Origin: Erythrobacter sp.
GTDB taxonomy: Bacteria > Pseudomonadota > Alphaproteobacteria > Sphingomonadales > Sphingomonadaceae
Reading direction: 5' to 3'
DNA length: 64,000 bases
NCBI GenBank assembly: GCA_027311945.1
Contig: DAICXZ010000032.1
Span: 124,001 to 188,000 of the forward strand
Shown here piece after piece: positions 1 to 64,000 of the stretch (position 1 is its first letter; every line of letters starts with the position of its first letter). The translations under genes and the position numbers were made by a program. The notes under the pieces were generated by a model. It saw only the letters and a program-made list of their open reading frames with translations. It made no database searches and was not told the origin of the DNA.

Positions 1-369
1 GCGCTGCTCAAGCGGGCGCAGTGCCTCGGCATCGAACACCAGCAGGCTGGCCGCGCGAATCGCCACCAGCCGATAGGCGTGCAGCCCCTCGCGCGGCAGG
101 ATGAGGCAATCGCCGCCGAACTGGAAAGCGACAATCTGCTCGGACCCGGCCGCATCCAGCGCCACCAGCTTGGTCGGCCCGCTGGCGACGAAAACCAGAT
201 GATCGCGTGTGACATCGAACCGTGACATCTGCCGGCGCGGCAGGCTGTGCAGGCTCGCAAGGGCGCGCAGCTGATGCACCAGCGCCGCAGGGGCACCGGC
301 GGGCAGGTGCTGTCCGGCAAAGCGGTCGAAAGCCTCGTTCACTGTCACTGCTGCGCGCTCAAACCTCAT
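1..369 (-). CDS. Crp/Fnr-family cyclic-nucleotide-binding-type regulator (N-terminal part)
   Basis: The frame is open from an ATG at 369 to the window edge, giving the first 123 residues; the rest, including any helix-turn-helix domain, lies outside. The visible part reads as a Crp/Fnr effector-binding beta-roll, with a segment like LVFVASGPTKLVALDAAG, then GEQ-type strands and an FGGDCLILPREG turn. No N-terminal cysteine cluster is visible, so an Fe-S sensor of the FNR kind is unlikely. It is divergent from ompW, and an FNR/FixK-like site lies between them. No good ribosome binding site precedes the ATG, and a GTG about seven codons in is an alternative start. The family call is by eye from the fold pattern. 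Confidence 0.6.
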   Translation of the reverse strand, partial: MRFERAAVTVNEAFDRFAGQHLPAGAPAALVHQLRALASLHSLPRRQMSRFDVTRDHLVFVASGPTKLVALDAAGSEQIVAFQFGGDCLILPREGLHAYRLVAIRAASLLVFDAEALRPLEQR

Positions 370-420
370 GAAGGGGTAAGTGTGGGAGCCTTGAACTGCG
401 CGGCTTTTTCCATTGCAGCG

Positions 421-434
421 TTGATCCAGCGCAA
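421..434. promoter_or_regulatory. Candidate FNR/FixK-type binding site
   Basis: TTGATCCAGCGCAA fits the TTG-N8-CAA frame of Crp/Fnr/FixK sites, with a perfect left half (TTGAT) and a degenerate right half (CGCAA). It lies in the 181-bp region between the divergent Crp-like gene and ompW, 52 bp from the first and about 117 bp from the second start. OmpW is FNR-controlled in enterobacteria, and an FnrL-like gene follows here at 1289-1990. The assignment is inference from pattern and position. Confidence 0.4.
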
Positions 435-550
435 ATTTGACCGCGGGCAAGGATAGCACCCCGCTGGCAGCGCATCTGGCGCTCCGTACCGCGGTTCAAT
501 CCGGATCACACAGGGTGGTCGCCGCGGCGCAGCAACGGAAAGAAAGACCG

Positions 551-1249
551 ATGAAAAAAACTGCCTATCTCGGCGCGGCTGCGATCGCCGCATTTGCCGC
601 AGCCCTAGCTACCCCGGCCGCAGCTCAGGATGCTGGCACGATCGAGGTCAAGGTTCTCGGCTCGGCGGTTCTGCCCAATGGCGAGATCGATTCGATTGAG
701 GGCGGCACGCTTGCGACGACTGTCGAAGGGCTTGGCGTGCAAACCGAAGCGAGCGACAACTTCGTTCCTACCGTTGCGGTTGAGTACTTCTTCTCGCCCA
801 ACGTTTCGGTGGAGACGATCTGCTGCGTGACCGCGCACCACGTCGATGCCACTGCGCCCGCCGCGCTTGCGGGTGGCAACCTGGTCGACAAGATCCACAT
901 CATCCCGGCCACCTTCACGCTCAAGTATCACCTGGGCGCGGCAGGGGGCATCCGCCCCTATGTCGGCGCCGGGCCCACCTACTTCCTGTTCATCAAGGAC
1001 GAAGTCGGCGCCGGAGTCACCGCAGCGCTGGGTGCAACCGATGTGAAGCTCGACGACACCTTCGGCCTTGCTCTGCAGGCGGGTATCGATGTTCCGCTGA
1101 ACGAGGCTTTCCTGCTGACGCTCGACGCCAAGCGCTACTTCGTGAAGCCGAACGCGCACTTTTACGATACGGCAGGCACCGAGGTGCTGGAGACCCAGCA
1201 CAAGCTCGATCCCTGGGTGCTCAGCGCCGGCGTAGGCTTCCGTTTCTGA
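551..1249 (+). CDS. ompW: OmpW family outer membrane protein
   Basis: A 232-residue protein with a clear signal peptide (MKKTAYLGAAAIAAFAAALA, cleavage near AAAQ-DAG) followed by alternating beta-strands. It ends in aromatic residues (GVGFRF), as expected for an outer membrane barrel recognised by BamA. The EYFFSPNVSVE, IIPATFTLKYHL and RPYVGAGPTYF segments are typical of OmpW, an eight-stranded barrel linked to passage of small hydrophobic compounds. The start at 551 was chosen because AAAGA precedes it and the signal peptide begins there; the frame is also open upstream. The FNR/FixK-like site at 421 and the FnrL-like gene downstream suggest oxygen-linked control, which is an inference. Confidence 0.9.
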   Translation: MKKTAYLGAAAIAAFAAALATPAAAQDAGTIEVKVLGSAVLPNGEIDSIEGGTLATTVEGLGVQTEASDNFVPTVAVEYFFSPNVSVETICCVTAHHVDATAPAALAGGNLVDKIHIIPATFTLKYHLGAAGGIRPYVGAGPTYFLFIKDEVGAGVTAALGATDVKLDDTFGLALQAGIDVPLNEAFLLTLDAKRYFVKPNAHFYDTAGTEVLETQHKLDPWVLSAGVGFRF

Positions 1250-1288
1250 CGGAACGCGATTGCGGGTTGGGAAGGCCGGTCGGCTCTC

Positions 1289-1990
1289 TCAGCCCGCGAC
1301 TGCCTCAAGCGCGCCGAGATCACGGATCGTGACCTCCCGCCGGGTTGGCAGATCGATGATCCCGTCGCGGCGCAGCTGGGTCATCTGGCGGCTCACGGTT
1401 TCGATGGTGAGGCCAAGAATATCGCCGATCTGCTGCCGGGTGAAGGGCAGTTCGAAATGCTCGGCAGTGTTCTTGCCGTCGCTGTGTTCGCAAGCGGTGT
1501 TTGCCAGACGCTCGGCCATTTCGAGCAGGAAGGTGGCGACCTTTTCTTCCGCTGTCTTGCGCGAGAGCAGCAGCATCCACTTGCGGGTACGGTCCAGCTC
1601 TTCAAGCGTGCGGGTCAGCAACTTGTGTTCGAGCGCCGGGTGCTCGGCAGCAAAACGGTCGAAATCGGCGCGCCCGAACACGCAGACATTAGCCGTGGTC
1701 AGCGCGGTGATCGAGTGGCTGGTGGTGGCGCCAAAGGGGCGCCCGATGAAGTCTGCCGGATAGACCACGCCAACGATCTGCTCGCGACCATCCTCGGTGC
1801 CGGTGGTGAGCTTGAGGATACCCTCGATGACATTGGCCACCAGCACAGACTGGTCGCCTTCCCATACCAGCGATTCGCCCGGTTCGAGCTGACGGCGGCG
1901 CCCGATGGAATTGAGAGCCTCGACCTCTTTCGAGTCGAGCGCCGCGCAGATCGCGCTATTTCGCACCAGGCATGTATCACAAAAGCTCAT
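1289..1990 (-). CDS. Crp/Fnr family transcriptional regulator with Fe-S-type cysteines (FnrL-like)
   Basis: A 233-residue regulator. Cysteines at residues 4, 7 and 15 plus one in the NVCVFG segment match the three N-terminal and one central cysteine that hold the oxygen-sensing [4Fe-4S] cluster in FNR. The effector-binding beta-roll spans about residues 20-150. The C-terminal helix-turn-helix contains TRQQIGDILGLTIETVSRQM, with the E-x2-S-R recognition residues typical of proteins that read TTGAT half-sites. It is convergent with ompW. It probably senses oxygen and controls respiratory or microaerobic genes. The cysteine spacing is not identical to E. coli FNR, so cluster binding is inferred. 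Confidence 0.88.
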   Translation of the reverse strand: MSFCDTCLVRNSAICAALDSKEVEALNSIGRRRQLEPGESLVWEGDQSVLVANVIEGILKLTTGTEDGREQIVGVVYPADFIGRPFGATTSHSITALTTANVCVFGRADFDRFAAEHPALEHKLLTRTLEELDRTRKWMLLLSRKTAEEKVATFLLEMAERLANTACEHSDGKNTAEHFELPFTRQQIGDILGLTIETVSRQMTQLRRDGIIDLPTRREVTIRDLGALEAVAG

Positions 1991-2011
1991 GGTTTGCCGG
2001 TAACACCTTAT

Positions 2012-2989
2012 TTACTCGGCCTCAATCAATCTTGATTTTTGTCGGTCCGTATTACGACTGTAGATACGCAGCGCCGGATAGTCCGAATTGTCGAGCACAC
2101 AGGATTTGAGGAAGGCTGCGGTCAGGTCGGCCGAGGGGGCGGTCAGGCCGGGCTTGCGGTAGAATTCGAGATCCCAATCGACCAGGGGTAGGATCAGGAT
2201 CACGTTCTCGCGCATTGACGGCGGCAGTATCGCATCGGTCAGCGAGGCTACGGCCACACCGCGTTCAAGCATGGCGGCCATCACGTCATAGTACTGGGTG
2301 TGGCCGACCACCTTGCCCGGATGGACCCCGCGATCGGCGAAGGAGAGCAGCGTTTCGCGCTCCTGCTTGCTCCCGGCGGGCGGCAGCACGAATGGCAGTT
2401 CGCTGACCCGTGCCGGATCGAGCGGCAGGGTTTGGCCTTCGACCAGCCGCCGATGCCCGAAGACGCCGCCCCGCACCCGCGCCAGTTTCTCGAGGTGCGG
2501 CTCCGCCGGCAGGTCACAGCGGCGGTTGATCAGCGCGAAGTCATACTGGCCTGCCTGGATCATGCCAGCAACCCCTGGTGTGGGGGGCTGGGTGTTGAAC
2601 TCGAGATCGATCATCGGGTGCCCGGCGAGAAACCCGTCAAGCTTGGGGCGCACGTAATTATCGAAATTGCCCTGACCGACGAGCAGGCGATAGCGCGCCG
2701 GCCCGGCCTCGGGCGTACCGCTGCGGCGATGGGCGGCGAGTTTGCTTGCCGCGCTGTCGAAGGCGGTGAGATCGTCGTGAAAGGCCTGTCCATCGGCGGT
2801 GAGGATCGGGCGCTGGCCGGGTTTGCGATGGAACAACCGGCAGCCAAGTTGCTCCTCCAATGTCTTGATCTGGTTGCTGACCGATGCCTGCGAAATGCCC
2901 AGCTCATCGGCCGTCGCGCGGAAGCTGCCGCTGGCCGCGAGGTGCGCGAAAACTTCGAGCTGGCGCAGGGTGAAAGGCAGGGAGGGCAT
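2012..2989 (-). CDS. LysR family transcriptional regulator
   Basis: A 325-residue LysR-type regulator. The N-terminal winged helix (about residues 5-65) contains TLRQLEVFAHLAASGSF and ATADELGISQASVSNQIKTL, the classic LysR helix-turn-helix. A periplasmic-binding-like effector domain follows from about residue 95. It is divergent from a TonB-dependent receptor and a sulfatase gene, and a near-perfect 13-bp inverted repeat lies between the starts. That layout is the standard one for a LysR protein controlling its divergent neighbour. The inducer is unknown; a sulfated or aromatic organic compound would fit the context. Confidence 0.92.
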   Translation of the reverse strand: MPSLPFTLRQLEVFAHLAASGSFRATADELGISQASVSNQIKTLEEQLGCRLFHRKPGQRPILTADGQAFHDDLTAFDSAASKLAAHRRSGTPEAGPARYRLLVGQGNFDNYVRPKLDGFLAGHPMIDLEFNTQPPTPGVAGMIQAGQYDFALINRRCDLPAEPHLEKLARVRGGVFGHRRLVEGQTLPLDPARVSELPFVLPPAGSKQERETLLSFADRGVHPGKVVGHTQYYDVMAAMLERGVAVASLTDAILPPSMRENVILILPLVDWDLEFYRKPGLTAPSADLTAAFLKSCVLDNSDYPALRIYSRNTDRQKSRLIEAE

Positions 2990-2992
2990 TAT

Positions 2993-3030
2993 GGGATAAT
3001 GCCTGAGACATAACCTCCAGGCAATATCCC
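2993..3030. promoter_or_regulatory. Long inverted repeat, probable LysR operator
   Basis: GGGATAATGCCTG (2993-3005) is matched by CAGGCAATATCCC (3018-3030), which pairs at 11 of 13 positions across a 12-bp spacer. The dyad sits in the 119-bp region between the divergent LysR gene (start 2989) and the TonB-receptor gene (start 3109), only 3 bp from the LysR start codon. Such placement suits autorepression together with activation of the receptor operon. The repeat is seen directly; its role is inferred. Confidence 0.65.
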
Positions 3031-3108
3031 ATGATCACCTTGCGATGCGTTGCACCAGCGCTGGCGCGCGCTCTACCTCCTCAAAAAAAGCACAATGGGA
3101 GAGATGAC

Positions 3109-6100
3109 ATGAGATATTCGCGGAAGCAGCCGCCGGTGCGCCGCAGCGCCTTGTGGGCCACCGGAGTAAGCACTTTGGCCTTGCTGATGCCGCAGGGCGG
3201 GGCTCTGGCACAGGATGCAGAAACCGCCGCCGTGCCGGAAGACCGCATCGTGGTCACCGGCTCGCGCATTGCCAGCGACGGGATGCAGGCTCCGGTGCCT
3301 GTCACCGTGGTGCAGGCCGATGCGATCGAAGCGCTGTCGCCCGGCCCGCTGGTGGCAGGCGTGACCCAGCTGCCCCAGTTCGCCGGGAGCGAAACGCCCA
3401 ATTCAGGCAACTTCTTCACCCGCTCGGGTTACGGCTCTCTGAACCTGCGCGGGCTGGGCGTGAACCGCACGCTGACGCTGCTCGACGGGCGGCGGATGCC
3501 CGCGGCAAGTGCCTTTGGCGGGGTCGACATCAACCTGTTCCCCGAGTCCATGATCCAGTCGGTCGAGACCGTCACCGGCGGCGCTTCGGCGGCCTATGGC
3601 TCGGACGCGGTGGCAGGCGTGGTCAACTTCATCCTCGATACCGACTTCACCGGCATCAAGATGGAAGTGACGGGCGGCATGACCGACCGCAGCGACGGCG
3701 AGAACTACGAGCTGTCGGCCGCCTACGGCACCGACTTCGCGGGCGGACGCGGCCACTTTCAGGTCAGCGGCGAATATTTCAATCAGGAAGGCGTGTTCAG
3801 CTACGAAGGGCGCGACTGGTATCAGGCCTATGGCACGTTCGGAGCCGGATCGGAGGCCGCGCCCTATCGCTTCGTGCCGGGGACGGTTTCGGCTAACGCC
3901 AGCTTCGACGGGCGCATCTTTGCGCCGGGCACCGCGATCAACGGGCTGGCCTTCGATCGCAACGGCAATGTCGCGCCGTTCGAGCCGGGCAGCGTGAGCC
4001 AGGCGGGCTACGGCATTCCCCCTGCGCGCACCGCGGGCAACCCGGCGCTCGACGATCTGGCCGGCGAGGTGATCAGCCTCTATCCCGATCTCGAACGCTA
4101 TTCGGTCTTCGCCTATGGCGACTACGAGCTGACCGACAAGGTGAAGGTATTTGCCCAGTACCTCCACGGGCGCACCGAGGTGCAGCAGTACAACGCCCCG
4201 CGCGGCAGCTTCGGCGGCACGCCCACCACGCTGACGATCTTTCAGGATAACGCCTTCCTGCCCGACGACCTGCGACAGACGATGATCGACAACGATATCC
4301 AGAGCTTCAGTCTGCGCCGGATGGGCAGCCTTGAGGATATCGGCAATTCCTCACTGAACGACCGTATCACCCAGCACATCGCCACCGTGGGCCTCGACAT
4401 GGAGCTTGCAACCGGCGGCCTGTTCGACGGCTGGGATGTCGGCACCTTCTATCAGTACGGCCATTCCGAGCGGCGCTGGAAGCAGCGCGGGCTTCGGGTC
4501 GACCGGATTTTTGCGGCGGTCGATGCGGTGGACGACGGGAACGGCAACATCGTGTGCCGCACCTCGCTGTTCGGCGATGCCTTCCCCGGTTGCCAGCCGA
4601 TCAACCTGTTCGGGCGCGGCAATGCCGGCCCTGAGGCGGTCGACTATGTCACCAGCTTCGAGCCGGGCCAGCAGATCACCACCGATCTGTTCTTCGCCGA
4701 CGACGGCTTCGCCAGCGGCCGGAGCTACAGCTACACCACCGACGATGCGAAGGTGAACACGACCACCTTCGAGCAGCACTATGCCGAGATTTCGGCCTCG
4801 GGCGACATCATCGACCTGTGGGCCGGGCCGCTGGCCGGGGCGTTCGGCGGCTCGTTCCGCGAGGAATCGGTGCTGCAACTGGTGCAGGACGTGACCAACC
4901 CCACTTCAAACCACGAAACCGGCCACCCGGTGCTTTGCAATGGCGAGGCTCCGGGCCTGCGCGGTGTCAGCGCGGCGGACTGCGGCAACACCGTGGGGGT
5001 GCAGTTTTCCAAGGTATCCAACATCAAGGGCTCTTCCCGGGTGTGGGAGGCCTTCGGCGAACTGCTGATGCCGCTGGTCGACACCGATGGCTTCACCGCC
5101 AACGCCAATGTTGCCGGGCGCTGGGCCAACTATTCGGGTTCGGGCAGCGTCTGGGCTTACAAGGGCGGCATCGAACTGGGCTTCTTCGATACCTTGCGCC
5201 TGCGGGGCACCTATTCGCGTGACGTGCGTGCGGGCAACCTGTCGGAGCGTTTCGACAAGACCGGCGGCACCGCCACCATCACCGATCCGCGCGCCGGTTT
5301 CACCCAGAACTGCGATCAGGCCGGGGCCGACATACCCGCCACCGACGGACCGGAAATCTGCACCGTCACGCGGTTCTCGGGCGGCAATCCGGCCGTGCGC
5401 CCCGAAGAGGCCGACACCTTCACCGTGGGCGCCGTGTTCACGCCCGACTTCGTCCCGGGCCTGGCGCTCTCGGTCGATTATTACGACGTGTCGATTTCGG
5501 GCGCGATCGGGCAGGTCGGCAACCAGCAGGTGATAGACAACTGCTTCGTGAACAACGTGCAGCAGTTCTGCGACCTCATCACGCTAGACCCGACCGACAA
5601 CTCGATCGCGCTGGTGGGCGACGTGTTCGTGAACGTGGCCGAGGCCGCGGTGCGCGGGCTCGATTTCGAGGGCAATTACCGGGCCCCGCTGACCCTGTTC
5701 GGGGGTGACGAGGACATCTCAGTGCGCCTGTTCAGTTCCTGGCTGCTCGAGCGGTCGGAAACCGACGCCAACGGCAACTATATCGACCGCGCCGGGCAGA
5801 CCGGCGCGCGGCAGGGCGATCAGGTCTACTTCCCCTATGCCGATTTCCGCGCCACCGCTTCGCTCACCTACCGCAACGGCGGGCTCTCGGCGCTGGTTCA
5901 GGCGCGCCATATCGGCAGCGGCATTCAGGATGTGACCCAGACCGAGGGCGTCACCATCGAGAACAACCGGGTGAGCCCGGTGACTTACCTCGACTTGAGG
6001 CTGGGCTACGAGTTCGATCTCGGGGGCGCGGAGATGGAGGTGTTCGGCAACATCACCAATCTGGGCGACGTGGCGCCGCCGCTCACGCCGTCGTTCAGTG

Positions 6101-6189
6101 CCTTCACCGGCTATGCCACGCAGCATAACGCGGCCGTCTACGACCTTTTGGGGCGGCGCTATACGGTGGGCGTGAAGTTGCGGATGTAG
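3109..6189 (+). CDS. TonB-dependent receptor
   Basis: A 1026-residue outer membrane receptor. A signal peptide ends near GGALAQ-DAE. The plug domain follows, with the marker EDRIVVTGSRI, and a long 22-strand-type barrel fills the rest. The plug signatures LNLRGLGVNRTLTLLDGRRM and VETVTGGASAAYGSDAVAGV are present, as is the C-terminal TonB-receptor signature ending YTVGVKLRM. The length of about 1030 residues is usual for sphingomonad receptors. ATG 3109 was chosen because GGGAGAG lies just upstream and the signal peptide starts there, although the frame is open from 3031. It is followed after about 100 bp by a secreted sulfatase, so uptake of a sulfated organic compound is plausible. The substrate cannot be read from the sequence. 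Confidence 0.93.
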   Translation: MRYSRKQPPVRRSALWATGVSTLALLMPQGGALAQDAETAAVPEDRIVVTGSRIASDGMQAPVPVTVVQADAIEALSPGPLVAGVTQLPQFAGSETPNSGNFFTRSGYGSLNLRGLGVNRTLTLLDGRRMPAASAFGGVDINLFPESMIQSVETVTGGASAAYGSDAVAGVVNFILDTDFTGIKMEVTGGMTDRSDGENYELSAAYGTDFAGGRGHFQVSGEYFNQEGVFSYEGRDWYQAYGTFGAGSEAAPYRFVPGTVSANASFDGRIFAPGTAINGLAFDRNGNVAPFEPGSVSQAGYGIPPARTAGNPALDDLAGEVISLYPDLERYSVFAYGDYELTDKVKVFAQYLHGRTEVQQYNAPRGSFGGTPTTLTIFQDNAFLPDDLRQTMIDNDIQSFSLRRMGSLEDIGNSSLNDRITQHIATVGLDMELATGGLFDGWDVGTFYQYGHSERRWKQRGLRVDRIFAAVDAVDDGNGNIVCRTSLFGDAFPGCQPINLFGRGNAGPEAVDYVTSFEPGQQITTDLFFADDGFASGRSYSYTTDDAKVNTTTFEQHYAEISASGDIIDLWAGPLAGAFGGSFREESVLQLVQDVTNPTSNHETGHPVLCNGEAPGLRGVSAADCGNTVGVQFSKVSNIKGSSRVWEAFGELLMPLVDTDGFTANANVAGRWANYSGSGSVWAYKGGIELGFFDTLRLRGTYSRDVRAGNLSERFDKTGGTATITDPRAGFTQNCDQAGADIPATDGPEICTVTRFSGGNPAVRPEEADTFTVGAVFTPDFVPGLALSVDYYDVSISGAIGQVGNQQVIDNCFVNNVQQFCDLITLDPTDNSIALVGDVFVNVAEAAVRGLDFEGNYRAPLTLFGGDEDISVRLFSSWLLERSETDANGNYIDRAGQTGARQGDQVYFPYADFRATASLTYRNGGLSALVQARHIGSGIQDVTQTEGVTIENNRVSPVTYLDLRLGYEFDLGGAEMEVFGNITNLGDVAPPLTPSFSAFTGYATQHNAAVYDLLGRRYTVGVKLRM

Positions 6190-6289
6190 CGAGCTGCCTG
6201 CAAAGTCAGGCAAACACGGGCCGGCCCCCGCGCTTCCTACCCCGGCGCGGGGCCGGCCCCATGACAAGACGGCAAGAAAGGGATATGCG

Positions 6290-7723
6290 ATGACTGGCAG
6301 CAAGATAACCGGACAACTCACAAGACGGCAGGCGCTGGCCGGGGCCGCTGGCGCCGGAATGCTGGCGGCTGCCGCTCCCGCGCTCGGCGCAGGCAGCGGG
6401 CGCAAGCCCAACTTCCTGTTCATCATGGCCGACGATTTCGGCTGGGCCGATGCCTCGTGCTACGGCGCGCGAGAATACCAGACCCCGGCGATCGACAGCC
6501 TTGCCGCGCAAGGCATGCAGTTCATGCACGGCTATGCCAATTCGGCGGTCTGTTCCTCCACCCGCGTCGGCCTGATTACGGGGCGCTATCAGTATCGCCT
6601 GCCGGTGGGGCTGGAGGAACCGCTGTCGAACCCCGATCTTGGCCTCGAACCGAGCGAGCCGACCCTGCCGTCACTGCTCAAGCAGCAGGGCTATCACACC
6701 GCGTTGGTGGGCAAGTGGCACATGGGCCTGCTGCCGAAGTACGGCCCACTGCAAAGCGGCTATGACGAGTTCTGGGGCAACCGCGGCGGCGGGGTCGACT
6801 ATTTCACCCACAAGGTCGCAGGGCAGGAAGACCTGTGGGATGGCGATGTCCGCATTGAAGAGCACGGCTACTACACCGACCTGCTCGCCGACCGTTCGAT
6901 CGAGTGTCTCGAAGCGCGGGCGCAGGAAGACAAGCCGTGGCTGCTAAGTCTCCACTTCACCGCGCCGCACTGGCCGTGGGAGGGCAATAACGCCGCCGGC
7001 CGTGCCGAAAGCGCGCGGCTTGACGCCAAGGGCCCCGATGGCGGCGACAACCTCAACATCATGCACTACGATGGCGGCACCATGGAGGCCTATGCCGATA
7101 TGGTCACCAGCATGGATGCCAACATCGGCCGCATCATGGCGCGGCTCTATGAGCTGGGCATGGACGATAACACGGTGGTGGTCTTCACCAGTGACAACGG
7201 CGGCGAGCGCTTCAGCGATACCTGGCCGTTCTCGGGCATGAAGACAGAGCTACTGGAAGGCGGCATCCGCGTGCCGTTCATCGTGCGCTGGCCGGGGCTT
7301 ACGGCCCCCGGCTCGACCTCGGACGTGCCGGTGATCTCGATGGACATACTGCCCACCTTCCTCGCCGCCGCGGGCGGGGCGCCTGCGCCCAATCGCCCGT
7401 TTGACGGGGTGGACCTGATGCCTGCGCTCATGGGCGCAACACCGCCCGACCGCGCGCTTTACTGGCGCTACTGGAGCAAGGACCAGAAGGCCGTGCGGCT
7501 GGGCAATTACAAGTATCTGAAGATCGGCCCCAACGAGTTCCTGTTCGACGTGATCGAAGACCCGCGCGAGCGGGGCAATCTGAAGCAGCGGCTGCCCGAC
7601 GTGTTCGCCGAACTGAAGGCGATGCATGACGCTTGGAATGGCGAGATGCTGTTCGACCCCAAGGCCCGCAGCTACGGGATGGACGGCGAGCACGTGCCCG
7701 ATCGCTACAACTGGAACGACTGA
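6290..7723 (+). CDS. Type I sulfatase (arylsulfatase-like), TAT-exported
   Basis: A 477-residue alkaline-phosphatase-fold sulfatase. A twin-arginine signal (LTRRQALAGAAGAGM) precedes the mature start near GSGRKPN. The metal-binding N-terminal motif NFLFIMADDFGW and the core VCSSTRVGLITGRYQYR are present; the cysteine of CSSTR would be converted to formylglycine. GKWHMG, the TAPHWPW block and VFTSDNGG supply further active-site residues. The usual C-x-P/A-x-R motif has serine in the third position here, which is unusual. It probably hydrolyses sulfate esters in the periplasm and is cotranscribed with the upstream receptor. A strong terminator follows. Confidence 0.92.
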   Translation: MTGSKITGQLTRRQALAGAAGAGMLAAAAPALGAGSGRKPNFLFIMADDFGWADASCYGAREYQTPAIDSLAAQGMQFMHGYANSAVCSSTRVGLITGRYQYRLPVGLEEPLSNPDLGLEPSEPTLPSLLKQQGYHTALVGKWHMGLLPKYGPLQSGYDEFWGNRGGGVDYFTHKVAGQEDLWDGDVRIEEHGYYTDLLADRSIECLEARAQEDKPWLLSLHFTAPHWPWEGNNAAGRAESARLDAKGPDGGDNLNIMHYDGGTMEAYADMVTSMDANIGRIMARLYELGMDDNTVVVFTSDNGGERFSDTWPFSGMKTELLEGGIRVPFIVRWPGLTAPGSTSDVPVISMDILPTFLAAAGGAPAPNRPFDGVDLMPALMGATPPDRALYWRYWSKDQKAVRLGNYKYLKIGPNEFLFDVIEDPRERGNLKQRLPDVFAELKAMHDAWNGEMLFDPKARSYGMDGEHVPDRYNWND

Positions 7724-7742
7724 CAATTCGCACGCACAACGC

Positions 7743-7783
7743 AAAACGGCCCGGCAGACCTGATGATCTGCCGGGCCGTTTTT
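7743..7783 (+). terminator. Rho-independent terminator after the sulfatase gene
   Basis: A perfect 16-bp stem, AAAACGGCCCGGCAGA at 7743-7758 pairing with 7767-7782, encloses an 8-base loop and runs into a T tract. It lies 20 bp beyond the sulfatase stop and faces the convergent DUF2171 gene, so it may serve both strands. Confidence 0.9.
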
Positions 7784-7814
7784 GTGCGGTAAGCAAAGGC
7801 TCCCGACCTCTCCG

Positions 7815-8039
7815 TCAGGTGTTAAGGCCAACGGGGATCTTGGTGCCTTGCTTGAGATAGATGCGGTTGTCGTCGATCTTGTCGACCGCGTCGAGCGGAA
7901 GGAAGTGATGCATATTGTCTTCGCTGTCGGTACGCGTCATCTTGATGCGCTCGTCCTCGACCTCGTCGACCGTTCCGATGTGCTGGCCATTAGCGTCGGC
8001 AACTTCCATATGCTCCTTGATGCGCAGCTTCTCGAACAT
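7815..8039 (-). CDS. DUF2171 domain protein
   Basis: A 74-residue soluble protein beginning MFEKLRIKEHMEVADANGQH, a PRC-barrel-like small domain with the pattern GTVDEVEDERIKMTR and HHFLPLDAVDKID. This is the DUF2171 family, common in alphaproteobacteria and of unknown function; members are often stress-linked, which I only recall. The start at 8039 is preferred over one 21 bases upstream because AAAGGAAA sits six bases before it. It is a single-gene unit convergent with the sulfatase operon. Confidence 0.8.
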   Translation of the reverse strand: MFEKLRIKEHMEVADANGQHIGTVDEVEDERIKMTRTDSEDNMHHFLPLDAVDKIDDNRIYLKQGTKIPVGLNT

Positions 8040-8165
8040 AACATTTCCTTTCGATTTCATTCAGTTACATGATATCAACGGTGCCCAAGGCTGCTCGTTC
8101 CTCACTTCGTCGCGCGTGGTGCACAGCTGCCCGGCAAAGTGGCCGCACGGGAGGAAGATCAGATC

Positions 8166-8897
8166 ATGAGCCGCGATGAAACGGTTGCGAGGAAGCGGCT
8201 TAACTGGAAGCTGATCGCGGCGCTGGTCGTGCTCCATGTGCTGGGGCTGATCGGCCTTGCTCACCTGTTCGCACCCAATCTCACCGCCGCCGTGGTGGAC
8301 CGGGCGACTGCGCTCGTAACGGTCACCGTCTCAACATACGAGGAGCCGGAGCCCACGCCGCCGCCCCCGGTGGCCACGCCCGAGCCTGATGCCGGGGCCG
8401 CAGGCGAGGAGGGCGAGAGGGCAACGCCGCGCGAGGTTGTCGCGCCGAGCGCGCCGCTGCCGCGACCTGATTCCGCGCCGCGCGCTGCCTCGACCGGTAA
8501 TGCCGACAGTTCGGGCGCGCGTGATCGGGGCTCTGGCACCGGAGCGGGCGGTGAGGGCGCGGGCACCGGCGCAGGCGGCGCGGGCAGGGGGGCAGGCGGC
8601 GGTGTCGCCACCGGGCCGAGCTACAGGTCGGGCGCGATTAACTCAGCGCGTGACTTTCCCATCCCCGAGGGCGGCCGCACTATGCGTGAGGGGACTTCCG
8701 TGACCGTCGCCTTTACCGTGGGGGTCGATGGGCGGGCCGGCAACTGCTCGGTGGTATCGCCTGGCCCTGATCCTGCCACCAATGCGCTGGTCTGCCCGCT
8801 GGTGATGGAGCGCATCCGCTTCAATCCGGCCACCGATGCGAATGGAAATCCGGTTCCGGCGCGCTATGGCTGGCGACAGGACTTCTTTCGCCGATAG
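8166..8897 (+). CDS. TonB-family energy transducer protein
   Basis: A 243-residue inner membrane protein. One N-terminal membrane segment (WKLIAALVVLHVLGLIGLAH) is followed by a proline-rich stretch (EEPEPTPPPPVATPEP) and a Gly/Ala-rich linker expected to span the periplasm. A C-terminal TonB domain (about residues 165-243) has the pattern TVAFTVGVDGRAGNCSVVSP and a tail RYGWRQDFFRR. It couples the proton motive force to outer membrane receptors, possibly the one at 3109-6189. No exbB or exbD genes are adjacent. GGGAGGA upstream decides the ATG at 8166. The Gly-rich linker, rather than a full Pro-Lys rod, is a mild departure from E. coli TonB. Confidence 0.8.
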   Translation: MSRDETVARKRLNWKLIAALVVLHVLGLIGLAHLFAPNLTAAVVDRATALVTVTVSTYEEPEPTPPPPVATPEPDAGAAGEEGERATPREVVAPSAPLPRPDSAPRAASTGNADSSGARDRGSGTGAGGEGAGTGAGGAGRGAGGGVATGPSYRSGAINSARDFPIPEGGRTMREGTSVTVAFTVGVDGRAGNCSVVSPGPDPATNALVCPLVMERIRFNPATDANGNPVPARYGWRQDFFRR

Positions 8898-8940
8898 CCG
8901 ATTGCTGTAAAGGCGGAGGCCTGTTGCGCGTGCATAACGA

Positions 8941-9984
8941 ATGGAGTTGAGCCTGATTTATCCCGTTATCCTGTGCGGAGGCAGCGGCACCCGCCTGTGG
9001 CCGCGCAGCCGCAAGGCCCTGCCCAAGCCCTTCGTGCCGCTGGTTGGCGAACAGACGCTGTTCGAAGCCACGCTCCGCCGCACGCTGGACACGGCGGTCT
9101 TCGCCAGTCCCACGGTGGTGACCGGCGCCGTGCACCTCGCGCATGTGCGCGCGCAGCTCGCACCGATCTGCCAGGGCACCACGATTGTCGAGCCTGCGGC
9201 GAAGAGCACAGCCCCGGCCATCGCGCTGGCCGCGCACTGCATGCCGCGCCCCGATGCGTTGATGCTGGTCTGCCCGAGCGACCACTACATCGCCGATGTC
9301 GCCGCCTTCCACGCGGCGGTGAAGAGCGCCGCCGAGCTGGCCGAGCAGGGCCACATGGTCGCCTTCGGCATCGCCGCCACCGCGCCGGAGACCGGCTTCG
9401 GCTATATCCGCAAGGGCGCTCCGCTCGAAGGCGGCTTTGAGGTCGAGCGGTTTGTCGAAAAGCCCGATCTGGAAACGGCTATCTCGTTCCTGGCCGACGG
9501 CAATTACAGCTGGAACGGTGGCATATTCGCTTTCCGCGCCGACGCGTTCCTGGCCGAACTGGCCGCGCACCGCCCGGCGATGGCCGAGGCCGTGCGCGCG
9601 TCGGTCGAGGCGGGCGACACGCGCGATGGCGAGTTCTATCCCGCAGCCGAGCCCTTCGCATCCATCGAAGGCGATTCAATCGACTATGCTGTGATGGAGA
9701 ATACCCCGCGTGCCGCCATGGTGGCCGTTTCGATGGGCTGGTCCGACATCGGCAACTGGCATGCCCTGCGCGATGGGCGTGAGGGGGATGCCAGCGGCAA
9801 CCGCATACGCGGCCGGGCCGAGCTGATCGATTGCACAGGCGTGTTGGTGGAGACCGACGGGCCGCGGGTAAGTGCCATCGGGCTGAAGGATGTGGCCATT
9901 GTCGTTGACGGCGACGAGGTGCTCGTGACGACCATGGACGGCGCGCAAAAGGTTGGTAAGCTCACCGGTGCAGCGAACCAGTAA
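8941..9984 (+). CDS. manC: Mannose-1-phosphate guanylyltransferase
   Basis: A 347-residue nucleotidyltransferase that makes GDP-mannose from GTP and mannose 1-phosphate for surface polysaccharides. The pyrophosphorylase signature ILCGGSGTRLWPRSR lies at the N-terminus. It is followed by LPKPFVPLVGEQTLF, the metal-binding VCPSDHYI, the product loop FGYIRKG with VERFVEKPD, and SWNGGIFAFR. The protein stops after a left-handed beta-helix portion and lacks the phosphomannose isomerase domain of the longer bifunctional AlgA/ManC enzymes. It stands alone among unrelated genes. The start is taken as the first ATG; no strong ribosome binding site is visible. Confidence 0.9.
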   Translation: MELSLIYPVILCGGSGTRLWPRSRKALPKPFVPLVGEQTLFEATLRRTLDTAVFASPTVVTGAVHLAHVRAQLAPICQGTTIVEPAAKSTAPAIALAAHCMPRPDALMLVCPSDHYIADVAAFHAAVKSAAELAEQGHMVAFGIAATAPETGFGYIRKGAPLEGGFEVERFVEKPDLETAISFLADGNYSWNGGIFAFRADAFLAELAAHRPAMAEAVRASVEAGDTRDGEFYPAAEPFASIEGDSIDYAVMENTPRAAMVAVSMGWSDIGNWHALRDGREGDASGNRIRGRAELIDCTGVLVETDGPRVSAIGLKDVAIVVDGDEVLVTTMDGAQKVGKLTGAANQ

Positions 9985-10007
9985 GGCGCTCGATGCAAGG
10001 AGACGCG

Positions 10008-10472
10008 ATGCCGACGGCGGTAAACGATGCAATGATCGCGCAGACCATTCAGCTGGCGCTGACACCGGTTTTTGTACTGGTGGCGATCGGCAATATCCTG
10101 AACATACTGTCAAGCCGGCTGGGGCGCGTGGTGGACCGGTCGCGCGCCTTGCAGCGCCTTTTCACCGAGACCGAAGGTGATGAGCACGATCTGGTCGTGC
10201 GCGAGATCCGCATGACCAACAACCGTATCCTCATCATCGGCCGGGCCATGCGTCTGCTGGTCTCCTCGGGCCTTGCCATCGGTCTGACGGTGGCGCTGCT
10301 GTTCATCGAGGGGTTCGCTCATGCCGGGTTGAACACGGCGGCGGCGATCACTTTCATTCTCGCGATAGCGCTGCTGATGCTGGCGCTGCTGCTGTTCCTG
10401 CGGGAAACCCGCGAGGCGACTGAGGCGCTGCGCATCCCCGAGAACTATCTCGAACTGCACCGCAACCTCTGA
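10008..10472 (+). CDS. DUF2721 membrane protein
   Basis: A 154-residue integral membrane protein of the DUF2721 family. One hydrophobic segment lies near the N-terminus (LALTPVFVLVAIGNILNIL). A conserved basic cytoplasmic block follows (SSRLGRVVDRSRALQRLF), then two further helices (LLVSSGLAIGLTVALLFI and ITFILAIALLMLALLLFL). The function is unknown. The start at 10008 is supported by AAGGAG five bases upstream, five codons inside the longer open frame. It lies 23 bases after manC and may be cotranscribed with it. It is convergent with the PHA-system gene. Confidence 0.8.
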   Translation: MPTAVNDAMIAQTIQLALTPVFVLVAIGNILNILSSRLGRVVDRSRALQRLFTETEGDEHDLVVREIRMTNNRILIIGRAMRLLVSSGLAIGLTVALLFIEGFAHAGLNTAAAITFILAIALLMLALLLFLRETREATEALRIPENYLELHRNL

Positions 10473-10476
10473 ACGA

Positions 10477-10785
10477 TCAGCCCCTGGGCGGTTCGAGCAG
10501 GCTGGGGCCCTGGTTGCGGATCGCCATTTCCACCATCGGTTCGACAAAGGCGAGCGCGCCGGGCAACTCCACCGTGAACACCACCTCGGCATCCTCGATA
10601 TCGACATGGCCGTTGATCGCCTGCCCCATCGCGCCGATGGTCAGCGCCATGCGGTCTTCGCTCGGCCAACTGGTGTTGACCTCGACCATGGCGAGCGGGA
10701 TGTTGTCGCCGATCCGGTGCGAATTCTCGCGCAGGCGGCGGCGCACTTCCTCGCGAGTCAGGTTATGGGGCAGAGCCAGCCGCAT
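10477..10785 (-). CDS. Polyhydroxyalkanoic acid system family protein
   Basis: A 102-residue soluble protein resembling the PHA_gran_rgn family (PF09650). It begins MRLALPHNLTREEVRRRL and alternates polar strands through WPSEDRMALTIGAMGQAINGH. The family is named from genes near polyhydroxyalkanoate loci, but its biochemical role is not established. Its ATG shares one base with the TGA of the upstream XpaC-like gene, so translation is probably coupled. It is the last gene of the telA operon. Confidence 0.75.
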   Translation of the reverse strand: MRLALPHNLTREEVRRRLRENSHRIGDNIPLAMVEVNTSWPSEDRMALTIGAMGQAINGHVDIEDAEVVFTVELPGALAFVEPMVEMAIRNQGPSLLEPPRG

Positions 10786-11591
10786 CAGCTCTTGCTTCCT
10801 TGCTTGTCGAATGCGGGCAGCGGCACGCCTGCCCCCTGATCGCCGAGCGCCATGCCGCTGTCGGTGTCCATCGCGGTGCCATACTTGTATTCGAGATAGC
10901 GGCCCCGGATCGCGAGGTCGTCGAGCGAGCCCTGCGCCAGCTGGCGGTTGATCGAATCGAGTTCGCTGCCGATCACACGCAAGCCTTCCTCAAGCTGGCG
11001 TGCGGGCGTGGTGCCGTTGCTTTGCTCGTCGCGCATCCGCTGCGGGATGCGGCGGAATCCGGCGATCATCTCGGGCAGGTCTTCGCCCACCAGCTTGCGG
11101 ATCTGCGCCGCGGTGGGGTGGTTCTGGTCCACCTCGACAAGCTGCACCTGCAATTCGTCAAGCTGGACGCCGATGTCGTTGACGAGGCTGGCGGCTGGCG
11201 CGGGCAAGGCATCGCGCTGGTGTTCAAGCCACAATTCGGTGCGACCGACCAGCTGCTTCACATCGGGCGTGTTGAGATCGGCGCGTTTGGGCGTCTTCAG
11301 GCGCGGATAGCGCGCCAGCACGAAGGCTGCCACCACCATGGCCAGCACCGTCAGCATCACCCCGTAAAAGCCAATCCCGTTGAGGATCGCCCCGGCAACG
11401 CCCGCCGCCACCAGAATGGCTACGACGGCGACAAACAGCCGCACGACTTTCTTCACCAGATGTTGCTTCTTCAGCCGCGCCGAGGCCATCCCGACCGAAT
11501 TCCCACGCCGCCGCCCGCCCGCGCGCTGGTGCGCGAGCGAGTCCCCTGCGGCGCGGACTATCTGGTCGGACTGGTGGGTAAGGTCGCTCAT
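10785..11591 (-). CDS. Membrane protein beside telA, possibly XpaC-like
   Basis: A 268-residue protein with a basic N-terminus and two adjacent membrane helices around residues 48-90 (KVVRLFVAVVAILVAAGVAG and GVMLTVLAMVVAAFVLARY). A long soluble alpha-helical domain follows, rich in coiled-coil-like heptads. XpaC-family proteins have this layout and are often encoded next to TelA, so a shared envelope role is likely. I cannot confirm the family by motif alone. The gene starts 13 bases after telA and overlaps the following small gene by one base, forming a three-gene operon. Confidence 0.55.
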   Translation of the reverse strand: MSDLTHQSDQIVRAAGDSLAHQRAGGRRRGNSVGMASARLKKQHLVKKVVRLFVAVVAILVAAGVAGAILNGIGFYGVMLTVLAMVVAAFVLARYPRLKTPKRADLNTPDVKQLVGRTELWLEHQRDALPAPAASLVNDIGVQLDELQVQLVEVDQNHPTAAQIRKLVGEDLPEMIAGFRRIPQRMRDEQSNGTTPARQLEEGLRVIGSELDSINRQLAQGSLDDLAIRGRYLEYKYGTAMDTDSGMALGDQGAGVPLPAFDKQGSKS

Positions 11592-11604
11592 GGTCTTTGT
11601 GCGA

Positions 11605-12807
11605 TCAGCTTTCGAGGCTCAGGATGCTGCTGCCCTGCACTTGCTGCGCGGCCTGCGCCTGCCCTTCGGCGCGGGCGATATAGCCCTTCGATTTCTCCAC
11701 CTCGAGCGACAATGTATCGACCGTCTGCTTCATCGAATCGAGCGCGCGCAGCTTGAAGCTGTCGACCTCGTCCATCGTGTCGTAGATGTTCTGGAACGCG
11801 CGCTGCAGCGTTTCCATCGGGATCGTGCTTGAAGCGGCCTGTTCGTGAATGCGCGCGGTGTTGTCTCGCAGCATCTGCCCGGTCGAATCGATGATGCCCG
11901 CCGTGGTGGTGTTGAGCGCGGTGATCTGGTCGAGCACAAGCTTCTGGTTGGTCATCGCCTGGCTGACGGTGACGGCTGTGCGCAATGCGCCCACGGTGGT
12001 GGTGCTCGCCCGGTCGACGCCCTTCACCAGCTCGACATTGTTCTTCTTTACGAGGTCGAGCGCGAGATAGCCCTGCACGCTCACAGCCATCTGCGTGAGC
12101 AGGTCCTGCGTGCGCTGGCGGACATAGAACAGCGCGGTTTCGCGCATCGCCTTGGCCTTGGCCGGATCGACCGCGTCCATGTTCGCCGCCTCTTCCTCCA
12201 ACCGGGTGTCGAGCGACTTGGCGATGTGGATCATCTGCTCCAGCTTGCCCATCGCCTCCCACAGCTTCTGCCGTTCGACGTCGATGGCGGCATTATCCAT
12301 CAGCAGCTCGTCCTTGCCGCTCGAAAGGCGGGCGAGGATCGACTGGATGTGGCTCTGCGCGCTGGTGTAGCTGTCGAAATAGTTCTTCAGCTTGCCGCCG
12401 AAGGGAATGATGCCGAGGAACTTGCGCCCGGTCATCTTGCCGCGGCGGCCCGGATCGAGATCCTCCACCGTGCGGCGCAGCTCGGTGAGGTCGGCACCCA
12501 CGCCGCTCTCCTGATCCATCGCGCGCACGGGCCGATCGAGGAACCGGTTGGACATCTGGCTTGCAGCCATGATTTCCTTGCGGCCCATGTTGGTGATCTG
12601 GTCGACCTTCTTGCCGAAATCGGGGGAATTGGCATCGAGCGCGATCAGCTCGCTCACGAAGCCTTCGACCTTCTCCTGCAGCGCGGTCTTCTTCTCCTCG
12701 TCGACCGGCACGAGCCCGGCTGCGCTGGCTGGCGCGACCGTGGGCACGGGATCGGGCGGAGTAAGCTCCAGCTTGCTCGCAGTCATCGTTTCGTTGCTAG
12801 TGGCCAT
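11605..12807 (-). CDS. telA: Toxic anion resistance protein (TelA family)
   Basis: A 400-residue soluble protein, mostly alpha-helical, matching the TelA/KlaA family (PF05816). Markers are the RKFLGIIPFGGKLKNYFDSY segment, the RLSSGKDELLMDNAAID region and the C-terminal QAMTNQKLVLDQITALNTTT helix. Family members are linked to tellurite, toxic anion and cell-envelope stress resistance by an unknown mechanism. The length is usual for the family. It is the first gene of an operon with the XpaC-like membrane protein and the PHA-system protein. Its short, gene-free upstream region is shared with the divergent DUF389 gene. Confidence 0.9.
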   Translation of the reverse strand: MATSNETMTASKLELTPPDPVPTVAPASAAGLVPVDEEKKTALQEKVEGFVSELIALDANSPDFGKKVDQITNMGRKEIMAASQMSNRFLDRPVRAMDQESGVGADLTELRRTVEDLDPGRRGKMTGRKFLGIIPFGGKLKNYFDSYTSAQSHIQSILARLSSGKDELLMDNAAIDVERQKLWEAMGKLEQMIHIAKSLDTRLEEEAANMDAVDPAKAKAMRETALFYVRQRTQDLLTQMAVSVQGYLALDLVKKNNVELVKGVDRASTTTVGALRTAVTVSQAMTNQKLVLDQITALNTTTAGIIDSTGQMLRDNTARIHEQAASSTIPMETLQRAFQNIYDTMDEVDSFKLRALDSMKQTVDTLSLEVEKSKGYIARAEGQAQAAQQVQGSSILSLES

Positions 12808-12929
12808 CGGCTCTCACACCTTCCCGTTGGTTCGATAGATGCTGTATTAGTGATATAAGACAGGTCTTTCAAGAATTCCTGGTATTGCTACTCTTGGACC
12901 TGCCCGATTTTCCGCGCTAACGGTTGCGA

Positions 12930-14498
12930 ATGCAACCCGAGAGCCAAAGCACGAAGCCCGCAGCCACTTCCGGTTCGGCAGCTAGCCATGTCCCCAGCCT
13001 CATGCACGTGTGGGATACGTTCAAGACCTGGTGGCGCACCGAGGCCAGCGGCACGGTCGATCAGGCAGCGGTGATCGCCAATCGACGCGCCGAATGCGCG
13101 CTCACCGGGCGCTATCTGCTGATGGTGACGATGTCGGCGGGCATCGCGATCCTCGGCCTGCTGCTCAGCTCGCCTGCGGTGGTGATCGGCGCCATGCTGC
13201 TCTCGCCGCTGATGGACCCGATCATGGGTGTGGGCTTCTCGCTCGCCATCGGCGACTACAAGTGGCTGCGCCAGTCGGCCAAGAGCCTCGCCATCGGCAC
13301 CGGCTTTGCCATCGTGTTCTGCGCGATCGTGGTGTTCATGTCGCCTTTGCAGAACGTGACCAGCGAGATCGCCGCGCGCACCCGGCCTAACCTGTTCGAT
13401 CTGCTGGTGGCGATCTTCTCCGCCATTGCAGGCGCCTATGCGATGATCCGCGGACGCGAGGGCACGATCGTGGGCGTGGCCATTGCCACCGCCTTGATGC
13501 CGCCGCTCGCGGTGGTGGGCTTTGGCCTTGCCACCTTCAACTGGACGGTGTTTTCGGGCGCGCTGCTGCTGTTTGTCACCAACCTTACCGCCATCGCGCT
13601 CACCGCCACGGCGATGGCGCGGGCCTATGGGTTCAGCTCCAGCCTGTCGGAACGAGGCTCACAATTGCAGAGCGTGGGTATGATTGTTGCGCTGGTGGTG
13701 CTTGCCGTGCCGCTCGGCTTGTCCTTGCAGACTATCGCTTGGGAAACGCAGGCTCAGCGCGTGATCCGCGACGAGATCGGCACCGTGTTCGATGGCAAGG
13801 CCGAGGACGTCGATCCGAAGGTGGAGTTCTCCACCGGCGCGGTGCAGGTTTCGGCCACGGTCTATACCAACGAACTGTTCGACCGTGCCGAGGTCGAGAG
13901 CAGAGCGGCACGCCAGCTCGAATCGCGGCTCGGCCGCCCGGTTTCGGTCACGATCCTGCAAATCCAGAGCGCGGACGCGCGCGAGGCCGAACTGGCGCAG
14001 CTGGGCGAGAGCCGCCAGCGTGAAGCCGAAAGTCTCGAAACCGCAGGCGTCATCGCTGAACGGCTGGCCTTGCTGGCGGGCGTTCCGGCCGATCAGGTGA
14101 CGGTCGACCGCGACAATCGCCGCGCCATGGTCCGTGCGCGCCCGCTGGATGGCGCGAACCTTGCCGCCTATGCCGAGCTGGAGCGGCGCATCGACGCCAC
14201 CGAACCGGCCTGGGATATCCGCTTCGAACCGCCGCCGCTGGCCTTGCCTAGCATCACCTTTCAGGAGGTGGAGACCGATGTCGGCGTATCGAACACCATG
14301 ACCGGCGAGGGGCGCAAGGCGCTGGCGCTGGTCGAGTGGGCGCAGCGCCGCAAGAGCCTGCCGATCCTGCTCACCGGCCCCGCCGAGGCGGTCGAGGATG
14401 TGCGCAAGGCGCTGGCCGAGGATGGCGTTGCCGCGAGCACCGAGACGAACGGCAGCGGCTACGGCACGGTGCGTGTGGCCTGGGATATGGAGCAATAG
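12930..14498 (+). CDS. DUF389 domain membrane protein
   Basis: A 522-residue protein. The N-terminal half holds five or six membrane helices with the DUF389 signatures LLLSSPAVVIGAMLLSPLMD, IRGREGTIVGVAIATALMPP and FGLATFNWTVFSGALLLFVT. The C-terminal half (from about residue 270) is soluble and rich in charged residues, with alternating strand-helix units that look like repeated small periplasmic or cytoplasmic domains. The function is unknown. ATG 12930 is used; a TTG two codons earlier is in frame. Neither start has a clear Shine-Dalgarno. The MAPEG gene follows after 2 bases. Confidence 0.85.
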   Translation: MQPESQSTKPAATSGSAASHVPSLMHVWDTFKTWWRTEASGTVDQAAVIANRRAECALTGRYLLMVTMSAGIAILGLLLSSPAVVIGAMLLSPLMDPIMGVGFSLAIGDYKWLRQSAKSLAIGTGFAIVFCAIVVFMSPLQNVTSEIAARTRPNLFDLLVAIFSAIAGAYAMIRGREGTIVGVAIATALMPPLAVVGFGLATFNWTVFSGALLLFVTNLTAIALTATAMARAYGFSSSLSERGSQLQSVGMIVALVVLAVPLGLSLQTIAWETQAQRVIRDEIGTVFDGKAEDVDPKVEFSTGAVQVSATVYTNELFDRAEVESRAARQLESRLGRPVSVTILQIQSADAREAELAQLGESRQREAESLETAGVIAERLALLAGVPADQVTVDRDNRRAMVRARPLDGANLAAYAELERRIDATEPAWDIRFEPPPLALPSITFQEVETDVGVSNTMTGEGRKALALVEWAQRRKSLPILLTGPAEAVEDVRKALAEDGVAASTETNGSGYGTVRVAWDMEQ

Positions 14499-14500
14499 CG

Positions 14501-14896
14501 ATGTCGAGCGAAATCACCGTCCTCCTGCTGTCCACGCTGCTGCTGGTTGCGCACATCATGCTGGCGATCCGCTACAAGACGCAGCAATATGGCACCGCCT
14601 GGAACATGGGCGCGCGCGACGAAGATCTGCCGCCGCTGGGCGATATTGCCGGGCGGCTCCAACGCGCGCGCGACAACTTCCTCGAAACCTACCCGATTGC
14701 GATCATCGCGCTGTTGGTGGGCGATCTCTACGGCCAGAACTCCAGCCTTATCGGTATGGCCGCATGGGTGTGGCTTGGCGCGCGGGTGATCTACCTGCCG
14801 CTCTATTGGGCGGGGGTGCCCAAGGTGCGCACGCTGGTCTGGGCCGTGGGGATGCTGGCCTTGCTCACCATCGTGGTGACGCTGCTGCTGGCTTAG
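14501..14896 (+). CDS. MAPEG family protein
   Basis: A 131-residue, four-helix membrane protein of the eicosanoid/glutathione-type MAPEG superfamily. The sequence runs from an N-terminal helix (EITVLLLSTLLLVAHIMLAI) through a polar loop, then ARDNFLETYPIAIIALLVG, which carries the characteristic R-x-x-N-x-x-E of MAPEG helix 2. The closing part is ARVIYLPLYWAGVPKVRTLVW. The family's bacterial members are glutathione-linked membrane enzymes of mostly unknown substrate. It starts 2 bases after DUF389, so the two are probably cotranscribed. Its stop overlaps the end of the convergent gene by 4 bases. Confidence 0.85.
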   Translation: MSSEITVLLLSTLLLVAHIMLAIRYKTQQYGTAWNMGARDEDLPPLGDIAGRLQRARDNFLETYPIAIIALLVGDLYGQNSSLIGMAAWVWLGARVIYLPLYWAGVPKVRTLVWAVGMLALLTIVVTLLLA

Positions 14897-15861
14897 ACCC
14901 TCTCGCGGCCCGACTGCGCGAGACGCTGGCGCGCGGTGTTGCCGGGCACTGCTACCTGCACGCTCGGGTCGAACTCCTTGCCCACGCCTGCGTTGCCGTT
15001 CTCGCACCAGATGTGCACTTCGGTCTCGCTGTAGCCCGAGGGGAGGTAGCGGATACGGTAGCCGTCGGGGTGGTCGCTCCAGCGGCCCGAGGGCACGGCA
15101 ACGCTGCCTTCGCCCAGAGGCACTGCGCCGCTGAGGACGGCGATAGCCTCAAGGTCGGAATAGCTTGCTCCGCCCACGAGCCCGTTGCGCAATGCTGCCT
15201 CGGCCTCGAACGCTGCGCGCAGAGGGGCAGGGACTTGCCCGACCAGCCCGCTCATCGCGCCCGACGGCACCAGATCGAGCGCCGAACGGTTAAGCGTCGC
15301 CAGCTGACGGCGGGTGAGCAATTGCGCTGCCACCAGCTTGTGCTCGGTGCTGAGATCTTCGAATTTGGCGCGGGCGAGGATCGCCCAGATCAGCGTCTGG
15401 ATGTCGTGCTGGTCGATGCCCGGATGCTGGTTCGAATTGCGCAGGATGTCGCGGATAGCCTCCTCGCGCGAGCCCTTCAGCGGCGCGTAGAGATAGCCGT
15501 CACCGCCGCCGGGGCCGTGTGTACCCGCGTGGAGACAATAGCTTTGCGCTGTAAACTGCCAGTAGCCCGGCTGCACCACGAAGCCGCCGAGGGGAGTGCG
15601 TTCGAGCGAAGTCATCAGGGCCGGGGCAAGCGGTGGGTCCACCCCGTCCAGCGACGGATTGCCCCAGACGGCATCGGCCAGCTTGGTGGTAATCGGTTCG
15701 TCGCCGCCGAACACGCGGTCGAGCCCGATCTCGTTGGTGACCGACCTTACGAGATTGCCAAGGCCACCGAATTGCGCCTGCGCCGGCGAGGCTGCCGCCA
15801 CGCCCGCGCCAATTACCCCGGCGCTGAATGCGCGCCGCGAAAGCCTGTAAGCCCTGTCCAT
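14893..15861 (-). CDS. Exported protein of unknown function, TAT signal
   Basis: A 322-residue protein beginning MDRAYRLSRRAFSAGVIGAG; a twin-arginine signal with cleavage near AQAQ-FGG points to folded export. The mature part has a block with QPGYWQFTAQSYCLHAGTHGPG, a helical middle (RDILRNSNQHPGIDQHDIQTLIWAIL) and a C-terminal beta-like region ending in basic residues. I do not recognise a family. A second in-frame ATG lies 24 bases upstream (15885), but it would place the twin arginine deeper. The gene follows the fatty acyl-AMP ligase on the same strand after 66 bases, so they may share a transcript. Confidence 0.7.
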   Translation of the reverse strand: MDRAYRLSRRAFSAGVIGAGVAAASPAQAQFGGLGNLVRSVTNEIGLDRVFGGDEPITTKLADAVWGNPSLDGVDPPLAPALMTSLERTPLGGFVVQPGYWQFTAQSYCLHAGTHGPGGGDGYLYAPLKGSREEAIRDILRNSNQHPGIDQHDIQTLIWAILARAKFEDLSTEHKLVAAQLLTRRQLATLNRSALDLVPSGAMSGLVGQVPAPLRAAFEAEAALRNGLVGGASYSDLEAIAVLSGAVPLGEGSVAVPSGRWSDHPDGYRIRYLPSGYSETEVHIWCENGNAGVGKEFDPSVQVAVPGNTARQRLAQSGRERV

Positions 15862-15927
15862 CTGCCCGAAACCCCTGATAGCCAATCGCCGGTGCCTTTA
15901 GCACCGGGCGAGGGGCAGCGGGAAGAG

Positions 15928-17655
15928 CTAAGCGGCCAATTCGAGAGGAGAAATCTCGCCCGACAGATACATCTTGCGCGCCTTGGCACGGCTGAGCTTG
16001 CCCGACGACGTGCGCGGCAGCGTGCGCGGCGGCACCAGCTCGACCACGCAGTTCATGCCGGTGATCGCACGCACCTTGTCGGCGATCTCGTTGCGCAGTC
16101 TGATCCGCTCTTCCGGGTCGGACACGCGGCAATGCACCAGCACGGCGGGCGCTTCCTCGCCGTTCTCGGTCTCGACCGCGAAGGCGGCGATGTCGCCGTG
16201 GTTGAAGCCGGGCAGCTGCTCCACCGCCCACTCGATATCCTGCGGCCAGTGGTTCTTGCCGTTGATGATGATCATGTCCTTCGCGCGGCCGACGATGAAC
16301 AGATAGCCATCGGCCATGTAGCCCATGTCGCCGGTATCGAGCCAGCCATCGACCAGGCACTCCTCGGTAGCTTCCTGATTGCGGAAGTAGGAATGCATGA
16401 CGCTGGGGCCACGGCACCAGACCTTGCCGATCTGGCGGTCCTTCTTGGGCTTGCCGTTCTCGCCGCGGATTTCCACGTCCATGTCGGGCAGGGCCTTGCC
16501 GCAGTTGACGATGGCGCGATAGCGGGCCGGGCGCGACAGGTCGCGCTTGGTGCCCGACAGCCGCTCTTCCTCGACCAGTTCGACGCGGATGCCTTCTCCC
16601 GGCGGCATCACGGTGACCGCGAGCGTCGCCTCGGCGAGGCCATAGGACGGGGTGAAGGCGCTGGCCTTGAACCCGGCATCGGCAAAGGCGTTGACGAAGT
16701 TCTGCATCACGTCGGGCCGGATCATATCGGCCCCGTTACCGGCGAGCCGCCAGCGCGAGAGATCGAACCGCTCGGAGACATTGCTCTGGCTCGAGATGCG
16801 GCGGGCGCAGATGTCGTAGCCGAAGGTGGGCGAATAGCTGAGCGTGGTGCCCGGATTGCGGCTGATCAGATCGAGCCAGGCCAGTGGACGGCGCGCAAAA
16901 TGCTCGGTCTTGAGGTAGTCAACGCTGACCTGGTTGGCGACCAGCGACAGGAAGCAGCCGACCAGCCCCATGTCGTGATACCACGGCAGCCAGCTTGCCA
17001 CGCGGTCGTTGGTGCCGATGTCCATCGCGGTGGCATGGCCATAGAGGTTGTGCAGCAAGGCGCGGTGGGTGACGGCAACGCCCTGCGGGAAGCGGGTCGA
17101 GCCGGAGGAGTACTGCAGATAGCAGATATCTTCGGGATCGGCCTCGGGCAGCTCGGCCTCGGGCGCGTCGCGCTCGGTGAAGGCGTCCCAGTCCATGCCG
17201 GTGCAGCCCTGCTTTTCAGCAGCGGCAGCAGTCATCTCGGCGATTTCGGGCGGATAGAGCAAAATGGCCGGATCCGCGCTTTCGAGTTGCACCGCGAGCT
17301 GGTCGATATAGCTGCCCTTGCCGCCGAAGGTGGTGGGCAACGGCAGCGGCACCGGCCAGGTACCGGCATAAATGCAGCCGCAGAACAGCGAGGCGAATTC
17401 GGGCCCGGTCTCGGCGATCAGTGCCACCCGGTCGCCCTTGCCAATGCCCATGGCGATCAGCCGCCGGGCGTGGCCCAGCGCATCTTCGCGCATTTCGCGA
17501 TAGGGATAGACCCGCTCCAGCGTGCCGCGTGCATCGTGGAAATTGAGGCCCTTCTCGCTCTGCGCCGCATAGTCGACGGCTTCGCAGAAGGTCGCAAAGT
17601 CGGAACGCCGACGCGGCAGGGCGCAGTCGTTTGGCGTGGGAACAAGCTCGGTCAT
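15928..17655 (-). CDS. Fatty acyl-AMP ligase
   Basis: A 575-residue adenylate-forming enzyme of the FadD32/FAAL type, which activates fatty acids as acyl-adenylates for transfer to carrier proteins rather than to CoA. The ATP-binding P-loop is YLQYSSGSTRFPQGVAVTH. The motifs WLPWYHDMGLVGCFL, PSYGLAEATLAV and GWLDTGDMGYMADGYLFIVG follow, as does the C-terminal GKNHWPQDIEWAVEQ hinge region. The closing TSSGKLSRAKARKMY carries the catalytic lysine. No acyl carrier protein or polyketide synthase is adjacent, so its partner is unclear. It is the first gene of a two-gene minus-strand unit. Confidence 0.88.
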   Translation of the reverse strand: MTELVPTPNDCALPRRRSDFATFCEAVDYAAQSEKGLNFHDARGTLERVYPYREMREDALGHARRLIAMGIGKGDRVALIAETGPEFASLFCGCIYAGTWPVPLPLPTTFGGKGSYIDQLAVQLESADPAILLYPPEIAEMTAAAAEKQGCTGMDWDAFTERDAPEAELPEADPEDICYLQYSSGSTRFPQGVAVTHRALLHNLYGHATAMDIGTNDRVASWLPWYHDMGLVGCFLSLVANQVSVDYLKTEHFARRPLAWLDLISRNPGTTLSYSPTFGYDICARRISSQSNVSERFDLSRWRLAGNGADMIRPDVMQNFVNAFADAGFKASAFTPSYGLAEATLAVTVMPPGEGIRVELVEEERLSGTKRDLSRPARYRAIVNCGKALPDMDVEIRGENGKPKKDRQIGKVWCRGPSVMHSYFRNQEATEECLVDGWLDTGDMGYMADGYLFIVGRAKDMIIINGKNHWPQDIEWAVEQLPGFNHGDIAAFAVETENGEEAPAVLVHCRVSDPEERIRLRNEIADKVRAITGMNCVVELVPPRTLPRTSSGKLSRAKARKMYLSGEISPLELAA

Positions 17656-17794
17656 ATTGTCTAAGGGCTACCCTTTTGTTTGTCTCTGCCTGCGCTCTTG
17701 CGGCGCGTCCCATATCCAAAAACGCGGCGCCGGACTAACCGACCCCGCAGCAAATTTTTTCATTTCAGGGCAAGTGTGGCACTAATATGGCGAA

Positions 17795-18376
17795 ATGCGG
17801 GATAGTGAACAACCAAATGTTAGGCAAGCGCGGCGACGGAAGCCGCTCGGTTCGGCGCAGCTGCGTGAATTGGCGATGAATTACGTCGCCCGGTTTGCCA
17901 CTTCGAGCGGCAAACTGGAGGCCTATCTGGTGCGCAAGTTGCGCGAGCGCGGATGGGACGATGACGAGGCGCAACCCGATATTCCTGCCCTTGTGGCAGA
18001 CTTTGCCAGCCGCGGTTATATCGACGACGAGGCCTATGCGCGCGCGCGAAGTGAAGGCTTGCTGGCACGCGGCTATGGCGCACGGCGGGTGGGCGAGGCC
18101 CTGCGGCAGGCGGGCATCGGCGAGACTTTGCGTGATGCGGCGGCCCCGGACGAAGCAGCGGCGCGGCGCGCGGCCTTTCGGCTGGCACAGAAGCGGCGGT
18201 TCGGCCCCTTCGCGGTTGAAGAACCCGATCAGGCGCGGCGAGAGAAACAGCTTGCAGCCATGCTGCGCGCAGGACATTCCTTCGCCCACGCCCGCCTGCT
18301 GGTCGACCTGACCAGCCCGGATAGTGCCCGCGAGTGGGCTGAAGAACTGGACGATGATGACGATGCGACTGCGTGA
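17795..18376 (+). CDS. recX: RecX family regulatory protein
   Basis: A 193-residue, highly charged helical protein. It shows the RecX three-helix repeats: LGSAQLRELAMNYVARFATS, LRERGWDDDEAQPDIPALVADFASRGYIDDEAYAR and RARSEGLLARGYGARRVGEAL. RecX proteins modulate RecA filaments. The length is slightly above the usual 150-170 because of a basic N-terminal stretch and an acidic tail (EELDDDDDATA). It overlaps the start of the DUF192 gene by 14 bases and heads a run of four tightly packed genes. recA is not in the window. Confidence 0.85.
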   Translation: MRDSEQPNVRQARRRKPLGSAQLRELAMNYVARFATSSGKLEAYLVRKLRERGWDDDEAQPDIPALVADFASRGYIDDEAYARARSEGLLARGYGARRVGEALRQAGIGETLRDAAAPDEAAARRAAFRLAQKRRFGPFAVEEPDQARREKQLAAMLRAGHSFAHARLLVDLTSPDSAREWAEELDDDDDATA

Positions 18377-18872
18377 ACAGACCTTTGCGAAGGCTATTGT
18401 GGCAGGTCTTGGCGCTCTGGCGCTGGCGGCCTGTTCTCCTTCGGGTGCCACCGAAAGCGCGCCCAGCGCGGCCGCGCCGCAGATCCACCCGGAGTCGGGC
18501 CTTGCCGTCATCCCTCTCACCGTCACCACCGCTGACGGCAAGCAGCACGAATTTCGCGTTGAAGTTGCCGCTACCGGCGCCGAGCAGGCGCGCGGGCTGA
18601 TGTTCCGCACCGAGATGGGCACCGACGAGGGCATGATCTTCCCGCGCGAAGACGATCCGCGCGAATCGAGTTTCTGGATGCGCAACACCGTGATCCCGCT
18701 CGACATCATCTTCATCGGGCCAGACCGGCGCATCCTGAACGTGGCGGCCAATGCCGTGCCTTATTCGGAAGCGCCGGTTCCATCGGCGGGGGCTGCCGGC
18801 GCGGTGCTCGAACTCAATGGCGGGCGTGCGGCAGAGCTGGGCATCAAGGCTGGCGACAAGGTTGAATGGTGA
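18363..18872 (+). CDS. DUF192 family lipoprotein
   Basis: A 169-residue exported protein. The lipobox ALAAC sits after a hydrophobic stretch, so it is probably a lipoprotein. The mature part is a DUF192 domain with ARGLMFRTEMGTDEGMIF and SSFWMRNTVIPLDIIFIGPD, ending GIKAGDKVEW. The function of the family is unknown. The ATG at 18363 lies inside the end of recX; two other in-frame ATGs sit 6 and 9 bases upstream and cannot be excluded. It belongs to the recX-DUF192-NDUFA12-DUF2155 cluster. Confidence 0.85.
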   Translation: MRLREQTFAKAIVAGLGALALAACSPSGATESAPSAAAPQIHPESGLAVIPLTVTTADGKQHEFRVEVAATGAEQARGLMFRTEMGTDEGMIFPREDDPRESSFWMRNTVIPLDIIFIGPDRRILNVAANAVPYSEAPVPSAGAAGAVLELNGGRAAELGIKAGDKVEW

Positions 18873-18919
18873 GGGGTTGACGCTTGGCGGAGCCGACAGA
18901 ATCGGCTAACCGCGCGAAC

Positions 18920-19315
18920 ATGAGCTTCCTCGGCAAGATCTTCACCTGGTGGGACGGCGCCACCATCGGCACCCTCCTGTGGTCCTCGCGCAATGGCGAG
19001 CACGTCGGCACCGACGCGCAGGGCAACAAGTATTATCGCTCAAAGCCCAAAGAGGGACAGCGTGAGCGGCGCTGGGTCATCTATGATGGCATCAACGATG
19101 CCAGCCGCGTGCCGAGCGAATGGCATGGCTGGCTGCACCATTCCTATGATGAGCTGCCCGAAAGCCACCTCACCCCGCCGCGCATCTGGGAGGTGGACTA
19201 CACCCCCAATGCCACTGGCACCGGCGCTGCCTATCTGCCTTCCGGGGCGCTCCAGCGTGGTGGCCGGCGTGCGCGGGCGACCGGCGATTACGAAGCCTGG
19301 ACGCCCGAGGCGTGA
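18920..19315 (+). CDS. NADH:ubiquinone oxidoreductase subunit NDUFA12
   Basis: A 131-residue accessory subunit of respiratory complex I, an alphaproteobacterial and mitochondrial hallmark. It begins MSFLGKIFTWWDGATIGTLL and contains DAQGNKYYRSK, ERRWVIYDG, SRVPSEWHGWLH and PPRIWEVDYTPNATGT, all conserved in the family. ATG 18920 matches the family's N-terminus. A TTG at 18884 with GAGGGG upstream would add 12 residues and is a serious alternative. It overlaps the DUF2155 gene by 4 bases (GTGA), so they are translationally coupled. The main complex I operon is elsewhere. Confidence 0.9.
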   Translation: MSFLGKIFTWWDGATIGTLLWSSRNGEHVGTDAQGNKYYRSKPKEGQRERRWVIYDGINDASRVPSEWHGWLHHSYDELPESHLTPPRIWEVDYTPNATGTGAAYLPSGALQRGGRRARATGDYEAWTPEA

Positions 19316-19926
19316 GAGCCTTCGCGGTCGGCGTGACCACGCTGACGCTGGCGCTTGCCGCCTGCGGAGGCGAGCCGCCCGTGCCCGAGGCAGAGCAGAC
19401 CGAGATTCCCGAAGAACTGCGACAGGCCGCGCCCGCGCTGGGTGAAGGCGCGCTGGCGGCCGAGGGGCTGGGCACACCGATGGCCGAACGCGTCGCCACG
19501 ATCGGTATTGTCAACAAGCGCAATTCACTCACCCGCGAGATCGAGATGAAGCCGGGTGAGGCGCGCCGGATCGACGACGTGGTGATTCGGCTGTCGGCCT
19601 GTGAGAAGACCGCGCCGTGGGAAGATCCGCCAGAAACGGGCGCTTTCGTACAGGTCAACGTCAACGCGCGACCCGACGCCGATAGCGAGGCGGTGTGGAC
19701 GCGGGTGTTCTCGGGCTGGCTGTTCAAGAACTCGCCCGGTCTGAACGTGGTCGAACACCCGATCTACGATGTCTGGGTGAAAGACTGTGCGATGAGCTTC
19801 CCCGGCGAGGAAGAGGCATTGTCCGCACCTTCTGCTGCACCCCGCCCGCGCGCATCGGCGGCTCCGGCCGAGCCAGAGGCAGCGCCGACCGCAACGCCCG
19901 CACCGTCTCCGACCAGTTCGCAGTAA
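19312..19926 (+). CDS. DUF2155 domain lipoprotein-like protein
   Basis: A 204-residue exported protein starting at a GTG that overlaps the upstream stop. A signal with lipobox-like LALAAC is followed by the DUF2155 domain (about residues 60-160). That domain contains IGIVNKRNSLTREIEMKPGE, RLSACEKTAPWEDPPETGAF and FSGWLFKNSPGLNVVEHPIYDVWVKDC. The last 40 or so residues are Ala/Pro-rich low complexity and are encoded antisense to the 3' end of aat. Function is unknown, but the gene is typically next to NDUFA12 and aat in alphaproteobacteria. Confidence 0.88.
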   Translation: MRAFAVGVTTLTLALAACGGEPPVPEAEQTEIPEELRQAAPALGEGALAAEGLGTPMAERVATIGIVNKRNSLTREIEMKPGEARRIDDVVIRLSACEKTAPWEDPPETGAFVQVNVNARPDADSEAVWTRVFSGWLFKNSPGLNVVEHPIYDVWVKDCAMSFPGEEEALSAPSAAPRPRASAAPAEPEAAPTATPAPSPTSSQ

Positions 19927-20543
19927 GCTTCTGGCAGGGTGAGCCGGGGCGGCTCGGCGCAGGCCTGGGCCAGCCTGGCCAAATAGTCTGCCCGTGCAAT
20001 CTCGACCGCGCCGAGCGAGGCGAGGTGGTCGGTCATGAACTGGCAGTCGAGCAGGCGGTAGCCCGCCCGGCGCATCAGCGCCACCAGCCATGCCAGCGCC
20101 ACCTTCGACGCATCGCGTGTGGTGCTGAACATCGATTCGCCGCAAAACACCCGCTCGATCGCCACGCCATAGAGCCCGCCAACCAGTTTGCCGTCGATCC
20201 GGCATTCGACCGAGTGGGCATGGCCCAGCGCGTGGAGGTTGCGGTAGCTCGCCGCAATCGTGTGGTTGATCCAGGTCTCGGGATGATCGGGCCGAGGGGC
20301 GGCGCAGGCCTCGACCACGGCGGCAAAATCGGTGTCGACGGTGACGGTGAAGCGGCCCGACTTGAGCACCTTGGCGAGCGAGCGCGAGCAGTGGAAGCCA
20401 TCGAGCGGGAGGATCGCGCGTTTACGCGGTTCGACCCAGAAGATCTCGGTATCCTCGCGCGAATCGGCCATCGGGAACACGCCGCTGCGATAGGCGAGCA
20501 AAAGCATCTCGGGCGCGATGATCGAAACGTCGGAGCGAGCCAT
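19764..20543 (-). CDS. aat: Leucyl/phenylalanyl-tRNA--protein transferase
   Basis: A 259-residue enzyme that adds Leu or Phe to N-terminal Arg or Lys of proteins, marking them for the ClpAP N-end rule pathway. Family motifs are MLLLAYRSGVFPMAD, IFWVEPRKRAILPL, TWINHTIAASYRNLHALGHAHSVE and GGLYGVAIERVFCGESMFS with LLDCQFMTDHLASLGA. The usual length is about 230-240. Here a Gly/Ala-rich tail of about 35 residues follows and overlaps the end of DUF2155 on the other strand by 163 bases. ATG 20543 is chosen over 20594 because MARSDVSIIAPEML matches the family start. Confidence 0.93.
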   Translation of the reverse strand: MARSDVSIIAPEMLLLAYRSGVFPMADSREDTEIFWVEPRKRAILPLDGFHCSRSLAKVLKSGRFTVTVDTDFAAVVEACAAPRPDHPETWINHTIAASYRNLHALGHAHSVECRIDGKLVGGLYGVAIERVFCGESMFSTTRDASKVALAWLVALMRRAGYRLLDCQFMTDHLASLGAVEIARADYLARLAQACAEPPRLTLPEAYCELVGDGAGVAVGAASGSAGAADARGRGAAEGADNASSSPGKLIAQSFTQTS

Positions 20544-20625
20544 TGCGAGAAGCTTTAGCAAGAGAGAACGCGCTCGTCGCTTGCCTTCGCGCAAAAGCCG
20601 TTATAGAGGCGCGCCTTACCCGTGC

Positions 20626-20701
20626 AGGGGTGTAGCTCAGCTGGTAGAGCATCGGTCTCCAAAACCGAGGGTCGTAGGTTCGAATCCTATCGCCCCTGCC
20701 A
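20626..20701 (+). tRNA. tRNA-Trp (anticodon CCA)
   Basis: A 76-base cloverleaf: acceptor AGGGGTG pairs with CGCCCCT including one G-T, the D arm is GCTCAG-CTGGTAGAGC, and the anticodon loop CTCCAAAAC carries CCA. The T arm contains GGTTCGAATCC. The 3' CCA is encoded. In many alphaproteobacteria this tRNA sits directly before secE; here secE is about 11 kb downstream on the same strand. Confidence 0.97.
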
Positions 20702-21477
20702 TTTTCTTCCGTTCGCGCCGGGCGGCGGATATCGTCCCATCATAAGCCTGAAGGCGGATTATCCGTCATTCGCAGGTGGTTATCCGCTTGCGCATTCAAT
20801 TGGGGCATCCTTCGGGAACCTGCAAGCGGGACGGGGCGGGGCAGCGGGTAGCTATCACGCTGCTGCGTTTACTATAACGACCAAAATACCGAATGACTTC
20901 GGCAGTTAGTTAACAACTGGGTCAATAGTGCGCCCGGTATCCTGGCACTACGCCCGGCCAAACCTGCCTGACCCTTAAAACGTCGGTCACACCTGGCGGT
21001 GCCTCTTCCCAGAAAATCCGTCTGGCCATTCGGCCTCAGTTTACGATCTGGCGGAGCGCGGCCCCGAACAGCGGCTGGCCTGGAGGCGGCGGATTTCTGT
21101 CATTTTTCCAGCATTCTGAACAGGCAGCCTCTCGCTTCCGGCGCTATTCCTGAGGGGAGGTACGCATAGCAATCGCTCTCGGAATGCTTGCTCAAGAAAT
21201 CAAAAGCGCAAGGCTGGAGGATAACCACTGGTTAACCTCATTTAAGGGTCCTCACGGAATGGGCGGCAATTTGTTCGGTTAAACTCTGCCGGTAGGGCCG
21301 TGACAAACGCCTGAGAGAATTAGAAAATAGAAATACCATAGATACGATCAATTAGATCAATTTCTTGAGTTTTACGGTGGGCTTGCGCTCGCCAGATGCC
21401 AACGCCTCGTGCGATCCAGAATGTTTGATTGACGCATAGGCAAAACAAACAGTCAATACGAAGGACGGGTCGCGCAT
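20702..21477. other. 776-bp gene-poor region between tRNA-Trp and the TPS genes
   Basis: No convincing gene on either strand. The base composition is lower in GC than the surroundings, especially near 20880-20920 and 21300-21470. I see no clear terminator after the tRNA and no repeat of the tRNA 3' end. AT-rich stretches around 21320-21450 probably hold the promoter of the tpsB-tpsA operon. On the minus strand a short open stretch ends at 21351 with a lysine-rich tail (ERKPTVKLKKLI); it may be a gene remnant but is too short to call. Confidence 0.5.
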
Positions 21478-23172
21478 ATGCTATTTCGCAAAGAACTTTT
21501 GCTCGGGGTTGCGGCATTCGCTGCTTTCACGTCTCCGGCTTTCGCGCAATCGGCGAGCCAGGTGGTGCCGGATAGCTATGCGCCGGTGGCGCAGCAGCCC
21601 GGCGGGCCGGTCGTCATCCCGCAGGATATGCCCACCCAGGTGCCCGATGGCGCTGAAGACCTCGTCGTCACGCTGAACGGTGTGCGCATCGAAGGCGCTG
21701 TTGCCGATCCCGCCGCCGTTGCCGCGCTGGAATCGCAGCTGCTCGGCAGGCCGGTCAAGGTCGCCGCCATCTTCGAAGCCGCGCACGAGCTGGAGCGCTA
21801 CTTCGCCGCCAATGGGGAAGCGCTGACCCGTGTGGTCGTGCCGGCGCAGGATCTGGCCGATGGCGCTATCCTGCGCCTCGTCGTGGTGCAGGGCCAGATC
21901 GAGGCGGTAAACACCGATGCCCTGCCGCGTGCCGTGCGGCGCAAGGTTGCCTCCTACCTTGCGCCGCTGGTCGGCAAGCCGGGCGTCAAGATCGGCCAGA
22001 TCGAGCGCAAGCTTCTGCTCGCCTCCGATGTGCCGGGCCTCACCATGCGTTCGACCCTCGTTCCCGGCAGCAAGCCGGGCATGAGCGTCCTCGCCGTCGA
22101 GGGCGACTATCGCCCGCTTGGCGTGATGCTCGGCTTCAACAACCTGCAGAGCGACGGGCTTGGCCGCGAGGCGGTCTCGCTCGGGTTTGACTTCAACGGC
22201 AACCTGGGCCTTGGCGAGACGATCTACCTGCGCGCCTCGGGCGATCCGTCCGATGGCTATTTCGACAAGCGTCCGCGCAACCGCGTGCTGGCGGCCGGTG
22301 TCGTCGCGCCGATCGGCAACGATGGGTTGTCGCTTAACATCGAAGGCGTCGATGCGCGCACGGCGGGCAACGTTCCGATCAACCGACCGCGCTTTGCCAG
22401 CCACTTCCAGCGGCTGTCCACGCGCCTCAGCTACCCCTTCGTGCTCAGCCGCACCACGCGCCTCACCGGCACCGTCGCCTTCGATGTCGCCAACGAAGAC
22501 ATCACCCTGATCGAGCCTGCGCAGTTCGGCGTCTCGCGCGACCGGCTGCGGGTGGCCCGTCTCGGCGGTGACTTCGCCACGGCCTTTTCGGGCGGCGGAC
22601 AGATGAGCGCGGCGATGGAACTGTCGCAGGGGCTCAACATCGCAGGGGCCCGCAGTGCCGCCGATGCCACCCCCACCCTGCCGCTGTCGCGCGCCGGTGC
22701 CGATGCGGACTTCACCGCCCTCAACGTGAGCGCGGGGATCGACTTGCCCCTTGCCCAGCATGTCGCCGGACGCCTGCGCGGCTCGGCGCAGACGAGCTTC
22801 GGCTATGCGCTGGTCAACTCGGAAAGCTTCGGCATTGCGCACGGCGATGCCATCTCCACCCTGTCGCAAGGCTTGCTGCAGGGCGACACCGGCTATGCCC
22901 TGCGCGGCGAGCTGCAATTCCCGTTCACCGTGGCTGAGGGCGACCTGTTCCTCGCTCCCTATGTGTTCGGGGCCAATGGCCGCGTTCTGCTCAAGCAACC
23001 GAGCGCGCTCGAGCGGCGCGACACCGCCGCTTGGGCCTATGGCGCGGGTGTGCGCCTGGCGGGCAACCACGGGGCCCGATGGGGCCTCAATGCCGAATAT
23101 GGCGCTGCCGAGGTTGACGGCATTCCGGGTGCACCGGGCCGCTTCTCGCTCTCTTTCCAGCTCAGCTACTAA
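21478..23172 (+). CDS. ShlB/FhaC/HecB family two-partner secretion transporter (TpsB)
   Basis: A 564-residue outer membrane protein. A signal peptide (LLLGVAAFAAFTSPAFAQ) precedes a periplasmic POTRA-like region (about residues 60-190), with GAEDLVVTLNGVRIEGA and DGAILRLVVVQGQIEAV. The C-terminal barrel closes with RFSLSFQLSY. This is the Omp85-superfamily pore that exports its TpsA partner. The partner begins 19 bases downstream, which fixes the pairing. The N-terminal linker before POTRA is Pro-rich. Length and order match FhaC-type transporters. Confidence 0.9.
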   Translation: MLFRKELLLGVAAFAAFTSPAFAQSASQVVPDSYAPVAQQPGGPVVIPQDMPTQVPDGAEDLVVTLNGVRIEGAVADPAAVAALESQLLGRPVKVAAIFEAAHELERYFAANGEALTRVVVPAQDLADGAILRLVVVQGQIEAVNTDALPRAVRRKVASYLAPLVGKPGVKIGQIERKLLLASDVPGLTMRSTLVPGSKPGMSVLAVEGDYRPLGVMLGFNNLQSDGLGREAVSLGFDFNGNLGLGETIYLRASGDPSDGYFDKRPRNRVLAAGVVAPIGNDGLSLNIEGVDARTAGNVPINRPRFASHFQRLSTRLSYPFVLSRTTRLTGTVAFDVANEDITLIEPAQFGVSRDRLRVARLGGDFATAFSGGGQMSAAMELSQGLNIAGARSAADATPTLPLSRAGADADFTALNVSAGIDLPLAQHVAGRLRGSAQTSFGYALVNSESFGIAHGDAISTLSQGLLQGDTGYALRGELQFPFTVAEGDLFLAPYVFGANGRVLLKQPSALERRDTAAWAYGAGVRLAGNHGARWGLNAEYGAAEVDGIPGAPGRFSLSFQLSY

Positions 23173-23190
23173 TTCTTCGGGGCACACATC

Positions 23191-26100
23191 ATGACCAAAC
23201 CGACCCTTATCGCCAAGTCGCTGCGCTGCGCTGCCCTGCTTGCGAGCACCGCCATCTCTACCGCCGCTCTGGCCAACGACCTGCCCACCGGCGGCGAGGT
23301 TGCCGCAGGCGCGGTTTCCATCGGTGCGCCGGCTGCCGGCAATATGACCATCACCCAGCATAGCGACCGCGCGGTGGTGAACTGGACCAGCTTCTCGGTC
23401 GGCGAAGGCAATGCGGTGAACATCGCGCAGCCGGGTGCCCAGTCGGCGCTGCTGAACCGGGTTACGGGCGATGCCACCAGTGTGATCGCGGGGCAGATCA
23501 ATGCCAACGGGCAGGTGTTCCTCGTGAACCCCAACGGCATTGCCATCACCAAAAGCGGCACGGTCAACGCCGCCGCCTTCACCGCCTCGACGCTCGATAT
23601 CTCCGACCGCGATTTCATGGCGGGCGGCGATGCGATCACCGTTACCGCGTCTGCCAATGCGCAGGTCATGCGGCTGCGCGCAGGGCTCTCGGACCTGATG
23701 TCGCCCGATCTGGCCGACGGCACCTTGCTGGTGGCAGGCGTCGCGACAATGGAGGGCAGCGATCAGGCTGCGCTCGATCTTACCGGCGACGGCTTCCTGC
23801 GGCTTGGCCTGCCCACCGGCTCCATTGAGGTGGCGGGCACGATCAACGCGAACACCGTGGTGCTGACCGCGGGCACGGCGCGCGATGCGGCGCGCGGGGT
23901 GGTGAACCTCTCGGGCGTGATCAACGCCACGGGTGTCGAAAGCAAGGGTGGCGTGGTCCGCCTGACGGGCGATGTGATCAACCTCACCGGCGCGACAATC
24001 GACGCCTCGGGCACGCTCGGCGGCGGCTCGATCGAAATCGGCGGCGGCTATCAGGGCACGGGCGATCTGGCCCACGCCACCGATCTGAATGTCGATGCGG
24101 CCAGCGTGATCCGCGCCGATGCGCTGGTGCAGGGCGATGGCGGCGATGTGGTGCTGTGGTCCGACCACAAGACCGCCTTCGCGGGCACCATCACCGCGCG
24201 CGGCGGCGCAAATAGCGGCGATGGCGGCAATGCCGAAGTGTCGGGCAAGGCGCTGCTGGCCTACACCGGCTTCACCAACCTCCTCGCGCCGAAGGGCAAG
24301 ACCGGCGATCTGCTGCTTGACCCTTACGACGTCACGATCCTGGACTCTCCGGGCAGCACCAGCGCGGGCTTCACCGCGACGGGCGACAACAGTTTTATCG
24401 ATGTCACCACGCTGACCAACGCGCTGGGGAGCGCCAATGTCACCGTCTCGACCGGATCGGGTGGCAGCCAGGCAGGTAACATCACCGTTGTATCCCCCAT
24501 TTTCTGGAACGCCGCGACGACACTGGAGCTGAGCGCGGCGGGCGATATTGCGATCATTGCCGATATCGCCAGCGCGTCCGCCAACGCCGGGCTTATCCTG
24601 CGCGCCGACAATGACGGCAGCGGCAGCGGCACGGTGACCTTCGGCGCTGGAATCGTGGACTTCAGCGAAACCGGCAGCACGATCGATATCTATTACAATC
24701 CAACGAGCTATGCATCGCCGACCAATTATAGCGGCAATGTCAACAGCGGCACGCTCACCTCGTGGATGCTGGTCAACACCCTGCAGAACTTGCAGGACAT
24801 GAACACCAACCTTGCCGGCACCTACGCCCTGTCAAAGAGCATTGACGCGAGCGAAACGGCCAGCTGGAACAGCGGCGCGGGCTTCGCTCCCATTGGAAAC
24901 GGCAGTAGCAATAACTTCACCGGAAAATTCGATGGTCAGGGCCATGTCATCTCCGGCCTGACCATCAATCGTCCGACTACCAATTACGTCGGGTTGTTCG
25001 GCTATATCAGTGATGCAACCATATCCAATGTCGGCCTGGAAGGTGGCTCGATCTCTGGAAACTCTAATGTCGGCGGGCTGGTCGGGGAGGCCTATAACAA
25101 CACAACGATCAGCAATGCCTATGCGACCGGCGCGGTCTCTGGAACCTTAATCGCCGGCGGGCTGGTCGGGGAAGCCTATAACAACACAATGATCAGCAAT
25201 GCCTATGCGACCGGCACGGTCTCTGGAAATTCCATTGTCGGCGGGCTGGTCGGGCGTACCTCAACCAACACCACGATCAGCAATGCCTATGCGACCGGCG
25301 CGGTCTCTGAAGTCTTATATGCCGGCGGGCTGGTCGGGTTTGCTTGGCAATCAACGATCAGCAATAGCTATTGGGATGTCTATTCGACACGGCAAGCCGG
25401 TGCTCTCGGTTTCGACAACGGAAGCACTGTCGTTAACGTTTCTTCCGTCACCAGCGATCCTGCGAAGTCGGGTGACGCAAATTACGCTTTCAAGCCAAGC
25501 GCCTATGCCAACTTCGATTTCACCAATGACTGGTTCATGGTCGATGGCTCGACGCGGCCGTTCGGGCGCTGGGAATATGCCACCGACATAACCAATGCGC
25601 ATCAGCTGCAGCTGATGGCGATGAACCTTTCCGCCAGCTACACACTCGGAGCGAAGATCGACCTCTCCGAAACCGGCGCGGTCACCTCGGGCAGCCCTGA
25701 AACCTATGCGGGCATGTGGTCCAGCGCGGGCTTCAGTCCGGTCGGTGACGGCAGCAATAAATTCACCGGCACATTCGACGGTCAGGGCCATATCATCTCG
25801 GGCCTGACAATCGAGCGCCCCGATCAGAATTATGTCGGCCTGTTCGGATATGTCGACGGCGGATCGATAAGCAACGTCGGGCTCGAAATTGTTTCGGTGT
25901 CGGGCTACCAACAGGTCGGCGGGTTGGCGGCCCGAGCAGACAATGCCGCCATCGAAAACGCCCACACCACCGGAACGGTATCGGGCAATTCCATAACCGG
26001 AGCGCTTAGCGGCTACACCATTTCTTCGACTATTCGGAATGTTTACTCCACAGCGTCGGTTGAAGCAGGGCCCTATTCGGGAGGCCTGATCGGCTCGGCT

Positions 26101-28158
26101 GTTAATACCGCGATCACCAATGCCTATGCTACCGGCTCGGTTGATGGAGGTCTCTTTTCGGGCGGCCTGATCGGCTCGGTTAATAACTCAGCGATCGCCA
26201 ATGCCTATGCGACGGGATCGGTTACCGCAGGATCCCGCGCGGGTGGCCTGATCGGCTCCATTAATAAGGGTTCGATCACCAATGCCTATGCCACCGGCCT
26301 CGTTTCAGGAAGCCTATACGTGGGCGGCCTGGTTGGCAACGCCACCGAAGTAACCGTCAGCAACAGCTATTGGGATAGCTATGGGACGGGGCAGAGCGAG
26401 GGTATCGGCAATAACTCCGGTGCTACCATCGACAACGTTTTGCCTGTCACCAGCGATCCGGCACAATCGGCAGCGAGCAACTACGCTTTCAAAGCCAGCG
26501 CCTGGAGCAACTTCGCCACCGGCGGCGTGAGCGACCTCGATACGGTGGGCGGGCAGGACAAGGCCTGGCGGATCTACGACGGCCATACCACGCCGCTGCT
26601 GAAGGCCTTCATGACGAAGCTGGAGGGCACCGCCTCGGGTGGTGAAACCGTCACCTATAACGGGGCGGAGCAGAGCTTGACGCCCACCTTCAGTTCTCCG
26701 TATTCGTATGATGAGAGCCTGATTTTGGGCCTTTCTGATAACGTGAAAGGCACCGATGCAGGCTCCTACTCCGTCGCCGATAATCTCTATTCGGTCCAGC
26801 AGGGCTATGATCTCGTACTGACCGGATCGGGTGCGCTCACCATCACGCCGCGCGCGCTGACCGTGACCTACACTGCCAACGCGGCCAGCAGCATCTATGG
26901 TAATACCATCGGAACCCTGCCCGGCACTGCCACGGCAAGCGGGTTGCAGGGCAGCGATACGCTGGCCAATGTCACCTCCGGAACGGCGGCCTTTGCCACC
27001 ACGGCAGGCAAGACCAGCAACGTGGGCAGCTACGCGATCACCGGTTCGGGCCTTTCCGCCAACAGCGGCAACTACACCTTCACCTTCGTGCAGGCCGATG
27101 CCAACGCCACAGCGCTCACCATCACCCCGCGCGCTTTGACCGTGACCTATATAGCCAACGCTGCGAGCAGCATCTATGGCGATGCGATTTCGGGCCTCAC
27201 TGGCGAGGTGTTGAGCGAAGGTCTGGTCAATGGCGACGAACTGAGCGGCACCGCAAGCTGGACCACCATTGCCGATGGCAAGAGCAATGTCGGCGGCTAT
27301 GCCATCACCGGCTCGGGGCTGAGCGCGAGTGCCAACTACGATGTTACTACCGTGCAGGCCGATGCCAACGCCAACGCGCTGACCATCACCCCGCGCGCTT
27401 TGACCGTGACCTACACAGCCAACGCTGCGAGCAGCATCTACGGCGATGCGATTTCGGGCCTCACCGGTAGCGTATCGAACGAAGGCTTAGTGAATGGCGA
27501 TGAGCTGAGCGGCACGGCAAGCTGGACCACCATTGCCGATGGCAAGAGCAATGTCGGCGGCTATGCCATCACCGGTTCGGGACTGAGCGCGAGTGCCAAC
27601 TACGATGTTATTACCGTGCAGGCCGATGCCAAGGCCACTGCGCTGACGATCACGCCACGCGCCCTGACCGTGACCTACGCGGCCAATGCCAGCCAGATGA
27701 CGGCGGGCGGCAATCTGCCCTCACTTGGTGGCACGGTGTCGCAGGAAGGCCTCGTCAACGGCGACGAGCTGAGCGGCACGGCCAGCTGGACCACCCCTGC
27801 CGACAGCAGCAGCGAGGCTGGCAGCTATGCCATCACCGGCGCAGGCGTGGGCGCGAGCGCCAACTACACGGTGACCGCGCAGCAGGCCGAGGGCAACGCC
27901 ACGGCCCTCACCATAGTCAGCGCGGCGAACCCGAACCCCGAGCCCGGCCCGAATCCGGAACCGACCCCCGAACCAACTCCGGCGCCGATTATCTCCGGCG
28001 CAACGCCGGATATTACCGCTGGCGCCCTCTATGGCGACCTGGACGATTCCGGCGAAGGTTCGTTCCTGGGCTCAGGCAGCTTCGGCGAGGATACGGTCTT
28101 CGGTGACCAGTCCGGGTTCGAGTCCATCGAGAGCTTCTGCGAAGACGGCAGCTGCTGA
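23191..28158 (+). CDS. Filamentous-haemagglutinin-type TpsA exoprotein with GLUG and MBG-like repeats
   Basis: A 1655-residue secreted protein. After a signal peptide (cleavage near STAALA-NDL) comes the TPS secretion domain, with MTITQHSDRAVVNWTSFSVG and the NPNG signature in GQVFLVNPNGIAI. A beta-helix region leads to two GLUG repeat blocks (about residues 600-740 and 900-1060) with GGLVG and AYATG motifs. Four MBG-like immunoglobulin-type repeats follow (about 1218-1576), each starting ITPRALTVTY. A Pro/Glu-rich linker and a short tail ending CEDGSC close the protein. It is probably an adhesin exported by the upstream TpsB. The repeats suggest expansion by duplication. Confidence 0.9.
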   Translation: MTKPTLIAKSLRCAALLASTAISTAALANDLPTGGEVAAGAVSIGAPAAGNMTITQHSDRAVVNWTSFSVGEGNAVNIAQPGAQSALLNRVTGDATSVIAGQINANGQVFLVNPNGIAITKSGTVNAAAFTASTLDISDRDFMAGGDAITVTASANAQVMRLRAGLSDLMSPDLADGTLLVAGVATMEGSDQAALDLTGDGFLRLGLPTGSIEVAGTINANTVVLTAGTARDAARGVVNLSGVINATGVESKGGVVRLTGDVINLTGATIDASGTLGGGSIEIGGGYQGTGDLAHATDLNVDAASVIRADALVQGDGGDVVLWSDHKTAFAGTITARGGANSGDGGNAEVSGKALLAYTGFTNLLAPKGKTGDLLLDPYDVTILDSPGSTSAGFTATGDNSFIDVTTLTNALGSANVTVSTGSGGSQAGNITVVSPIFWNAATTLELSAAGDIAIIADIASASANAGLILRADNDGSGSGTVTFGAGIVDFSETGSTIDIYYNPTSYASPTNYSGNVNSGTLTSWMLVNTLQNLQDMNTNLAGTYALSKSIDASETASWNSGAGFAPIGNGSSNNFTGKFDGQGHVISGLTINRPTTNYVGLFGYISDATISNVGLEGGSISGNSNVGGLVGEAYNNTTISNAYATGAVSGTLIAGGLVGEAYNNTMISNAYATGTVSGNSIVGGLVGRTSTNTTISNAYATGAVSEVLYAGGLVGFAWQSTISNSYWDVYSTRQAGALGFDNGSTVVNVSSVTSDPAKSGDANYAFKPSAYANFDFTNDWFMVDGSTRPFGRWEYATDITNAHQLQLMAMNLSASYTLGAKIDLSETGAVTSGSPETYAGMWSSAGFSPVGDGSNKFTGTFDGQGHIISGLTIERPDQNYVGLFGYVDGGSISNVGLEIVSVSGYQQVGGLAARADNAAIENAHTTGTVSGNSITGALSGYTISSTIRNVYSTASVEAGPYSGGLIGSAVNTAITNAYATGSVDGGLFSGGLIGSVNNSAIANAYATGSVTAGSRAGGLIGSINKGSITNAYATGLVSGSLYVGGLVGNATEVTVSNSYWDSYGTGQSEGIGNNSGATIDNVLPVTSDPAQSAASNYAFKASAWSNFATGGVSDLDTVGGQDKAWRIYDGHTTPLLKAFMTKLEGTASGGETVTYNGAEQSLTPTFSSPYSYDESLILGLSDNVKGTDAGSYSVADNLYSVQQGYDLVLTGSGALTITPRALTVTYTANAASSIYGNTIGTLPGTATASGLQGSDTLANVTSGTAAFATTAGKTSNVGSYAITGSGLSANSGNYTFTFVQADANATALTITPRALTVTYIANAASSIYGDAISGLTGEVLSEGLVNGDELSGTASWTTIADGKSNVGGYAITGSGLSASANYDVTTVQADANANALTITPRALTVTYTANAASSIYGDAISGLTGSVSNEGLVNGDELSGTASWTTIADGKSNVGGYAITGSGLSASANYDVITVQADAKATALTITPRALTVTYAANASQMTAGGNLPSLGGTVSQEGLVNGDELSGTASWTTPADSSSEAGSYAITGAGVGASANYTVTAQQAEGNATALTIVSAANPNPEPGPNPEPTPEPTPAPIISGATPDITAGALYGDLDDSGEGSFLGSGSFGEDTVFGDQSGFESIESFCEDGSC
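25105..25356 (+). repeat. GLUG repeat block 1, 84-bp units
   Basis: Near-identical ATCAGCAATGCCTATGCGAC segments begin near 25105, 25189 and 25273, an exact 84-bp (28-residue) period inside tpsA. Each unit encodes a NAYATG-x-VS-x-GGLVG strand pair of a beta-helix. A degenerate fourth unit follows at about 25357 (SNSYWD). Confidence 0.85.
26110..26352 (+). repeat. GLUG repeat block 2, 81-bp units
   Basis: Units beginning near 26110, 26191 and 26272 share a GATC-x-CCAATGCCTATG core at an 81-bp (27-residue) period, encoding NAYATGSV and GGLIGS motifs. The block has one residue fewer per unit than block 1, and a terminal SNSYWDSYG unit closes it as in block 1. Confidence 0.85.
26842..27918 (+). 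repeat. Four tandem MBG-like repeats of 264-279 bp in tpsA
   Basis: Repeats start at 26842, 27121, 27385 and 27649, each opening with codons for ITPRALTVTY and closing with QADA-type strands. Units 2 and 3 are both exactly 264 bp and almost identical, so one is a recent duplication. Unit 4 has diverged most. Such arrays shrink and grow by slippage or recombination, which makes exoprotein length likely to vary between strains. Confidence 0.9.
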
Positions 28159-28198
28159 TCGCTCACCTGCCTTCTATACCTGTCATTGGCCGTCACAA

Positions 28199-28240
28199 GC
28201 AGAGCCGTATTGGGTAGCTCCCCATACGGCTCTGCCGTTT
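28199..28240 (+). terminator. Rho-independent-like terminator after tpsA
   Basis: GCAGAGCCGTAT (28199-28210) pairs with ATACGGCTCTGC (28224-28235); an inner GGG/CCC extends the stem past one bulged T. The sequence continues CGTTT, a short T run. It lies 40 bp beyond the tpsA stop. Confidence 0.75.
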
Positions 28241-28332
28241 GCGGCTTGGGCAGGCGCGACAGGGGCGCAGGCTGAGGAGCCCTAAGCTTTCCAGTCCACC
28301 CAGCCTTAACCATGAGGCGGTAGGCTCCCCCC

Positions 28333-29484
28333 ATGGACATTGCCGCCTTCTTCAAACGCGCCGACTGGCTCGATCGCGAGCGGGTGCGTGTCTATGCGGC
28401 GATCCTTGCGCTGGTCTCGCTGGCGTTGCTGGTTGGGTCCTATTTCGCGGCAATGGGGCCGGAGGGGACCGACTTTCTCGCCTTCTGGGGCGCGGGGCAT
28501 GTCACTTCGGCAGGCGATCCCGCGTTGGCCTACGATCTGGCCACGCAGGAGCGGGTGCAGACCGCCACCGGCAGTGAGGGCTGGTTCGCCTTCGTCAATC
28601 CTCCGCCGTTCCTGTTTATCGCGGCTCCGTTCGGCGCGCTGCCGTTCCCGCTCGCCTGGGGTCTGTGGGTGGCGGTGACCTTCGCGCTGTGGGCCTTTGC
28701 CGCGATCAGGGCTTTCCCGCGGCTTTGGCTGCTCGTGCTCGCCTACCCCGGCGCATTGATCGCGGCGGGGCACGGCCAGACCGGCCTGCTTACCGGAGCC
28801 CTGCTGGTGGGCGCGGTGGCACTGCTCGATAAGAGACCGCTCGTTTCGGGCGCACTGATTGGCGTGCTCGTCATCAAGCCGCATCTGGCGTTGCTGCTGC
28901 CGTTCTGGCTGGCGGCGGGCGGCCGCTGGAAGGCCTTCATCGCCGCCGGGGCCAGCGCCATCGGTCTGCTGCTCGCCAGTTGGGCGGCGTTCGGCACCCA
29001 GACCATGCTCGCCTATACCACCAGCTGGCAGGCGAGTGCGGCCCTGATGGCGGGCGACGATCCTGATTTCTACCTCCGCATGGCGACGCCTTACAGCCAG
29101 CTGCGCCTGATCATGCCCGCGCAGGCCGCGCTCGGCGTGAGCGTGGCGATTGCGCTGGGGTTGCTCGCGCTGGTGCTGGCTTCGTGGCGCCGCTTCGGCA
29201 CCGACCCGCTCGCCAGCGGCTCGCTGGTGCTGGCGGCCAGCGCACTCGCCTCGCCCTACCTGTTCAGTTACGATCTGCCGTTCCTGATTCTGCCGACCCT
29301 GTGGCTGGTTCGCGAGGGACTGCAGAGAGGCTTCCGCGACTGGGAGAAGGTCGCGCTGTTGGCGCTCTACCTCGCGCCTTATGCCACCCGTGCAGCAGCC
29401 CTTCCGGTGGGCATTAACCTCATGCCCGCAGCTTCGCTGCTGCTGTTGGCCTTGGTCTGGACGAGAATAAGGGAGTCTACTTAG
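28333..29484 (+). CDS. GT87-like (DUF2029) polytopic membrane protein
   Basis: A 383-residue protein with about nine membrane helices. The GT-C style N-terminal loop carries GTDFLAFWGAGHVTSAGDPALAYD, with acidic residues in the position used for polyprenyl-phosphate-sugar binding. It is followed by FAFVNPPPFLFIAAPFG, GHGQTGLLTGALLVG and KPHLALLLPFWLAAGG, all seen in DUF2029/GT87 members. Known actinobacterial members are mannosyltransferases using polyprenyl-phosphate mannose. The substrate here is unknown. It follows tpsA behind a terminator, so it is likely a separate unit; a role in modifying the exoprotein is only speculation. Confidence 0.82.
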   Translation: MDIAAFFKRADWLDRERVRVYAAILALVSLALLVGSYFAAMGPEGTDFLAFWGAGHVTSAGDPALAYDLATQERVQTATGSEGWFAFVNPPPFLFIAAPFGALPFPLAWGLWVAVTFALWAFAAIRAFPRLWLLVLAYPGALIAAGHGQTGLLTGALLVGAVALLDKRPLVSGALIGVLVIKPHLALLLPFWLAAGGRWKAFIAAGASAIGLLLASWAAFGTQTMLAYTTSWQASAALMAGDDPDFYLRMATPYSQLRLIMPAQAALGVSVAIALGLLALVLASWRRFGTDPLASGSLVLAASALASPYLFSYDLPFLILPTLWLVREGLQRGFRDWEKVALLALYLAPYATRAAALPVGINLMPAASLLLLALVWTRIREST

Positions 29485-29592
29485 GCAAAACTGCGAGGAG
29501 ACCCGGCATTGCTGCGGGAACGAGTCTGGCGGCACAGACGTTTGGCTAGCCAGTCGTCATGTGCGACGGACCATCAGGTGAAAGGGGATTTC

Positions 29593-29739
29593 ATGTTCAG
29601 TTTCCTGCGCCGCGACCGCCGTATCCAGCCGCTCGACGACGCCTCGATGAACCAGCCGATCTATCGGCATATCTCGCATGGCCCGATTCTGCCGATGGAG
29701 CAGCCGAGCCTGCTGGAGCGGCTCTTCTCACGCCGATAA
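29593..29739 (+). CDS. Small protein A with HGPI-x2-M-x2-PSLLERL motif (48 residues)
   Basis: A 48-residue basic protein beginning MFSFLRRDRRIQPL. ATG 29593 follows AAAGGGGATTTC, a good ribosome binding site. The C-terminal half (HISHGPILPMEQPSLLERLF) closely matches the C-terminal half of the next small protein. The last 12 residues could form an amphipathic helix. No signal peptide or membrane segment is visible. I do not recognise a family. The shared motif in two adjacent frames argues strongly that both are real. Confidence 0.7.
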   Translation: MFSFLRRDRRIQPLDDASMNQPIYRHISHGPILPMEQPSLLERLFSRR

Positions 29740-29884
29740 CCTGCGCATTGGCGCGCGGATCACATGAACGGCAGGCAACCACAGCCTCCAGCAACAATTC
29801 ATCTTCCGCGCGATAAACCGTTCTTCACGAGCGACGGATCGAAATGCCCGTTGCCGCATTGTTGATGCTGAAGGAGGGAATTTT

Positions 29885-30040
29885 ATGGCTAACCGTATTT
29901 ACACCAGCAGCCGTCCCGACGCCTGGACCAGCCCGCGTGCTCATCGCGACGCCAGCCTGCGCTATGCGGTGCATGGTCCGATCCGCTCGATGTATGAGCC
30001 GAGCCTGCTCGAACGCCTGCTGCGCTACCTGCGCTTCTGA
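29885..30040 (+). CDS. Small protein B, paralogue of protein A (51 residues)
   Basis: A 51-residue protein beginning MANRIYTSSRPDAW, with an excellent AAGGAGGGAA ribosome binding site five bases before the ATG. Its tail, reading AVHGPIRSMYEPSLLERLL then RYLRF, repeats the HGPI-x2-M-x2-PSLLERL motif of protein A. The N-terminal halves differ, so the duplication is old or only the tail is under selection. It is rich in Arg and Tyr and has no membrane segment. It lies 145 bases after protein A on the same strand. No function can be assigned. Confidence 0.75.
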   Translation: MANRIYTSSRPDAWTSPRAHRDASLRYAVHGPIRSMYEPSLLERLLRYLRF

Positions 30041-30097
30041 CCGATCAGCCCGGCCCCGCACACGCTGCGCGGGGCCGGATGATCGCGGGCAACCCTA

Positions 30098-31612
<1,515 letters not shown>

Positions 31613-31889
31613 ATTTTTGGCCCCGTACGTCAATTTTCGAACCTGAACGCTAACAATTGGGTGGCATGGTGGCCAGACCAAATCTGCCTTCGCGGGCGAC
31701 TTCGCAGGATTCCTGCGTGCGGCGCGCGATTGCGCCGCCAAAGCTTGCGTTTGTCGCGGGTACGTCTTACATGCTCACCCGCTTTCCGACATCGGAATTT
31801 TTTGTTGCCCCTCCCGGACTTGTCCGGGGCGGCGATGATCCCTACCCGGAAGTGACGATATTTTTTTGCAGGCTAACAGCAGGCGAGCA

Positions 31890-32099
31890 ATGGCTGAACC
31901 GACGAAGAAGAAGACCTCACCCAACGAGTTTTTCCGCCAGGTGCGTGCGGAAACGAACAAGGTGGTCTGGCCGAGCCGCGAGGAAACGGTGCGGACCGCG
32001 ATCTTCGTGTTCATCATGATGGCGATCCTGTCGCTGTTCTTCCTCGGCGTTGATTCGCTGTTCGGCGCTGCGGTGCGCTGGCTGCTCACGCTGATCTGA
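31890..32099 (+). CDS. secE: Preprotein translocase subunit SecE
   Basis: A 69-residue SecE with the conserved amphipathic SPNEFFRQVRAETNKVVWPSR and one membrane helix (TAIFVFIMMAILSLFFLGV). It is the essential small subunit of the SecYEG channel, and the single-helix form is normal outside enterobacteria. ATG 31890 gives the usual short N-terminus. nusG follows after 29 bases in the conserved secE-nusG order. The tRNA-Trp gene that often precedes secE is not here but 11 kb upstream. Confidence 0.96.
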   Translation: MAEPTKKKTSPNEFFRQVRAETNKVVWPSREETVRTAIFVFIMMAILSLFFLGVDSLFGAAVRWLLTLI

Positions 32100-32128
32100 C
32101 CTGCCTCACCGAGACGAAAGAGACTGAC

Positions 32129-32668
32129 ATGGCTGCCCGCTGGTACATCATCCACGCTTATTCCGGTTTCGAGAACAAGGTGCGCGATTCGATCCTCGCC
32201 GAGGCTGAACGGCTGGGCCTTTCCGAAGGCGTGGAAGAGGTCGAAGTGCCGACCGAAACCGTCACCGAGATCAAGCGCGGCAAGAAGGTCCAGACCGAGC
32301 GCAAGTTCATGCCCGGCTACGTGCTGGCCAAGCTCAACATGACCGACGACGTCTATCACCTCGTGAAGAACACTCCCAAGGTGACCGGATTCCTCGGCAA
32401 CAACAACAAGCCGCAGGCAATCTCCGAGAAGGAGGCCGCGCGCTACTTCGGCGGGGTGGAAGAGGCCAAGGCCGCGCCCAAGCAGGAAGTCCACATCGAC
32501 TACGAGATCGGCGATCAGGTCAAGGTCAACGCCGGCCCCTTCGCCAGCTTCAACGGCATCGTGGAAGAGCTCGATTTCGAGAAGTCGAAGGTCAAGGTTT
32601 CGGTCTCGATCTTCGGTCGCGCGACCCCGGTGGAACTGGGCTTCGACGAGGTCGAACTGGTCAAGTAA
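32129..32668 (+). CDS. nusG: Transcription termination/antitermination protein NusG
   Basis: A 179-residue NusG. The N-terminal NGN domain begins [20 protein letters not shown] and includes [19 protein letters not shown] and [10 protein letters not shown]. The C-terminal KOW domain has [20 protein letters not shown] and [12 protein letters not shown]. It binds RNA polymerase and links it to Rho and ribosomal protein S10. The usual next genes, rplK and rplA, are displaced by about 2.2 kb. Confidence 0.97.
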
Positions 32669-32689
32669 GCCTGCTGCGCTCAGCGCTTG

Positions 32690-32703
32690 TGGTAGCGTTA
32701 CCA
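32690..32703. promoter_or_regulatory. LacI-family-type operator before the Gfo/Idh/MocA gene
   Basis: TGGTAGCGTTACCA has symmetric TGGTA/TACCA arms around a central GCGT, and its central CG fits the pattern of LacI/GalR operators. It lies 34 bases upstream of the oxidoreductase ATG, over the expected promoter. No LacI gene is in the window, so the regulator would act from elsewhere. Confidence 0.6.
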
Positions 32704-32737
32704 TAGGCTAGCATGGTCCCTCCTGAAGAGAGGGGCC

Positions 32738-33913
32738 ATGATGACGCACAACACCGAAAAGCCTATCAATCGCCGCCAGTTGCTGGCTGCTGGGGCCGCC
32801 GCGTCGGGAGCGCTCGCTGCATCGCGCGCTTTTGCGCAAGACGCGCAAGGTCAGCCGCTGATGGGTGATCCGCAATTGCCCGAAGCAGCGGCGCAGCGCA
32901 CGGGCTGGGCCGTCGTCGGGCTGGGCACCTTCGCAGTCGGGCAGGTCATGCCCGGCTTCCTTGCGGCCAGCCGCGCGCGGATGACGGCCTTTGTTTCCGG
33001 CAATCCTGACAAGGCGGCCATGCTCGGGCAGCGTTACGGCGTCGAGCGTCTCTATTCCTATGACAACTACGATCAAATCGCCGATGCGGACGATATCGAA
33101 TGCGTCTACATCGTGCTGCCGGTAGGACTGCACGCCGAATACACGATCCGCGCGTTGGAGGCGGGCAAGCACGTCCTGTGCGAAAAGCCGATGGCCTCGA
33201 CCAGCACCGAATGCGAACGCATGATCGCCGCGGCGCGCGCCAACGATCGCCGGCTGGGCGTGGCCTATCGCATTCATTTCGAGCCCACCAACCAAGTCGC
33301 TGCGCAGCATATCGCCAACGGCGATCTCGGCACGCTTCGCCACATCCGCTGCGAGCACGGCTTCCCGGCCAACCCGCAATGGCCGCCACATGCCTGGCGC
33401 TTGCAGCGGGCGCTCGCCGGTGGTGGATCGATGTTCGATATCGGGATCTACGGTCTCAACACGGCCTTGATGGCTGCGGCAGGCGATGCGGTCGTCGAGG
33501 TGTCCGGGCTCTATTCCTACGATCGATCCGATCCGCGTTTTGCCGAGGTTGAAGGCGGTGTCGATTGGCGGCTGCGTCTGGCAAGTGGCGCGATCGTCAG
33601 CGGTTCCAGCAGCTACAGCTACAGCCCCTACATCAGCCGCCAGACCTACATTGGCGACAAGGGCAACATCACCATGAGCCCCGCCTGCACCTACTACGAT
33701 AACGAGGGCGTGATCGATACTGGCAACGGTCCGCAGCCCCTTGGGGCAGGCCCGGCAGCCACACAGTTTGCCAGCCAGCTAGACGGTTTCACCGATGCGG
33801 TGCGCGAGGGGCTTGCGCATCTGACGCCCGGGGAGATGGGCCTGCGTGACATCGCCCTGATCGAGGCCATCTATGCCAGCGCCGACAATGGCGGTATCCC
33901 GGTTACGGTGTGA
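32738..33913 (+). CDS. Gfo/Idh/MocA family oxidoreductase, TAT-exported (glucose-fructose-oxidoreductase-like)
   Basis: A 391-residue NAD(P)-dependent sugar oxidoreductase. A twin-arginine-like signal (INRRQLLAAGAAASGALAAS) indicates a periplasmic protein with pre-bound cofactor, as in Zymomonas glucose-fructose oxidoreductase. The Rossmann part has WAVVGLGTFAVGQVMPGF, and the family motif EKP appears in GKHVLCEKPMAST. The substrate domain begins RIHFEPTNQVAAQHI. Two adjacent ATGs (32738, 32741) follow AGAGAGGGG; the second has better spacing. It sits between nusG and rplK behind a LacI-type operator, so it probably answers to a sugar signal. Confidence 0.85.
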   Translation: MMTHNTEKPINRRQLLAAGAAASGALAASRAFAQDAQGQPLMGDPQLPEAAAQRTGWAVVGLGTFAVGQVMPGFLAASRARMTAFVSGNPDKAAMLGQRYGVERLYSYDNYDQIADADDIECVYIVLPVGLHAEYTIRALEAGKHVLCEKPMASTSTECERMIAAARANDRRLGVAYRIHFEPTNQVAAQHIANGDLGTLRHIRCEHGFPANPQWPPHAWRLQRALAGGGSMFDIGIYGLNTALMAAAGDAVVEVSGLYSYDRSDPRFAEVEGGVDWRLRLASGAIVSGSSSYSYSPYISRQTYIGDKGNITMSPACTYYDNEGVIDTGNGPQPLGAGPAATQFASQLDGFTDAVREGLAHLTPGEMGLRDIALIEAIYASADNGGIPVTV

Positions 33914-34633
33914 TTACGCGGGACCGATCAGGCCCGCCGCCTGCGCATAGCCGAGGCTGAGCATTACGGTGTCGACGGCGCCGTGGCCGATCACGCCCGC
34001 CCAGATCGCGCCGCCAGCGCTGCGCCGGATCACCCCGAACCACAGGCCGACAAGGCCGGTGATCACTACACCCGCTACGCCCTGATAGGCATGGGCCAGC
34101 CCGAAGATCGCTGCCTGTAGCACCAGCACGGCCATGGGCGAGCGGGCGAGGGCGGGCAGGCGGCCGAGGCGGTCCATCAGGAAGCCGCGCCACAGCACCT
34201 CTTCGCCAAACCCCGCGCCGAGCCATGCGACCAGCACGATCCACATTGCCAGGTGCGCTGGGCTCTGCGTGGCGAGGGCAATGGTCTCGCCCACGGCAGG
34301 CGCGGGCAGGCCGAACTGGCGGGCGGCCGCGCCGCCGACCGAGAAGATCGCGAAGGTGCCGCCTGCTGCCAGCGCCGCCAGCGCCAATGTGCGCGGCCAG
34401 TTCGCCACCCGCATGAGGCCGAGGGCGTGGGTGAACTCGCCCGAGCGTCGCAGGATCAACCATGCCGTACCCACGCCGCCAAGCATTCCCGCCGGGCTGG
34501 ACAATGCGAGCCCGGCCGAAGTCTGGCCGAGCGCCAGCACCGGCACGGTCGAGGCGGCGACATAGGCCAGTGCTACGCCCACAAGCTGGAGCAACAGCCG
34601 GATCGGCCCGGTGCAAGCGGGTGGGGTGGTCAT
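33914..34633 (-). CDS. CPBP family intramembrane glutamic endopeptidase
   Basis: A membrane protein of about 239 residues with seven or so helices and the CPBP/Abi motifs. These are GFGEEVLWRGFLMDRLG (the EExxxR pair), an FGLAHAYQG histidine motif and the closing GVIGHGAVDTVMLSLGYA. CPBP proteins cleave membrane-anchored substrates or handle prenylated proteins; bacteriocin self-immunity is one reported role. The start is uncertain: ATGs at 34633, 34645 and 34666 are in frame. It is convergent with the oxidoreductase, the two stops touching at 33913/33914. Confidence 0.85.
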   Translation of the reverse strand: MTTPPACTGPIRLLLQLVGVALAYVAASTVPVLALGQTSAGLALSSPAGMLGGVGTAWLILRRSGEFTHALGLMRVANWPRTLALAALAAGGTFAIFSVGGAAARQFGLPAPAVGETIALATQSPAHLAMWIVLVAWLGAGFGEEVLWRGFLMDRLGRLPALARSPMAVLVLQAAIFGLAHAYQGVAGVVITGLVGLWFGVIRRSAGGAIWAGVIGHGAVDTVMLSLGYAQAAGLIGPA

Positions 34634-34843
34634 TTTGCCGGTCATCTCCCAGCCATAAGGGCGCATGGGTTAGGCACGGGTTAAGCGCGGTGCGCGCCGC
34701 CGCGCTTGCAATCGCCACCGATTTCGCTATGCGCACCCGATCCCGAAAGGGAGCTTCGCGCGGGAGGCAGCTTGCTGCCGTTTGACCGCTTACCATGAAC
34801 CCCGGATTCGGTCCGGGGCGACAGTGAGAAAAAGGAGGCCACC

Positions 34844-35275
34844 ATGGCCAAGAAGATCGAAGGTTACATCAACCTTCAGGTGCCCGCCGGCGCTGCCAAC
34901 CCGTCGCCGCCGATCGGCCCGGCGCTGGGTCAGCGCGGTGTCAACATCATGGAATTCTGCAAGGCGTTCAACGCCGCGACCGACAGCCTCGAAAAGGGCA
35001 TGCCGATCCCGACGAAGATCACCGTCTATGCCGACCGTTCGTTCACCTTCATCACCAAGACCCCGCCCGCCAGCTTCCTGCTGAAGAAGGCTGCCGGTCT
35101 GAAGTCGGGCTCGAAGGAACCGAGCAAGATTTCCGCCGGCACGGTGACCAAGGCGCAGATCAAGGAAATCGCTGAGACCAAGTTCAAGGATCTCAACGCC
35201 AACGATATCGATCAGGCCATGAAGATCATCGAGGGCTCGGCCCGTTCGATGGGCCTCGACGTGGTGGAGGGCTAA
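34844..35275 (+). CDS. rplK: 50S ribosomal protein L11
   Basis: A 143-residue L11 beginning [20 protein letters not shown], with [20 protein letters not shown] and the C-terminal rRNA-binding region [20 protein letters not shown]. It binds the GTPase centre of 23S rRNA with L10. AAAAAGGAGG precedes the start. A hairpin CCCCGGA-N5-TCCGGGG at 34800-34818 lies in its leader and may take part in L1-type autoregulation, which is speculative. rplA follows after 4 bases. Confidence 0.98.
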
Positions 35276-35279
35276 GCAC

Positions 35280-35972
35280 ATGGCCAAGCAGACCAAGAAG
35301 CAGCAGACCGTCGCCAAGCTCGACGCCGAAAAGCTCTACACCGTCACCGAGGCACTCGCCGTCCTGCGCGAGCACAAGGGCAAGTTCGACGAGACCGTCG
35401 AAGTCGCCATGAACCTCGGCGTCGATCCGCGCCACGCCGACCAGATGGTCCGCGGCATGATTTCGCTGCCTTCGGGCACCGGCAAGACCGCCAAGGTCGC
35501 CGTGTTCGCGCGCGGTGACAATGCCGAGAAGGCGCTGGCCGCTGGTGCCGACAAGGTCGGCGCGGAAGACCTGATGGAAGACATGCAGAACGGCAACCTC
35601 GATTATGACCGCGTGATCGCCACGCCGGACATGATGGGCGTTGTCGGCCGTCTCGGTAAGGTGCTGGGCCCCAAGGGTCTGATGCCGAACCCGAAGCTCG
35701 GCACCGTAACCCCGAACGTGGAGCAGGCCGTGAAGGACGCCAAGGGCGGCCAGGTCGAGTTCCGCGTCGAGAAGCAGGGCATCATCCACTCCGGCATCGG
35801 CAAGCTGAGCTTCGACGATGCGGCGCTGATGGCGAACTTCAAGGCGCTGACCGAAGCAGTGGTGAAGGCCAAGCCGTCGGGAGCCAAGGGCAAGTATGTC
35901 CGCAAGGTTTCGCTGACCTCGACCATGGGCCCCGGCCTCAAGGTCGACCTCGCCGAGATCGAAGGCGCATAA
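35280..35972 (+). CDS. rplA: 50S ribosomal protein L1
   Basis: A 230-residue L1 with [39 protein letters not shown], the [20 protein letters not shown] signature and [18 protein letters not shown]. It forms the mobile L1 stalk and in other bacteria represses the L11-L1 mRNA. It is coupled closely to rplK and closed by a strong terminator, so rplJ-rplL must lie elsewhere or in a separate transcript. Confidence 0.98.
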
Positions 35973-35996
35973 TCGCCTGACCTTCGAGAGGTTATG

Positions 35997-36037
35997 AAAA
36001 AAAGGGGCCGGTGGCGCGATCCACCGGCCCCTTTTTC
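35997..36037 (+). terminator. Rho-independent terminator after rplA
   Basis: GGGGCCGGTGG (36004-36014) pairs with CCACCGGCCCC (36021-36031) around a six-base loop. A run of seven A before and five T after makes it usable on both strands, including the convergent gene at 36070. Confidence 0.93.
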
Positions 36038-36069
36038 ATGGGTGTGATCAGAGCGACGGACGACGCATC

Positions 36070-36738
36070 TCAGCTATGCGGAAAGGCTTCGAGCAGCGCT
36101 GCGGCCAGACGGTTGGCGATGGCGGCATCGTCCCATTGTTCGTCGCCTTCGCGGGTGAGGATATTTGCCCGCGCTTCCCACAGGACGGCACCGCTCGCCT
36201 CGTCGCGAATGCGCAGGTCCATCGCGGTAGAGACCAGCGCCGTGCGTGGCTTGGTCATATCCACGTTGACGGCCATGCCATAGGCAGTGCCACGATTGGA
36301 CACCATTACGCTCGATGAGCCGCTGATCGGGCTGCGCTGCTGTTCGGCGGGTTCGGCAACGGTCTGGCTAATGCGGATTTCGGCGCGCTGGGACGCCTTG
36401 TCGGGATTGCCGCTGGCATCGTAACCGGCCAGCACGAGCCGGTCGATCACCGCCGCCTCATAGTCCAGCCGCGAGCGCGCCTCCGGCGTTGAATCGGGCA
36501 GGACTACAAGCCGGATGGTGCCATGGCCGAGCGCTTCGGTGCCCTCTTCGGCGGCAAAATGGGCGGAAGAAACCTGGCCTTCGCGGGAAGCGCCTGCGCG
36601 TGAGACGGTCCGCTCGGAGCGGCTTGCGCCATCCCAGCCGCCGCCCCAGCCGCCAGAGCGCATCTGGGCCTGGGCAGTGCTGACGAGGCCAAGGGAAAGG
36701 GAAAGGGCTAAAAAGGCAAGGCGGGGTGCTGCGCGCAT
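36070..36738 (-). CDS. Exported protein of unknown function
   Basis: A 222-residue protein with a clear signal peptide ([20 protein letters not shown]). A Gly/Ser/Arg-rich stretch follows ([17 protein letters not shown]), then a domain of about 150 residues with alternating strands ([40 protein letters not shown]). The layout recalls periplasmic DUF4136-like lipoproteins, but there is no lipobox and I do not assign the family. GAGG five bases upstream supports ATG 36738. It is separated from the rplA unit by a bidirectional-looking terminator. Confidence 0.7.
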
Positions 36739-36815
36739 AGCGTCCTCGTATCTGTGCTCGCTCCACCTCATTGACGCGCCTACAGCGGTGGGCCTTGCGG
36801 CAGGATGAACTGCGC

Positions 36816-37580
36816 TCAGATGCCGCCGCGGGTCACCGTGCGCCCTTCGGCCTCAAGCGCCTGCGCAAGCGCATCGCTGGCCCGTTGCAGCATTTCGGGA
36901 TCGGTTGAGCGGAGCACGAAGTTGGCCCCCGTGCGCCCCTCGCGGAAGAACGGGTAGGAGCCGATCTGAATACCCTCGTGCACCTTCTCGACGCTGCGCA
37001 GCAGTTCGGCGACCTCGCTTTCGGCGACCCAGCAACCGAGCGTCTCGTTCACCAGCACGGCGCCGCCCTCAAGCGTGCCGGTCAGCGCATCGAGCATCTG
37101 CGCGGTGATCGTGGGCACGCCCGCCATGATATGGACATTGCCCCACTTGATGCCGGGCGCGGCCGACATCCGGTTGGGGATCAGGCTCGCCCCCTCGGGT
37201 GCCCGCGCCATGCGCAGCCGCGCCTCGGTGAGGCCGCCGGGCTTGTCGGCGTAATAGTCCTCCAGAATCGCGCGCGCCTCTGGGTGAACCACCACCGGCA
37301 CGCCCAGCGCCTGCGCTACGGCATCGACCGTGATGTCGTCATGCGTGGGGCCGATCCCGCCGGTGGTGAACAGATAGTCGTAGCTTGTGCGCAGGGCATT
37401 CACCGCCGCCACGATTGCGTCCATATTGTCGGAGACCACGCGCGCCTCGGTGAGGCGGATGCCCTGCACCTGCAGCCAGCTGGCGATCTGCGCGATGTTC
37501 TTGTCGTGGGTGCGGCCGGAGAGAATTTCGTCGCCGATCACCAGCAGGCCGGCGGTCCAGATGCGGTCTTGGCTGCTCAC
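36816..37580 (-). CDS. CinA-like/MoaB-fold molybdopterin-binding domain protein
   Basis: A 254-residue protein with the MoaB/MogA/CinA-N fold. It shows TAGLLVIGDEILSGRTHDKN, YLFTTGGIGPTHDDITVDAV and RMARAPEGASLIPNR with PGIKWGNVHIMAGVP. It lacks the C-terminal nicotinamide-nucleotide amidase domain of full CinA, as in many alphaproteobacterial competence/damage-inducible protein A homologues. Its start overlaps the stop of the upstream monooxygenase gene by 4 bases. It is the last gene of metF-folD-monooxygenase-cinA. The function is unknown. Confidence 0.85.
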   Translation of the reverse strand: MSSQDRIWTAGLLVIGDEILSGRTHDKNIAQIASWLQVQGIRLTEARVVSDNMDAIVAAVNALRTSYDYLFTTGGIGPTHDDITVDAVAQALGVPVVVHPEARAILEDYYADKPGGLTEARLRMARAPEGASLIPNRMSAAPGIKWGNVHIMAGVPTITAQMLDALTGTLEGGAVLVNETLGCWVAESEVAELLRSVEKVHEGIQIGSYPFFREGRTGANFVLRSTDPEMLQRASDALAQALEAEGRTVTRGGI

Positions 37581-39055
37581 TTGGTGGGCTCCTCGGGTCG
37601 ATCAGGGTTGGTGAAGCGCAGGATGCCGTCCGATACCGGGCGGCTGCGGAAGTCGCGCGCATCTTCATAGTAGTCGTGGTTCAGCCGCCAAGGCAATGCG
37701 GCGGCGCTCTTAGGCATCAGCGGCCTTGCGCGCTGGAGATAGCCCGAGGTGTAGTCGAACGGATCGACCGCTGTGGGCTCGTCCTCGGGCAACAGTTCGG
37801 GCGTGGCTACGCGCGTGCCGGTGCGGCGCATGTGGTCGACAGCCTCAGCGGCAAAACGCGCATTGTTGTCGGCGCGCAGGGTCCAGCTGGCGTTGAGATA
37901 GCCGAACACCACCGACAGGTTGGGCACGTTCGAAAACATCGTGCCGCGATAGAAGTAGCGCTGCGTGAAGTCGACCGGCTTGCCGCCTATCGACACTGAG
38001 GCCTTGCCCGCCAGAACCAGCTGGAGGCCCGTGGCGGTCACGACGATATCGGCGGGCAGATAGGCCCCGGACGTGAGCTTCACGCCGCCTTCGTCGAACC
38101 CGGCCACGGTGTCGGTGACCACTTCAGCTTTTCCGCTTTTCACCGCTTCGAACAGGTCGCCATCGGGCACGAGGCAAAGCCGCTGCTGCCATGGGTTATA
38201 GGGTGGCTCGAAGTGCCTGGGATCGTAGGCCGGGCCGAGCTGCTGTTTCAGCATCGCGCGTAGCATACTGGCGAGCTTGCCTGGATTGCGCCGCGACAGG
38301 CGGAAGAAATAGCTGCGCAGCGCGATGTTCTTCTGCCGGGTGAGCCAGTAGGCCCAGCGCTCGGGCAGGAACCGCTCGAACAGCTTGCCGATCCGGTCCT
38401 TGCGCGGGCCTGCGGCCATCCATGTCGGCGTACGCTGGAGCATGGTTACGTGCGCCGCTGTCTCGGCCATGGCAGGAACGATGGTCACGGCGGTCGCGCC
38501 CGAGCCGATCACCACCACCCGTTTGCCTGCATAGTCGAGATCGTCGGGCCAGAACTGCGGGTGCACCACCGCGCCGCCAAATTGGGCGATGCCCGGTAGC
38601 TCCGCATCGTGGGGGTTGTCGTAGTCGTAATAACCGCTCGCGAAGTAGAGCCAGCGGCAGGTGACGACCTGCGTCCTGCCATCGCCCAGCCGTGCGGTGA
38701 CGCGCCATAGCGCCTTTGCCGCATCCCAGTCGGCGGAAAGCACTTCGCGGTCGAAATAGATATTGCCGACGATCCCGCGTTCTTCGGCCACCTGTTCGAG
38801 GTAGGCGAGGATGGCGGGGCCATCGGCGATGGCGTTCTCGTCGCGCCATGGCGCGAAGGAGAAGCCGAGGGTGTGCATGTCGCTATCCGAGCGCACGCCC
38901 GGATAGCGAAACAGGTCCCAGGTCCCGCCGATCGCCTGCCGCCGTTCGAACACGGCATAGCTTGCCTCGGGGCAGATCATGCCCAGATGCGCGGCCATCG
39001 AAATGCCCGAAATCCCGGCTCCGACAATCAGGACGTCGAAATCGGGTTCGGTCAT
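37577..39055 (-). CDS. Flavin-containing (Baeyer-Villiger-type) monooxygenase
   Basis: A 492-residue FAD- and NADPH-dependent monooxygenase. The FAD motif is VLIVGAGISGISMAAHL, and the NADPH motif is VVVIGSGATAVTIVPAMA. The fingerprint F-x-G-x3-H-x3-W-P appears as FGGAVVHPQFWPDD, typical of type I Baeyer-Villiger enzymes and flavin monooxygenases. It would insert oxygen next to a ketone or oxidise a heteroatom. The gene lies 21 bases after folD and overlaps the next gene by 4 bases, an unexpected place in a one-carbon operon. The substrate is unknown. Confidence 0.87.
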   Translation of the reverse strand: MTEPDFDVLIVGAGISGISMAAHLGMICPEASYAVFERRQAIGGTWDLFRYPGVRSDSDMHTLGFSFAPWRDENAIADGPAILAYLEQVAEERGIVGNIYFDREVLSADWDAAKALWRVTARLGDGRTQVVTCRWLYFASGYYDYDNPHDAELPGIAQFGGAVVHPQFWPDDLDYAGKRVVVIGSGATAVTIVPAMAETAAHVTMLQRTPTWMAAGPRKDRIGKLFERFLPERWAYWLTRQKNIALRSYFFRLSRRNPGKLASMLRAMLKQQLGPAYDPRHFEPPYNPWQQRLCLVPDGDLFEAVKSGKAEVVTDTVAGFDEGGVKLTSGAYLPADIVVTATGLQLVLAGKASVSIGGKPVDFTQRYFYRGTMFSNVPNLSVVFGYLNASWTLRADNNARFAAEAVDHMRRTGTRVATPELLPEDEPTAVDPFDYTSGYLQRARPLMPKSAAALPWRLNHDYYEDARDFRSRPVSDGILRFTNPDRPEEPTK

Positions 39056-39076
39056 TCAGCACCTTTCGTAAGGCAG

Positions 39077-40006
39077 TCAGTTCTTGGAACTATGCATAGA
39101 GCGATCCGGCGCATCGGCATAGTCGCTCTCGCCGTCATCGTTTCCCTGCGCCACGCGCTCGGCCGCCTGCACCGTGTTGGCGAGCAGGCACGAAATCGTC
39201 ATCGGGCCGACGCCGCCGGGCACCGGGGTGATGGCCTTGGCGTGCTGGCATTCGTCGAAGGCCACGTCGCCCACCAGCTTCTCCTTGCCGGTGGCCTCAT
39301 CCATGATGCGGGTGATGCCCACGTCGATGATGACCGCGCCCGGCTTGACCCAGCTGCCCTTGACCAGCTCGGGTGCGCCAGCGGCGGCGACGATGATGTC
39401 GGCCTTGCGGGCGATATCGGGCAGGTTGTGGGTGTAGATATGGGTGACGGTGACGGTGCACTCGGCATCGAGCAGCAGGTTGGCCACGGGCTTGCCGACG
39501 ATGTTCGACTTGCCGATCACCACCGCGTCCTTGCCCTTGAGATCGTCGATCACGGTGCCGAGCAGGATCATCACGCCGAGCGGAGTGCAGGGCACGATCC
39601 CGCCGGTGCCGGTGCTGAGGCGCCCGACGTTGACCGGGTGGAACCCGTCGACGTCCTTGTCCGGGCTGATCGAACGCAGCACGAGGCGGGTGTCGATATG
39701 ATCGGGCAGCGGCACCTGGCACAGGATGCCGTGCACGGTCGGATCGTTGTTCAGCTGGTCGATCAGCTTGAGCAGGTATTCCTGGCCGGTGTCGGCGGGC
39801 AGGCGATGTTCGGTCGAATTGATGCCGACCTTCTCGCAAGCCTTGATCTTGCGGCGGACGTAGACCTGGCTCGCGCCGTCCTCGCCCACCAGGATCACGG
39901 TCAGGCCGGGGCGGGGGTGCCCGGCTGCCACCAGCGCATCGACGCGCGCCTTGGTCTTTTCGTCCAGGTCGCGCGCAACGGCGCGGCCATCGATGATATC
40001 GGCCAT
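39077..40006 (-). CDS. folD: Bifunctional methylenetetrahydrofolate dehydrogenase/cyclohydrolase
   Basis: A 309-residue FolD. It shows the catalytic YVRRKIKACEKVGI tyrosine-lysine region, GILCQVPLPDHID, PDKDVDGFHPVNVGRL, the Rossmann GKDAVVIGKSNIVGKPVANL and the closing TPVPGGVGPMTISCLL. It interconverts 5,10-methylene- and 10-formyl-tetrahydrofolate. Placed 25 bases after metF and divergent from a LigM-like demethylase, it would oxidise methyl groups taken from methoxy aromatics. The short C-terminal tail past residue 292 is unconserved. Confidence 0.96.
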   Translation of the reverse strand: MADIIDGRAVARDLDEKTKARVDALVAAGHPRPGLTVILVGEDGASQVYVRRKIKACEKVGINSTEHRLPADTGQEYLLKLIDQLNNDPTVHGILCQVPLPDHIDTRLVLRSISPDKDVDGFHPVNVGRLSTGTGGIVPCTPLGVMILLGTVIDDLKGKDAVVIGKSNIVGKPVANLLLDAECTVTVTHIYTHNLPDIARKADIIVAAAGAPELVKGSWVKPGAVIIDVGITRIMDEATGKEKLVGDVAFDECQHAKAITPVPGGVGPMTISCLLANTVQAAERVAQGNDDGESDYADAPDRSMHSSKN

Positions 40007-40031
40007 ATTCGTTCCTTCGCTTGTGCGCAGC

Positions 40032-40904
40032 TCAGCTGTGCTTGGCGTCGTAGCCGTTGATCCACTCGGCCGACGCGGTGAGCGCGCCGAACGGATAGAA
40101 GTGCAGGCGCACGCGGCCGTGGCGCTCGGTCAGCTTCTTTTCGAGGTTGCCGACCAGCTTGTCCGGGCCGGCGCTGCCGATCAGGTTGGTGATCGAGATC
40201 CCGTACTTCTTCATGACCGAAGCCGAGGCACCCACGCCGCAGCGCTTGGCGAAGCCGAGCAGGCGCTTGATACCAGCCGGGCCGGGCACGCCAAGGCGCA
40301 CCGGCACGTCGATGCCGCGGTCGCGCATTTCGGCAAGCCATTCGACGATCGCGTCGTCGTCGAAGGCGAACTGGGTGACGACCAGCGGGGTCATGCCGTG
40401 GGCACGCACCGCGTCGATCTTCTTCTGCATCCACACCCACAACTCTTCGCCTGAGTTGTTCGGGTGGCCTTCGGGGTGGCCGCCCACGCCGACGATGGTG
40501 ATGCCGTGCTTTTCGAGCAGGCCCGACTCGATGATCTGCAGCGAGTTCTCGTAAGGCCCTTCGGCCTCGGGCGGATCGCCGGCGATGATGAACACGCGCT
40601 TCACGCCAGCCTTCTGGGTGATTTCGCCCAGATACCAGTCAAGCTGCTCTTCGCTCTCGATGCGGCGGGCCGAAAGGTGGACGATCGGCTCGAACCCGAG
40701 CGCGCGCACCTGAATGGCGGCTTCGACGCGCTGCGACAGCTCTTCGCCTGGCAGGAAGGTAACGGCGACCTGCGTGTTCGGACGGATCAGCGGGGCTGCT
40801 TCCTTGAGACCCTCGATTTCCTTCGCGGTCATCTCCAGCGAATAGCCGTCGACCATGTTCGCGGCAGGGTTTTCCCAGTTGGGGTGAATGGCGGCGTAGG
40901 ACAT
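40032..40904 (-). CDS. metF: Methylenetetrahydrofolate reductase family protein
   Basis: A 290-residue FAD enzyme of the MTHFR fold. It has NTQVAVTFLPGEELSQRV, PIVHLSARRIESEEQL, RVFIIAGDPPEAEGPYENSL, VGVGGHPEGHP and VTQFAFDDDAIVEWL. It lacks strong resemblance at the N-terminus to E. coli MetF and looks like the branch found beside sphingomonad O-demethylases, where it oxidises 5-methyl-tetrahydrofolate. ATG 40904 follows GAGGAGAGAC. It is the first gene of a four-gene unit divergent from the hydrolase and LigM-like genes, with 155 bp between. Confidence 0.9.
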   Translation of the reverse strand: MSYAAIHPNWENPAANMVDGYSLEMTAKEIEGLKEAAPLIRPNTQVAVTFLPGEELSQRVEAAIQVRALGFEPIVHLSARRIESEEQLDWYLGEITQKAGVKRVFIIAGDPPEAEGPYENSLQIIESGLLEKHGITIVGVGGHPEGHPNNSGEELWVWMQKKIDAVRAHGMTPLVVTQFAFDDDAIVEWLAEMRDRGIDVPVRLGVPGPAGIKRLLGFAKRCGVGASASVMKKYGISITNLIGSAGPDKLVGNLEKKLTERHGRVRLHFYPFGALTASAEWINGYDAKHS

Positions 40905-41059
40905 CGCTTGTCTCTCCTCTCGGGCCACAGAATCGTGCGCTCGCGCGACGCTTTAGGCCAATTGATCTCTCGATAGAAAGCCCCTAGCGGCGTGCTGGTT
41001 ATTCGTATAGATGAAATTTTCAAGAACGCGAAGAGAGAGGCAATTCCGGTCTTCCTACT

Positions 41060-41761
41060 ATGCTGATTTTCCTGCCAGGCCTGATCTGTGATGCGAGCAT
41101 CTATGCGCCGCAAACTGCTGCCTTTTCCGATTCGCATGCAGTCGATTCCTACGGGATGGCCGACAGCCTGGCCGAAATGGCGCGAATCGCGCTGGGCGAT
41201 GCCGACCGCTTGGGCGCCGAGCGCTTTGATCTGTTCGGCCACTCGATGGGCGGGCGCGTCGCGCTGGAAGTCTACCGGATGGCGCCCGAACGCGTGCGCC
41301 GCCTCGCATTGGTCAGCACCGGCATCCACCCGCTCAAGGAAGGCGAACCGGCCAAGCGCGAAGCCTTGAAGCAGGTCGGCTACGATCACGGTTTCGAAGC
41401 ATTGGTCGACCAGTGGCTGCCGCCGATGGTGGCCGAGGCGAACCGCGGGAAGCCCGAGCTTTACGATCCGATGCGCGCCATGTCGCTGGCCATGGGCCAG
41501 GACGTGTTTGACGCCCAGATCAACGCGCTCGTTACCCGGCGCGAGGTCGACAGCGTGCTTGCCTCCATCACCTGCCCGACGCTGGTGATGACCGGAGAAC
41601 TCGACGCCTGGGCGCCGCCCGCGCAGCACGAGCAGATCGCTGCAAGCATCGCCAATTCGCAACTCGTTGTCGTGCCGGGGGCTGGACACATGATCCAGCT
41701 CGAAGCACCCGACGCGGTCAACGAAGCAATAACCCGCTGGCTCGCAACGCCGGCAACCTGA
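41060..41761 (+). CDS. Alpha/beta hydrolase
   Basis: A 233-residue hydrolase. The nucleophile elbow is GHSMGGRVALEVY, the acid lies in MTGELDAWAPPAQHEQI and the histidine in VPGAGHMIQLEAPDAVNEAI. It starts MLIFLPGLICDASIYAPQTA, so it has no signal peptide and is cytoplasmic. It lies 33 bases before the LigM-like gene on the same strand and is divergent from metF. It may hydrolyse an ester of the methoxyphenol substrate, an inference from position only. Confidence 0.85.
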   Translation: MLIFLPGLICDASIYAPQTAAFSDSHAVDSYGMADSLAEMARIALGDADRLGAERFDLFGHSMGGRVALEVYRMAPERVRRLALVSTGIHPLKEGEPAKREALKQVGYDHGFEALVDQWLPPMVAEANRGKPELYDPMRAMSLAMGQDVFDAQINALVTRREVDSVLASITCPTLVMTGELDAWAPPAQHEQIAASIANSQLVVVPGAGHMIQLEAPDAVNEAITRWLATPAT

Positions 41762-41794
41762 TCAACCCGCAACCCTCGAGGAGAGGATAGTAGT

Positions 41795-43219
41795 ATGAGT
41801 GAGAACCTTCAGCAGAAGCTGGATTCGAAGGGCGATATCGTCGAATTCCTGCGCAACCAGCAGCTCGGCCCGAACCCCTATCCGGGCGTCCCGGCCGAAT
41901 ATTCGAACTGGCGCAACGAGCAGCGCGCATGGGCCAAGACCGCCGTGCTGTTCAACCAGAGCTACCACATGGTCGAGCTGTACGTGCGCGGGCCGGAAGC
42001 CAAGGCGCTGCTCGAGTACACCGCGATCAACTCGTTCAAGAACTTCGCCGTCAACAAGGCCAAGCAGTATGTGCCCGTCACGCCTGAAGGTTATGTGATC
42101 GGCGACGTGATCCTGTTCTACCTCGACGAGGAAGAATTCTCGCTGGTCGGCCGCGCGCCCGCCATCGAGTGGGTCGAGTTCCACGCTCAGTATCCCAAGC
42201 CCGACGGCAGCAAGTGGGACGTTACCGTGGAGCGCGACGAGCGCACCGCGATGCGCACCGACGGTGTTCGCAAGAACTATCGCTTCCAGCTCCAGGGCCC
42301 GAACGCGATGAAGATCCTGAGCCAGGCCATGGGCACCGACGCGCCCGACCTCAAGTTCTTCAACATGGCGCACATCGACATCAACGGCAAAGACGTGATC
42401 GCGCTGCGTCACGGCATGGCCGGTCAGCCGGGCTACGAGCTGTTCGGCCCCTGGGCTGACTACGAAGCCGTGCACTCGGCGCTGGTCGAAGCCGGCAAGA
42501 ACGACGGCCTGACGCTGGTCGGCGGCCGCGCCTATTCGTCGAACACGCTCGAATCGGGCTGGCTGCCTTCGCCGCTGCCCGCCTTCTTCACCGGCGACAG
42601 CCAGATGATGAAGGACTATCGCCAGTGGGCCGACGGCAAGAGCTATGCCGGCATGTGCTCGATCGGCGGCAGCTACGTTCCCGACAGCATCGAGGGCTAT
42701 TACCTCACGCCGTGGGACATCGGCTATGGCCATATCGTGAAGTTCGACCATGATTTCGTGGGCCGCGAGGCGCTCGAGAAGATGGCTGGCGAAAAGCACA
42801 AGCAGAAGGTCACGCTGGCGCTCGACAACGAAGACATGCTGCGCGTGCTCTCGTCGCTTTACGCCGAGGGCGACCGTGCCAAGTACTTCGAATTCCCGAG
42901 CGCGGTCTATGCCATGCACCCGTTCGACGAAGTGAAGAACGCCGACGGCAAGGTCATCGGTGTCTCGACCTGGGTCGGCTACTCGTCGAACGAAGGCAAG
43001 ATGCTGACCCTCGCCATGATCGACCCCGATGAGGTCGAAATGGGCAAGGAAGTGAAGCTGGTGTGGGGCGAGCCGAACGGCGGCACCTCCAAGCCGACCG
43101 TCGAGCCGCACGTCCAGACCGAGATCAAGGCCGTCATCTCGCCGGTTCCTTACTCGAACGTCGCCCGCACGGCCTATGCCGACAGCTGGCGCGCCACGGG
43201 CGTTGGCGCCAACAGCTAA
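41795..43219 (+). CDS. Tetrahydrofolate-dependent aromatic O-demethylase (LigM/DesA-like, GcvT fold)
   Basis: A 474-residue GcvT-fold protein. In sphingomonads, enzymes of this type move the methyl of vanillate, 3-O-methylgallate or syringate to tetrahydrofolate. It starts MSENLQQKLDSKGDIVEFLR and holds KAKQYVPVTPEGYVIGD, LRHGMAGQPGYELFGPW, SSNTLESGWLPSPLPAFFTG, DIGYGHIVKFDHDFVGREAL and GEPNGGTSKPTVEPH. Tyr247 falls exactly at the number I recall for the catalytic tyrosine of Sphingobium LigM. The divergent metF and folD would recycle methyl-tetrahydrofolate, strongly supporting the call. The exact methoxy substrate is not known. DMSP demethylase (DmdA) is a more distant alternative. A terminator follows. 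Confidence 0.85.
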   Translation: MSENLQQKLDSKGDIVEFLRNQQLGPNPYPGVPAEYSNWRNEQRAWAKTAVLFNQSYHMVELYVRGPEAKALLEYTAINSFKNFAVNKAKQYVPVTPEGYVIGDVILFYLDEEEFSLVGRAPAIEWVEFHAQYPKPDGSKWDVTVERDERTAMRTDGVRKNYRFQLQGPNAMKILSQAMGTDAPDLKFFNMAHIDINGKDVIALRHGMAGQPGYELFGPWADYEAVHSALVEAGKNDGLTLVGGRAYSSNTLESGWLPSPLPAFFTGDSQMMKDYRQWADGKSYAGMCSIGGSYVPDSIEGYYLTPWDIGYGHIVKFDHDFVGREALEKMAGEKHKQKVTLALDNEDMLRVLSSLYAEGDRAKYFEFPSAVYAMHPFDEVKNADGKVIGVSTWVGYSSNEGKMLTLAMIDPDEVEMGKEVKLVWGEPNGGTSKPTVEPHVQTEIKAVISPVPYSNVARTAYADSWRATGVGANS

Positions 43220-43244
43220 GGCTGGCGTCTTGAGCTAATCGGAA

Positions 43245-43275
43245 GGGGCGTCCCGTGCGAGCGGGGCGCCCTTTT
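43245..43275 (+). terminator. Rho-independent terminator after the LigM-like gene
   Basis: GGGCGTCCCG (43246-43255) pairs with CGGGGCGCCC (43262-43271) through nine Watson-Crick pairs and one T-G, loop of six, followed by TTTT. It lies 26 bp after the stop and ends the hydrolase-demethylase unit. Confidence 0.85.
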
Positions 43276-43314
43276 CGTTTGCCATCAGGGGGTAAGGCTT
43301 GGCAGGAGAGCGCC

Positions 43315-44385
43315 ATGCTGAAACGCCTCCTGTTCGCCCTTGCTGCCCTGCTGATGCTGCCCTCCGCCGCCTCTGCCGAGACGCTTGAAGGCAGCTGGGC
43401 GCTGCGGATCAACGATACGACGATTTTCCGCTTCGACCTGCGCCAGACCGGCGAGGGCGAATGGAGCGGCGTATGGGCCCGCCCACGCAGTTATCGCAAC
43501 AACGGGGTGATCTTCTCGAATCTCGAGGGGCGGGCGGAGGTGACGTCGCGCAATGCAAGCGTGCAGGGCGATGCCTTGCGGCTGACCTTTCACGATCCTC
43601 GTCCGCGCTCCTTGCCAGAGACCTTCCGTTTCCGCATCACCGGCGAGGGCAGGGCGGAACTGACCTATGTCGATACCGGTTTCGCGCCGTTGCCGCTGGT
43701 GCGCGTGGCGCAGGACACCGAGGTGGGGCCGTTCGACGAGGGCCGCCTTTACGACCGCGACAATGCCCAGACGGCGCCGACGACGCGGCTGGCCGTGCCC
43801 GCGCGTGCTGTGCCCGCTCCGCAGCCAGAGCTCCCCGCGCTTGCAACGCCAGCGTCGCGCCCACAGCCGGAAACCCAGCTGCCCGCACGTGCCGCGCCAG
43901 CGCCTCGCGTTCAGCAGGCAGTGCAGGAGCTGCCGCCGGTTGCAGCGCCCTCGCCACCCGCATCTGGTCAGCAGTCGGCACAGGAGCTTCCCGTCCGCGC
44001 AACGCCAGCGCCCCGGATGCCGCCTCAACCGGCTACACCCGCACCCGTCGCCCCCACGCCCGCCCCAAGCGCGCCGCAGTCCGGTGCCTGGCAGCCCGAC
44101 CCTTCGGTCAGCGCAGCAATTGCAGCGCGGGCGGCAGCGCTTGAAGGGGCAACCGCCGCTGCAGCCGCGCAGCCAAGGGCGGGACCTGAACGCCCTGCAG
44201 CTGCACCGCCGTCCGCACCAAGAGCGCCGCAAACCGGCGACTGGCAGCCCGACCCTTCAGTCAGGGCGGCAATCGCCGCTCGCGCCGCCGCTCTTAACCG
44301 ATCGGCCGAACCAGCCGAAGAGCCGGAAGCGGCACCCGCCCAGCCCGAAGGCCGCCTCGCCGCGGATTTCCTCGAGGGGATCTAG
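43315..44385 (+). CDS. Exported protein with Pro/Ala-rich linker and duplicated WQPDPSV motif
   Basis: A 356-residue protein. Signal peptide LLFALAALLMLPSAASAE is followed by a compact beta-rich domain (about residues 20-145) with GSWALRINDTTIFRFDLRQT. A long Pro/Ala/Gln linker comes next. Two copies of W-Q-P-D-P-S-V-x-A-A-I-A-A-R-A-A-A-L start at residues 259 and 310, 51 residues apart. I recognise no family. GGAGAG before ATG 43315 decides the start. Its stop overlaps the end of the convergent IclR gene by 4 bases. The repeated motif could be a periplasmic interaction peptide. Confidence 0.75.
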   Translation: MLKRLLFALAALLMLPSAASAETLEGSWALRINDTTIFRFDLRQTGEGEWSGVWARPRSYRNNGVIFSNLEGRAEVTSRNASVQGDALRLTFHDPRPRSLPETFRFRITGEGRAELTYVDTGFAPLPLVRVAQDTEVGPFDEGRLYDRDNAQTAPTTRLAVPARAVPAPQPELPALATPASRPQPETQLPARAAPAPRVQQAVQELPPVAAPSPPASGQQSAQELPVRATPAPRMPPQPATPAPVAPTPAPSAPQSGAWQPDPSVSAAIAARAAALEGATAAAAAQPRAGPERPAAAPPSAPRAPQTGDWQPDPSVRAAIAARAAALNRSAEPAEEPEAAPAQPEGRLAADFLEGI

Positions 44386-45140
44386 CTCGCTTCGAGCAGG
44401 CTGGCCGTGCGTTCGAGCTGGTCGCACACGCGCGCGGCCATCTCCTTGTCGAAGCGCACCTTCGGCACGGCGACCGACAATGAACCGACCGGTTCCCCGT
44501 CAATCGTGATTAGCCGGGCGATGCCCTCGATCCCTTGCGAGTATTCCTGATCGGTGGTGGCGAAGCCACTCTTGCGCGCCTCTTCGAGTTGCCCGCGCAG
44601 TTCGGCCTCGTCGATCACGGTTCTGGGGGTGAACTTCTCGCGCTCGACCTCGGCGAAATAGCGGTCAAGTTCCTCGGGCGAGAGCGCCGCCAGCATCACC
44701 TTGCCCGCCGCCAGCGCATGCATCGGCAGGCGGCGGCCCTGCGGCACCGAATAGCGCAGCGCCTGCTCCGAGCTTTCGGTGACGATGGCCTCGATTTCCC
44801 AGTCGTAGCGCACGAAGAAGCTGGTGGTCTCGTTCAGCTGCACCCTGAGCGAGCGGACCAGCGGCGCGGCCCGGTCGGCCAGCGAGAACCCGCCGCCCGA
44901 CGATTGCAGCCGCGCCAGCCCCGGCCCCGCCAGATAGCGTCGCCCTTCGCGGATCAAATAGTTCCGCTCGACCAGCGTCGCCAGCAGGTACGACAGGCTC
45001 GACACCGGAATGCCCAGTGCCGTTGCGATCTCCTGCGCCACCAGCGGCCGGTTGTGCGCCACGACATATTCGATGATGTCGAGCGTGCGCGTGGCCGACT
45101 TGACCTGGCTGTTGTGAGCCGGGGGCGTCAGCTCGGCCAC
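44382..45140 (-). CDS. IclR family transcriptional regulator
   Basis: A 252-residue regulator. The winged helix at the N-terminus (RTLDIIEYVVAHNRPLVAQE with LGIPVSSLSYLLATL) precedes an IclR effector domain containing LPMHALAAGKVMLAAL, YFAEVEREKFTPRTV, SGFATTDQEYSQGI and GSLSVAVPKVRF. IclR members often control aromatic and one-carbon catabolic genes. The start is a GTG at 45140, two bases after the MetE-like stop; the frame is open far upstream but only as the shadow of that gene. It is probably cotranscribed with the MetE-like gene and acts at the dyad at 46281-46313. Confidence 0.85.
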   Translation of the reverse strand: MAELTPPAHNSQVKSATRTLDIIEYVVAHNRPLVAQEIATALGIPVSSLSYLLATLVERNYLIREGRRYLAGPGLARLQSSGGGFSLADRAAPLVRSLRVQLNETTSFFVRYDWEIEAIVTESSEQALRYSVPQGRRLPMHALAAGKVMLAALSPEELDRYFAEVEREKFTPRTVIDEAELRGQLEEARKSGFATTDQEYSQGIEGIARLITIDGEPVGSLSVAVPKVRFDKEMAARVCDQLERTASLLEAS

Positions 45141-45142
45141 GA

Positions 45143-46270
45143 TCAGCCTAACCGCTTCTCGGCCAGATCCGCCCCGGCGCGCAGGGCGCTCAGTTTGGCC
45201 CAGGCCACCTTGGGGTCGATCTTGCCATAGCCGGCGAAAGTGCCGAAGCCGCAGTCGGTGCTGGCGATCACCCGGTCCTTGCCGACGATATCGGCAAACC
45301 GCATGATCCGCTGGGCGATCAGTTCGGGCGTTTCGACATAGTTGGAACAGGTGTCGACGAGGCCCGGCGCGAGCACCTTCTCCTCGGGCAGGTCGGCTGC
45401 CGCCCAGACTTCCCATTCGTGTTCGTGGCGCGGGTTGGCGGCTTCGAACAGGATCGTGGCGGGGCGGGCGGAAAGCACGATGTCCATGATCTTTTCGAGC
45501 GGAATGTCGTGCGTGTGCGGGCCTTCATAATTGCCCCAGCACACGTGCATCCGCATCTTCTCGGGCGCGATGTTGGCGGTTGCCGAGTTAAGCGCCTCGA
45601 CATTGGCGGTGATCGCCTTCAAAAATTCGGCTTCGCTCATGTCCTGATAGCCGGTGTGGCGGCTCATCGCGAGGTCGGGGCAATCGAGCTGGAGCTGGAA
45701 GCCCGCATCGACGATCGCCTCGTATTCGGGCTGCATCGCGGCGGCGAGGTCGGCGAGGTAAGCTTCGTGGCTGGGATAGAACTGGTTGGGCTGGAAGGCG
45801 GTGATCAGGCCCGGCGAGGCCGAGTTCATGAAGGCTTCCGCGCCATCGCCTGCCGCGTCGAGCGCGGCCTGGAAACGGCGAATGTCGTCGTGAAGCGGCT
45901 GGAGGTTGACCAGCTCGACCTTGGCGATGGCGCTGGCGCGGGTGAATTCCTGCGCGCCCATGATGGCGCTGAGCTTCTTGGTCAGCTCGGGCACTTCGGC
46001 CAGATCCATCGCGGGCTTGCGCGGGGTGTGCCCGCCGAAGCCGGACAGCCGCTCGATAATGTAGGTCGAATAGCCGACCTTGCCGATCTCGCCGTCGGAC
46101 ACCACGGATACCCCGGCGGCGACCTGCTGGCGCACGGCCTCGGTCACGGCGGCGAGCACCAACCGGTCGAACTCCTCGGCATCGTAAGGCTCGCCCTTGT
46201 CGCGGGCGAGCAGCAGGGGGACAAGTTCAGGGCCGCGCGGAAGGCTGCCGACATGAGAAGTTTTGATCAT
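45143..46270 (-). CDS. Cobalamin-independent methionine-synthase-like (MetE C-terminal fold) methyltransferase
   Basis: A 375-residue protein equal to the catalytic half of MetE. It has the N-terminal HVGSLPRGPEL pattern, SVVSDGEIGKVGYSTYI and the zinc ligands in HVCWGNYEGPHTH (His and Cys), FEAANPRHEHEWEVW (Glu) and STDCGFGTF (Cys). Such core proteins transfer methyl groups to thiols from folate or other donors. The location near a LigM-like demethylase suggests it accepts or removes methyl groups in methoxyaromatic use, which is inference. The IclR gene follows after 2 bases, and a strong dyad lies just upstream. Confidence 0.83.
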   Translation of the reverse strand: MIKTSHVGSLPRGPELVPLLLARDKGEPYDAEEFDRLVLAAVTEAVRQQVAAGVSVVSDGEIGKVGYSTYIIERLSGFGGHTPRKPAMDLAEVPELTKKLSAIMGAQEFTRASAIAKVELVNLQPLHDDIRRFQAALDAAGDGAEAFMNSASPGLITAFQPNQFYPSHEAYLADLAAAMQPEYEAIVDAGFQLQLDCPDLAMSRHTGYQDMSEAEFLKAITANVEALNSATANIAPEKMRMHVCWGNYEGPHTHDIPLEKIMDIVLSARPATILFEAANPRHEHEWEVWAAADLPEEKVLAPGLVDTCSNYVETPELIAQRIMRFADIVGKDRVIASTDCGFGTFAGYGKIDPKVAWAKLSALRAGADLAEKRLG

Positions 46271-46280
46271 GCGCGACGTA

Positions 46281-46313
46281 TTTCATATATGCGAAAAACC
46301 CGCAAGTATGAAA
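46281..46313. promoter_or_regulatory. Inverted repeat before the MetE-like/IclR operon, probable IclR operator
   Basis: TTTCATATATGCG (46281-46293) and CGCAAGTATGAAA (46301-46313) match at 11 of 13 positions across a 7-bp spacer. The repeat starts 10 bp upstream of the MetE-like ATG at 46270, over the likely promoter, so the IclR protein encoded second in the operon is the natural candidate to bind it. Confidence 0.6.
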
Positions 46314-46403
46314 GAGCGCCTAGGTCAATACCTTTGTCGATTGTGTCTCATGGCTTGGGGGCGGTTGGCAGGCAACAGCCAATTCGCCCCCTGAGCCGGT
46401 AAA

Positions 46404-46796
46404 TCACATCAGTGCGCAGCCTACGCTGGCGATCTTGCCGCCTTCAAGGTGATAGTGGATGTACTGTCGCATCTCCTGCACCTCGCCCGCCTTGATCGGG
46501 AAGAACTGCTCCATCCCGTTGGCGTCCAAGTCCTCGCGCGTCAGGTCGCGGAAGCACTCGATGCGGATCAGGCCTTCCACCGCGGCCAGTTCTTCGCTGC
46601 TGGCGAACTTTTCGATCTGCACCGTCTCGCGCACGTAGGAGTGCAGGAAGCTGTAAAATTCGCGCAGCTGCTGGCGGGTGGTGATCTCGATTCCGAAGAA
46701 GGCCATCTTCGGGGTCTCGGTGTAAAAATCGAACACCGCGTCATAATCGCGGGTGTTGAAGGCCTCGACATATCGTTCGTAATCTTCGCGTGTCAT
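46404..46796 (-). CDS. NTF2-like (SnoaL-type) protein
   Basis: A 130-residue single-domain protein of the cone-shaped NTF2-like fold: MTREDYERYVEAFNTRDYDA at the N-terminus, FFGIEITTRQQLREFYSFLH in the middle, QYIHYHLEGGKIASVGC at the end. Members act as isomerases, dehydratases, cyclases or lyases, but no catalytic set can be read here. GGGGAG before ATG 46796 fixes the start. It is divergent from the GMC oxidoreductase, and a TAACG-N2-CGTTA palindrome lies in the 63-bp gap. Confidence 0.8.
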   Translation of the reverse strand: MTREDYERYVEAFNTRDYDAVFDFYTETPKMAFFGIEITTRQQLREFYSFLHSYVRETVQIEKFASSEELAAVEGLIRIECFRDLTREDLDANGMEQFFPIKAGEVQEMRQYIHYHLEGGKIASVGCALM

Positions 46797-46823
46797 TCGC
46801 TCTCCCCTTCTTGCGTCCAATCG

Positions 46824-46835
46824 TAACGAGCGTTA
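46824..46835. promoter_or_regulatory. Shared palindrome, site 1 (NTF2-like/GMC divergent promoter)
   Basis: TAACGAGCGTTA is a perfect TAACG-N2-CGTTA palindrome, 24 bp upstream of the GMC oxidoreductase ATG and 27 bp upstream of the divergent NTF2-like start. Matching sites occur at 52942, 56267 and 61190, all in divergent promoters of the same region. A MarR-type regulator is the likely reader. Confidence 0.65.
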
Positions 46836-46859
46836 GCAAGTGAAGGCAAGGAGAGAGTG

Positions 46860-48506
46860 ATGCACGAAGCGGATACCGACTATATCGTCGTCGGCGGCGG
46901 CAGCGCGGGCTGCGTGATCGCCTCGCGGCTGAGCGAAGACCCGAAGACCAGTGTCATGCTGCTGGAGGCGGGCGGCGAGGATAGCCACCCGTTCATCCGG
47001 ATGCCGCTGGGTTTCCTGCGCGCAATGATCATGCCGAGCCTCAACTGGACTTACATGACCGAGCCCGAGCCGGGCCTCGACGGGCGGCAGATGCCTTTGC
47101 CGCGCGGCAAGGTTATGGGCGGATCGGGTTCGATCAACGGCATGTTCGCGATGCGCGGGCACCCGGCGGACTATGACCAGTGGGCGCAAATGGGCGCACG
47201 CGGATGGTCCTATGCCGATTGTCTGCCCTATTTCCGCAAGATGGAGAACAGCTGGCGCGGGAAGGACGACTATCACGGCGTCGGCGGCCCGGTGACGATC
47301 CGCCCGATCGATTCGCCGCACGTGCTGCACGAAGTGATGATGGAGACGGCGGAGAACGCAGGCTTCACCACCACCGAGGATTTGGGCGGGGCGAAGCCCG
47401 AAGGCTTTGCCCGCGGCGAACAGTCGGTCGATGCGCGCGGTCGGCGCGTGTCGGGCGCGAGCGCCTATATCAAGCCCGCGCTTGGACGGCAGAACCTCGA
47501 TGTGCGCACGGGCATGCAGGTGCGCCGCGTGGTGTTCGAGGGCAAACGCGCAGTGGGCGTGGAAGTGCAGGCGGGCGAGGGCACCAAGGTGCTGCGCGCG
47601 CGCCGCGAGGTGATCCTGTGCGGCGGCACCTACAATTCGCCGCACCTGCTGATGCTGTCGGGGATCGGCCCGGCCGAGCACTTGCGCGATCATGGCATCA
47701 CCGTGCTGCACGACAGCCCCGGCGTGGGCCGCAACCTGCAGGAGCACCCGACCACCAGCCTCGAATGGGCGGCAAAGAAGAAGGTTACCTTCCTGCGTCA
47801 GCTACGCTGGGACCGCCTCGCCTTCAACGCGGCGAAATGGGCGCTGACGGGCACGGGCACCATGGCCAGCCAATTGAACAGCTGCAACGTGGTGGTGCGC
47901 ACCGCCGATCATCTCGAACGGCCCGACATGCAGATCATGGTCAACCCGATCCGCTTCGACGCGCAGACCTGGTTCCCGCTGTTGAAGCCCGAGCAGGAGC
48001 ATGTGTTCTGGGCCGGTGTGGTGCAGTTGCACCCCGAAAGCCGCGGCTGGGTGGAACTGAAAAGCGCCGATCCGATGGAAAGCGCCGCCGTCACGCTCAA
48101 CATCATGACCGAAGAGGCCGACCTTGCGCAGATGCGCCGCGCCATCCGCGCCACCCGCCGGATCTACAATTCGGAACCGATGGCGCAGCTGGTGGGGGCC
48201 GAACGCGCGCCTTCCGCAGGAGCGGAAACCGATGATGAGCTGAACGCGCTGATCCGGGCCACCTGCTATGTCGGGATGCATCCCACCAGCACCTGCGCGA
48301 TGGGCATGGGCGAGCGCAGCGTGGTCGATGCCGATTGCCGGGTGCTGGGCGTGGAAGGGCTGCGAGTGGTCGATTGTTCGGTCATGCCCACGGTGCCCGG
48401 CGGCAACACCAACATTCCGGTGATGATGCTGGCCGAAAAGGCGGCGGACCATATCAAGGGCAGCGTGCTCGCGCCTTCGGAGCTGCCACAGGTTCAGGCG
48501 GCATGA
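46860..48506 (+). CDS. GMC family FAD-dependent alcohol oxidoreductase
   Basis: A 548-residue glucose-methanol-choline oxidoreductase. The FAD motif DYIVVGGGSAGCVIASRLSE is followed by the GMC signature PRGKVMGGSGSINGMFAMRG, and later by GGTYNSPHLLMLSGIGP. The C-terminal active-site region GMHPTSTCAMGMG closes with PGGNTNIPVMMLAEK. It oxidises primary alcohols such as side-chain carbinols. In Sphingobium SYK-6, as I recall, GMC enzymes PhcC and PhcD oxidise the side chain of a lignin phenylcoumaran. ATG 46860 follows AAGGAGAGAG. It heads a GMC-NTF2-SDR-DUF3237 operon. Confidence 0.92.
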   Translation: MHEADTDYIVVGGGSAGCVIASRLSEDPKTSVMLLEAGGEDSHPFIRMPLGFLRAMIMPSLNWTYMTEPEPGLDGRQMPLPRGKVMGGSGSINGMFAMRGHPADYDQWAQMGARGWSYADCLPYFRKMENSWRGKDDYHGVGGPVTIRPIDSPHVLHEVMMETAENAGFTTTEDLGGAKPEGFARGEQSVDARGRRVSGASAYIKPALGRQNLDVRTGMQVRRVVFEGKRAVGVEVQAGEGTKVLRARREVILCGGTYNSPHLLMLSGIGPAEHLRDHGITVLHDSPGVGRNLQEHPTTSLEWAAKKKVTFLRQLRWDRLAFNAAKWALTGTGTMASQLNSCNVVVRTADHLERPDMQIMVNPIRFDAQTWFPLLKPEQEHVFWAGVVQLHPESRGWVELKSADPMESAAVTLNIMTEEADLAQMRRAIRATRRIYNSEPMAQLVGAERAPSAGAETDDELNALIRATCYVGMHPTSTCAMGMGERSVVDADCRVLGVEGLRVVDCSVMPTVPGGNTNIPVMMLAEKAADHIKGSVLAPSELPQVQAA

Positions 48507-48892
48507 GCCGCACACCGCAGGAGGAGGCTAACCTCGCGCTGGTGACGGGCTTGTTCGAGCATGTGCTGGGGCCGATGGATTCGAGCCGCGTCGATGAGTT
48601 TGTCGCGGAGGACTACATCCAGCACAGCCAGCTCGCCCCGCCGGGTCGCGATGCGCTGAAGGCCTTCCTCGACATGATCCGCAAGGAAACGCCCGAGGCC
48701 GTGCACGACGTGAAGCGCGCCTTCGTCGATGGCGACCATGTCACCGTGCACTATCACGTGCGCCGCTGGCCGGGCGATCTGGGCTGGGCGGTGATCGACA
48801 TTTTCCGCGTGGAAGACGGCAAGATCGCCGAACACTGGGACGTGTTGCAGGACGTGACCGAAGGCGGCCCCAATCCCAACGGGCCGTTTTGA
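48503..48892 (+). CDS. NTF2-like (SnoaL-type) protein
   Basis: A 129-residue protein of the SnoaL-like polyketide-cyclase group. It contains ANLALVTGLFEHVLGPMDSS, DEFVAEDYIQHSQLAPPGRD and the strand FRVEDGKIAEHWDVLQDV, which is typical of the family. Its ATGA overlap with the GMC gene stop shows translational coupling. In this operon it could act on the aldehyde or acid made by the GMC enzyme, for example as an isomerase or lyase. The reaction cannot be read from the sequence. Confidence 0.85.
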   Translation: MSRTPQEEANLALVTGLFEHVLGPMDSSRVDEFVAEDYIQHSQLAPPGRDALKAFLDMIRKETPEAVHDVKRAFVDGDHVTVHYHVRRWPGDLGWAVIDIFRVEDGKIAEHWDVLQDVTEGGPNPNGPF

Positions 48893-48913
48893 GCGGATCG
48901 GAGAGAGTGTGAT

Positions 48914-49663
48914 ATGAGGTTCAAAGACAAGGTCGTTCTGGTGCTCGGCGGCAATTCCGGCATGGGCCTCGCCTCGGCGCAGGCCTTTGCCGCAGAAGGC
49001 GCGACAGTCCACCTGACGGGCCGCAACCAGCAGACCATCGATGAGGCGGTCGCCTCAATCCCCGGCAGCACGGGCTATAGCGCCGACATCGCCGACCCCG
49101 CTGCCACCGAAGAAGTGGTGAGGCAGGTAGAACAGGCCGATGACCGCATCGACGTGCTGTACATCAATGCTGGCGTCGGCGGGTTCGCCCCGCTCGAAGC
49201 GATCACCGAGGATGATTGGGACTTCGTCCATTCGATCAACCTGCGCGGCTGCGTGTTTGCCTTGCAAAAAGCGGTGCGGATCATGGGCGAGGGCGGGGCG
49301 GTGGTCGTCACCGGCTCGATCGGCGCGCATGGGCCGCTTGAAGGCAACGGCACCTATGCCGCCGCCAAGGCGGGCCTCTCGATGGCGATGAAGGTGTTTG
49401 CGAAGGAACTGCTGCCGCGCAAGATCCGCCTCAACATGGTCAGCCCCGGCCCGATCGACACTCCGCTGCTCCACCGCAATCCCGGCATGGGGCCGGAAGA
49501 GGTGGAGAAGCTCAAGGAGATGATGATTGCCAACATCCCGATGCACCGCATGGGCACCAGCGAGGAAGTGGCGAAAGCCGTGCTGTTCCTCGCTGGCGAG
49601 GATGCAAGTTTCATTTCCGGCGTCGACCTGCTGGTCGACGGCGGCCTTATCGAACTGGGATAA
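48914..49663 (+). CDS. Short-chain dehydrogenase/reductase
   Basis: A 249-residue classical SDR. The nucleotide motif is LVLGGNSGMGLASAQAF, followed by INAGVG, the catalytic serine in VVTGSIGAHG and YAAAK. It ends in the SDR tail FISGVDLLVDGGLIELG. It would oxidise or reduce a hydroxyl/carbonyl of the pathway intermediate. It lies 21 bases after the NTF2-like gene, with GGAGAGAG before the ATG, and 3 bases before the DUF3237 gene. Confidence 0.92.
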   Translation: MRFKDKVVLVLGGNSGMGLASAQAFAAEGATVHLTGRNQQTIDEAVASIPGSTGYSADIADPAATEEVVRQVEQADDRIDVLYINAGVGGFAPLEAITEDDWDFVHSINLRGCVFALQKAVRIMGEGGAVVVTGSIGAHGPLEGNGTYAAAKAGLSMAMKVFAKELLPRKIRLNMVSPGPIDTPLLHRNPGMGPEEVEKLKEMMIANIPMHRMGTSEEVAKAVLFLAGEDASFISGVDLLVDGGLIELG

Positions 49664-49666
49664 GCC

Positions 49667-50197
49667 ATGACCACCTTCTCCGACACCACTCCCTTCTCCG
49701 CGCCCTTCAGCGAGCTGGACAACCCCCGGCTCGAATTCGTGATGGAGGTGCGCCTCACCTTCCCCGAGGTTTACACCATGGCTCCGCACCCCAACGGCGG
49801 AATGCGCAGCGCGGTGCTGGTCAAGGGCGGCACCTTCGAAGGCCCGAACATCAAGGGCCGCGCGGTGCCCGGATCGGGCGGTGACTATGCCTATTTCCGC
49901 CCCGACGATGTCGCCGTGTTCGATGCCCGCTACCTGCTGGAGGAGGACGACGGCACGATCATCCTTCTCAACAACAAGGGCTTCCTCTGGGGCCGCCAGC
50001 CCGACACGATGCAGCGCCTGCGCGACTGGGCCTTCAACGATGGCGAGCCGGTGCCGCACCCGGAATACTACCTGCGCGGCAACCCCACGTTCGAATGCGC
50101 GGTGGGCAAGCATGACTGGCTGACCAAGCACGTGTTCATCGGCGTGGGCGAGCGCAAGAGCGACGGCAATTGCCTGCGGTATTACGCGCTGACCTGA
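49667..50197 (+). CDS. DUF3237 domain protein, candidate decarboxylase
   Basis: A 176-residue protein of the DUF3237 family (PF11578): LEFVMEVRLTFPEVYTMAPH, GGTFEGPNIKGRAVPGSGGD, IILLNNKGFLWG, PEYYLRGNPTFECAVGKHDW and FIGVGER. From memory, Sphingobium SYK-6 PhcF and PhcG, stereospecific decarboxylases that turn a phenylcoumaran acid into a stilbene, belong to this family. A stilbene-cleaving oxygenase encoded 1.2 kb away makes the same role attractive here. The evidence for this step is context only. It is the last gene of the GMC operon. Confidence 0.8.
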   Translation: MTTFSDTTPFSAPFSELDNPRLEFVMEVRLTFPEVYTMAPHPNGGMRSAVLVKGGTFEGPNIKGRAVPGSGGDYAYFRPDDVAVFDARYLLEEDDGTIILLNNKGFLWGRQPDTMQRLRDWAFNDGEPVPHPEYYLRGNPTFECAVGKHDWLTKHVFIGVGERKSDGNCLRYYALT

Positions 50198-50300
50198 TCG
50201 ACGCGCGCCTCGCCATTTCGATTTACAAGCCATGAAATTGACTTAGTCTCTCCCGCCAGCGGCCCGCACAATGAGGCCGCAACAATCGAAGGGGGCTACA

Positions 50301-50801
50301 ATGTCTGGATATCTTGCGCTCGCCGTGTCGGTGGGTTTGCTGGCCGTGGTCGATACATGGCTGTTCGGCGTGCCTTTGGCGGGCTTCCTGCCGGGGCTGG
50401 TGTGGGTGAGCTTCATCGCCTGGGGCTGTTTCTTCCACTCGGGTGCGGGCAACAAGGGCCTCGTTACCGCGATCGTCGGCATGGCTTTCGGCGCTGCTGT
50501 GGGCGTGGCGGCCATCTGGGCGCTGATGGCGCCGCTTGCCGGGCTGGGCCAGTTCGCAGCGCCGGTGGCTGTCGGTCTGGGTGCTTTCGTGATCTGCCTT
50601 GCGAGCAAGGTGCCGCTGCTGGCAACTATCCCGGCCAGCGTCTATGGCTTTGCCGCCGTGGCAGGTGCCACTTTCCTGATGGCCGGCAACGGCGTGATGG
50701 ACCCGGTCAGCGCCTATTTCCCCACGGTGTTTTCCGTGATCATCGGCGCGTTGTTCGGCATCGTCTCTGAGAAGTTTGCCGCAGTTTTGACGAAGGCATG
50801 A
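50301..50801 (+). CDS. DUF1097 membrane protein
   Basis: A 166-residue inner membrane protein with about five helices: ALAVSVGLLAVVDTWLFGV, LVWVSFIAWGCFFHSGAGN, AIVGMAFGAAVGVAAIWAL, VAVGLGAFVICLASKVPLL and SVIIGALFGIVSEKFAAVL. This fits DUF1097, a family of unknown function sometimes near transport genes. GAAGGGGGC before the ATG at 50301 decides the start. It is 103 bases after DUF3237, so a separate promoter is possible. Confidence 0.8.
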   Translation: MSGYLALAVSVGLLAVVDTWLFGVPLAGFLPGLVWVSFIAWGCFFHSGAGNKGLVTAIVGMAFGAAVGVAAIWALMAPLAGLGQFAAPVAVGLGAFVICLASKVPLLATIPASVYGFAAVAGATFLMAGNGVMDPVSAYFPTVFSVIIGALFGIVSEKFAAVLTKA

Positions 50802-50810
50802 TGGCGCACA

Positions 50811-50838
50811 CAACGGGGCGGCTTGCGCTGCCCCGTTG
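50811..50838. terminator. Bidirectional hairpin between the DUF1097 and DoxX genes
   Basis: CAACGGGGC (50811-50819) pairs with GCCCCGTTG (50830-50838) around a 10-base loop in the 46-bp gap between two convergent genes. There is no T run, so efficiency is uncertain. Confidence 0.6.
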
Positions 50839-50847
50839 CCCGTCTCT

Positions 50848-51318
50848 TCAGTCCTGAATGCCGGCCCGGCCGGAAAAGTCGGGCCGACCATTCCAGACGA
50901 ACAGCGGCCAGTAATATCGCCGCCACGGCCACAGCAGGATCGCGTTGAACAGCAGCGTGAGCGCGCCGAAGGTGTACTCGACCGTCCCCACTTCGAGCAC
51001 GAAGTTCCAGTAAAGGATCACGAAGTTGATCGGCACGATGGCGGCAGCGACAAGCGGCATCATGCGGTTGGCCAGGATCAGCAGGCCGAATACGATCTCG
51101 GCCACCTTGATCCAGGCCATAAGGCCCGAAGCGATCAGCGCCACGGTGAAGTCGATCGCCGCCTGTTCCTGCCCCAGCGGCTGCCAGGCGGGATCGATGA
51201 ACGGCATCACGCCCGAATATATCCACCAGCCGCCGAACAGGATGCGGCTGAGGTGGTAAATCCACTTCATCGTTGGCCCGGGAAGCTCGTCGGGCAGGTC
51301 ATTGGCAGCTGTCGTCAT
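50848..51318 (-). CDS. DoxX-like membrane protein
   Basis: A 156-residue protein with four membrane helices. The first part reads HLSRILFGGWWIYSGVMPF, and later parts WIKVAEIVFGLLILANRMMP and IVPINFVILYWNFVLEVG fit the DoxX/DUF4870-like group. These are small membrane proteins of redox-related but unclear function. A charged tail (RRYYWPLFVWNGRPDFSGR) faces the cytoplasm. It lies 94 bases after the stilbene-oxygenase gene on the same strand and may be its transcript's second gene. Confidence 0.7.
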   Translation of the reverse strand: MTTAANDLPDELPGPTMKWIYHLSRILFGGWWIYSGVMPFIDPAWQPLGQEQAAIDFTVALIASGLMAWIKVAEIVFGLLILANRMMPLVAAAIVPINFVILYWNFVLEVGTVEYTFGALTLLFNAILLWPWRRYYWPLFVWNGRPDFSGRAGIQD

Positions 51319-51412
51319 CGTATCGGTATTCCGCTTGGGGGGCTCGCAGTGCTGTTGCGAGCCCGATGCTGGCCTCTCATAGCCCGCTTTGCGCCGCCGC
51401 GAAACGAGCGCC

Positions 51413-52897
51413 TTAGCTTACCTTCGAAGCGTCGAGCTTCGCGCGGCTGACCCAGGTTCCGTGGACCTGGCTGCGCAAGGCCAGCCCGGTCTTCACCTTG
51501 GCGATGGGGCCCTTCTCGACCGCGTCAGCTTCGATCACCCAGACCTCGCTGGAATAGTCCGCCGGATTGCCGCCCGGAGGGCCGTTGGGAATGTCGATGA
51601 CGGCCAGCAGCCAGCCGCCATGGCCTTCCTCGCTTGAGGGCACATGGGCCGGTTCGCTGATCGCGCTGGCGGGGGGCACTTCCATCATCGACACCCGGCC
51701 ATTGCCCACCTCGACGCGCAGCAGGGCGTTGAAGTTCGCCCCCACCGGTCCGCCGAGCATGGGCGGGCCCTTGGCCTCGGGGTTCATGCTCAGATACCAG
51801 GCATGGTTATAGGGGCGCCCCTGATCCTTGTCGGCCAGGCGGCACAGGTCGCCGGGAGGGCCGAGCGGACGCTCTGAAAACTCCGGCTGGTCCTTGCTCA
51901 TATCGAGCGTCCAGCGGGTGAGCGCGCCCTTGATGTCCTGCTGGGCGCGGTGGATGCCGCCCGCCTCGCGCATGAAGCTGAACGCATTGGTGTCGCTCAG
52001 GCACAGATCGATGTGGACAAGGTCGCCATCGTCGTAGGCATTGACCTCGTGGAAGCACGAGACGCCGACCGGGCCTTCGATCCAGACCATTTCCGACACG
52101 TCGCCATAGCGCGGCATGATGCCGATATAGCTCGGCTTCGACTGGTCGTGAGCCCAGTGCGCGCCGCCGTCCTTGAGCCGGGCGAGATCGGTCAGCGTGG
52201 GGAACACCGGGAAGATCGCGTATTTCTCGGTGATAACGAAGTCGTGGATGGTCGAGAGATAGGGCTGCTCGAACCACTGCTCCTTCACGAGGTTGCCGTC
52301 CTTGTCGGCGATGCAATAGGCGACGTTCGGATCGCACAGGCCGCCTGCCTCATAGCCGAAGAAGAACATCTCGCCGGTTTCGGGGTCGATCCGCGGGTGG
52401 GCGGTGAAGGTCTGGCTGCGGAGCTTGCCCTCATAGTCCCAGCGGCCAACGGTCTCCAGCGTATGCGGGTTGACCTCATAGCCGCGGCCGTCCTCCTTGG
52501 TCATGAACAGGCGGCCGCCGTGCCAGACCGGGGTGGTGTTGGCGAGCGTGCGGTCAGCGCCCTCGACGCTCGGATCATCGGTGAAGGGGTTGCGATAACG
52601 CCCGAACAGCGCGCGGCGGGCCTTCTTTTCCAACTTGTAGCGTTCGGTCTCGACATAGCGGATATCGAAATCTACTGCGCCGCCTTCGAAGTTGAAGCGG
52701 GCGATCATGCCATCATGGTTCAGTGCGATGTCGTCTTCGAACATCGGGGCATGAGCGTTGTCGGGCACGGCGCGGAAGAAGGCGCCCTCGATCTCGGCCG
52801 GGATCTCGCCCTCGACCGCGAGGTTGCGGAGCGACATCTCCACGCGCCGGGGCGTGTTGGTGCCGATGAAATGGATCGTTTGCGGATAGCTCGCCAC
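51413..52897 (-). CDS. Carotenoid-oxygenase family, lignostilbene-dioxygenase-like
   Basis: A 494-residue non-haem Fe(II) seven-bladed propeller enzyme. All four iron histidines are present: His167 (TFTAHPR), His218 (STIHDF), His283 (CFHEVNAY) and His479 (QVHGTW). Tyr101 and Lys134 fall at the same numbers I recall for the residues that grip the 4-hydroxyl of stilbenes in LsdA and NOV1. Residue 59 is Leu where LsdA has Phe. It would cleave a central C=C of a 4-hydroxystilbene or phenylpropene into two aldehydes. It is divergent from a MarR gene with a shared palindrome between. Confidence 0.88.
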   Translation of the reverse strand: MASYPQTIHFIGTNTPRRVEMSLRNLAVEGEIPAEIEGAFFRAVPDNAHAPMFEDDIALNHDGMIARFNFEGGAVDFDIRYVETERYKLEKKARRALFGRYRNPFTDDPSVEGADRTLANTTPVWHGGRLFMTKEDGRGYEVNPHTLETVGRWDYEGKLRSQTFTAHPRIDPETGEMFFFGYEAGGLCDPNVAYCIADKDGNLVKEQWFEQPYLSTIHDFVITEKYAIFPVFPTLTDLARLKDGGAHWAHDQSKPSYIGIMPRYGDVSEMVWIEGPVGVSCFHEVNAYDDGDLVHIDLCLSDTNAFSFMREAGGIHRAQQDIKGALTRWTLDMSKDQPEFSERPLGPPGDLCRLADKDQGRPYNHAWYLSMNPEAKGPPMLGGPVGANFNALLRVEVGNGRVSMMEVPPASAISEPAHVPSSEEGHGGWLLAVIDIPNGPPGGNPADYSSEVWVIEADAVEKGPIAKVKTGLALRSQVHGTWVSRAKLDASKVS

Positions 52898-52941
52898 GTG
52901 GTTACTCCCAAGTCTGATCTGCTGATTCTTGGCGGCAACGC

Positions 52942-52953
52942 TAACGCCTGTTA
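52942..52953. promoter_or_regulatory. Shared palindrome, site 2 (oxygenase/MarR divergent promoter)
   Basis: TAACGCCTGTTA fits TAACG-N2-CGTTA with one mismatch (TGTTA). It lies 44 bp upstream of the stilbene-oxygenase ATG and 63 bp upstream of the MarR start, the expected place for an autoregulatory operator. Confidence 0.6.
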
Positions 52954-53016
52954 CGGTGGAGGGAAAGGCCCGCTACGGTCAGGACAACGGAAAACAAGCC
53001 GGAGAAGGGAAGCGCG

Positions 53017-53553
53017 TTGGTAATCTACAGGCAAGGGGCGGCGGAAGAGACGGAGCGCGGATATGTCGCTCAAAGCGAAGCTGCCGCGATGCTACACCGG
53101 TTGCTGAAGCTGACCAATCGGCTGATGGCTCCGTTCAGCACGCACCTTTCGCACCGCTATCGCATCAGCCTCAACGAGTTCCGGGTGCTGATGACCATTG
53201 GCGCGCTCAAGCAAACCGCCAGCCACGAGGTGGCCGAACTGACCGGGGTGAACGCGATGAGCATCTCGCGCGCGGTGGCGACGCTTGAACGCCACGGCCG
53301 CATCGCCGTTTCCGTCGACGAGGCGAACCGGCGGCGCAAGTGGCTGAGCCTCACCGAAGAGGGTGAGCGATTGTACAAGCTGATGAAGCCGCAGAGCGAG
53401 CAGGTCGCGCATTATCTGTTCGATGCGATCAGCTCGGCCGAACTGGCGGCCTTTGGCGACATCGTCGAAAAGCTGATCGAGCGGCTCGATGCGACCGACG
53501 AGAACGGCAATTCGGTGTTCCTCGAAAGCACCAAGCCGCCGGTGGAAAGCTAG
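53017..53553 (+). CDS. MarR family transcriptional regulator
   Basis: A 178-residue winged-helix repressor. It shows AAAMLHRLLKLTNRLMAPFS, RISLNEFRVLMTIGALKQTA, recognition helix ELTGVNAMSISRAVATLERH and wing RIAVSVDEANRRRKWLSLTE. MarR proteins release DNA on binding phenolic ligands, which suits this region. A TTG at 53017 with GGAGAAGGGA upstream is taken as start; an in-frame ATG at 53089 would cut into helix 1. It is divergent from the stilbene oxygenase and is the best candidate to read the four shared palindromes. Confidence 0.88.
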   Translation: MVIYRQGAAEETERGYVAQSEAAAMLHRLLKLTNRLMAPFSTHLSHRYRISLNEFRVLMTIGALKQTASHEVAELTGVNAMSISRAVATLERHGRIAVSVDEANRRRKWLSLTEEGERLYKLMKPQSEQVAHYLFDAISSAELAAFGDIVEKLIERLDATDENGNSVFLESTKPPVES

Positions 53554-53586
53554 ACCCGGAAGGCTGGGACGGATAAGTCGCTTGGC

Positions 53587-54036
53587 ATGACACATACACC
53601 TTACGGCATGGACGAAGACAGCCGCCGCGCTGTTGAAGCTGACGTCACGCGGCTGATTCACGAATATACCTGGGCCAACGATGCCCAGGATTGGGAAGCC
53701 TGCGCCCGGCTTTACACCCAGGATGCGGTGTTCCGCCGCCCCAGCGGGGGCGAGCCGGTAATTGGCCGCGCGGCGATTCTGGAAAGCTTCCTGGCCCGCA
53801 AGCCGCGCGCGCAGCGCCATGCGATCGCCAACGTGCTGGTCGATGTCGAAGGCCCCGCCACCGCCCGTGCGAAAAGCGTGATCGTGCTCTACATGGGCGA
53901 TGCGGCGGACGATGGCGGCCTGCCGGTGCAGGATGCCAAGAGCCCGCTCATCGGCACCTTTACCGATCGCTGCGTGCTGACGCCCCACGGCTGGCGCTTT
54001 GCCGAGCGGGTCGGCGGGCTCGACTTCAGGCCGTAA
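53587..54036 (+). CDS. NTF2-like (SnoaL-type) protein
   Basis: A 149-residue single-domain NTF2-like protein: VTRLIHEYTWANDAQDWEAC, LYTQDAVFRRPSGGEPVIGR, ILESFLARKPRAQRHAIANV and FTDRCVLTPHGWRFAERVGG. The N-terminal helix pair and RHAIANVLV strand match the aromatic-ring-hydroxylase-beta/SnoaL-like group. From memory, Novosphingobium LdpA, a lyase that makes a stilbene from a lignin diarylpropane, is also NTF2-like; that link is only suggestive. It lies 33 bases after marR, likely cotranscribed, and overlaps the convergent MFS gene by 11 bases. Confidence 0.82.
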   Translation: MTHTPYGMDEDSRRAVEADVTRLIHEYTWANDAQDWEACARLYTQDAVFRRPSGGEPVIGRAAILESFLARKPRAQRHAIANVLVDVEGPATARAKSVIVLYMGDAADDGGLPVQDAKSPLIGTFTDRCVLTPHGWRFAERVGGLDFRP

Positions 54037-55246
54037 CCGCCGCCGGCTCCACCCGCTGCCGCACCAGCAGCGCGCGGCTCACCAGCAAGGCGACCAACAC
54101 GCAGACCAGCGCCGGGATTGCGGCCACGCCGAGGAAGGTCTGTGCGGGCACATTGGCCGCGATCATTGCGCCGCCCAGCGGAGGGCCGGCAAAGGCCCCA
54201 AGGCGCGCGACCAGCACGCCCATTCCCACCGCGCTTGACAGCAGCCTTGCGGGGAACAGGTAGGCGCACAGGCCGGGCAGCACCATGCCGCCCGCATTGG
54301 CCCCGCCAACGCCTACCATCAGCAGCAGCGTCCAGCGCGTCTGGTCGGGCGCGGTCAGCGCGATGGCGGCAAAGCTTGCGGCCATGGAGCCGAACAGCAG
54401 CGCCAGCGTCAGCCCCTTGTGCCAGCGATCAAGCAGCAGGCTCGCGCCGATACCGATGCCGAGCCCCGCGAGATTGGCCACGCCCGCTACCCGCGCGGCA
54501 TCGTCGAGGCTCAGGCCAGCGCCGGGCAGCACGGTCGGCAGCCACGAGTTGAGCAGGTAAAGATTGAGCGCGTTGAAGGCGAGCATCGCGGCGAACACTG
54601 CGAAGGGGAACAGCCAGGGCGCGCTGAACAGCACCAGTTGCGGCAGTTTCGCCTTGGGCGCGGAGGCATCAGCCGGTTCGCGCGCGGGCGCTCCGCCTTC
54701 GAGCGACAGGAACAGCGCCCCGGCCAGCACCACGGCGAAGGCACCGGGGACGATGAACAGCCCCTGCCAGCCGAATGCGGCGATCAGTTCGGGCGCGAGC
54801 AGCCCGGCCAGCGCGAGGCCCACCGGAATGCCCGCCGAGACGACTGCCATCAGCGTGGCGCGCAGTTTCTCGGGTGCGAGTTCGGAAGACAGCGCGCTGA
54901 CATTGGGTAGGCAGGCGCCGAGTGCGAGGCCGGTGAGCGTGCGCCAGAACAGGAAATGTTCGATGTCGCTCGAACTCGCCGTACCCAGAGTCGCCAGTCC
55001 GGTGCCGAGGCAGCCGAGCACGATCAGCGTGCGCCTGCCGAAGCGGTCGCCCAGCGGCGCGATCAGCGCGCCGCCAAGGCCCAGCCCGACCAGCAGCGCG
55101 GTGAAGACCCAGCCGAACCCGGCAGGATCGAGCCCGAGCGCAGCTTCGAGCCGCGGCACGGCGAGGCTCATGGCGGCAATATCGAAGCCTTCCATGATGA
55201 ACACACCTGCCAGCAAGGCGAGGGCGATGATGCGGCTGCTGGTCAT
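54026..55246 (-). CDS. MFS transporter, aromatic acid:H+ symporter (AAHS)-like
   Basis: A 406-residue, 12-helix carrier. It shows IIALALLAGVFIMEGFDIAA, the loop-2/3 signature PLGDRFGRRTLIVLGCLG and LTGLALGACLPNVSALSSEL, characteristic of the AAHS branch (PcaK, MhpT). A polar middle loop (EGGAPAREPADASAPKAK) separates the halves. It probably imports a phenolic acid from this pathway. ATG 55246 is chosen over 55264 because GGAAG lies just ahead and the first helix follows at once. Confidence 0.85.
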   Translation of the reverse strand: MTSSRIIALALLAGVFIMEGFDIAAMSLAVPRLEAALGLDPAGFGWVFTALLVGLGLGGALIAPLGDRFGRRTLIVLGCLGTGLATLGTASSSDIEHFLFWRTLTGLALGACLPNVSALSSELAPEKLRATLMAVVSAGIPVGLALAGLLAPELIAAFGWQGLFIVPGAFAVVLAGALFLSLEGGAPAREPADASAPKAKLPQLVLFSAPWLFPFAVFAAMLAFNALNLYLLNSWLPTVLPGAGLSLDDAARVAGVANLAGLGIGIGASLLLDRWHKGLTLALLFGSMAASFAAIALTAPDQTRWTLLLMVGVGGANAGGMVLPGLCAYLFPARLLSSAVGMGVLVARLGAFAGPPLGGAMIAANVPAQTFLGVAAIPALVCVLVALLVSRALLVRQRVEPAAVTA

Positions 55247-55278
55247 GTGCTTCCGTTCTCCCAAATCCCTCCGCTCAT

Positions 55279-55355
55279 CCTGAGCTTGTCGAAGGATCGT
55301 TCTTTTATCTTTGGTGCAGTGCTAGAAGGAAAGACCGCCCTTCGACAAGCTCAGG
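55279..55355. repeat. Sphingomonad-type extragenic palindromic pair
   Basis: CCTGAGCTTGTCGAAGG (55279-55295) is the exact reverse complement of CCTTCGACAAGCTCAGG (55339-55355). The 17-bp arms frame a 43-bp AT-rich spacer. The element lies between two same-strand genes (start 55246 and stop 55371) and may act as a transcript barrier or mRNA end. Confidence 0.85.
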
Positions 55356-55370
55356 GCGAGCGGTGGTGGT

Positions 55371-56222
55371 TCAGCTCCGCAAATCCCACGGGCTCGGCAT
55401 CCGATATGGCACCGTCAGGAAATCGGCTTCGATCTGCCGGATCGCCCCGTCGACGATCTTGAAGGCCTCGGCCAGGTAGTACGAATGCGGGCGGCGCACC
55501 GGGCTTTGTGCGGGCGTGCCGTCGACAAGAGTGTAGTCGCCGATGCGGCCCGAATGGTCGATAAAGCCATAGGCCAGCACCAGCCCCTGCTCCACATCGA
55601 CCAGCGGGAAGCGTCGTGCACGCAGGTCATCGTCATAGCGATACCAGCCGAGCGCGAACTGCTCCTCGCAGCCGAACCTTGCGATGGGCAGCGGGAAATC
55701 GGCATTGTTGGTGGTCTGCACCCCGTTCTCGACCCGGTTGCATTCCGGGTGGAAGCGGGTGCGGATCGTCCCGTCGTTGCGCTCGATGGTCTCGAAGTAG
55801 CCGTTGGCGATGCGCACCAGCTCTTCGCGCGCGGCGGGGGCGGCGGGCAGGGCCATCTCGGGTTTATCGTGGAAAAACTGCGGGCCGAAGGGAAAACCCT
55901 CGTCCTTGTTGCGCGCGACTGCCGTCTCGACTCCGGTGATCCGCCCATCGGCCACCTCAAGCCTGATGCAGCAGGGGTTGAGCGCATCCGATTCCTCGAC
56001 TGCGGTGAACACGGCGACCTGTCCCTGCTCTGGATCGGCCATCCGCAACTGATAGGGATCGCGCGCCGTGATCGTGTTCCACAGCCCGTCCCCCACGGCG
56101 AGTGCCACGTTGTTCTCGGTGTTGAACACCTCGCTCGCAAAGGGTGCCCGTTCGGTCGCCTGCACTTCGAGTGCGGCGAGATAGGCGTCAAGCACAGCGT
56201 AAAGTTCGGTTCTGCTGGTCAA
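55371..56222 (-). CDS. Unknown protein of the aromatic region, possible double NTF2-like fold
   Basis: A 283-residue soluble protein without signal peptide. It opens RTELYAVLDAYLAALEVQAT, which resembles the first helix of NTF2-like proteins. A second similar helix, AAREELVRIANGYFETIERN, starts near residue 130, suggesting two such domains in tandem. Between them lie CCIRLEVADGRITGVETAVA and a Pro-rich stretch; the end is QIEADFLTVPYRMPSPWDLR. No known family is recognised. It is divergent from an SDR-flavocytochrome operon, with a perfect TAACG-N2-CGTTA palindrome in the 86-bp gap. Confidence 0.72.
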   Translation of the reverse strand: MTSRTELYAVLDAYLAALEVQATERAPFASEVFNTENNVALAVGDGLWNTITARDPYQLRMADPEQGQVAVFTAVEESDALNPCCIRLEVADGRITGVETAVARNKDEGFPFGPQFFHDKPEMALPAAPAAREELVRIANGYFETIERNDGTIRTRFHPECNRVENGVQTTNNADFPLPIARFGCEEQFALGWYRYDDDLRARRFPLVDVEQGLVLAYGFIDHSGRIGDYTLVDGTPAQSPVRRPHSYYLAEAFKIVDGAIRQIEADFLTVPYRMPSPWDLRS

Positions 56223-56266
56223 GTTCCTCTCCCTCTCTTGACTCGATGCCTCTCTAGAGGAAAAGT

Positions 56267-56278
56267 AACGCTCGTTAA
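56267..56278. promoter_or_regulatory. Shared palindrome, site 3 (unknown protein/SDR divergent promoter)
   Basis: TAACGCTCGTTA is a perfect TAACG-N2-CGTTA palindrome, 30 bp upstream of the SDR ATG and 44 bp from the divergent start. It is one of the two best copies of the element and heads the flavocytochrome operon. Confidence 0.68.
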
Positions 56279-56308
56279 AGTCGCGAGCTGAGCGATTGGG
56301 AGAGAACT

Positions 56309-57076
56309 ATGGATCCGGCAGGCAAGGTGGCGCTCGTCACCGGCGGCAACTCAGGGCTTGGCGCGGGTGCGGCAGAGCGGCTCGCGGTGCTCGGCGCAAC
56401 GGTGGTGAGCTGCGATGTGGCGGGCGAAGCGCCTGCGGACGCCGAGTTCATCCAATGCGACGTATCCGACGAGGCCAGCGTAAAGGTCGCCGTGGCCGAG
56501 GTGATCGCGCGCCATGGCCGGATCGACATCTGCTGCAACAATGCAGGCGTGGGCGGCCTCGGCCCCATCGCGACCGCTGACGGGCCGGGCAACATTGCCG
56601 ATTTCGCCCGCGTGATCGGGATCAACCTGATGGGTGCGGTGCATGTGGCCGCGCACGTCGGCCATGCCATGATCGCCAACGAACCGAGCGGGGCCGATGG
56701 CGAGCGCGGGGTGATTGTGAACACCTGCTCAATCGCCAGCTTCGAGGGGCAGGAAGGCATGGGCGCCTACACCGCCGCCAAGGCCGCGCTGAAGGAGCTG
56801 ACGCTGGTCTGGGCGCGTGACCTGTCGCGTCATGCGATCCGCGTGAATGCGGTCGCACCCGGCTTCATGGCGACTCCGCTGGTGGCGATGCTGCCGCCCG
56901 ATCTGGTGGCTGAACTGCTGCGCGACGTGGAGTTCCCCAAACGCGCGGGAACGGGCGAAGACTTCGCCGCCGCCGTCGAATTTCTCATCCGCACCCCGCT
57001 GGTCAACGGCGAGGTGCTGCGGCTCGATGGCGGCGCTCGTCCGCCTGCCCGCACTCAATGGGCCTCTGGCCAGTAA
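56309..57076 (+). CDS. Short-chain dehydrogenase/reductase
   Basis: A 255-residue SDR with VALVTGGNSGLGAGAAERLA, the NNAGVG motif, NTCSIASFEGQEGMGAYTAAK (Ser, Tyr, Lys) and RVNAVAPGFMATPLV. The layout is close to the HSD10/3-hydroxyacyl-CoA dehydrogenase branch. It would oxidise the benzylic alcohol made by the flavocytochrome encoded next, an inference from order. It lies 12 bases before the flavoprotein gene and 30 bp after the shared palindrome. Confidence 0.9.
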   Translation: MDPAGKVALVTGGNSGLGAGAAERLAVLGATVVSCDVAGEAPADAEFIQCDVSDEASVKVAVAEVIARHGRIDICCNNAGVGGLGPIATADGPGNIADFARVIGINLMGAVHVAAHVGHAMIANEPSGADGERGVIVNTCSIASFEGQEGMGAYTAAKAALKELTLVWARDLSRHAIRVNAVAPGFMATPLVAMLPPDLVAELLRDVEFPKRAGTGEDFAAAVEFLIRTPLVNGEVLRLDGGARPPARTQWASGQ

Positions 57077-57088
57077 GGACGCTTCACC

Positions 57089-58651
57089 ATGGCAGACATA
57101 CCCCTTCCGCCCGGCTTCACCGCCATGAAGATGGACCAGGCCCGCGCCGAGCTTGAAACGCTGCTCGGGGCGAGAAAGGTGTTCTTCGAGGATCTCGACC
57201 GGACCACCTACAAGGACAAGTTCGCGGTCAACGATGCGGGCCATCACCCTTCTGGCGCGGTCGCGCCGGAAAGCGTGGAGGAAATTCAGGCCGTGCTGCG
57301 GGTGGCGAACCAGTATCGCCTGCCGATCTTCCCGATCGCACGCGGCAAGAACCTCGGTTACGGCGGCACCGCGCCGGTGCTGGCGGGCAGCGTGGTGATG
57401 GACCTGTCGCGGATGAAGAAGATCGAGTTCGATGCCGAACTCGGCACCGTGCTGCTCGAACCGGGCGTCGGCTTTTACGACCTTTACGACTATATCCGGC
57501 AGAACAACCTGCCCTACTGGCTTTCGACTCCCGGCAACTCCTGGGGCTCGGTGATGGGCAATGCGCTCGATCGCGGCGTCGGCTACACGCCCTATGGCGA
57601 GCACACGAAGAACATCTGCGGGCTGGAAGTGGTGCTGGCCAATGGCGAGGTGGTGCGTACCGGCATGGGCGCTTTCTCGAACGCGCCGACCTGGCAGGCC
57701 TATCCGTTCGGCTTCGGCCCCGGATGGGATCAGATGTTCGTGCAGTCGAACTACGGGATCGTCACCAAGATGGGCATGTGGCTGATGCCCGAGCCCGAAA
57801 GCCTGATGGGCATGGATGTCGAGTTCGACAAGAAGGAAGACCTGAAGGTGATGGTCGACACCATCGCCCCGCTGCGCCGCGAGCGGCTGCTGACCCAGAG
57901 CCCTTCGATCGGCAACTGGATGCGCGCCGCCTCGGTTCTGACCACTCGCGACCAGTGGTCCGACAAGCCCGGCGCGCTTGACGACAGCGCGATTGACGCA
58001 ATCCGCAAGCAGTTCAACATCGGCTGGTGGGGCGTCAGCTTGCGCCTCTATGGCCGCGAGGATGTGAACAAGGCGGCCTACAAGGTGCTGGAACAGGCGA
58101 TGGGCAATGCCGGCCCGATGTCGATCAAGCCGACCAGCTGGGTGAAGGGCGAGCCGATGGAGTACACCGGCTGGACCGGCACCCCGCTGACCTTCCCGAT
58201 GCAGAACGCCAACTGGTACGGCGGGCGCGGCGGCCACATTGGCTTTTCGCCCATTATCGAGCAGGATGGTGACAAGGCGCTGGCGCAATTTCGCCGCACC
58301 TATACGCGCTATCAGGAATATGGCGTCGACTATCAGGGCAGCTTCGCCTTTGGCGAGCGGCATCTCACCAACGTCAATGCGATGGTGTTCAACAAGGACG
58401 ATCCAGCCTTCATGGCCAAGATCGACCCGTTCTTCCGCACGCTGGTCGCCGACGCGAAGGAGCAGGGCTACGGCGAATACCGGACCCACCTCGATTACAT
58501 GGACCTGGTGGCCGACACCTATGACTACAACAACAATGCCCTGCGCCGCCTCAACGAGACGGTGAAGAACGCTCTCGACCCCAACGGGATCATCGCGCCG
58601 GGCAAGAGCGGCATCTGGCCCAAGGGCTTTGCACAGGAGCGCGGACAATGA
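57089..58651 (+). CDS. VAO/PCMH family flavoprotein (4-alkylphenol oxidising)
   Basis: A 520-residue FAD enzyme of the vanillyl-alcohol oxidase / p-cresol methylhydroxylase family. The FAD part has LPIFPIARGKNLGYGGTAPV and WLSTPGNSWGSVMGNALDRG with GVGYTPYGEH. The substrate part has GGHIGFSPI and GEYRTHLDYMD. His383 lies where I recall VAO and eugenol oxidase link FAD, and Tyr464-Arg465 match the phenolate-binding pair. The next gene encodes a cytochrome c with a 4-base overlap, so electrons go to cytochrome rather than oxygen, as in p-cresol, eugenol and pinoresinol hydroxylases. The substrate is a para-substituted phenol. Confidence 0.9.
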   Translation: MADIPLPPGFTAMKMDQARAELETLLGARKVFFEDLDRTTYKDKFAVNDAGHHPSGAVAPESVEEIQAVLRVANQYRLPIFPIARGKNLGYGGTAPVLAGSVVMDLSRMKKIEFDAELGTVLLEPGVGFYDLYDYIRQNNLPYWLSTPGNSWGSVMGNALDRGVGYTPYGEHTKNICGLEVVLANGEVVRTGMGAFSNAPTWQAYPFGFGPGWDQMFVQSNYGIVTKMGMWLMPEPESLMGMDVEFDKKEDLKVMVDTIAPLRRERLLTQSPSIGNWMRAASVLTTRDQWSDKPGALDDSAIDAIRKQFNIGWWGVSLRLYGREDVNKAAYKVLEQAMGNAGPMSIKPTSWVKGEPMEYTGWTGTPLTFPMQNANWYGGRGGHIGFSPIIEQDGDKALAQFRRTYTRYQEYGVDYQGSFAFGERHLTNVNAMVFNKDDPAFMAKIDPFFRTLVADAKEQGYGEYRTHLDYMDLVADTYDYNNNALRRLNETVKNALDPNGIIAPGKSGIWPKGFAQERGQ

Positions 58652-59106
58652 TCGGAAAGCACGGAAAGACGACGCTCGCCATCACCCTGGCTGGCGCACT
58701 GGCAGTGGCCGGATGCATGAGCATGGCAGCGGCGCAGGAAGGCGGCGCAACGCCGGAGGCCTCGGCCACCGACACGGCCCCCGCGCAGCCCGCGCCCCCA
58801 CCGAGTATGCCGCAGCCGATCACCTTGGCGGACCGGCCCAATGCCACTGGCGGCGAGGCGCTCTATGTCGAGAATTGCATGATGTGCCATGGCCCGGTGG
58901 GCATGGGCACGGGGCTGCTCGAACGCCGGGGCCGCGCGCATGCCGAGCTGGAGAAGCGCGGCGATCTTGCCGCTGCCTTCGTGGTGCTGGCCGCGCGCAA
59001 CGGCATCGGCAACATGCCCGCGATTCCGCGCGGCGAAGTCTCCGACGAGGAACTCCAGGCGATTGCCGACTATCTCGCGGCGGGCCCGCATGGAGGCGAG
59101 CAGTGA
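58648..59106 (+). CDS. c-type cytochrome subunit of the flavocytochrome
   Basis: A 152-residue periplasmic cytochrome. After a signal region (LAITLAGALAVAGCMSMAAA) and a Pro-rich linker comes one haem site, Cys77-x2-Cys80-His81 in NCMMCHGPVGMG. The sixth ligand is probably Met123 in GIGNMPAIPRGEVSDEEL. The fold matches the short cytochrome that partners PCMH-type flavoproteins. The signal also reads as a lipobox (LAVAGC), so membrane anchoring is possible. It overlaps genes on both sides by 4 bases. Confidence 0.9.
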   Translation: MIGKHGKTTLAITLAGALAVAGCMSMAAAQEGGATPEASATDTAPAQPAPPPSMPQPITLADRPNATGGEALYVENCMMCHGPVGMGTGLLERRGRAHAELEKRGDLAAAFVVLAARNGIGNMPAIPRGEVSDEELQAIADYLAAGPHGGEQ

Positions 59107-59471
59107 GGCTGACCCGCCGCTCGTTCGTCGCCGCTGCTGCGGCTTTGCCTGCCGCCGCTTCAGCCGCCGAGATCGGCTGGAAGGACGGCCACCAGACCGT
59201 GTTGCTGTTCGATCCGGCCCTTGCCGAGGGCCGCGCTTTTGCCGATGCGGGCTCGGCCTGGAACCGTGCGGTGATCGCCATCGAGGGTGACCGCGTGCGT
59301 TTCGGGCGCGAGCTGTTCGCGCGTCGTCCGGCCATCGTGCAGGGCGTGAGCCGCTCGGCCGATGCGCTGTTGCTCGAAGAGGTTGCGCAGGAAGCCGGCT
59401 ACGAACGCGTATCGCTTGAGCGCGACGGCCGCGCGATGAAGTGGGTACTGATGCCGAAGTTGCGGCGCTGA
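59103..59471 (+). CDS. Small TAT-exported accessory protein of the flavocytochrome operon
   Basis: A 122-residue protein starting at GTG 59103 inside the cytochrome stop (GTGA). LTRRSFVAAAAALPAAASAA is a twin-arginine signal. The mature part is about 100 residues, with GWKDGHQTVLLFDPALAEGR, AVIAIEGDRVRFGRELFARR and a basic C-terminus. No family is recognised and no cofactor motif is visible. The tight coupling suggests it helps assembly, export or electron transfer of the flavocytochrome. Confidence 0.75.
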   Translation: MRLTRRSFVAAAAALPAAASAAEIGWKDGHQTVLLFDPALAEGRAFADAGSAWNRAVIAIEGDRVRFGRELFARRPAIVQGVSRSADALLLEEVAQEAGYERVSLERDGRAMKWVLMPKLRR

Positions 59472-59478
59472 TCCACGG

Positions 59479-59502
59479 CCCTCTCCCCGAGAGGGGAGAG
59501 GG
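59479..59502. terminator. Bidirectional hairpin between convergent genes
   Basis: CCCTCTCCCC and GGGGAGAGGG pair perfectly over 10 bp with a GAGA loop, in the 40-bp gap between the flavocytochrome operon and the tannase-family gene. There is no T run; it may instead be a small REP-type repeat. Confidence 0.6.
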
Positions 59503-59511
59503 CGCGGCAAC

Positions 59512-61074
59512 TCAGGGCAGCGCGCAGGAGAAGCTGGCGGCGACATTCGGGTCGCCCGTGCCGTCATACTTCGCCACCCATGGCCAGGCGCAGAGCGGGC
59601 GCTGCATCGGCTCGCGCGGCGGGGCCGGGGGCTGGCCGGGGAAGGTCGGCGCTACGGTCGGGCGGTTGGCGAGGATGCGGTTGGGCGCGGTGCCGTTGGT
59701 TGCCCAGTCGTCGATGATGCCAAGCGTGTCGATTTCGCTCGGCCCCGCACCGCCCGAGCAGTGATCCATCCCCGGCGCCATGAACAGCCTGAGCTGGCTG
59801 TCGCGCTGGGCGGCGGGCAGGGCATTGAACAGGCCATAGTGGAACGCGAGGGTGTTGGTTGCGGGAATTAGTCCGTCCGACCAGCCATGCGAAAGCAGCA
59901 GCTTGCCGCCGCGCTGGAAGAAGGCGCCAAGGCCATCGCTCGGCACGTTGAGGATTTCGCTGCCATAGGCGTATCCATCCGCAGCATAGGTGCGGTAATC
60001 GGTTGATTTCCAATCCCAATCGGGCTTTCCCCCATAAACGAGGTCGCGGAAGTAGCTCATCGCGACGGGGAACGGTTCTTCGCCCATCACCAGCAGCGCC
60101 ATCTGCATTTCCGAGCCATAGGGCCAGCCGGGCAGCAGCAGGCTGCCGTCATTGGCGCGGGTGCCGCCGAACAGGTTGCTAACCGCGTGATACTGGCCCG
60201 ACGACAGGCATGCGCCCTCCTGCCCCGCGCGGCATTGCAGCTTCGCAAGGTCGGGGCGGCATTGCAGCGGCGAGGAGACGATGCCGTCGGTCACGCCGTC
60301 GATCCCGTCGCAGGCGCGCAGGATTTCCGAATGCACCAGCCCGAGGACATCGGGCGTCAGCTTCACGCCGAAGCGCACCGGCTGGAAGCCCTGCCACATG
60401 GACTGCGTCATGAGGTCGGTCATCGGGTTGGCGGGGGCCATGGCGCTGATCGCGTCAAAGTCCTCGGGGTAGCGATAGGCCGCCATCAGCCCCTGTCGCC
60501 CGCCGGTGGAGCACGAGTTCCAGTAAGACTTGCGCGGGCCGCTGCCATAGTTCGCCGCGACGATCCGTTTGGCCGCCTCGGTCGTGACGTGGACCGCGCG
60601 ATAACCGAAATCTACCAGCTTTTCCGGGTGGCCGATGGCCCAGCGCGCGTCCATCCCGCTGCCGACATGGCCGGTGTCGGTGGCGGCGGTGGCATAGCCG
60701 CGCGCCAGCGCGCGGCCCATCTCGGCATAGGAAATCGAGCCTGCCCAGATGCCGTTGCCGATCCCGACATATTTGCCGTTCCAGCCTGACAGCGGCAGCC
60801 AGACCTCGCTCTTGATGTCCGAATCGCTGCTCGGCGTGAGCGTCATCTCCACCCGGCAGAAGGCGGGCACATCGGCAAAGGGGCTGGCGGCGACGCCCGG
60901 CGGCGGGCCCATGCCGTTGTTGGGCGGAGTGAAGGCACCCTTGGCCACCTCGGTCGCCGCAGTAACTTCGCCCGCGCCCAGATCGAGCCCGACAAGATCG
61001 CCGCAGGCCGCATAAGCAGGCGTGGCAAAGGCAAAGGTTGCACTGGCGAGCGCCAGCATGGTCTTGATGTGCAT
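59512..61074 (-). CDS. Tannase/feruloyl esterase family protein
   Basis: A 520-residue exported hydrolase. Signal peptide LALASATFAFATPAYAA precedes a tannase-family alpha/beta fold with CRVEMTLTPSSDSDIKSEVW, the nucleophile in SYWNSCSTGGRQGLMAAYRY and MAPANPMTDLMTQSMWQGFQ. The acid/histidine region is KLLLSHGWSDGLIPATNTLA then APGMDHCSGGAGPS. Conserved cysteines, including those in CSTGG and DHCSG, probably form the tannase disulfide at the active site. It would release phenolic acids from esters. ATG 61074 follows GAGGGAGTGACG. It is divergent from the NmrA-like gene with palindrome site 4 between. Confidence 0.9.
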   Translation of the reverse strand: MHIKTMLALASATFAFATPAYAACGDLVGLDLGAGEVTAATEVAKGAFTPPNNGMGPPPGVAASPFADVPAFCRVEMTLTPSSDSDIKSEVWLPLSGWNGKYVGIGNGIWAGSISYAEMGRALARGYATAATDTGHVGSGMDARWAIGHPEKLVDFGYRAVHVTTEAAKRIVAANYGSGPRKSYWNSCSTGGRQGLMAAYRYPEDFDAISAMAPANPMTDLMTQSMWQGFQPVRFGVKLTPDVLGLVHSEILRACDGIDGVTDGIVSSPLQCRPDLAKLQCRAGQEGACLSSGQYHAVSNLFGGTRANDGSLLLPGWPYGSEMQMALLVMGEEPFPVAMSYFRDLVYGGKPDWDWKSTDYRTYAADGYAYGSEILNVPSDGLGAFFQRGGKLLLSHGWSDGLIPATNTLAFHYGLFNALPAAQRDSQLRLFMAPGMDHCSGGAGPSEIDTLGIIDDWATNGTAPNRILANRPTVAPTFPGQPPAPPREPMQRPLCAWPWVAKYDGTGDPNVAASFSCALP

Positions 61075-61187
61075 CGTCACTCCCTCTCGTTTTGCTAGGC
61101 ACCGTAGCGCCGCTGCGCCGATAAAAAAGTCGTCACTTATCTCAGCCGCGTGAAAACCCGCCCGGAGCGTTCTCCTGTTGCCCCAAC

Positions 61188-61203
61188 CATAACATCCGTT
61201 ATG
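61188..61203. promoter_or_regulatory. Shared palindrome, site 4 (tannase/NmrA divergent promoter)
   Basis: CATAAC-ATCC-GTTATG is a perfect 6+6 palindrome with a 4-bp centre; its core TAACATCCGTTA matches TAACG-N2-CGTTA with one mismatch. It lies 26 bp upstream of the NmrA-like start and 113 bp from the tannase start. Confidence 0.62.
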
Positions 61204-61229
61204 ATCGTGTCCAAACAAGGAGAGGACAA

Positions 61230-62138
61230 TTGGGCAAGATCATCGTCTCGGGCGCGTCGGGTGGGTTCGGCCATGCGGCAGCCAGCAAACTTCTGGACAT
61301 CGGCTGCGAGGTTATCGCGCTCACACGTTCACCTGACAAAGTGGCCGACCTCGCCGAACGCGGCGCCGAGGTGCGCGCGGCGGATTTCGACGACCTTGAG
61401 GGCCTGACCAAGGCAATGGAGGGCGGCGAGAAGCTGCTGCTGATCTCCACCCTGCGCGTGGGCGAACGGGTCGAACAGCATCGCAACGCGGTGGAGGCGG
61501 CCAAGGCCAACGGGGTTCGCCACGTGGTCTATACCTCGATCGTCGGCGGCGGGATCAAGGATCACCCCGGCGTCGAGCAGACCGACCATTACGACACCGA
61601 GCGCCTGATCGAGGAATCGGGCCTCGCCTACACGCACCTGCGCAACAGCCTCTATGCCGATGCCGTGGCCACCGCCATGGCGATCCCCGCGCTTGCTTCG
61701 GGCCACAAGCCCGAGAACGGCGGCGACGGCAAGGTGGCGATGGTGGCGCGCGATGACTGCGTGAACGTGGCGGTCGGCGTGCTCACGCAGGAAGGTCACG
61801 AGAACAAGGCCTACGACGTGACCGGGCCGGAAGCGATGACGATCCATCAGGCGGTCGGCATGATTGCCGATATGGCGGGCAAGACCATCGTGGTCGAGGA
61901 TGTCAATGACGAGGGCATGTACCAGTATTTCGATTCGCTCGGCGTGGCGCGCAAGGCCTCGGACATCAAGCCCGATGGCCCGATTCCATGGGCGAGCGAG
62001 GGCATGGTGACTTTCGGCCAGTCGATCCGCGAAGGCTTCATGGATGTGGTTTCCGATACGGTGGAGAAGATCACCGGCAAGAAGCCGCAGAGCCTCAAGT
62101 CGGTGCTGGAGGCGAACAAGGGAGCCTGGCCGCAGTGA
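61230..62138 (+). CDS. NmrA-like/QorB-type NAD(P)-binding oxidoreductase
   Basis: A 302-residue atypical SDR. The nucleotide motif IIVSGASGGFGHAAASKLL is at the N-terminus; VRHVVYTSIVGGG, YDTERLIEESGLAYTHLRNS and AYDVTGPEAMTIHQAV follow, as in QorB-type quinone reductases. The pinoresinol reductases of sphingomonads, as I recall, are also NmrA-like, but the pattern here fits QorB better. The start is a TTG at 61230 after AAGGAGAGGAC. It overlaps the quinoprotein gene by 4 bases (GTGA). Confidence 0.85.
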   Translation: MGKIIVSGASGGFGHAAASKLLDIGCEVIALTRSPDKVADLAERGAEVRAADFDDLEGLTKAMEGGEKLLLISTLRVGERVEQHRNAVEAAKANGVRHVVYTSIVGGGIKDHPGVEQTDHYDTERLIEESGLAYTHLRNSLYADAVATAMAIPALASGHKPENGGDGKVAMVARDDCVNVAVGVLTQEGHENKAYDVTGPEAMTIHQAVGMIADMAGKTIVVEDVNDEGMYQYFDSLGVARKASDIKPDGPIPWASEGMVTFGQSIREGFMDVVSDTVEKITGKKPQSLKSVLEANKGAWPQ

Positions 62139-64000
62139 TCGTGCGCGTGCTCAAGGCCCTAATCTCCCCTCCCGTTCACGGGAGGGGCAGCGAGACTTGG
62201 TGGCGCGCAGCGACGCCTAGTCGCAGCGGGGTGGGCCTCGGGCGGTCCATTCAATGGCGGAAGCCCACCCCCAGCCCCTCCCGCCAGCGGGAGGGGAGTC
62301 TTGTCGCGCTATTCGCAGCATCCCTCGCGCTTGCCGCCTGTTCGGACGGCGCGCCGCAAGTCGATACCTCGATCTATGGCGCGGGCGATAACTGGGACAA
62401 TCCCGGCGGCGACTGGGCCGAAAGCCACTTCTCGCGGCTTGGCGACATCTCGAAGGAGAACGTCGGCGAACTGGGGCTGGCCTGGGAATATGATCTTGGC
62501 ACCAAGCGCGTGCAGGAATCGACCCCGGTGGTGATCGACGGGGTGATGTATGCCTCGGGCAACCTTGGCCGCGTCTATGCGCTCGATGCTGCCACCGGCG
62601 CGGAGAAGTGGACGTTCACGCCCGAGATGGACATGCAGATCGTGCGTTCGGCCTGTTGCGACTGGGCCAACCGCGGGCTGGCCGTGGCCGATGGAATGGT
62701 GATCACCGCCGCGCTTGATGGTCAGCTCTATGCGCTCGACGCTGAGACCGGCGCGGTGGTGTGGAGCGTCGATACCTTCGTCGACAAGGATCGTGATTAC
62801 ACCATCACCGGCGCGCCCGAAGTGGCGGGCGATATCGTGGTGATCGGCAATGCCGGGGCCGAATATGACACGCGCGGCTATGTCACTGCTTACAAGATTT
62901 CCGATGGCGCGGAGGCATGGCGCTTCTGGACCATCCCGCACGACCCCGCCGAAGGCCCGCAGGAAAGCCCAGAGCTGGAAGAAGCGGTCAAGACCTGGAG
63001 CAAGGACACCCGCTGGGACATCGGCGGCGGCGGCACGGCCTGGGATGCGATCACCTACGATCCCGAGTTCGATCAGGTCATCGTCGGCACCGGCAATGGC
63101 GGGCCCTATCCGCAGGCGATCCGCTCGCCCGGCGGGGGCGATAACCTCTACCTGAACTCGCTTGTCGCGATTGACCGCAAGACCGGCGCGATGAAATGGC
63201 ACTTTCAGGAAACGCCGCAGGATAACTGGGATCTCACCGCCACCCAGCCGATGGTGCTGGCGCAGATGGATGTGGGTGGCGCGAGCCGTCCGGTGATCCT
63301 GCATACGCCCAAGAACGGCTTCTTCTTCGTGGTCGACCGCGAGAACGGCAAGCCATTAGCCGCCAATGCCATTGTGCGCACCAATTGGGCCGATGGGTGG
63401 AACCTCGATACTGGCAAGCCCAACCTGCGCATGGACCTCGCTGATTACACCGACGGTCCGAAGGTGGTGTTCCCCGGCTCGCCGGGTGCGCGCAACTGGT
63501 ATCCTGCGGCCTTCGACCCCACGCGGAACACCTATTTTGCCCACGTGCTCGACATGGGCAACCTGATGTTCCTCACCGGCGATCCGGCTGCGGTGAAGCA
63601 CGAAAAGAAGTTCATGAACGCCGATGCGGCGATCATCTTCACGCCCGACCTTGAGGCCGCCGCGCCCACGCTGCCCGCCCCCATCCGCGCGCAGGTGGAG
63701 GCGAGCGAGGCATGGCAATGGGTGAAGGACGAACCCTATCGTAGCGAGTTGCGCGCGATTGATCCGCTCACCGGCGAAACCAAGTGGGCGGTGCCGAGCG
63801 CGGGCTGGCAGGACCGGCAGGGCGTGCTCGCCACGGCCAGCGGGCTGGTGTTCCACGGCAGTGTCACCGGCAAGCTCACTGCCCGCGACAGCGAGACGGG
63901 CGAGGAACTGTGGAGCGTCGACACCGGCTCTTCGATCATGGCCGCGCCGATGACCTACCGCGTTGATGGCGTGCAATATGTTGCCGTGCAGACCGGCTGG
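62135..64000 (+). CDS. PQQ-dependent dehydrogenase (quinoprotein), partial, with an in-frame repeat in its signal peptide
   Basis: The frame is open from GTG 62135 to the window edge, 622 codons. Codons 1-10 read MIVRVLKALI, codons 11-55 come from a palindromic repeat, and codons 56 onward read LVALFAASLALAAC, a lipobox. Beta-propeller motifs follow: VYALDAATGAEKWTF, the vicinal cysteines in VRSACCDWANRG, LYALDAETGAVVW, GGGGTAWDAITYDP and the catalytic DNWDLTATQP. It oxidises alcohols or aldehydes in the periplasm using PQQ. Any C-terminal cytochrome domain lies outside. GGGAG upstream and the 4-base overlap support coupling to the NmrA gene. Confidence 0.88.
   Translation, partial: MIVRVLKALISPPVHGRGSETWWRAATPSRSGVGLGRSIQWRKPTPSPSRQREGSLVALFAASLALAACSDGAPQVDTSIYGAGDNWDNPGGDWAESHFSRLGDISKENVGELGLAWEYDLGTKRVQESTPVVIDGVMYASGNLGRVYALDAATGAEKWTFTPEMDMQIVRSACCDWANRGLAVADGMVITAALDGQLYALDAETGAVVWSVDTFVDKDRDYTITGAPEVAGDIVVIGNAGAEYDTRGYVTAYKISDGAEAWRFWTIPHDPAEGPQESPELEEAVKTWSKDTRWDIGGGGTAWDAITYDPEFDQVIVGTGNGGPYPQAIRSPGGGDNLYLNSLVAIDRKTGAMKWHFQETPQDNWDLTATQPMVLAQMDVGGASRPVILHTPKNGFFFVVDRENGKPLAANAIVRTNWADGWNLDTGKPNLRMDLADYTDGPKVVFPGSPGARNWYPAAFDPTRNTYFAHVLDMGNLMFLTGDPAAVKHEKKFMNADAAIIFTPDLEAAAPTLPAPIRAQVEASEAWQWVKDEPYRSELRAIDPLTGETKWAVPSAGWQDRQGVLATASGLVFHGSVTGKLTARDSETGEELWSVDTGSSIMAAPMTYRVDGVQYVAVQTGW
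62165..62299. repeat. Palindromic repeat inserted in a coding frame (about 135 bp)
   Basis: The segment is bounded by the hairpins CCCCTCCCG-TTCA-CGGGAGGGG and CCCCTCCCG-CCAG-CGGGAGGGG, with GGGGTGGGC and GCCCACCCC as an inner pair. The GGGAGGGG palindromes resemble REP-type elements found between genes in sphingomonads. Its 135 bp keep the quinoprotein frame open without stops. Confidence 0.8.

Follow-up and report, generated by a model that had tools for sequence, protein, structure and literature searches.

A palindrome conserved in divergent promoters points to a probable MarR-family regulon for lignin-aromatic catabolism in Erythrobacter and related bacteria

The window, the whole 64 kb stretch of Erythrobacter sp. 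DNA analysed here, carries in its right-hand part a series of genes arranged around four divergent promoters. On the minus strand, a SnoaL-like protein gene (46404..46796; PF12680) is followed by a MetE-like protein gene with a cobalamin-independent synthase domain (45143..46270; PF01717, 46.5 bits) and by an IclR-family regulator gene (44382..45134, delimited by its homology range; PF01614 and PF09339 on the ORF 44382-45416), the last of interest for its co-occurrence pattern. Facing them on the plus strand are genes for a GMC oxidoreductase (46860..48506; PF00732, PF05199), an SDR dehydrogenase (48914..49663; PF13561), and a DUF3237 protein (49667..50197; PF11578). A lignostilbene alpha,beta-dioxygenase of the NOV2 type (51413..52897, minus strand) matches NF053780 with 869 bits against an NCBIfam equivalog cut-off of 650 and has lignostilbene dioxygenases as PDB relatives. 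It is divergent from a MarR-family regulator gene with a candidate start (53017..53553, plus strand; PF01047, 32.1 bits against a cut-off of 24.6). Adjoining the MarR gene is a SnoaL_4 (NTF2-like) protein gene (53587..54036, plus strand; PF13577), whose product could, as a guess, be an LdpA-like lyase; LdpA is itself of the NTF2/SnoaL type.

Beyond an MFS transporter gene (54026..55264, minus strand; PF07690), whose nearest relatives are aromatic-acid symporters (TIGR00895, 192 bits, below its cut-off), lies a conserved minus-strand gene without a Pfam match (55371..56222), whose predicted model resembles NTF2-like folds. The plus strand then encodes a second SDR dehydrogenase (56309..57076; PF00106), a flavoprotein of the vanillyl-alcohol/eugenol oxidase and p-cresol methylhydroxylase type (57089..58651; PDB relatives 8s7t, 5fxd and 1dii), and a cytochrome c (58648..59106; PF13442). 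A tannase/feruloyl esterase family gene (59512..61074, minus strand) matches PF07519 with 294 bits on an ORF extending to 61218 and has feruloyl esterases and MHETase as PDB relatives. It is divergent from an NmrA-like NAD(P)-binding protein gene (61230..62138, plus strand; PF13460), with a PQQ-dependent dehydrogenase gene 3' of it (62135..64000, plus strand, candidate start; PF01011 on the ORF 61988-64000) that continues past the window.

Each of the four gaps between divergent genes contains a palindrome, to which no strand is assigned, matching TAACG-N2-CGTTA with at most one mismatch. Predicted operator A (TAACGAGCGTTA, 46824..46835) lies 27 bp from the SnoaL-like start (ATG 46796) and 24 bp from the GMC oxidoreductase start (ATG 46860), and both genes are its predicted targets. 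Predicted operator B (TAACGCCTGTTA, 52942..52953) lies 44 bp from the dioxygenase start (GTG 52897) and 63 bp from the candidate MarR start (TTG 53017). Predicted operator C (TAACGCTCGTTA, 56266..56277) is 43 bp from the NTF2-like protein start (TTG 56222) and 31 bp from that of the SDR dehydrogenase preceding the flavocytochrome genes (ATG 56309), its predicted target. Predicted operator D (TAACATCCGTTA, 61190..61201) is 115 bp from the tannase-family start (ATG 61074) and 28 bp from the NmrA-like start (TTG 61230), with both genes as predicted targets. A preliminary description of this DNA had reported all four palindromes, and one coordinate needs correcting, from 56267 to 56266. Its placement of every site in a divergent gap holds for three of them; at 61190 it depends on the start at ATG 61074, since the longest tannase-family ORF, from TTG 61218, spans the site. 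The distance of 24-63 bp to a start codon given there fits seven flanking gaps and fails for the 115 bp gap of the tannase-family gene. Site B was also said to precede the only MarR gene of the region, which may be correct by name but overlooks the IclR-family regulator.

The tight motif is strongly over-represented in the window. The four matches with at most one mismatch compare with a mean of 0.32 in shuffled sequences, where the largest count was 3 and none of 100 shuffles reached four; as the preliminary description had stated, there is no further copy in the 64 kb. The core TAAC-N4-GTTA occurs exactly four times, against a shuffle mean of 0.06. At two mismatches the count is not above chance (6 matches against 8.7 expected), so the signal is confined to the tight motif.

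The sites recur at orthologous promoters, examined in 25 Erythrobacteraceae loci with one locus, L101, left out of the promoter counts and of the MarR residue alignment. Where the flanking gene was identified, TAACN4GTTA was found by script at the operator A promoter in 16 of 20 loci, always as TAACGNNCGTTA, and at the operator D promoter in 19 of 20, all as TAACANNCGTTA. Operator B is present in 23 of 25 loci, as TAACGNNTGTTA in 16 and TAACANNTGTTA in 7, and operator C likewise in 23 of 25. Several misses are artefacts of the script's 320-bp limit, which was measured from over-long ORF starts: sites beyond it exist in L094 (the single miss for D), in L105 and L110 (both misses for C), and in L096 (at 929, one of the four misses for A). 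The inner bases are mostly specific to the promoter, with G..C at A and mostly at C, A..C at D, and G..T or A..T at B. Aligned sites extend to a 20-bp palindrome, A-N3-TAACG-N2-CGTTA-N3-T, around the core TAAC-N4-GTTA. Among 60 permuted palindromes scanned in the 25 loci, this one included, it has 62 intergenic matches, 31 of them perfect; the best of the 59 others has 11 intergenic matches, and perfect matches total 5 over the whole 59.

In 60 stretches from 13 relatives there are 62 perfect sites. Of these, 47 fall between genes at 0-150 bp before a called gene start, a placement shown by 4.9% of random positions. Recurring targets across genomes include a second lignostilbene dioxygenase and an aldehyde dehydrogenase, among others. 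Further target clusters encode putative 'esterase' and SMP30-like proteins, named from their sequences. At the secA locus, examined in 39 cases, all 15 loci with SMP30-like and/or MFS genes beside secA have a perfect site; none of the MarR-less genomes has the target beside secA, the locus of G033 being cut by a contig end, so that this locus offers no case of a target kept without MarR. The regulon seems larger than first proposed and to extend beyond the window.

Raw motif density, by itself, says little. In most of the 40 genus genomes a reversed-pattern control has at least as many perfect copies as the operator, and at up to one mismatch the genome studied here has 127 control copies against 26 operator copies. 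Those 26 are partly intragenic and fairly close to a chance count, which is about 15 when scaled up from the window shuffles. The equally frequent control pattern and the chance-level count at two mismatches are what could be cited for reading the sites as accidental promoter resemblance in a GC-rich genome. The shuffle, permuted-palindrome, orthologous-promoter, and positional controls all contradict this reading and make it so improbable that it was rejected. Density was also set against the regulator: the genome studied has 7 perfect sites, and among the 17 genus genomes in which no MarR orthologue was detected, 14 have none, two have one, and the incomplete G033 has eight. The proposal that the GMC, DUF3237, stilbene oxygenase, flavocytochrome, tannase, and quinoprotein genes form one regulon is supported: two conditions that would have refuted it, random genome-wide density and lack of conservation at orthologous promoters, were checked, and both checks speak for it.

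The protein encoded at 53017-53553 is predicted to adopt a MarR fold (pLDDT 87.5). A fold search gave 305 PDB matches with E<=0.001, and the best 50 of the 305 are MarR-type as far as their titles tell, several of them DNA-bound; PDB matches by sequence are MarR-type regulators too. In the recognition helix and wing, M81, S82, S84, R85, A86, V87, D101, N104, R106, R107, and K108 are invariant in 32 sequences.

Presence of MarR and of at least two sites agrees in 38 of the 40 genus genomes (22/1/1/16; Fisher p 4.4e-9, with kinship ignored). A SecA tree covering 37 of these genomes gives eight independent pairs, six of which change the same way, none the opposite way, and two not at all (sign test p 0.031). 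G033 has eight sites and no detected MarR, but is 86% complete, and its contig with the GMC site ends short of the MarR position. G061 has MarR and no perfect sites, although its MarR and tannase promoters carry sites with one mismatch.

The same figures would fit binding by the IclR-family protein (44382-45134), with MarR as merely one target gene of the regulon. IclR is found in 25 of the 40 genus genomes, agrees with the presence of at least two sites in 38 of 40 just as MarR does, and occurs in 11 of the 12 genomes to which the MarR loci led, a set that partly overlaps the genus genomes. Operator A may control the IclR gene, which follows the SnoaL-like and MetE-like genes in the same orientation, and the operator of KdgR, an IclR-family regulator, is reported to have AACG-N-CGTT at its centre (PMC13273656). 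Because the pathway genes, the motif, MarR, and IclR have mostly been lost together, co-occurrence cannot single out MarR, and MarR was not accepted as the binder on that ground. Sites beside the regulator genes and the sister genomes G027 and G061 were used instead. In the 400 bp upstream of the gene, TAACN4GTTA is found for 35 of the 44 distinct MarR copies, against a background of 0.068 per 430 bp; it is absent there for the other 9 and for all 26 distinct IclR copies. A site with at most one mismatch lies within 1 kb of 29 of the 44 MarR copies and of none of the 26 IclR copies. G027 has lost or never had MarR but retains an IclR, which shares 86% identity with the G061 protein; its genome contains no perfect site, and the 19.9 kb around IclR shows none even with up to two mismatches. 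In the sister genome G061, where the two regulators are both present, one-mismatch sites accompany MarR and tannase. G035 encodes a second MarR, 54% identical, whose gene has perfect sites to either side, with four in about 5 kb, and no IclR occurs in the 19.9 kb of this G035 locus. IclR is thus an unlikely binder. Since the motif adjoins MarR, and not the co-occurring IclR, across loci and paralogues, we infer that the 53017-53553 protein binds the palindrome.

A regulator unlinked to these genes, such as a TetR-family protein, could also read the motif. The case for MarR consists of linkage and co-occurrence, and some genomes in other families of the order have perfect sites without a close MarR (up to five, in G052). 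The motif nonetheless remains beside MarR through rearrangements and on plasmids, which makes an unlinked binder very improbable. Relatives of MarR found by order-level and plasmid searches have at least one site with up to one mismatch in 10 of 12 loci, three of these loci coming from genomes already in the earlier set and the plasmid relatives amounting to three records. The MarR copies of G158 (L268) and G103 (L273), both 55% identical, have no such site in 16.5 kb.

The position of the sites suggests how they may act. Among 187 site-gene pairs, CTTG starts at -32 to -28 from the motif in 31 (shuffle mean 4.5) and at -17 to -12 in 65 (shuffle mean 5.7), with neither in 92. An A at -4 occurs in 164 of 187 pairs and a T at +15 in 158. 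Reading this T as the end of a -10 box was considered and rejected; it is counted as operator because its position is symmetric with the A at -4 and because most alphaproteobacterial promoters reportedly lack a final -10 T (PMC8407463). In the 95 pairs with a -35-like CTTG at a preferred position, the site falls between CTTG and gene, as would suit a repressor. MarR acting as an activator, or as a repressor at some sites and an activator at others, would fit three loci (L264, L265, and L274), where the MarR gene is preceded by a TTGACA-like -35 with a one-mismatch site immediately upstream of it; set against those 95 pairs, activation appears rather unlikely.

From the computed motif, its conservation, its position, and its tie to the MarR gene, we infer binding, repression, and an effector: MarR is quite probably a repressor whose operator overlies the core promoters of lignin-aromatic catabolic genes. 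TAACGNNCGTTA would be the operator of the 53017-53553 protein. The operator lies at the predicted core promoter, in many cases that of a divergent gene pair; a MarR dimer probably occupies it and would exclude RNA polymerase. MarR may be freed from the DNA by a pathway aromatic, with a stilbene or its phenolic product as the likeliest candidate. Release would turn on a scattered regulon comprising two lignostilbene dioxygenases, GMC and flavocytochrome oxidases, an aldehyde dehydrogenase, feruloyl-esterase-like and other hydrolases, transporters, and MarR itself.

The nearest published case is Saro_0803-nov1 of Novosphingobium aromaticivorans, in which a MarR-type protein regulates the gene of a stilbene-cleaving dioxygenase from a site downstream of the -35 and over the -10 box, and is released by resveratrol (PMC10046596). 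The predicted system resembles it in tying a MarR-type regulator to a stilbene dioxygenase gene. Operator B lies 44 bp, and the site of the second dioxygenase (L016:8157) 28 bp, before the starts, with promoter elements deduced from pooled sequence only. The Saro_0803 operator differs, being GCAATA-N6-TATTGC, and one promoter is described there (PMC10046596) against many here; that pattern has no window match with up to two mismatches. In Sphingobium sp. SYK-6, the MarR-type repressor DesR acts on desB, ligM, and itself, with vanillate and syringate as effectors (PMC6888825), which parallels the predicted control of several lignin-aromatic genes and of MarR itself. Its operators, GTTTGTGTCACATAC and GTTTGTGTAACATAC (PMC6888825), are unlike those found here, and GTTTGTGTNACATAC has only two three-mismatch matches in the window, at 1970 and 5928, a chance level. 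FerC of SYK-6 and CouR of Rhodococcus jostii, which answers to p-coumaroyl-CoA (PMC4737184), are MarR-type regulators of phenylpropanoid catabolism, of the same kind. The literature found names a single regulator of a stilbene dioxygenase, Saro_0803 for nov1, and a search for the palindrome in print retrieved one plant paper, which is unrelated.

The enzymes of the beta-1/stilbene branch of lignin catabolism are already described. The NOV2-type dioxygenase with an NTF2/SnoaL-type gene nearby resembles the LdpA-LsdA/NOV2 pathway for beta-1 dimers (PMC11323797, PMC12997858), whose main texts do not contain the word MarR and whose consulted passages name no regulator for this pathway. Somewhat short of an even chance, the system may be a lineage-wide lignin-dimer regulon of the Erythrobacteraceae and neighbouring sphingomonads. 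One MarR would then control roughly ten dispersed operons, whose functions range from TonB uptake through the cleavage of stilbenes to the oxidation of aldehydes. The inner-base version of the operator, kept per promoter across many species, would set a conserved order of derepression, and the operator would mark as pathway enzymes some proteins that lack annotation, the NTF2-like family of 55371-56222 among them. The MarR protein is a candidate sensor for stilbene or phenolic lignin fragments. The operator consensus would allow candidate regulon members to be listed in any genome of the group, and would single out NTF2-like, DUF3237, SMP30-like, and serine-hydrolase-like proteins as co-regulated.

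The four palindromes from which the preliminary description had drawn a candidate MarR regulon are all present, at positions 46824 (A), 52942 (B), 56266 (C), and 61190 (D) of the window, and each lies between divergent genes, as had been claimed. Allowing a single mismatch, TAACGNNCGTTA matches the window at these four places and nowhere else; shuffled sequence gives a mean of 0.32, and no shuffle reaches four. The core, TAAC-N4-GTTA, is exact at all four sites against 0.06 expected, and the count in the window with up to two mismatches is at chance level. Among the distances to start codons originally given, one required correction: the tannase-family gene more likely starts at ATG 61074, 115 bp from its site.

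The window occupies bases 124001–188000 of contig 4 in a 3.04-Mb genome, whose closest relatives by SecA within the sets searched are G021 (94%), G026 (92%), and G020 (91%). Close to the sites lie genes for a lignostilbene dioxygenase of the NOV2 type, which scores 869 bits against a cut-off of 650, and for a flavoprotein (vanillyl-alcohol/eugenol oxidase–p-cresol methylhydroxylase type) accompanied by a cytochrome c. Others encode a GMC oxidoreductase, SDRs, DUF3237 and SnoaL-like proteins, a member of the tannase/feruloyl-esterase family, an NmrA-like protein, and a PQQ dehydrogenase; a DesA/LigM-type O-demethylase lies upstream, at 41795. About 11 kb before the window, a perfect site (contig 4, position 112657), meaning an exact match to the full palindrome, lies 28 bp 5' of a second lignostilbene-dioxygenase-like gene, which scores 798.1 bits, just below the cut-off of 800, and adjoins ligAB-like genes. 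A TTGATCAAGGTCAAAG-like element precedes the MarR-type site of this second dioxygenase by approximately 40 bp (upstream of L016:8196, and in relatives L159, L162, and L165) and is perhaps the site of a second regulator. A conserved 283-amino-acid protein encoded at 55371–56222 on the minus strand has no Pfam match; its model has parts similar to NTF2-like folds, with TM-scores by target reaching 0.67, and the secondary structure of the model suggests two NTF2-like domains. Several NTF2/SnoaL-type proteins belong to the candidate regulon.

Conservation in orthologous promoters, which had been proposed as a check on the regulon, is borne out: across 25 loci of MarR relatives (488,644 bases), the same promoters carry sites again. 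Counted by script only where the flanking gene was identified, TAACN4GTTA occurs at 16 of 20 A promoters, at 23 of 25 each for B and C, and at 19 of 20 D promoters. Each promoter largely keeps its own inner bases: G..C in 16/16 at A, G..T in 16/23 and A..T in 7/23 at B, G..C in 21/23 and A..C in 2/23 at C, and A..C in 19/19 at D. With at most one mismatch, these loci hold 62 intergenic matches (31 perfect) and 20 intragenic ones, a split that depends on gene borders only roughly drawn by the script. When the half-site is permuted in 59 other ways, the best version gives 11 intergenic matches and the median is 1, with five perfect matches all together.

The proposed binder is the MarR-family protein encoded at 53017–53553 on the plus strand. 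Among 40 genomes of the genus, 23 have a MarR orthologue (E ≤ 1e-30) and 23 have at least two perfect sites, with agreement in 38. The exceptions are G061, which has MarR and, in place of perfect sites, sites with one mismatch in the promoters of MarR and tannase, and G033, which has eight perfect sites, seven of them before genes of clusters common to other genomes. No MarR was found in G033, an incomplete genome in which the contig ends before the expected MarR position. When 37 of the 40 genomes are placed on a SecA tree, eight independent pairs differ in MarR; the sites differ in the same way in six, in the opposite way in none, and not at all in two (p = 0.031). Co-occurrence cannot single out MarR, however, because an IclR-family gene (44382–45134, minus strand), whose product could bind the palindrome instead, is found in 25 of the 40 genomes and agrees with the sites equally well (exceptions G027 and G061); it also occurs in 11 of the 12 genomes reached via MarR loci. 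This gene lies downstream of SnoaL and MetE-like genes and nearly always accompanies the MarR gene.

TAACN4GTTA lies within 400 bp upstream of 35 of 44 distinct MarR copies, whereas none of 26 IclR copies has it (background 0.068). G027 retains IclR but lacks MarR; no site lies in the 19.9 kb surrounding IclR, and the genome has no perfect site at all. Its sister, G061, carries both regulators as well as sites. Sites also accompany a MarR paralogue of G035 (L215) and a divergent MarR of G026 (L214) in varied surroundings. Order-level and plasmid searches led to 12 further loci with MarR relatives, and the same is true of 10 of them, including plasmids of Novosphingobium PP1Y and RL4 and of Sphingobium V4; L264 and L274 have one-mismatch sites only, and L268 and L273 have none. 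Together, the upstream sites, the sites at other MarR loci, and the G027/G061 pair favour MarR over IclR as the predicted binder. Recognition-helix and wing residues are invariant in 32 MarR sequences, and the predicted structure has a MarR fold, with nearest solved structures that include DNA-bound regulators and aromatic-acid regulators (BpsR, HosA, PcaV). L273, from another family of the order (G103), encodes a 55%-identical MarR, and its 16.5 kb contain no site with at most one mismatch; TAACATTTGTTA, TAACTTTTGTTA, and TAACATATGTTA within it may represent a variant of the operator that differs in its inner bases.

Alignment of flanks in 187 non-redundant site–gene pairs of 213 (divergent pairs counted in both directions) extends the palindrome to 20 bp, position -4 being A in 164 pairs and position +15 being T in 158. 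A -35-like CTTG starts at -32 to -28 from the motif in 31 pairs (shuffle mean 4.5, maximum 13) and at -17 to -12 in 65 (mean 5.7, maximum 14); neither is seen in 92. In both arrangements, the candidate operator would cover the core promoter, which is also where the Saro_0803 site on nov1 is reported to lie (PMC10046596). MarR probably represses sterically there until relieved by an aromatic ligand. MarR regulators of lignin aromatics already include Saro_0803, DesR, FerC, and CouR. The operators of Saro_0803 and DesR differ from this palindrome, and neither occurs at the four sites. Within the open-access papers searched, neither this operator nor a MarR regulon that controls the NOV2 pathway turned up. 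Such control is of a known kind; the candidate regulon predicted here is wide and well conserved.

The genome itself contains seven perfect sites; the count rises to 26 when one mismatch is allowed, and several of these 26 are intragenic. Raw site density is no argument by itself, because the reversed control is equally frequent or commoner in most of the 40 genus genomes; this pattern, ATTGCNNGCAAT, reaches 30 perfect copies in one genome (G022) and outnumbers the operator in most. Placement was assessed in 60 stretches around perfect sites from 13 relatives (12 with MarR, plus G033), a selection of the sites known there. By a loose rule, a gene reads away from 58 of 62 perfect sites (random positions, 47%), and 47 of 62 are intergenic and 0–150 bp upstream of a called start (random positions, 4.9%). 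Recurrent targets, in clusters that include the genome's own loci, are a serine-hydrolase-like beta-lactamase-family protein (nine stretches; Pfam match on one member), a StyD-like aldehyde dehydrogenase (eight), the second lignostilbene dioxygenase (seven), a cluster we presume to be SMP30-like (six), GMC (five), and a TonB receptor (three, each with two sites 26–27 bp apart). SMP30-like and/or MFS genes adjoin secA in 15 of 39 loci, all in MarR-bearing genomes, and a perfect site is present in 15/15. One TonB receptor has perfect sites 27 bp apart on its 5' side (L018:9001 and 9028; G000:C10:297701 and 297728), and similar pairs occur in G020, G021, and G026. In these same four genomes, a MarR-like frame of 321–325 amino acids, with 27–29% identity to the window MarR, lies ~6.4–8.3 kb from the paired sites.
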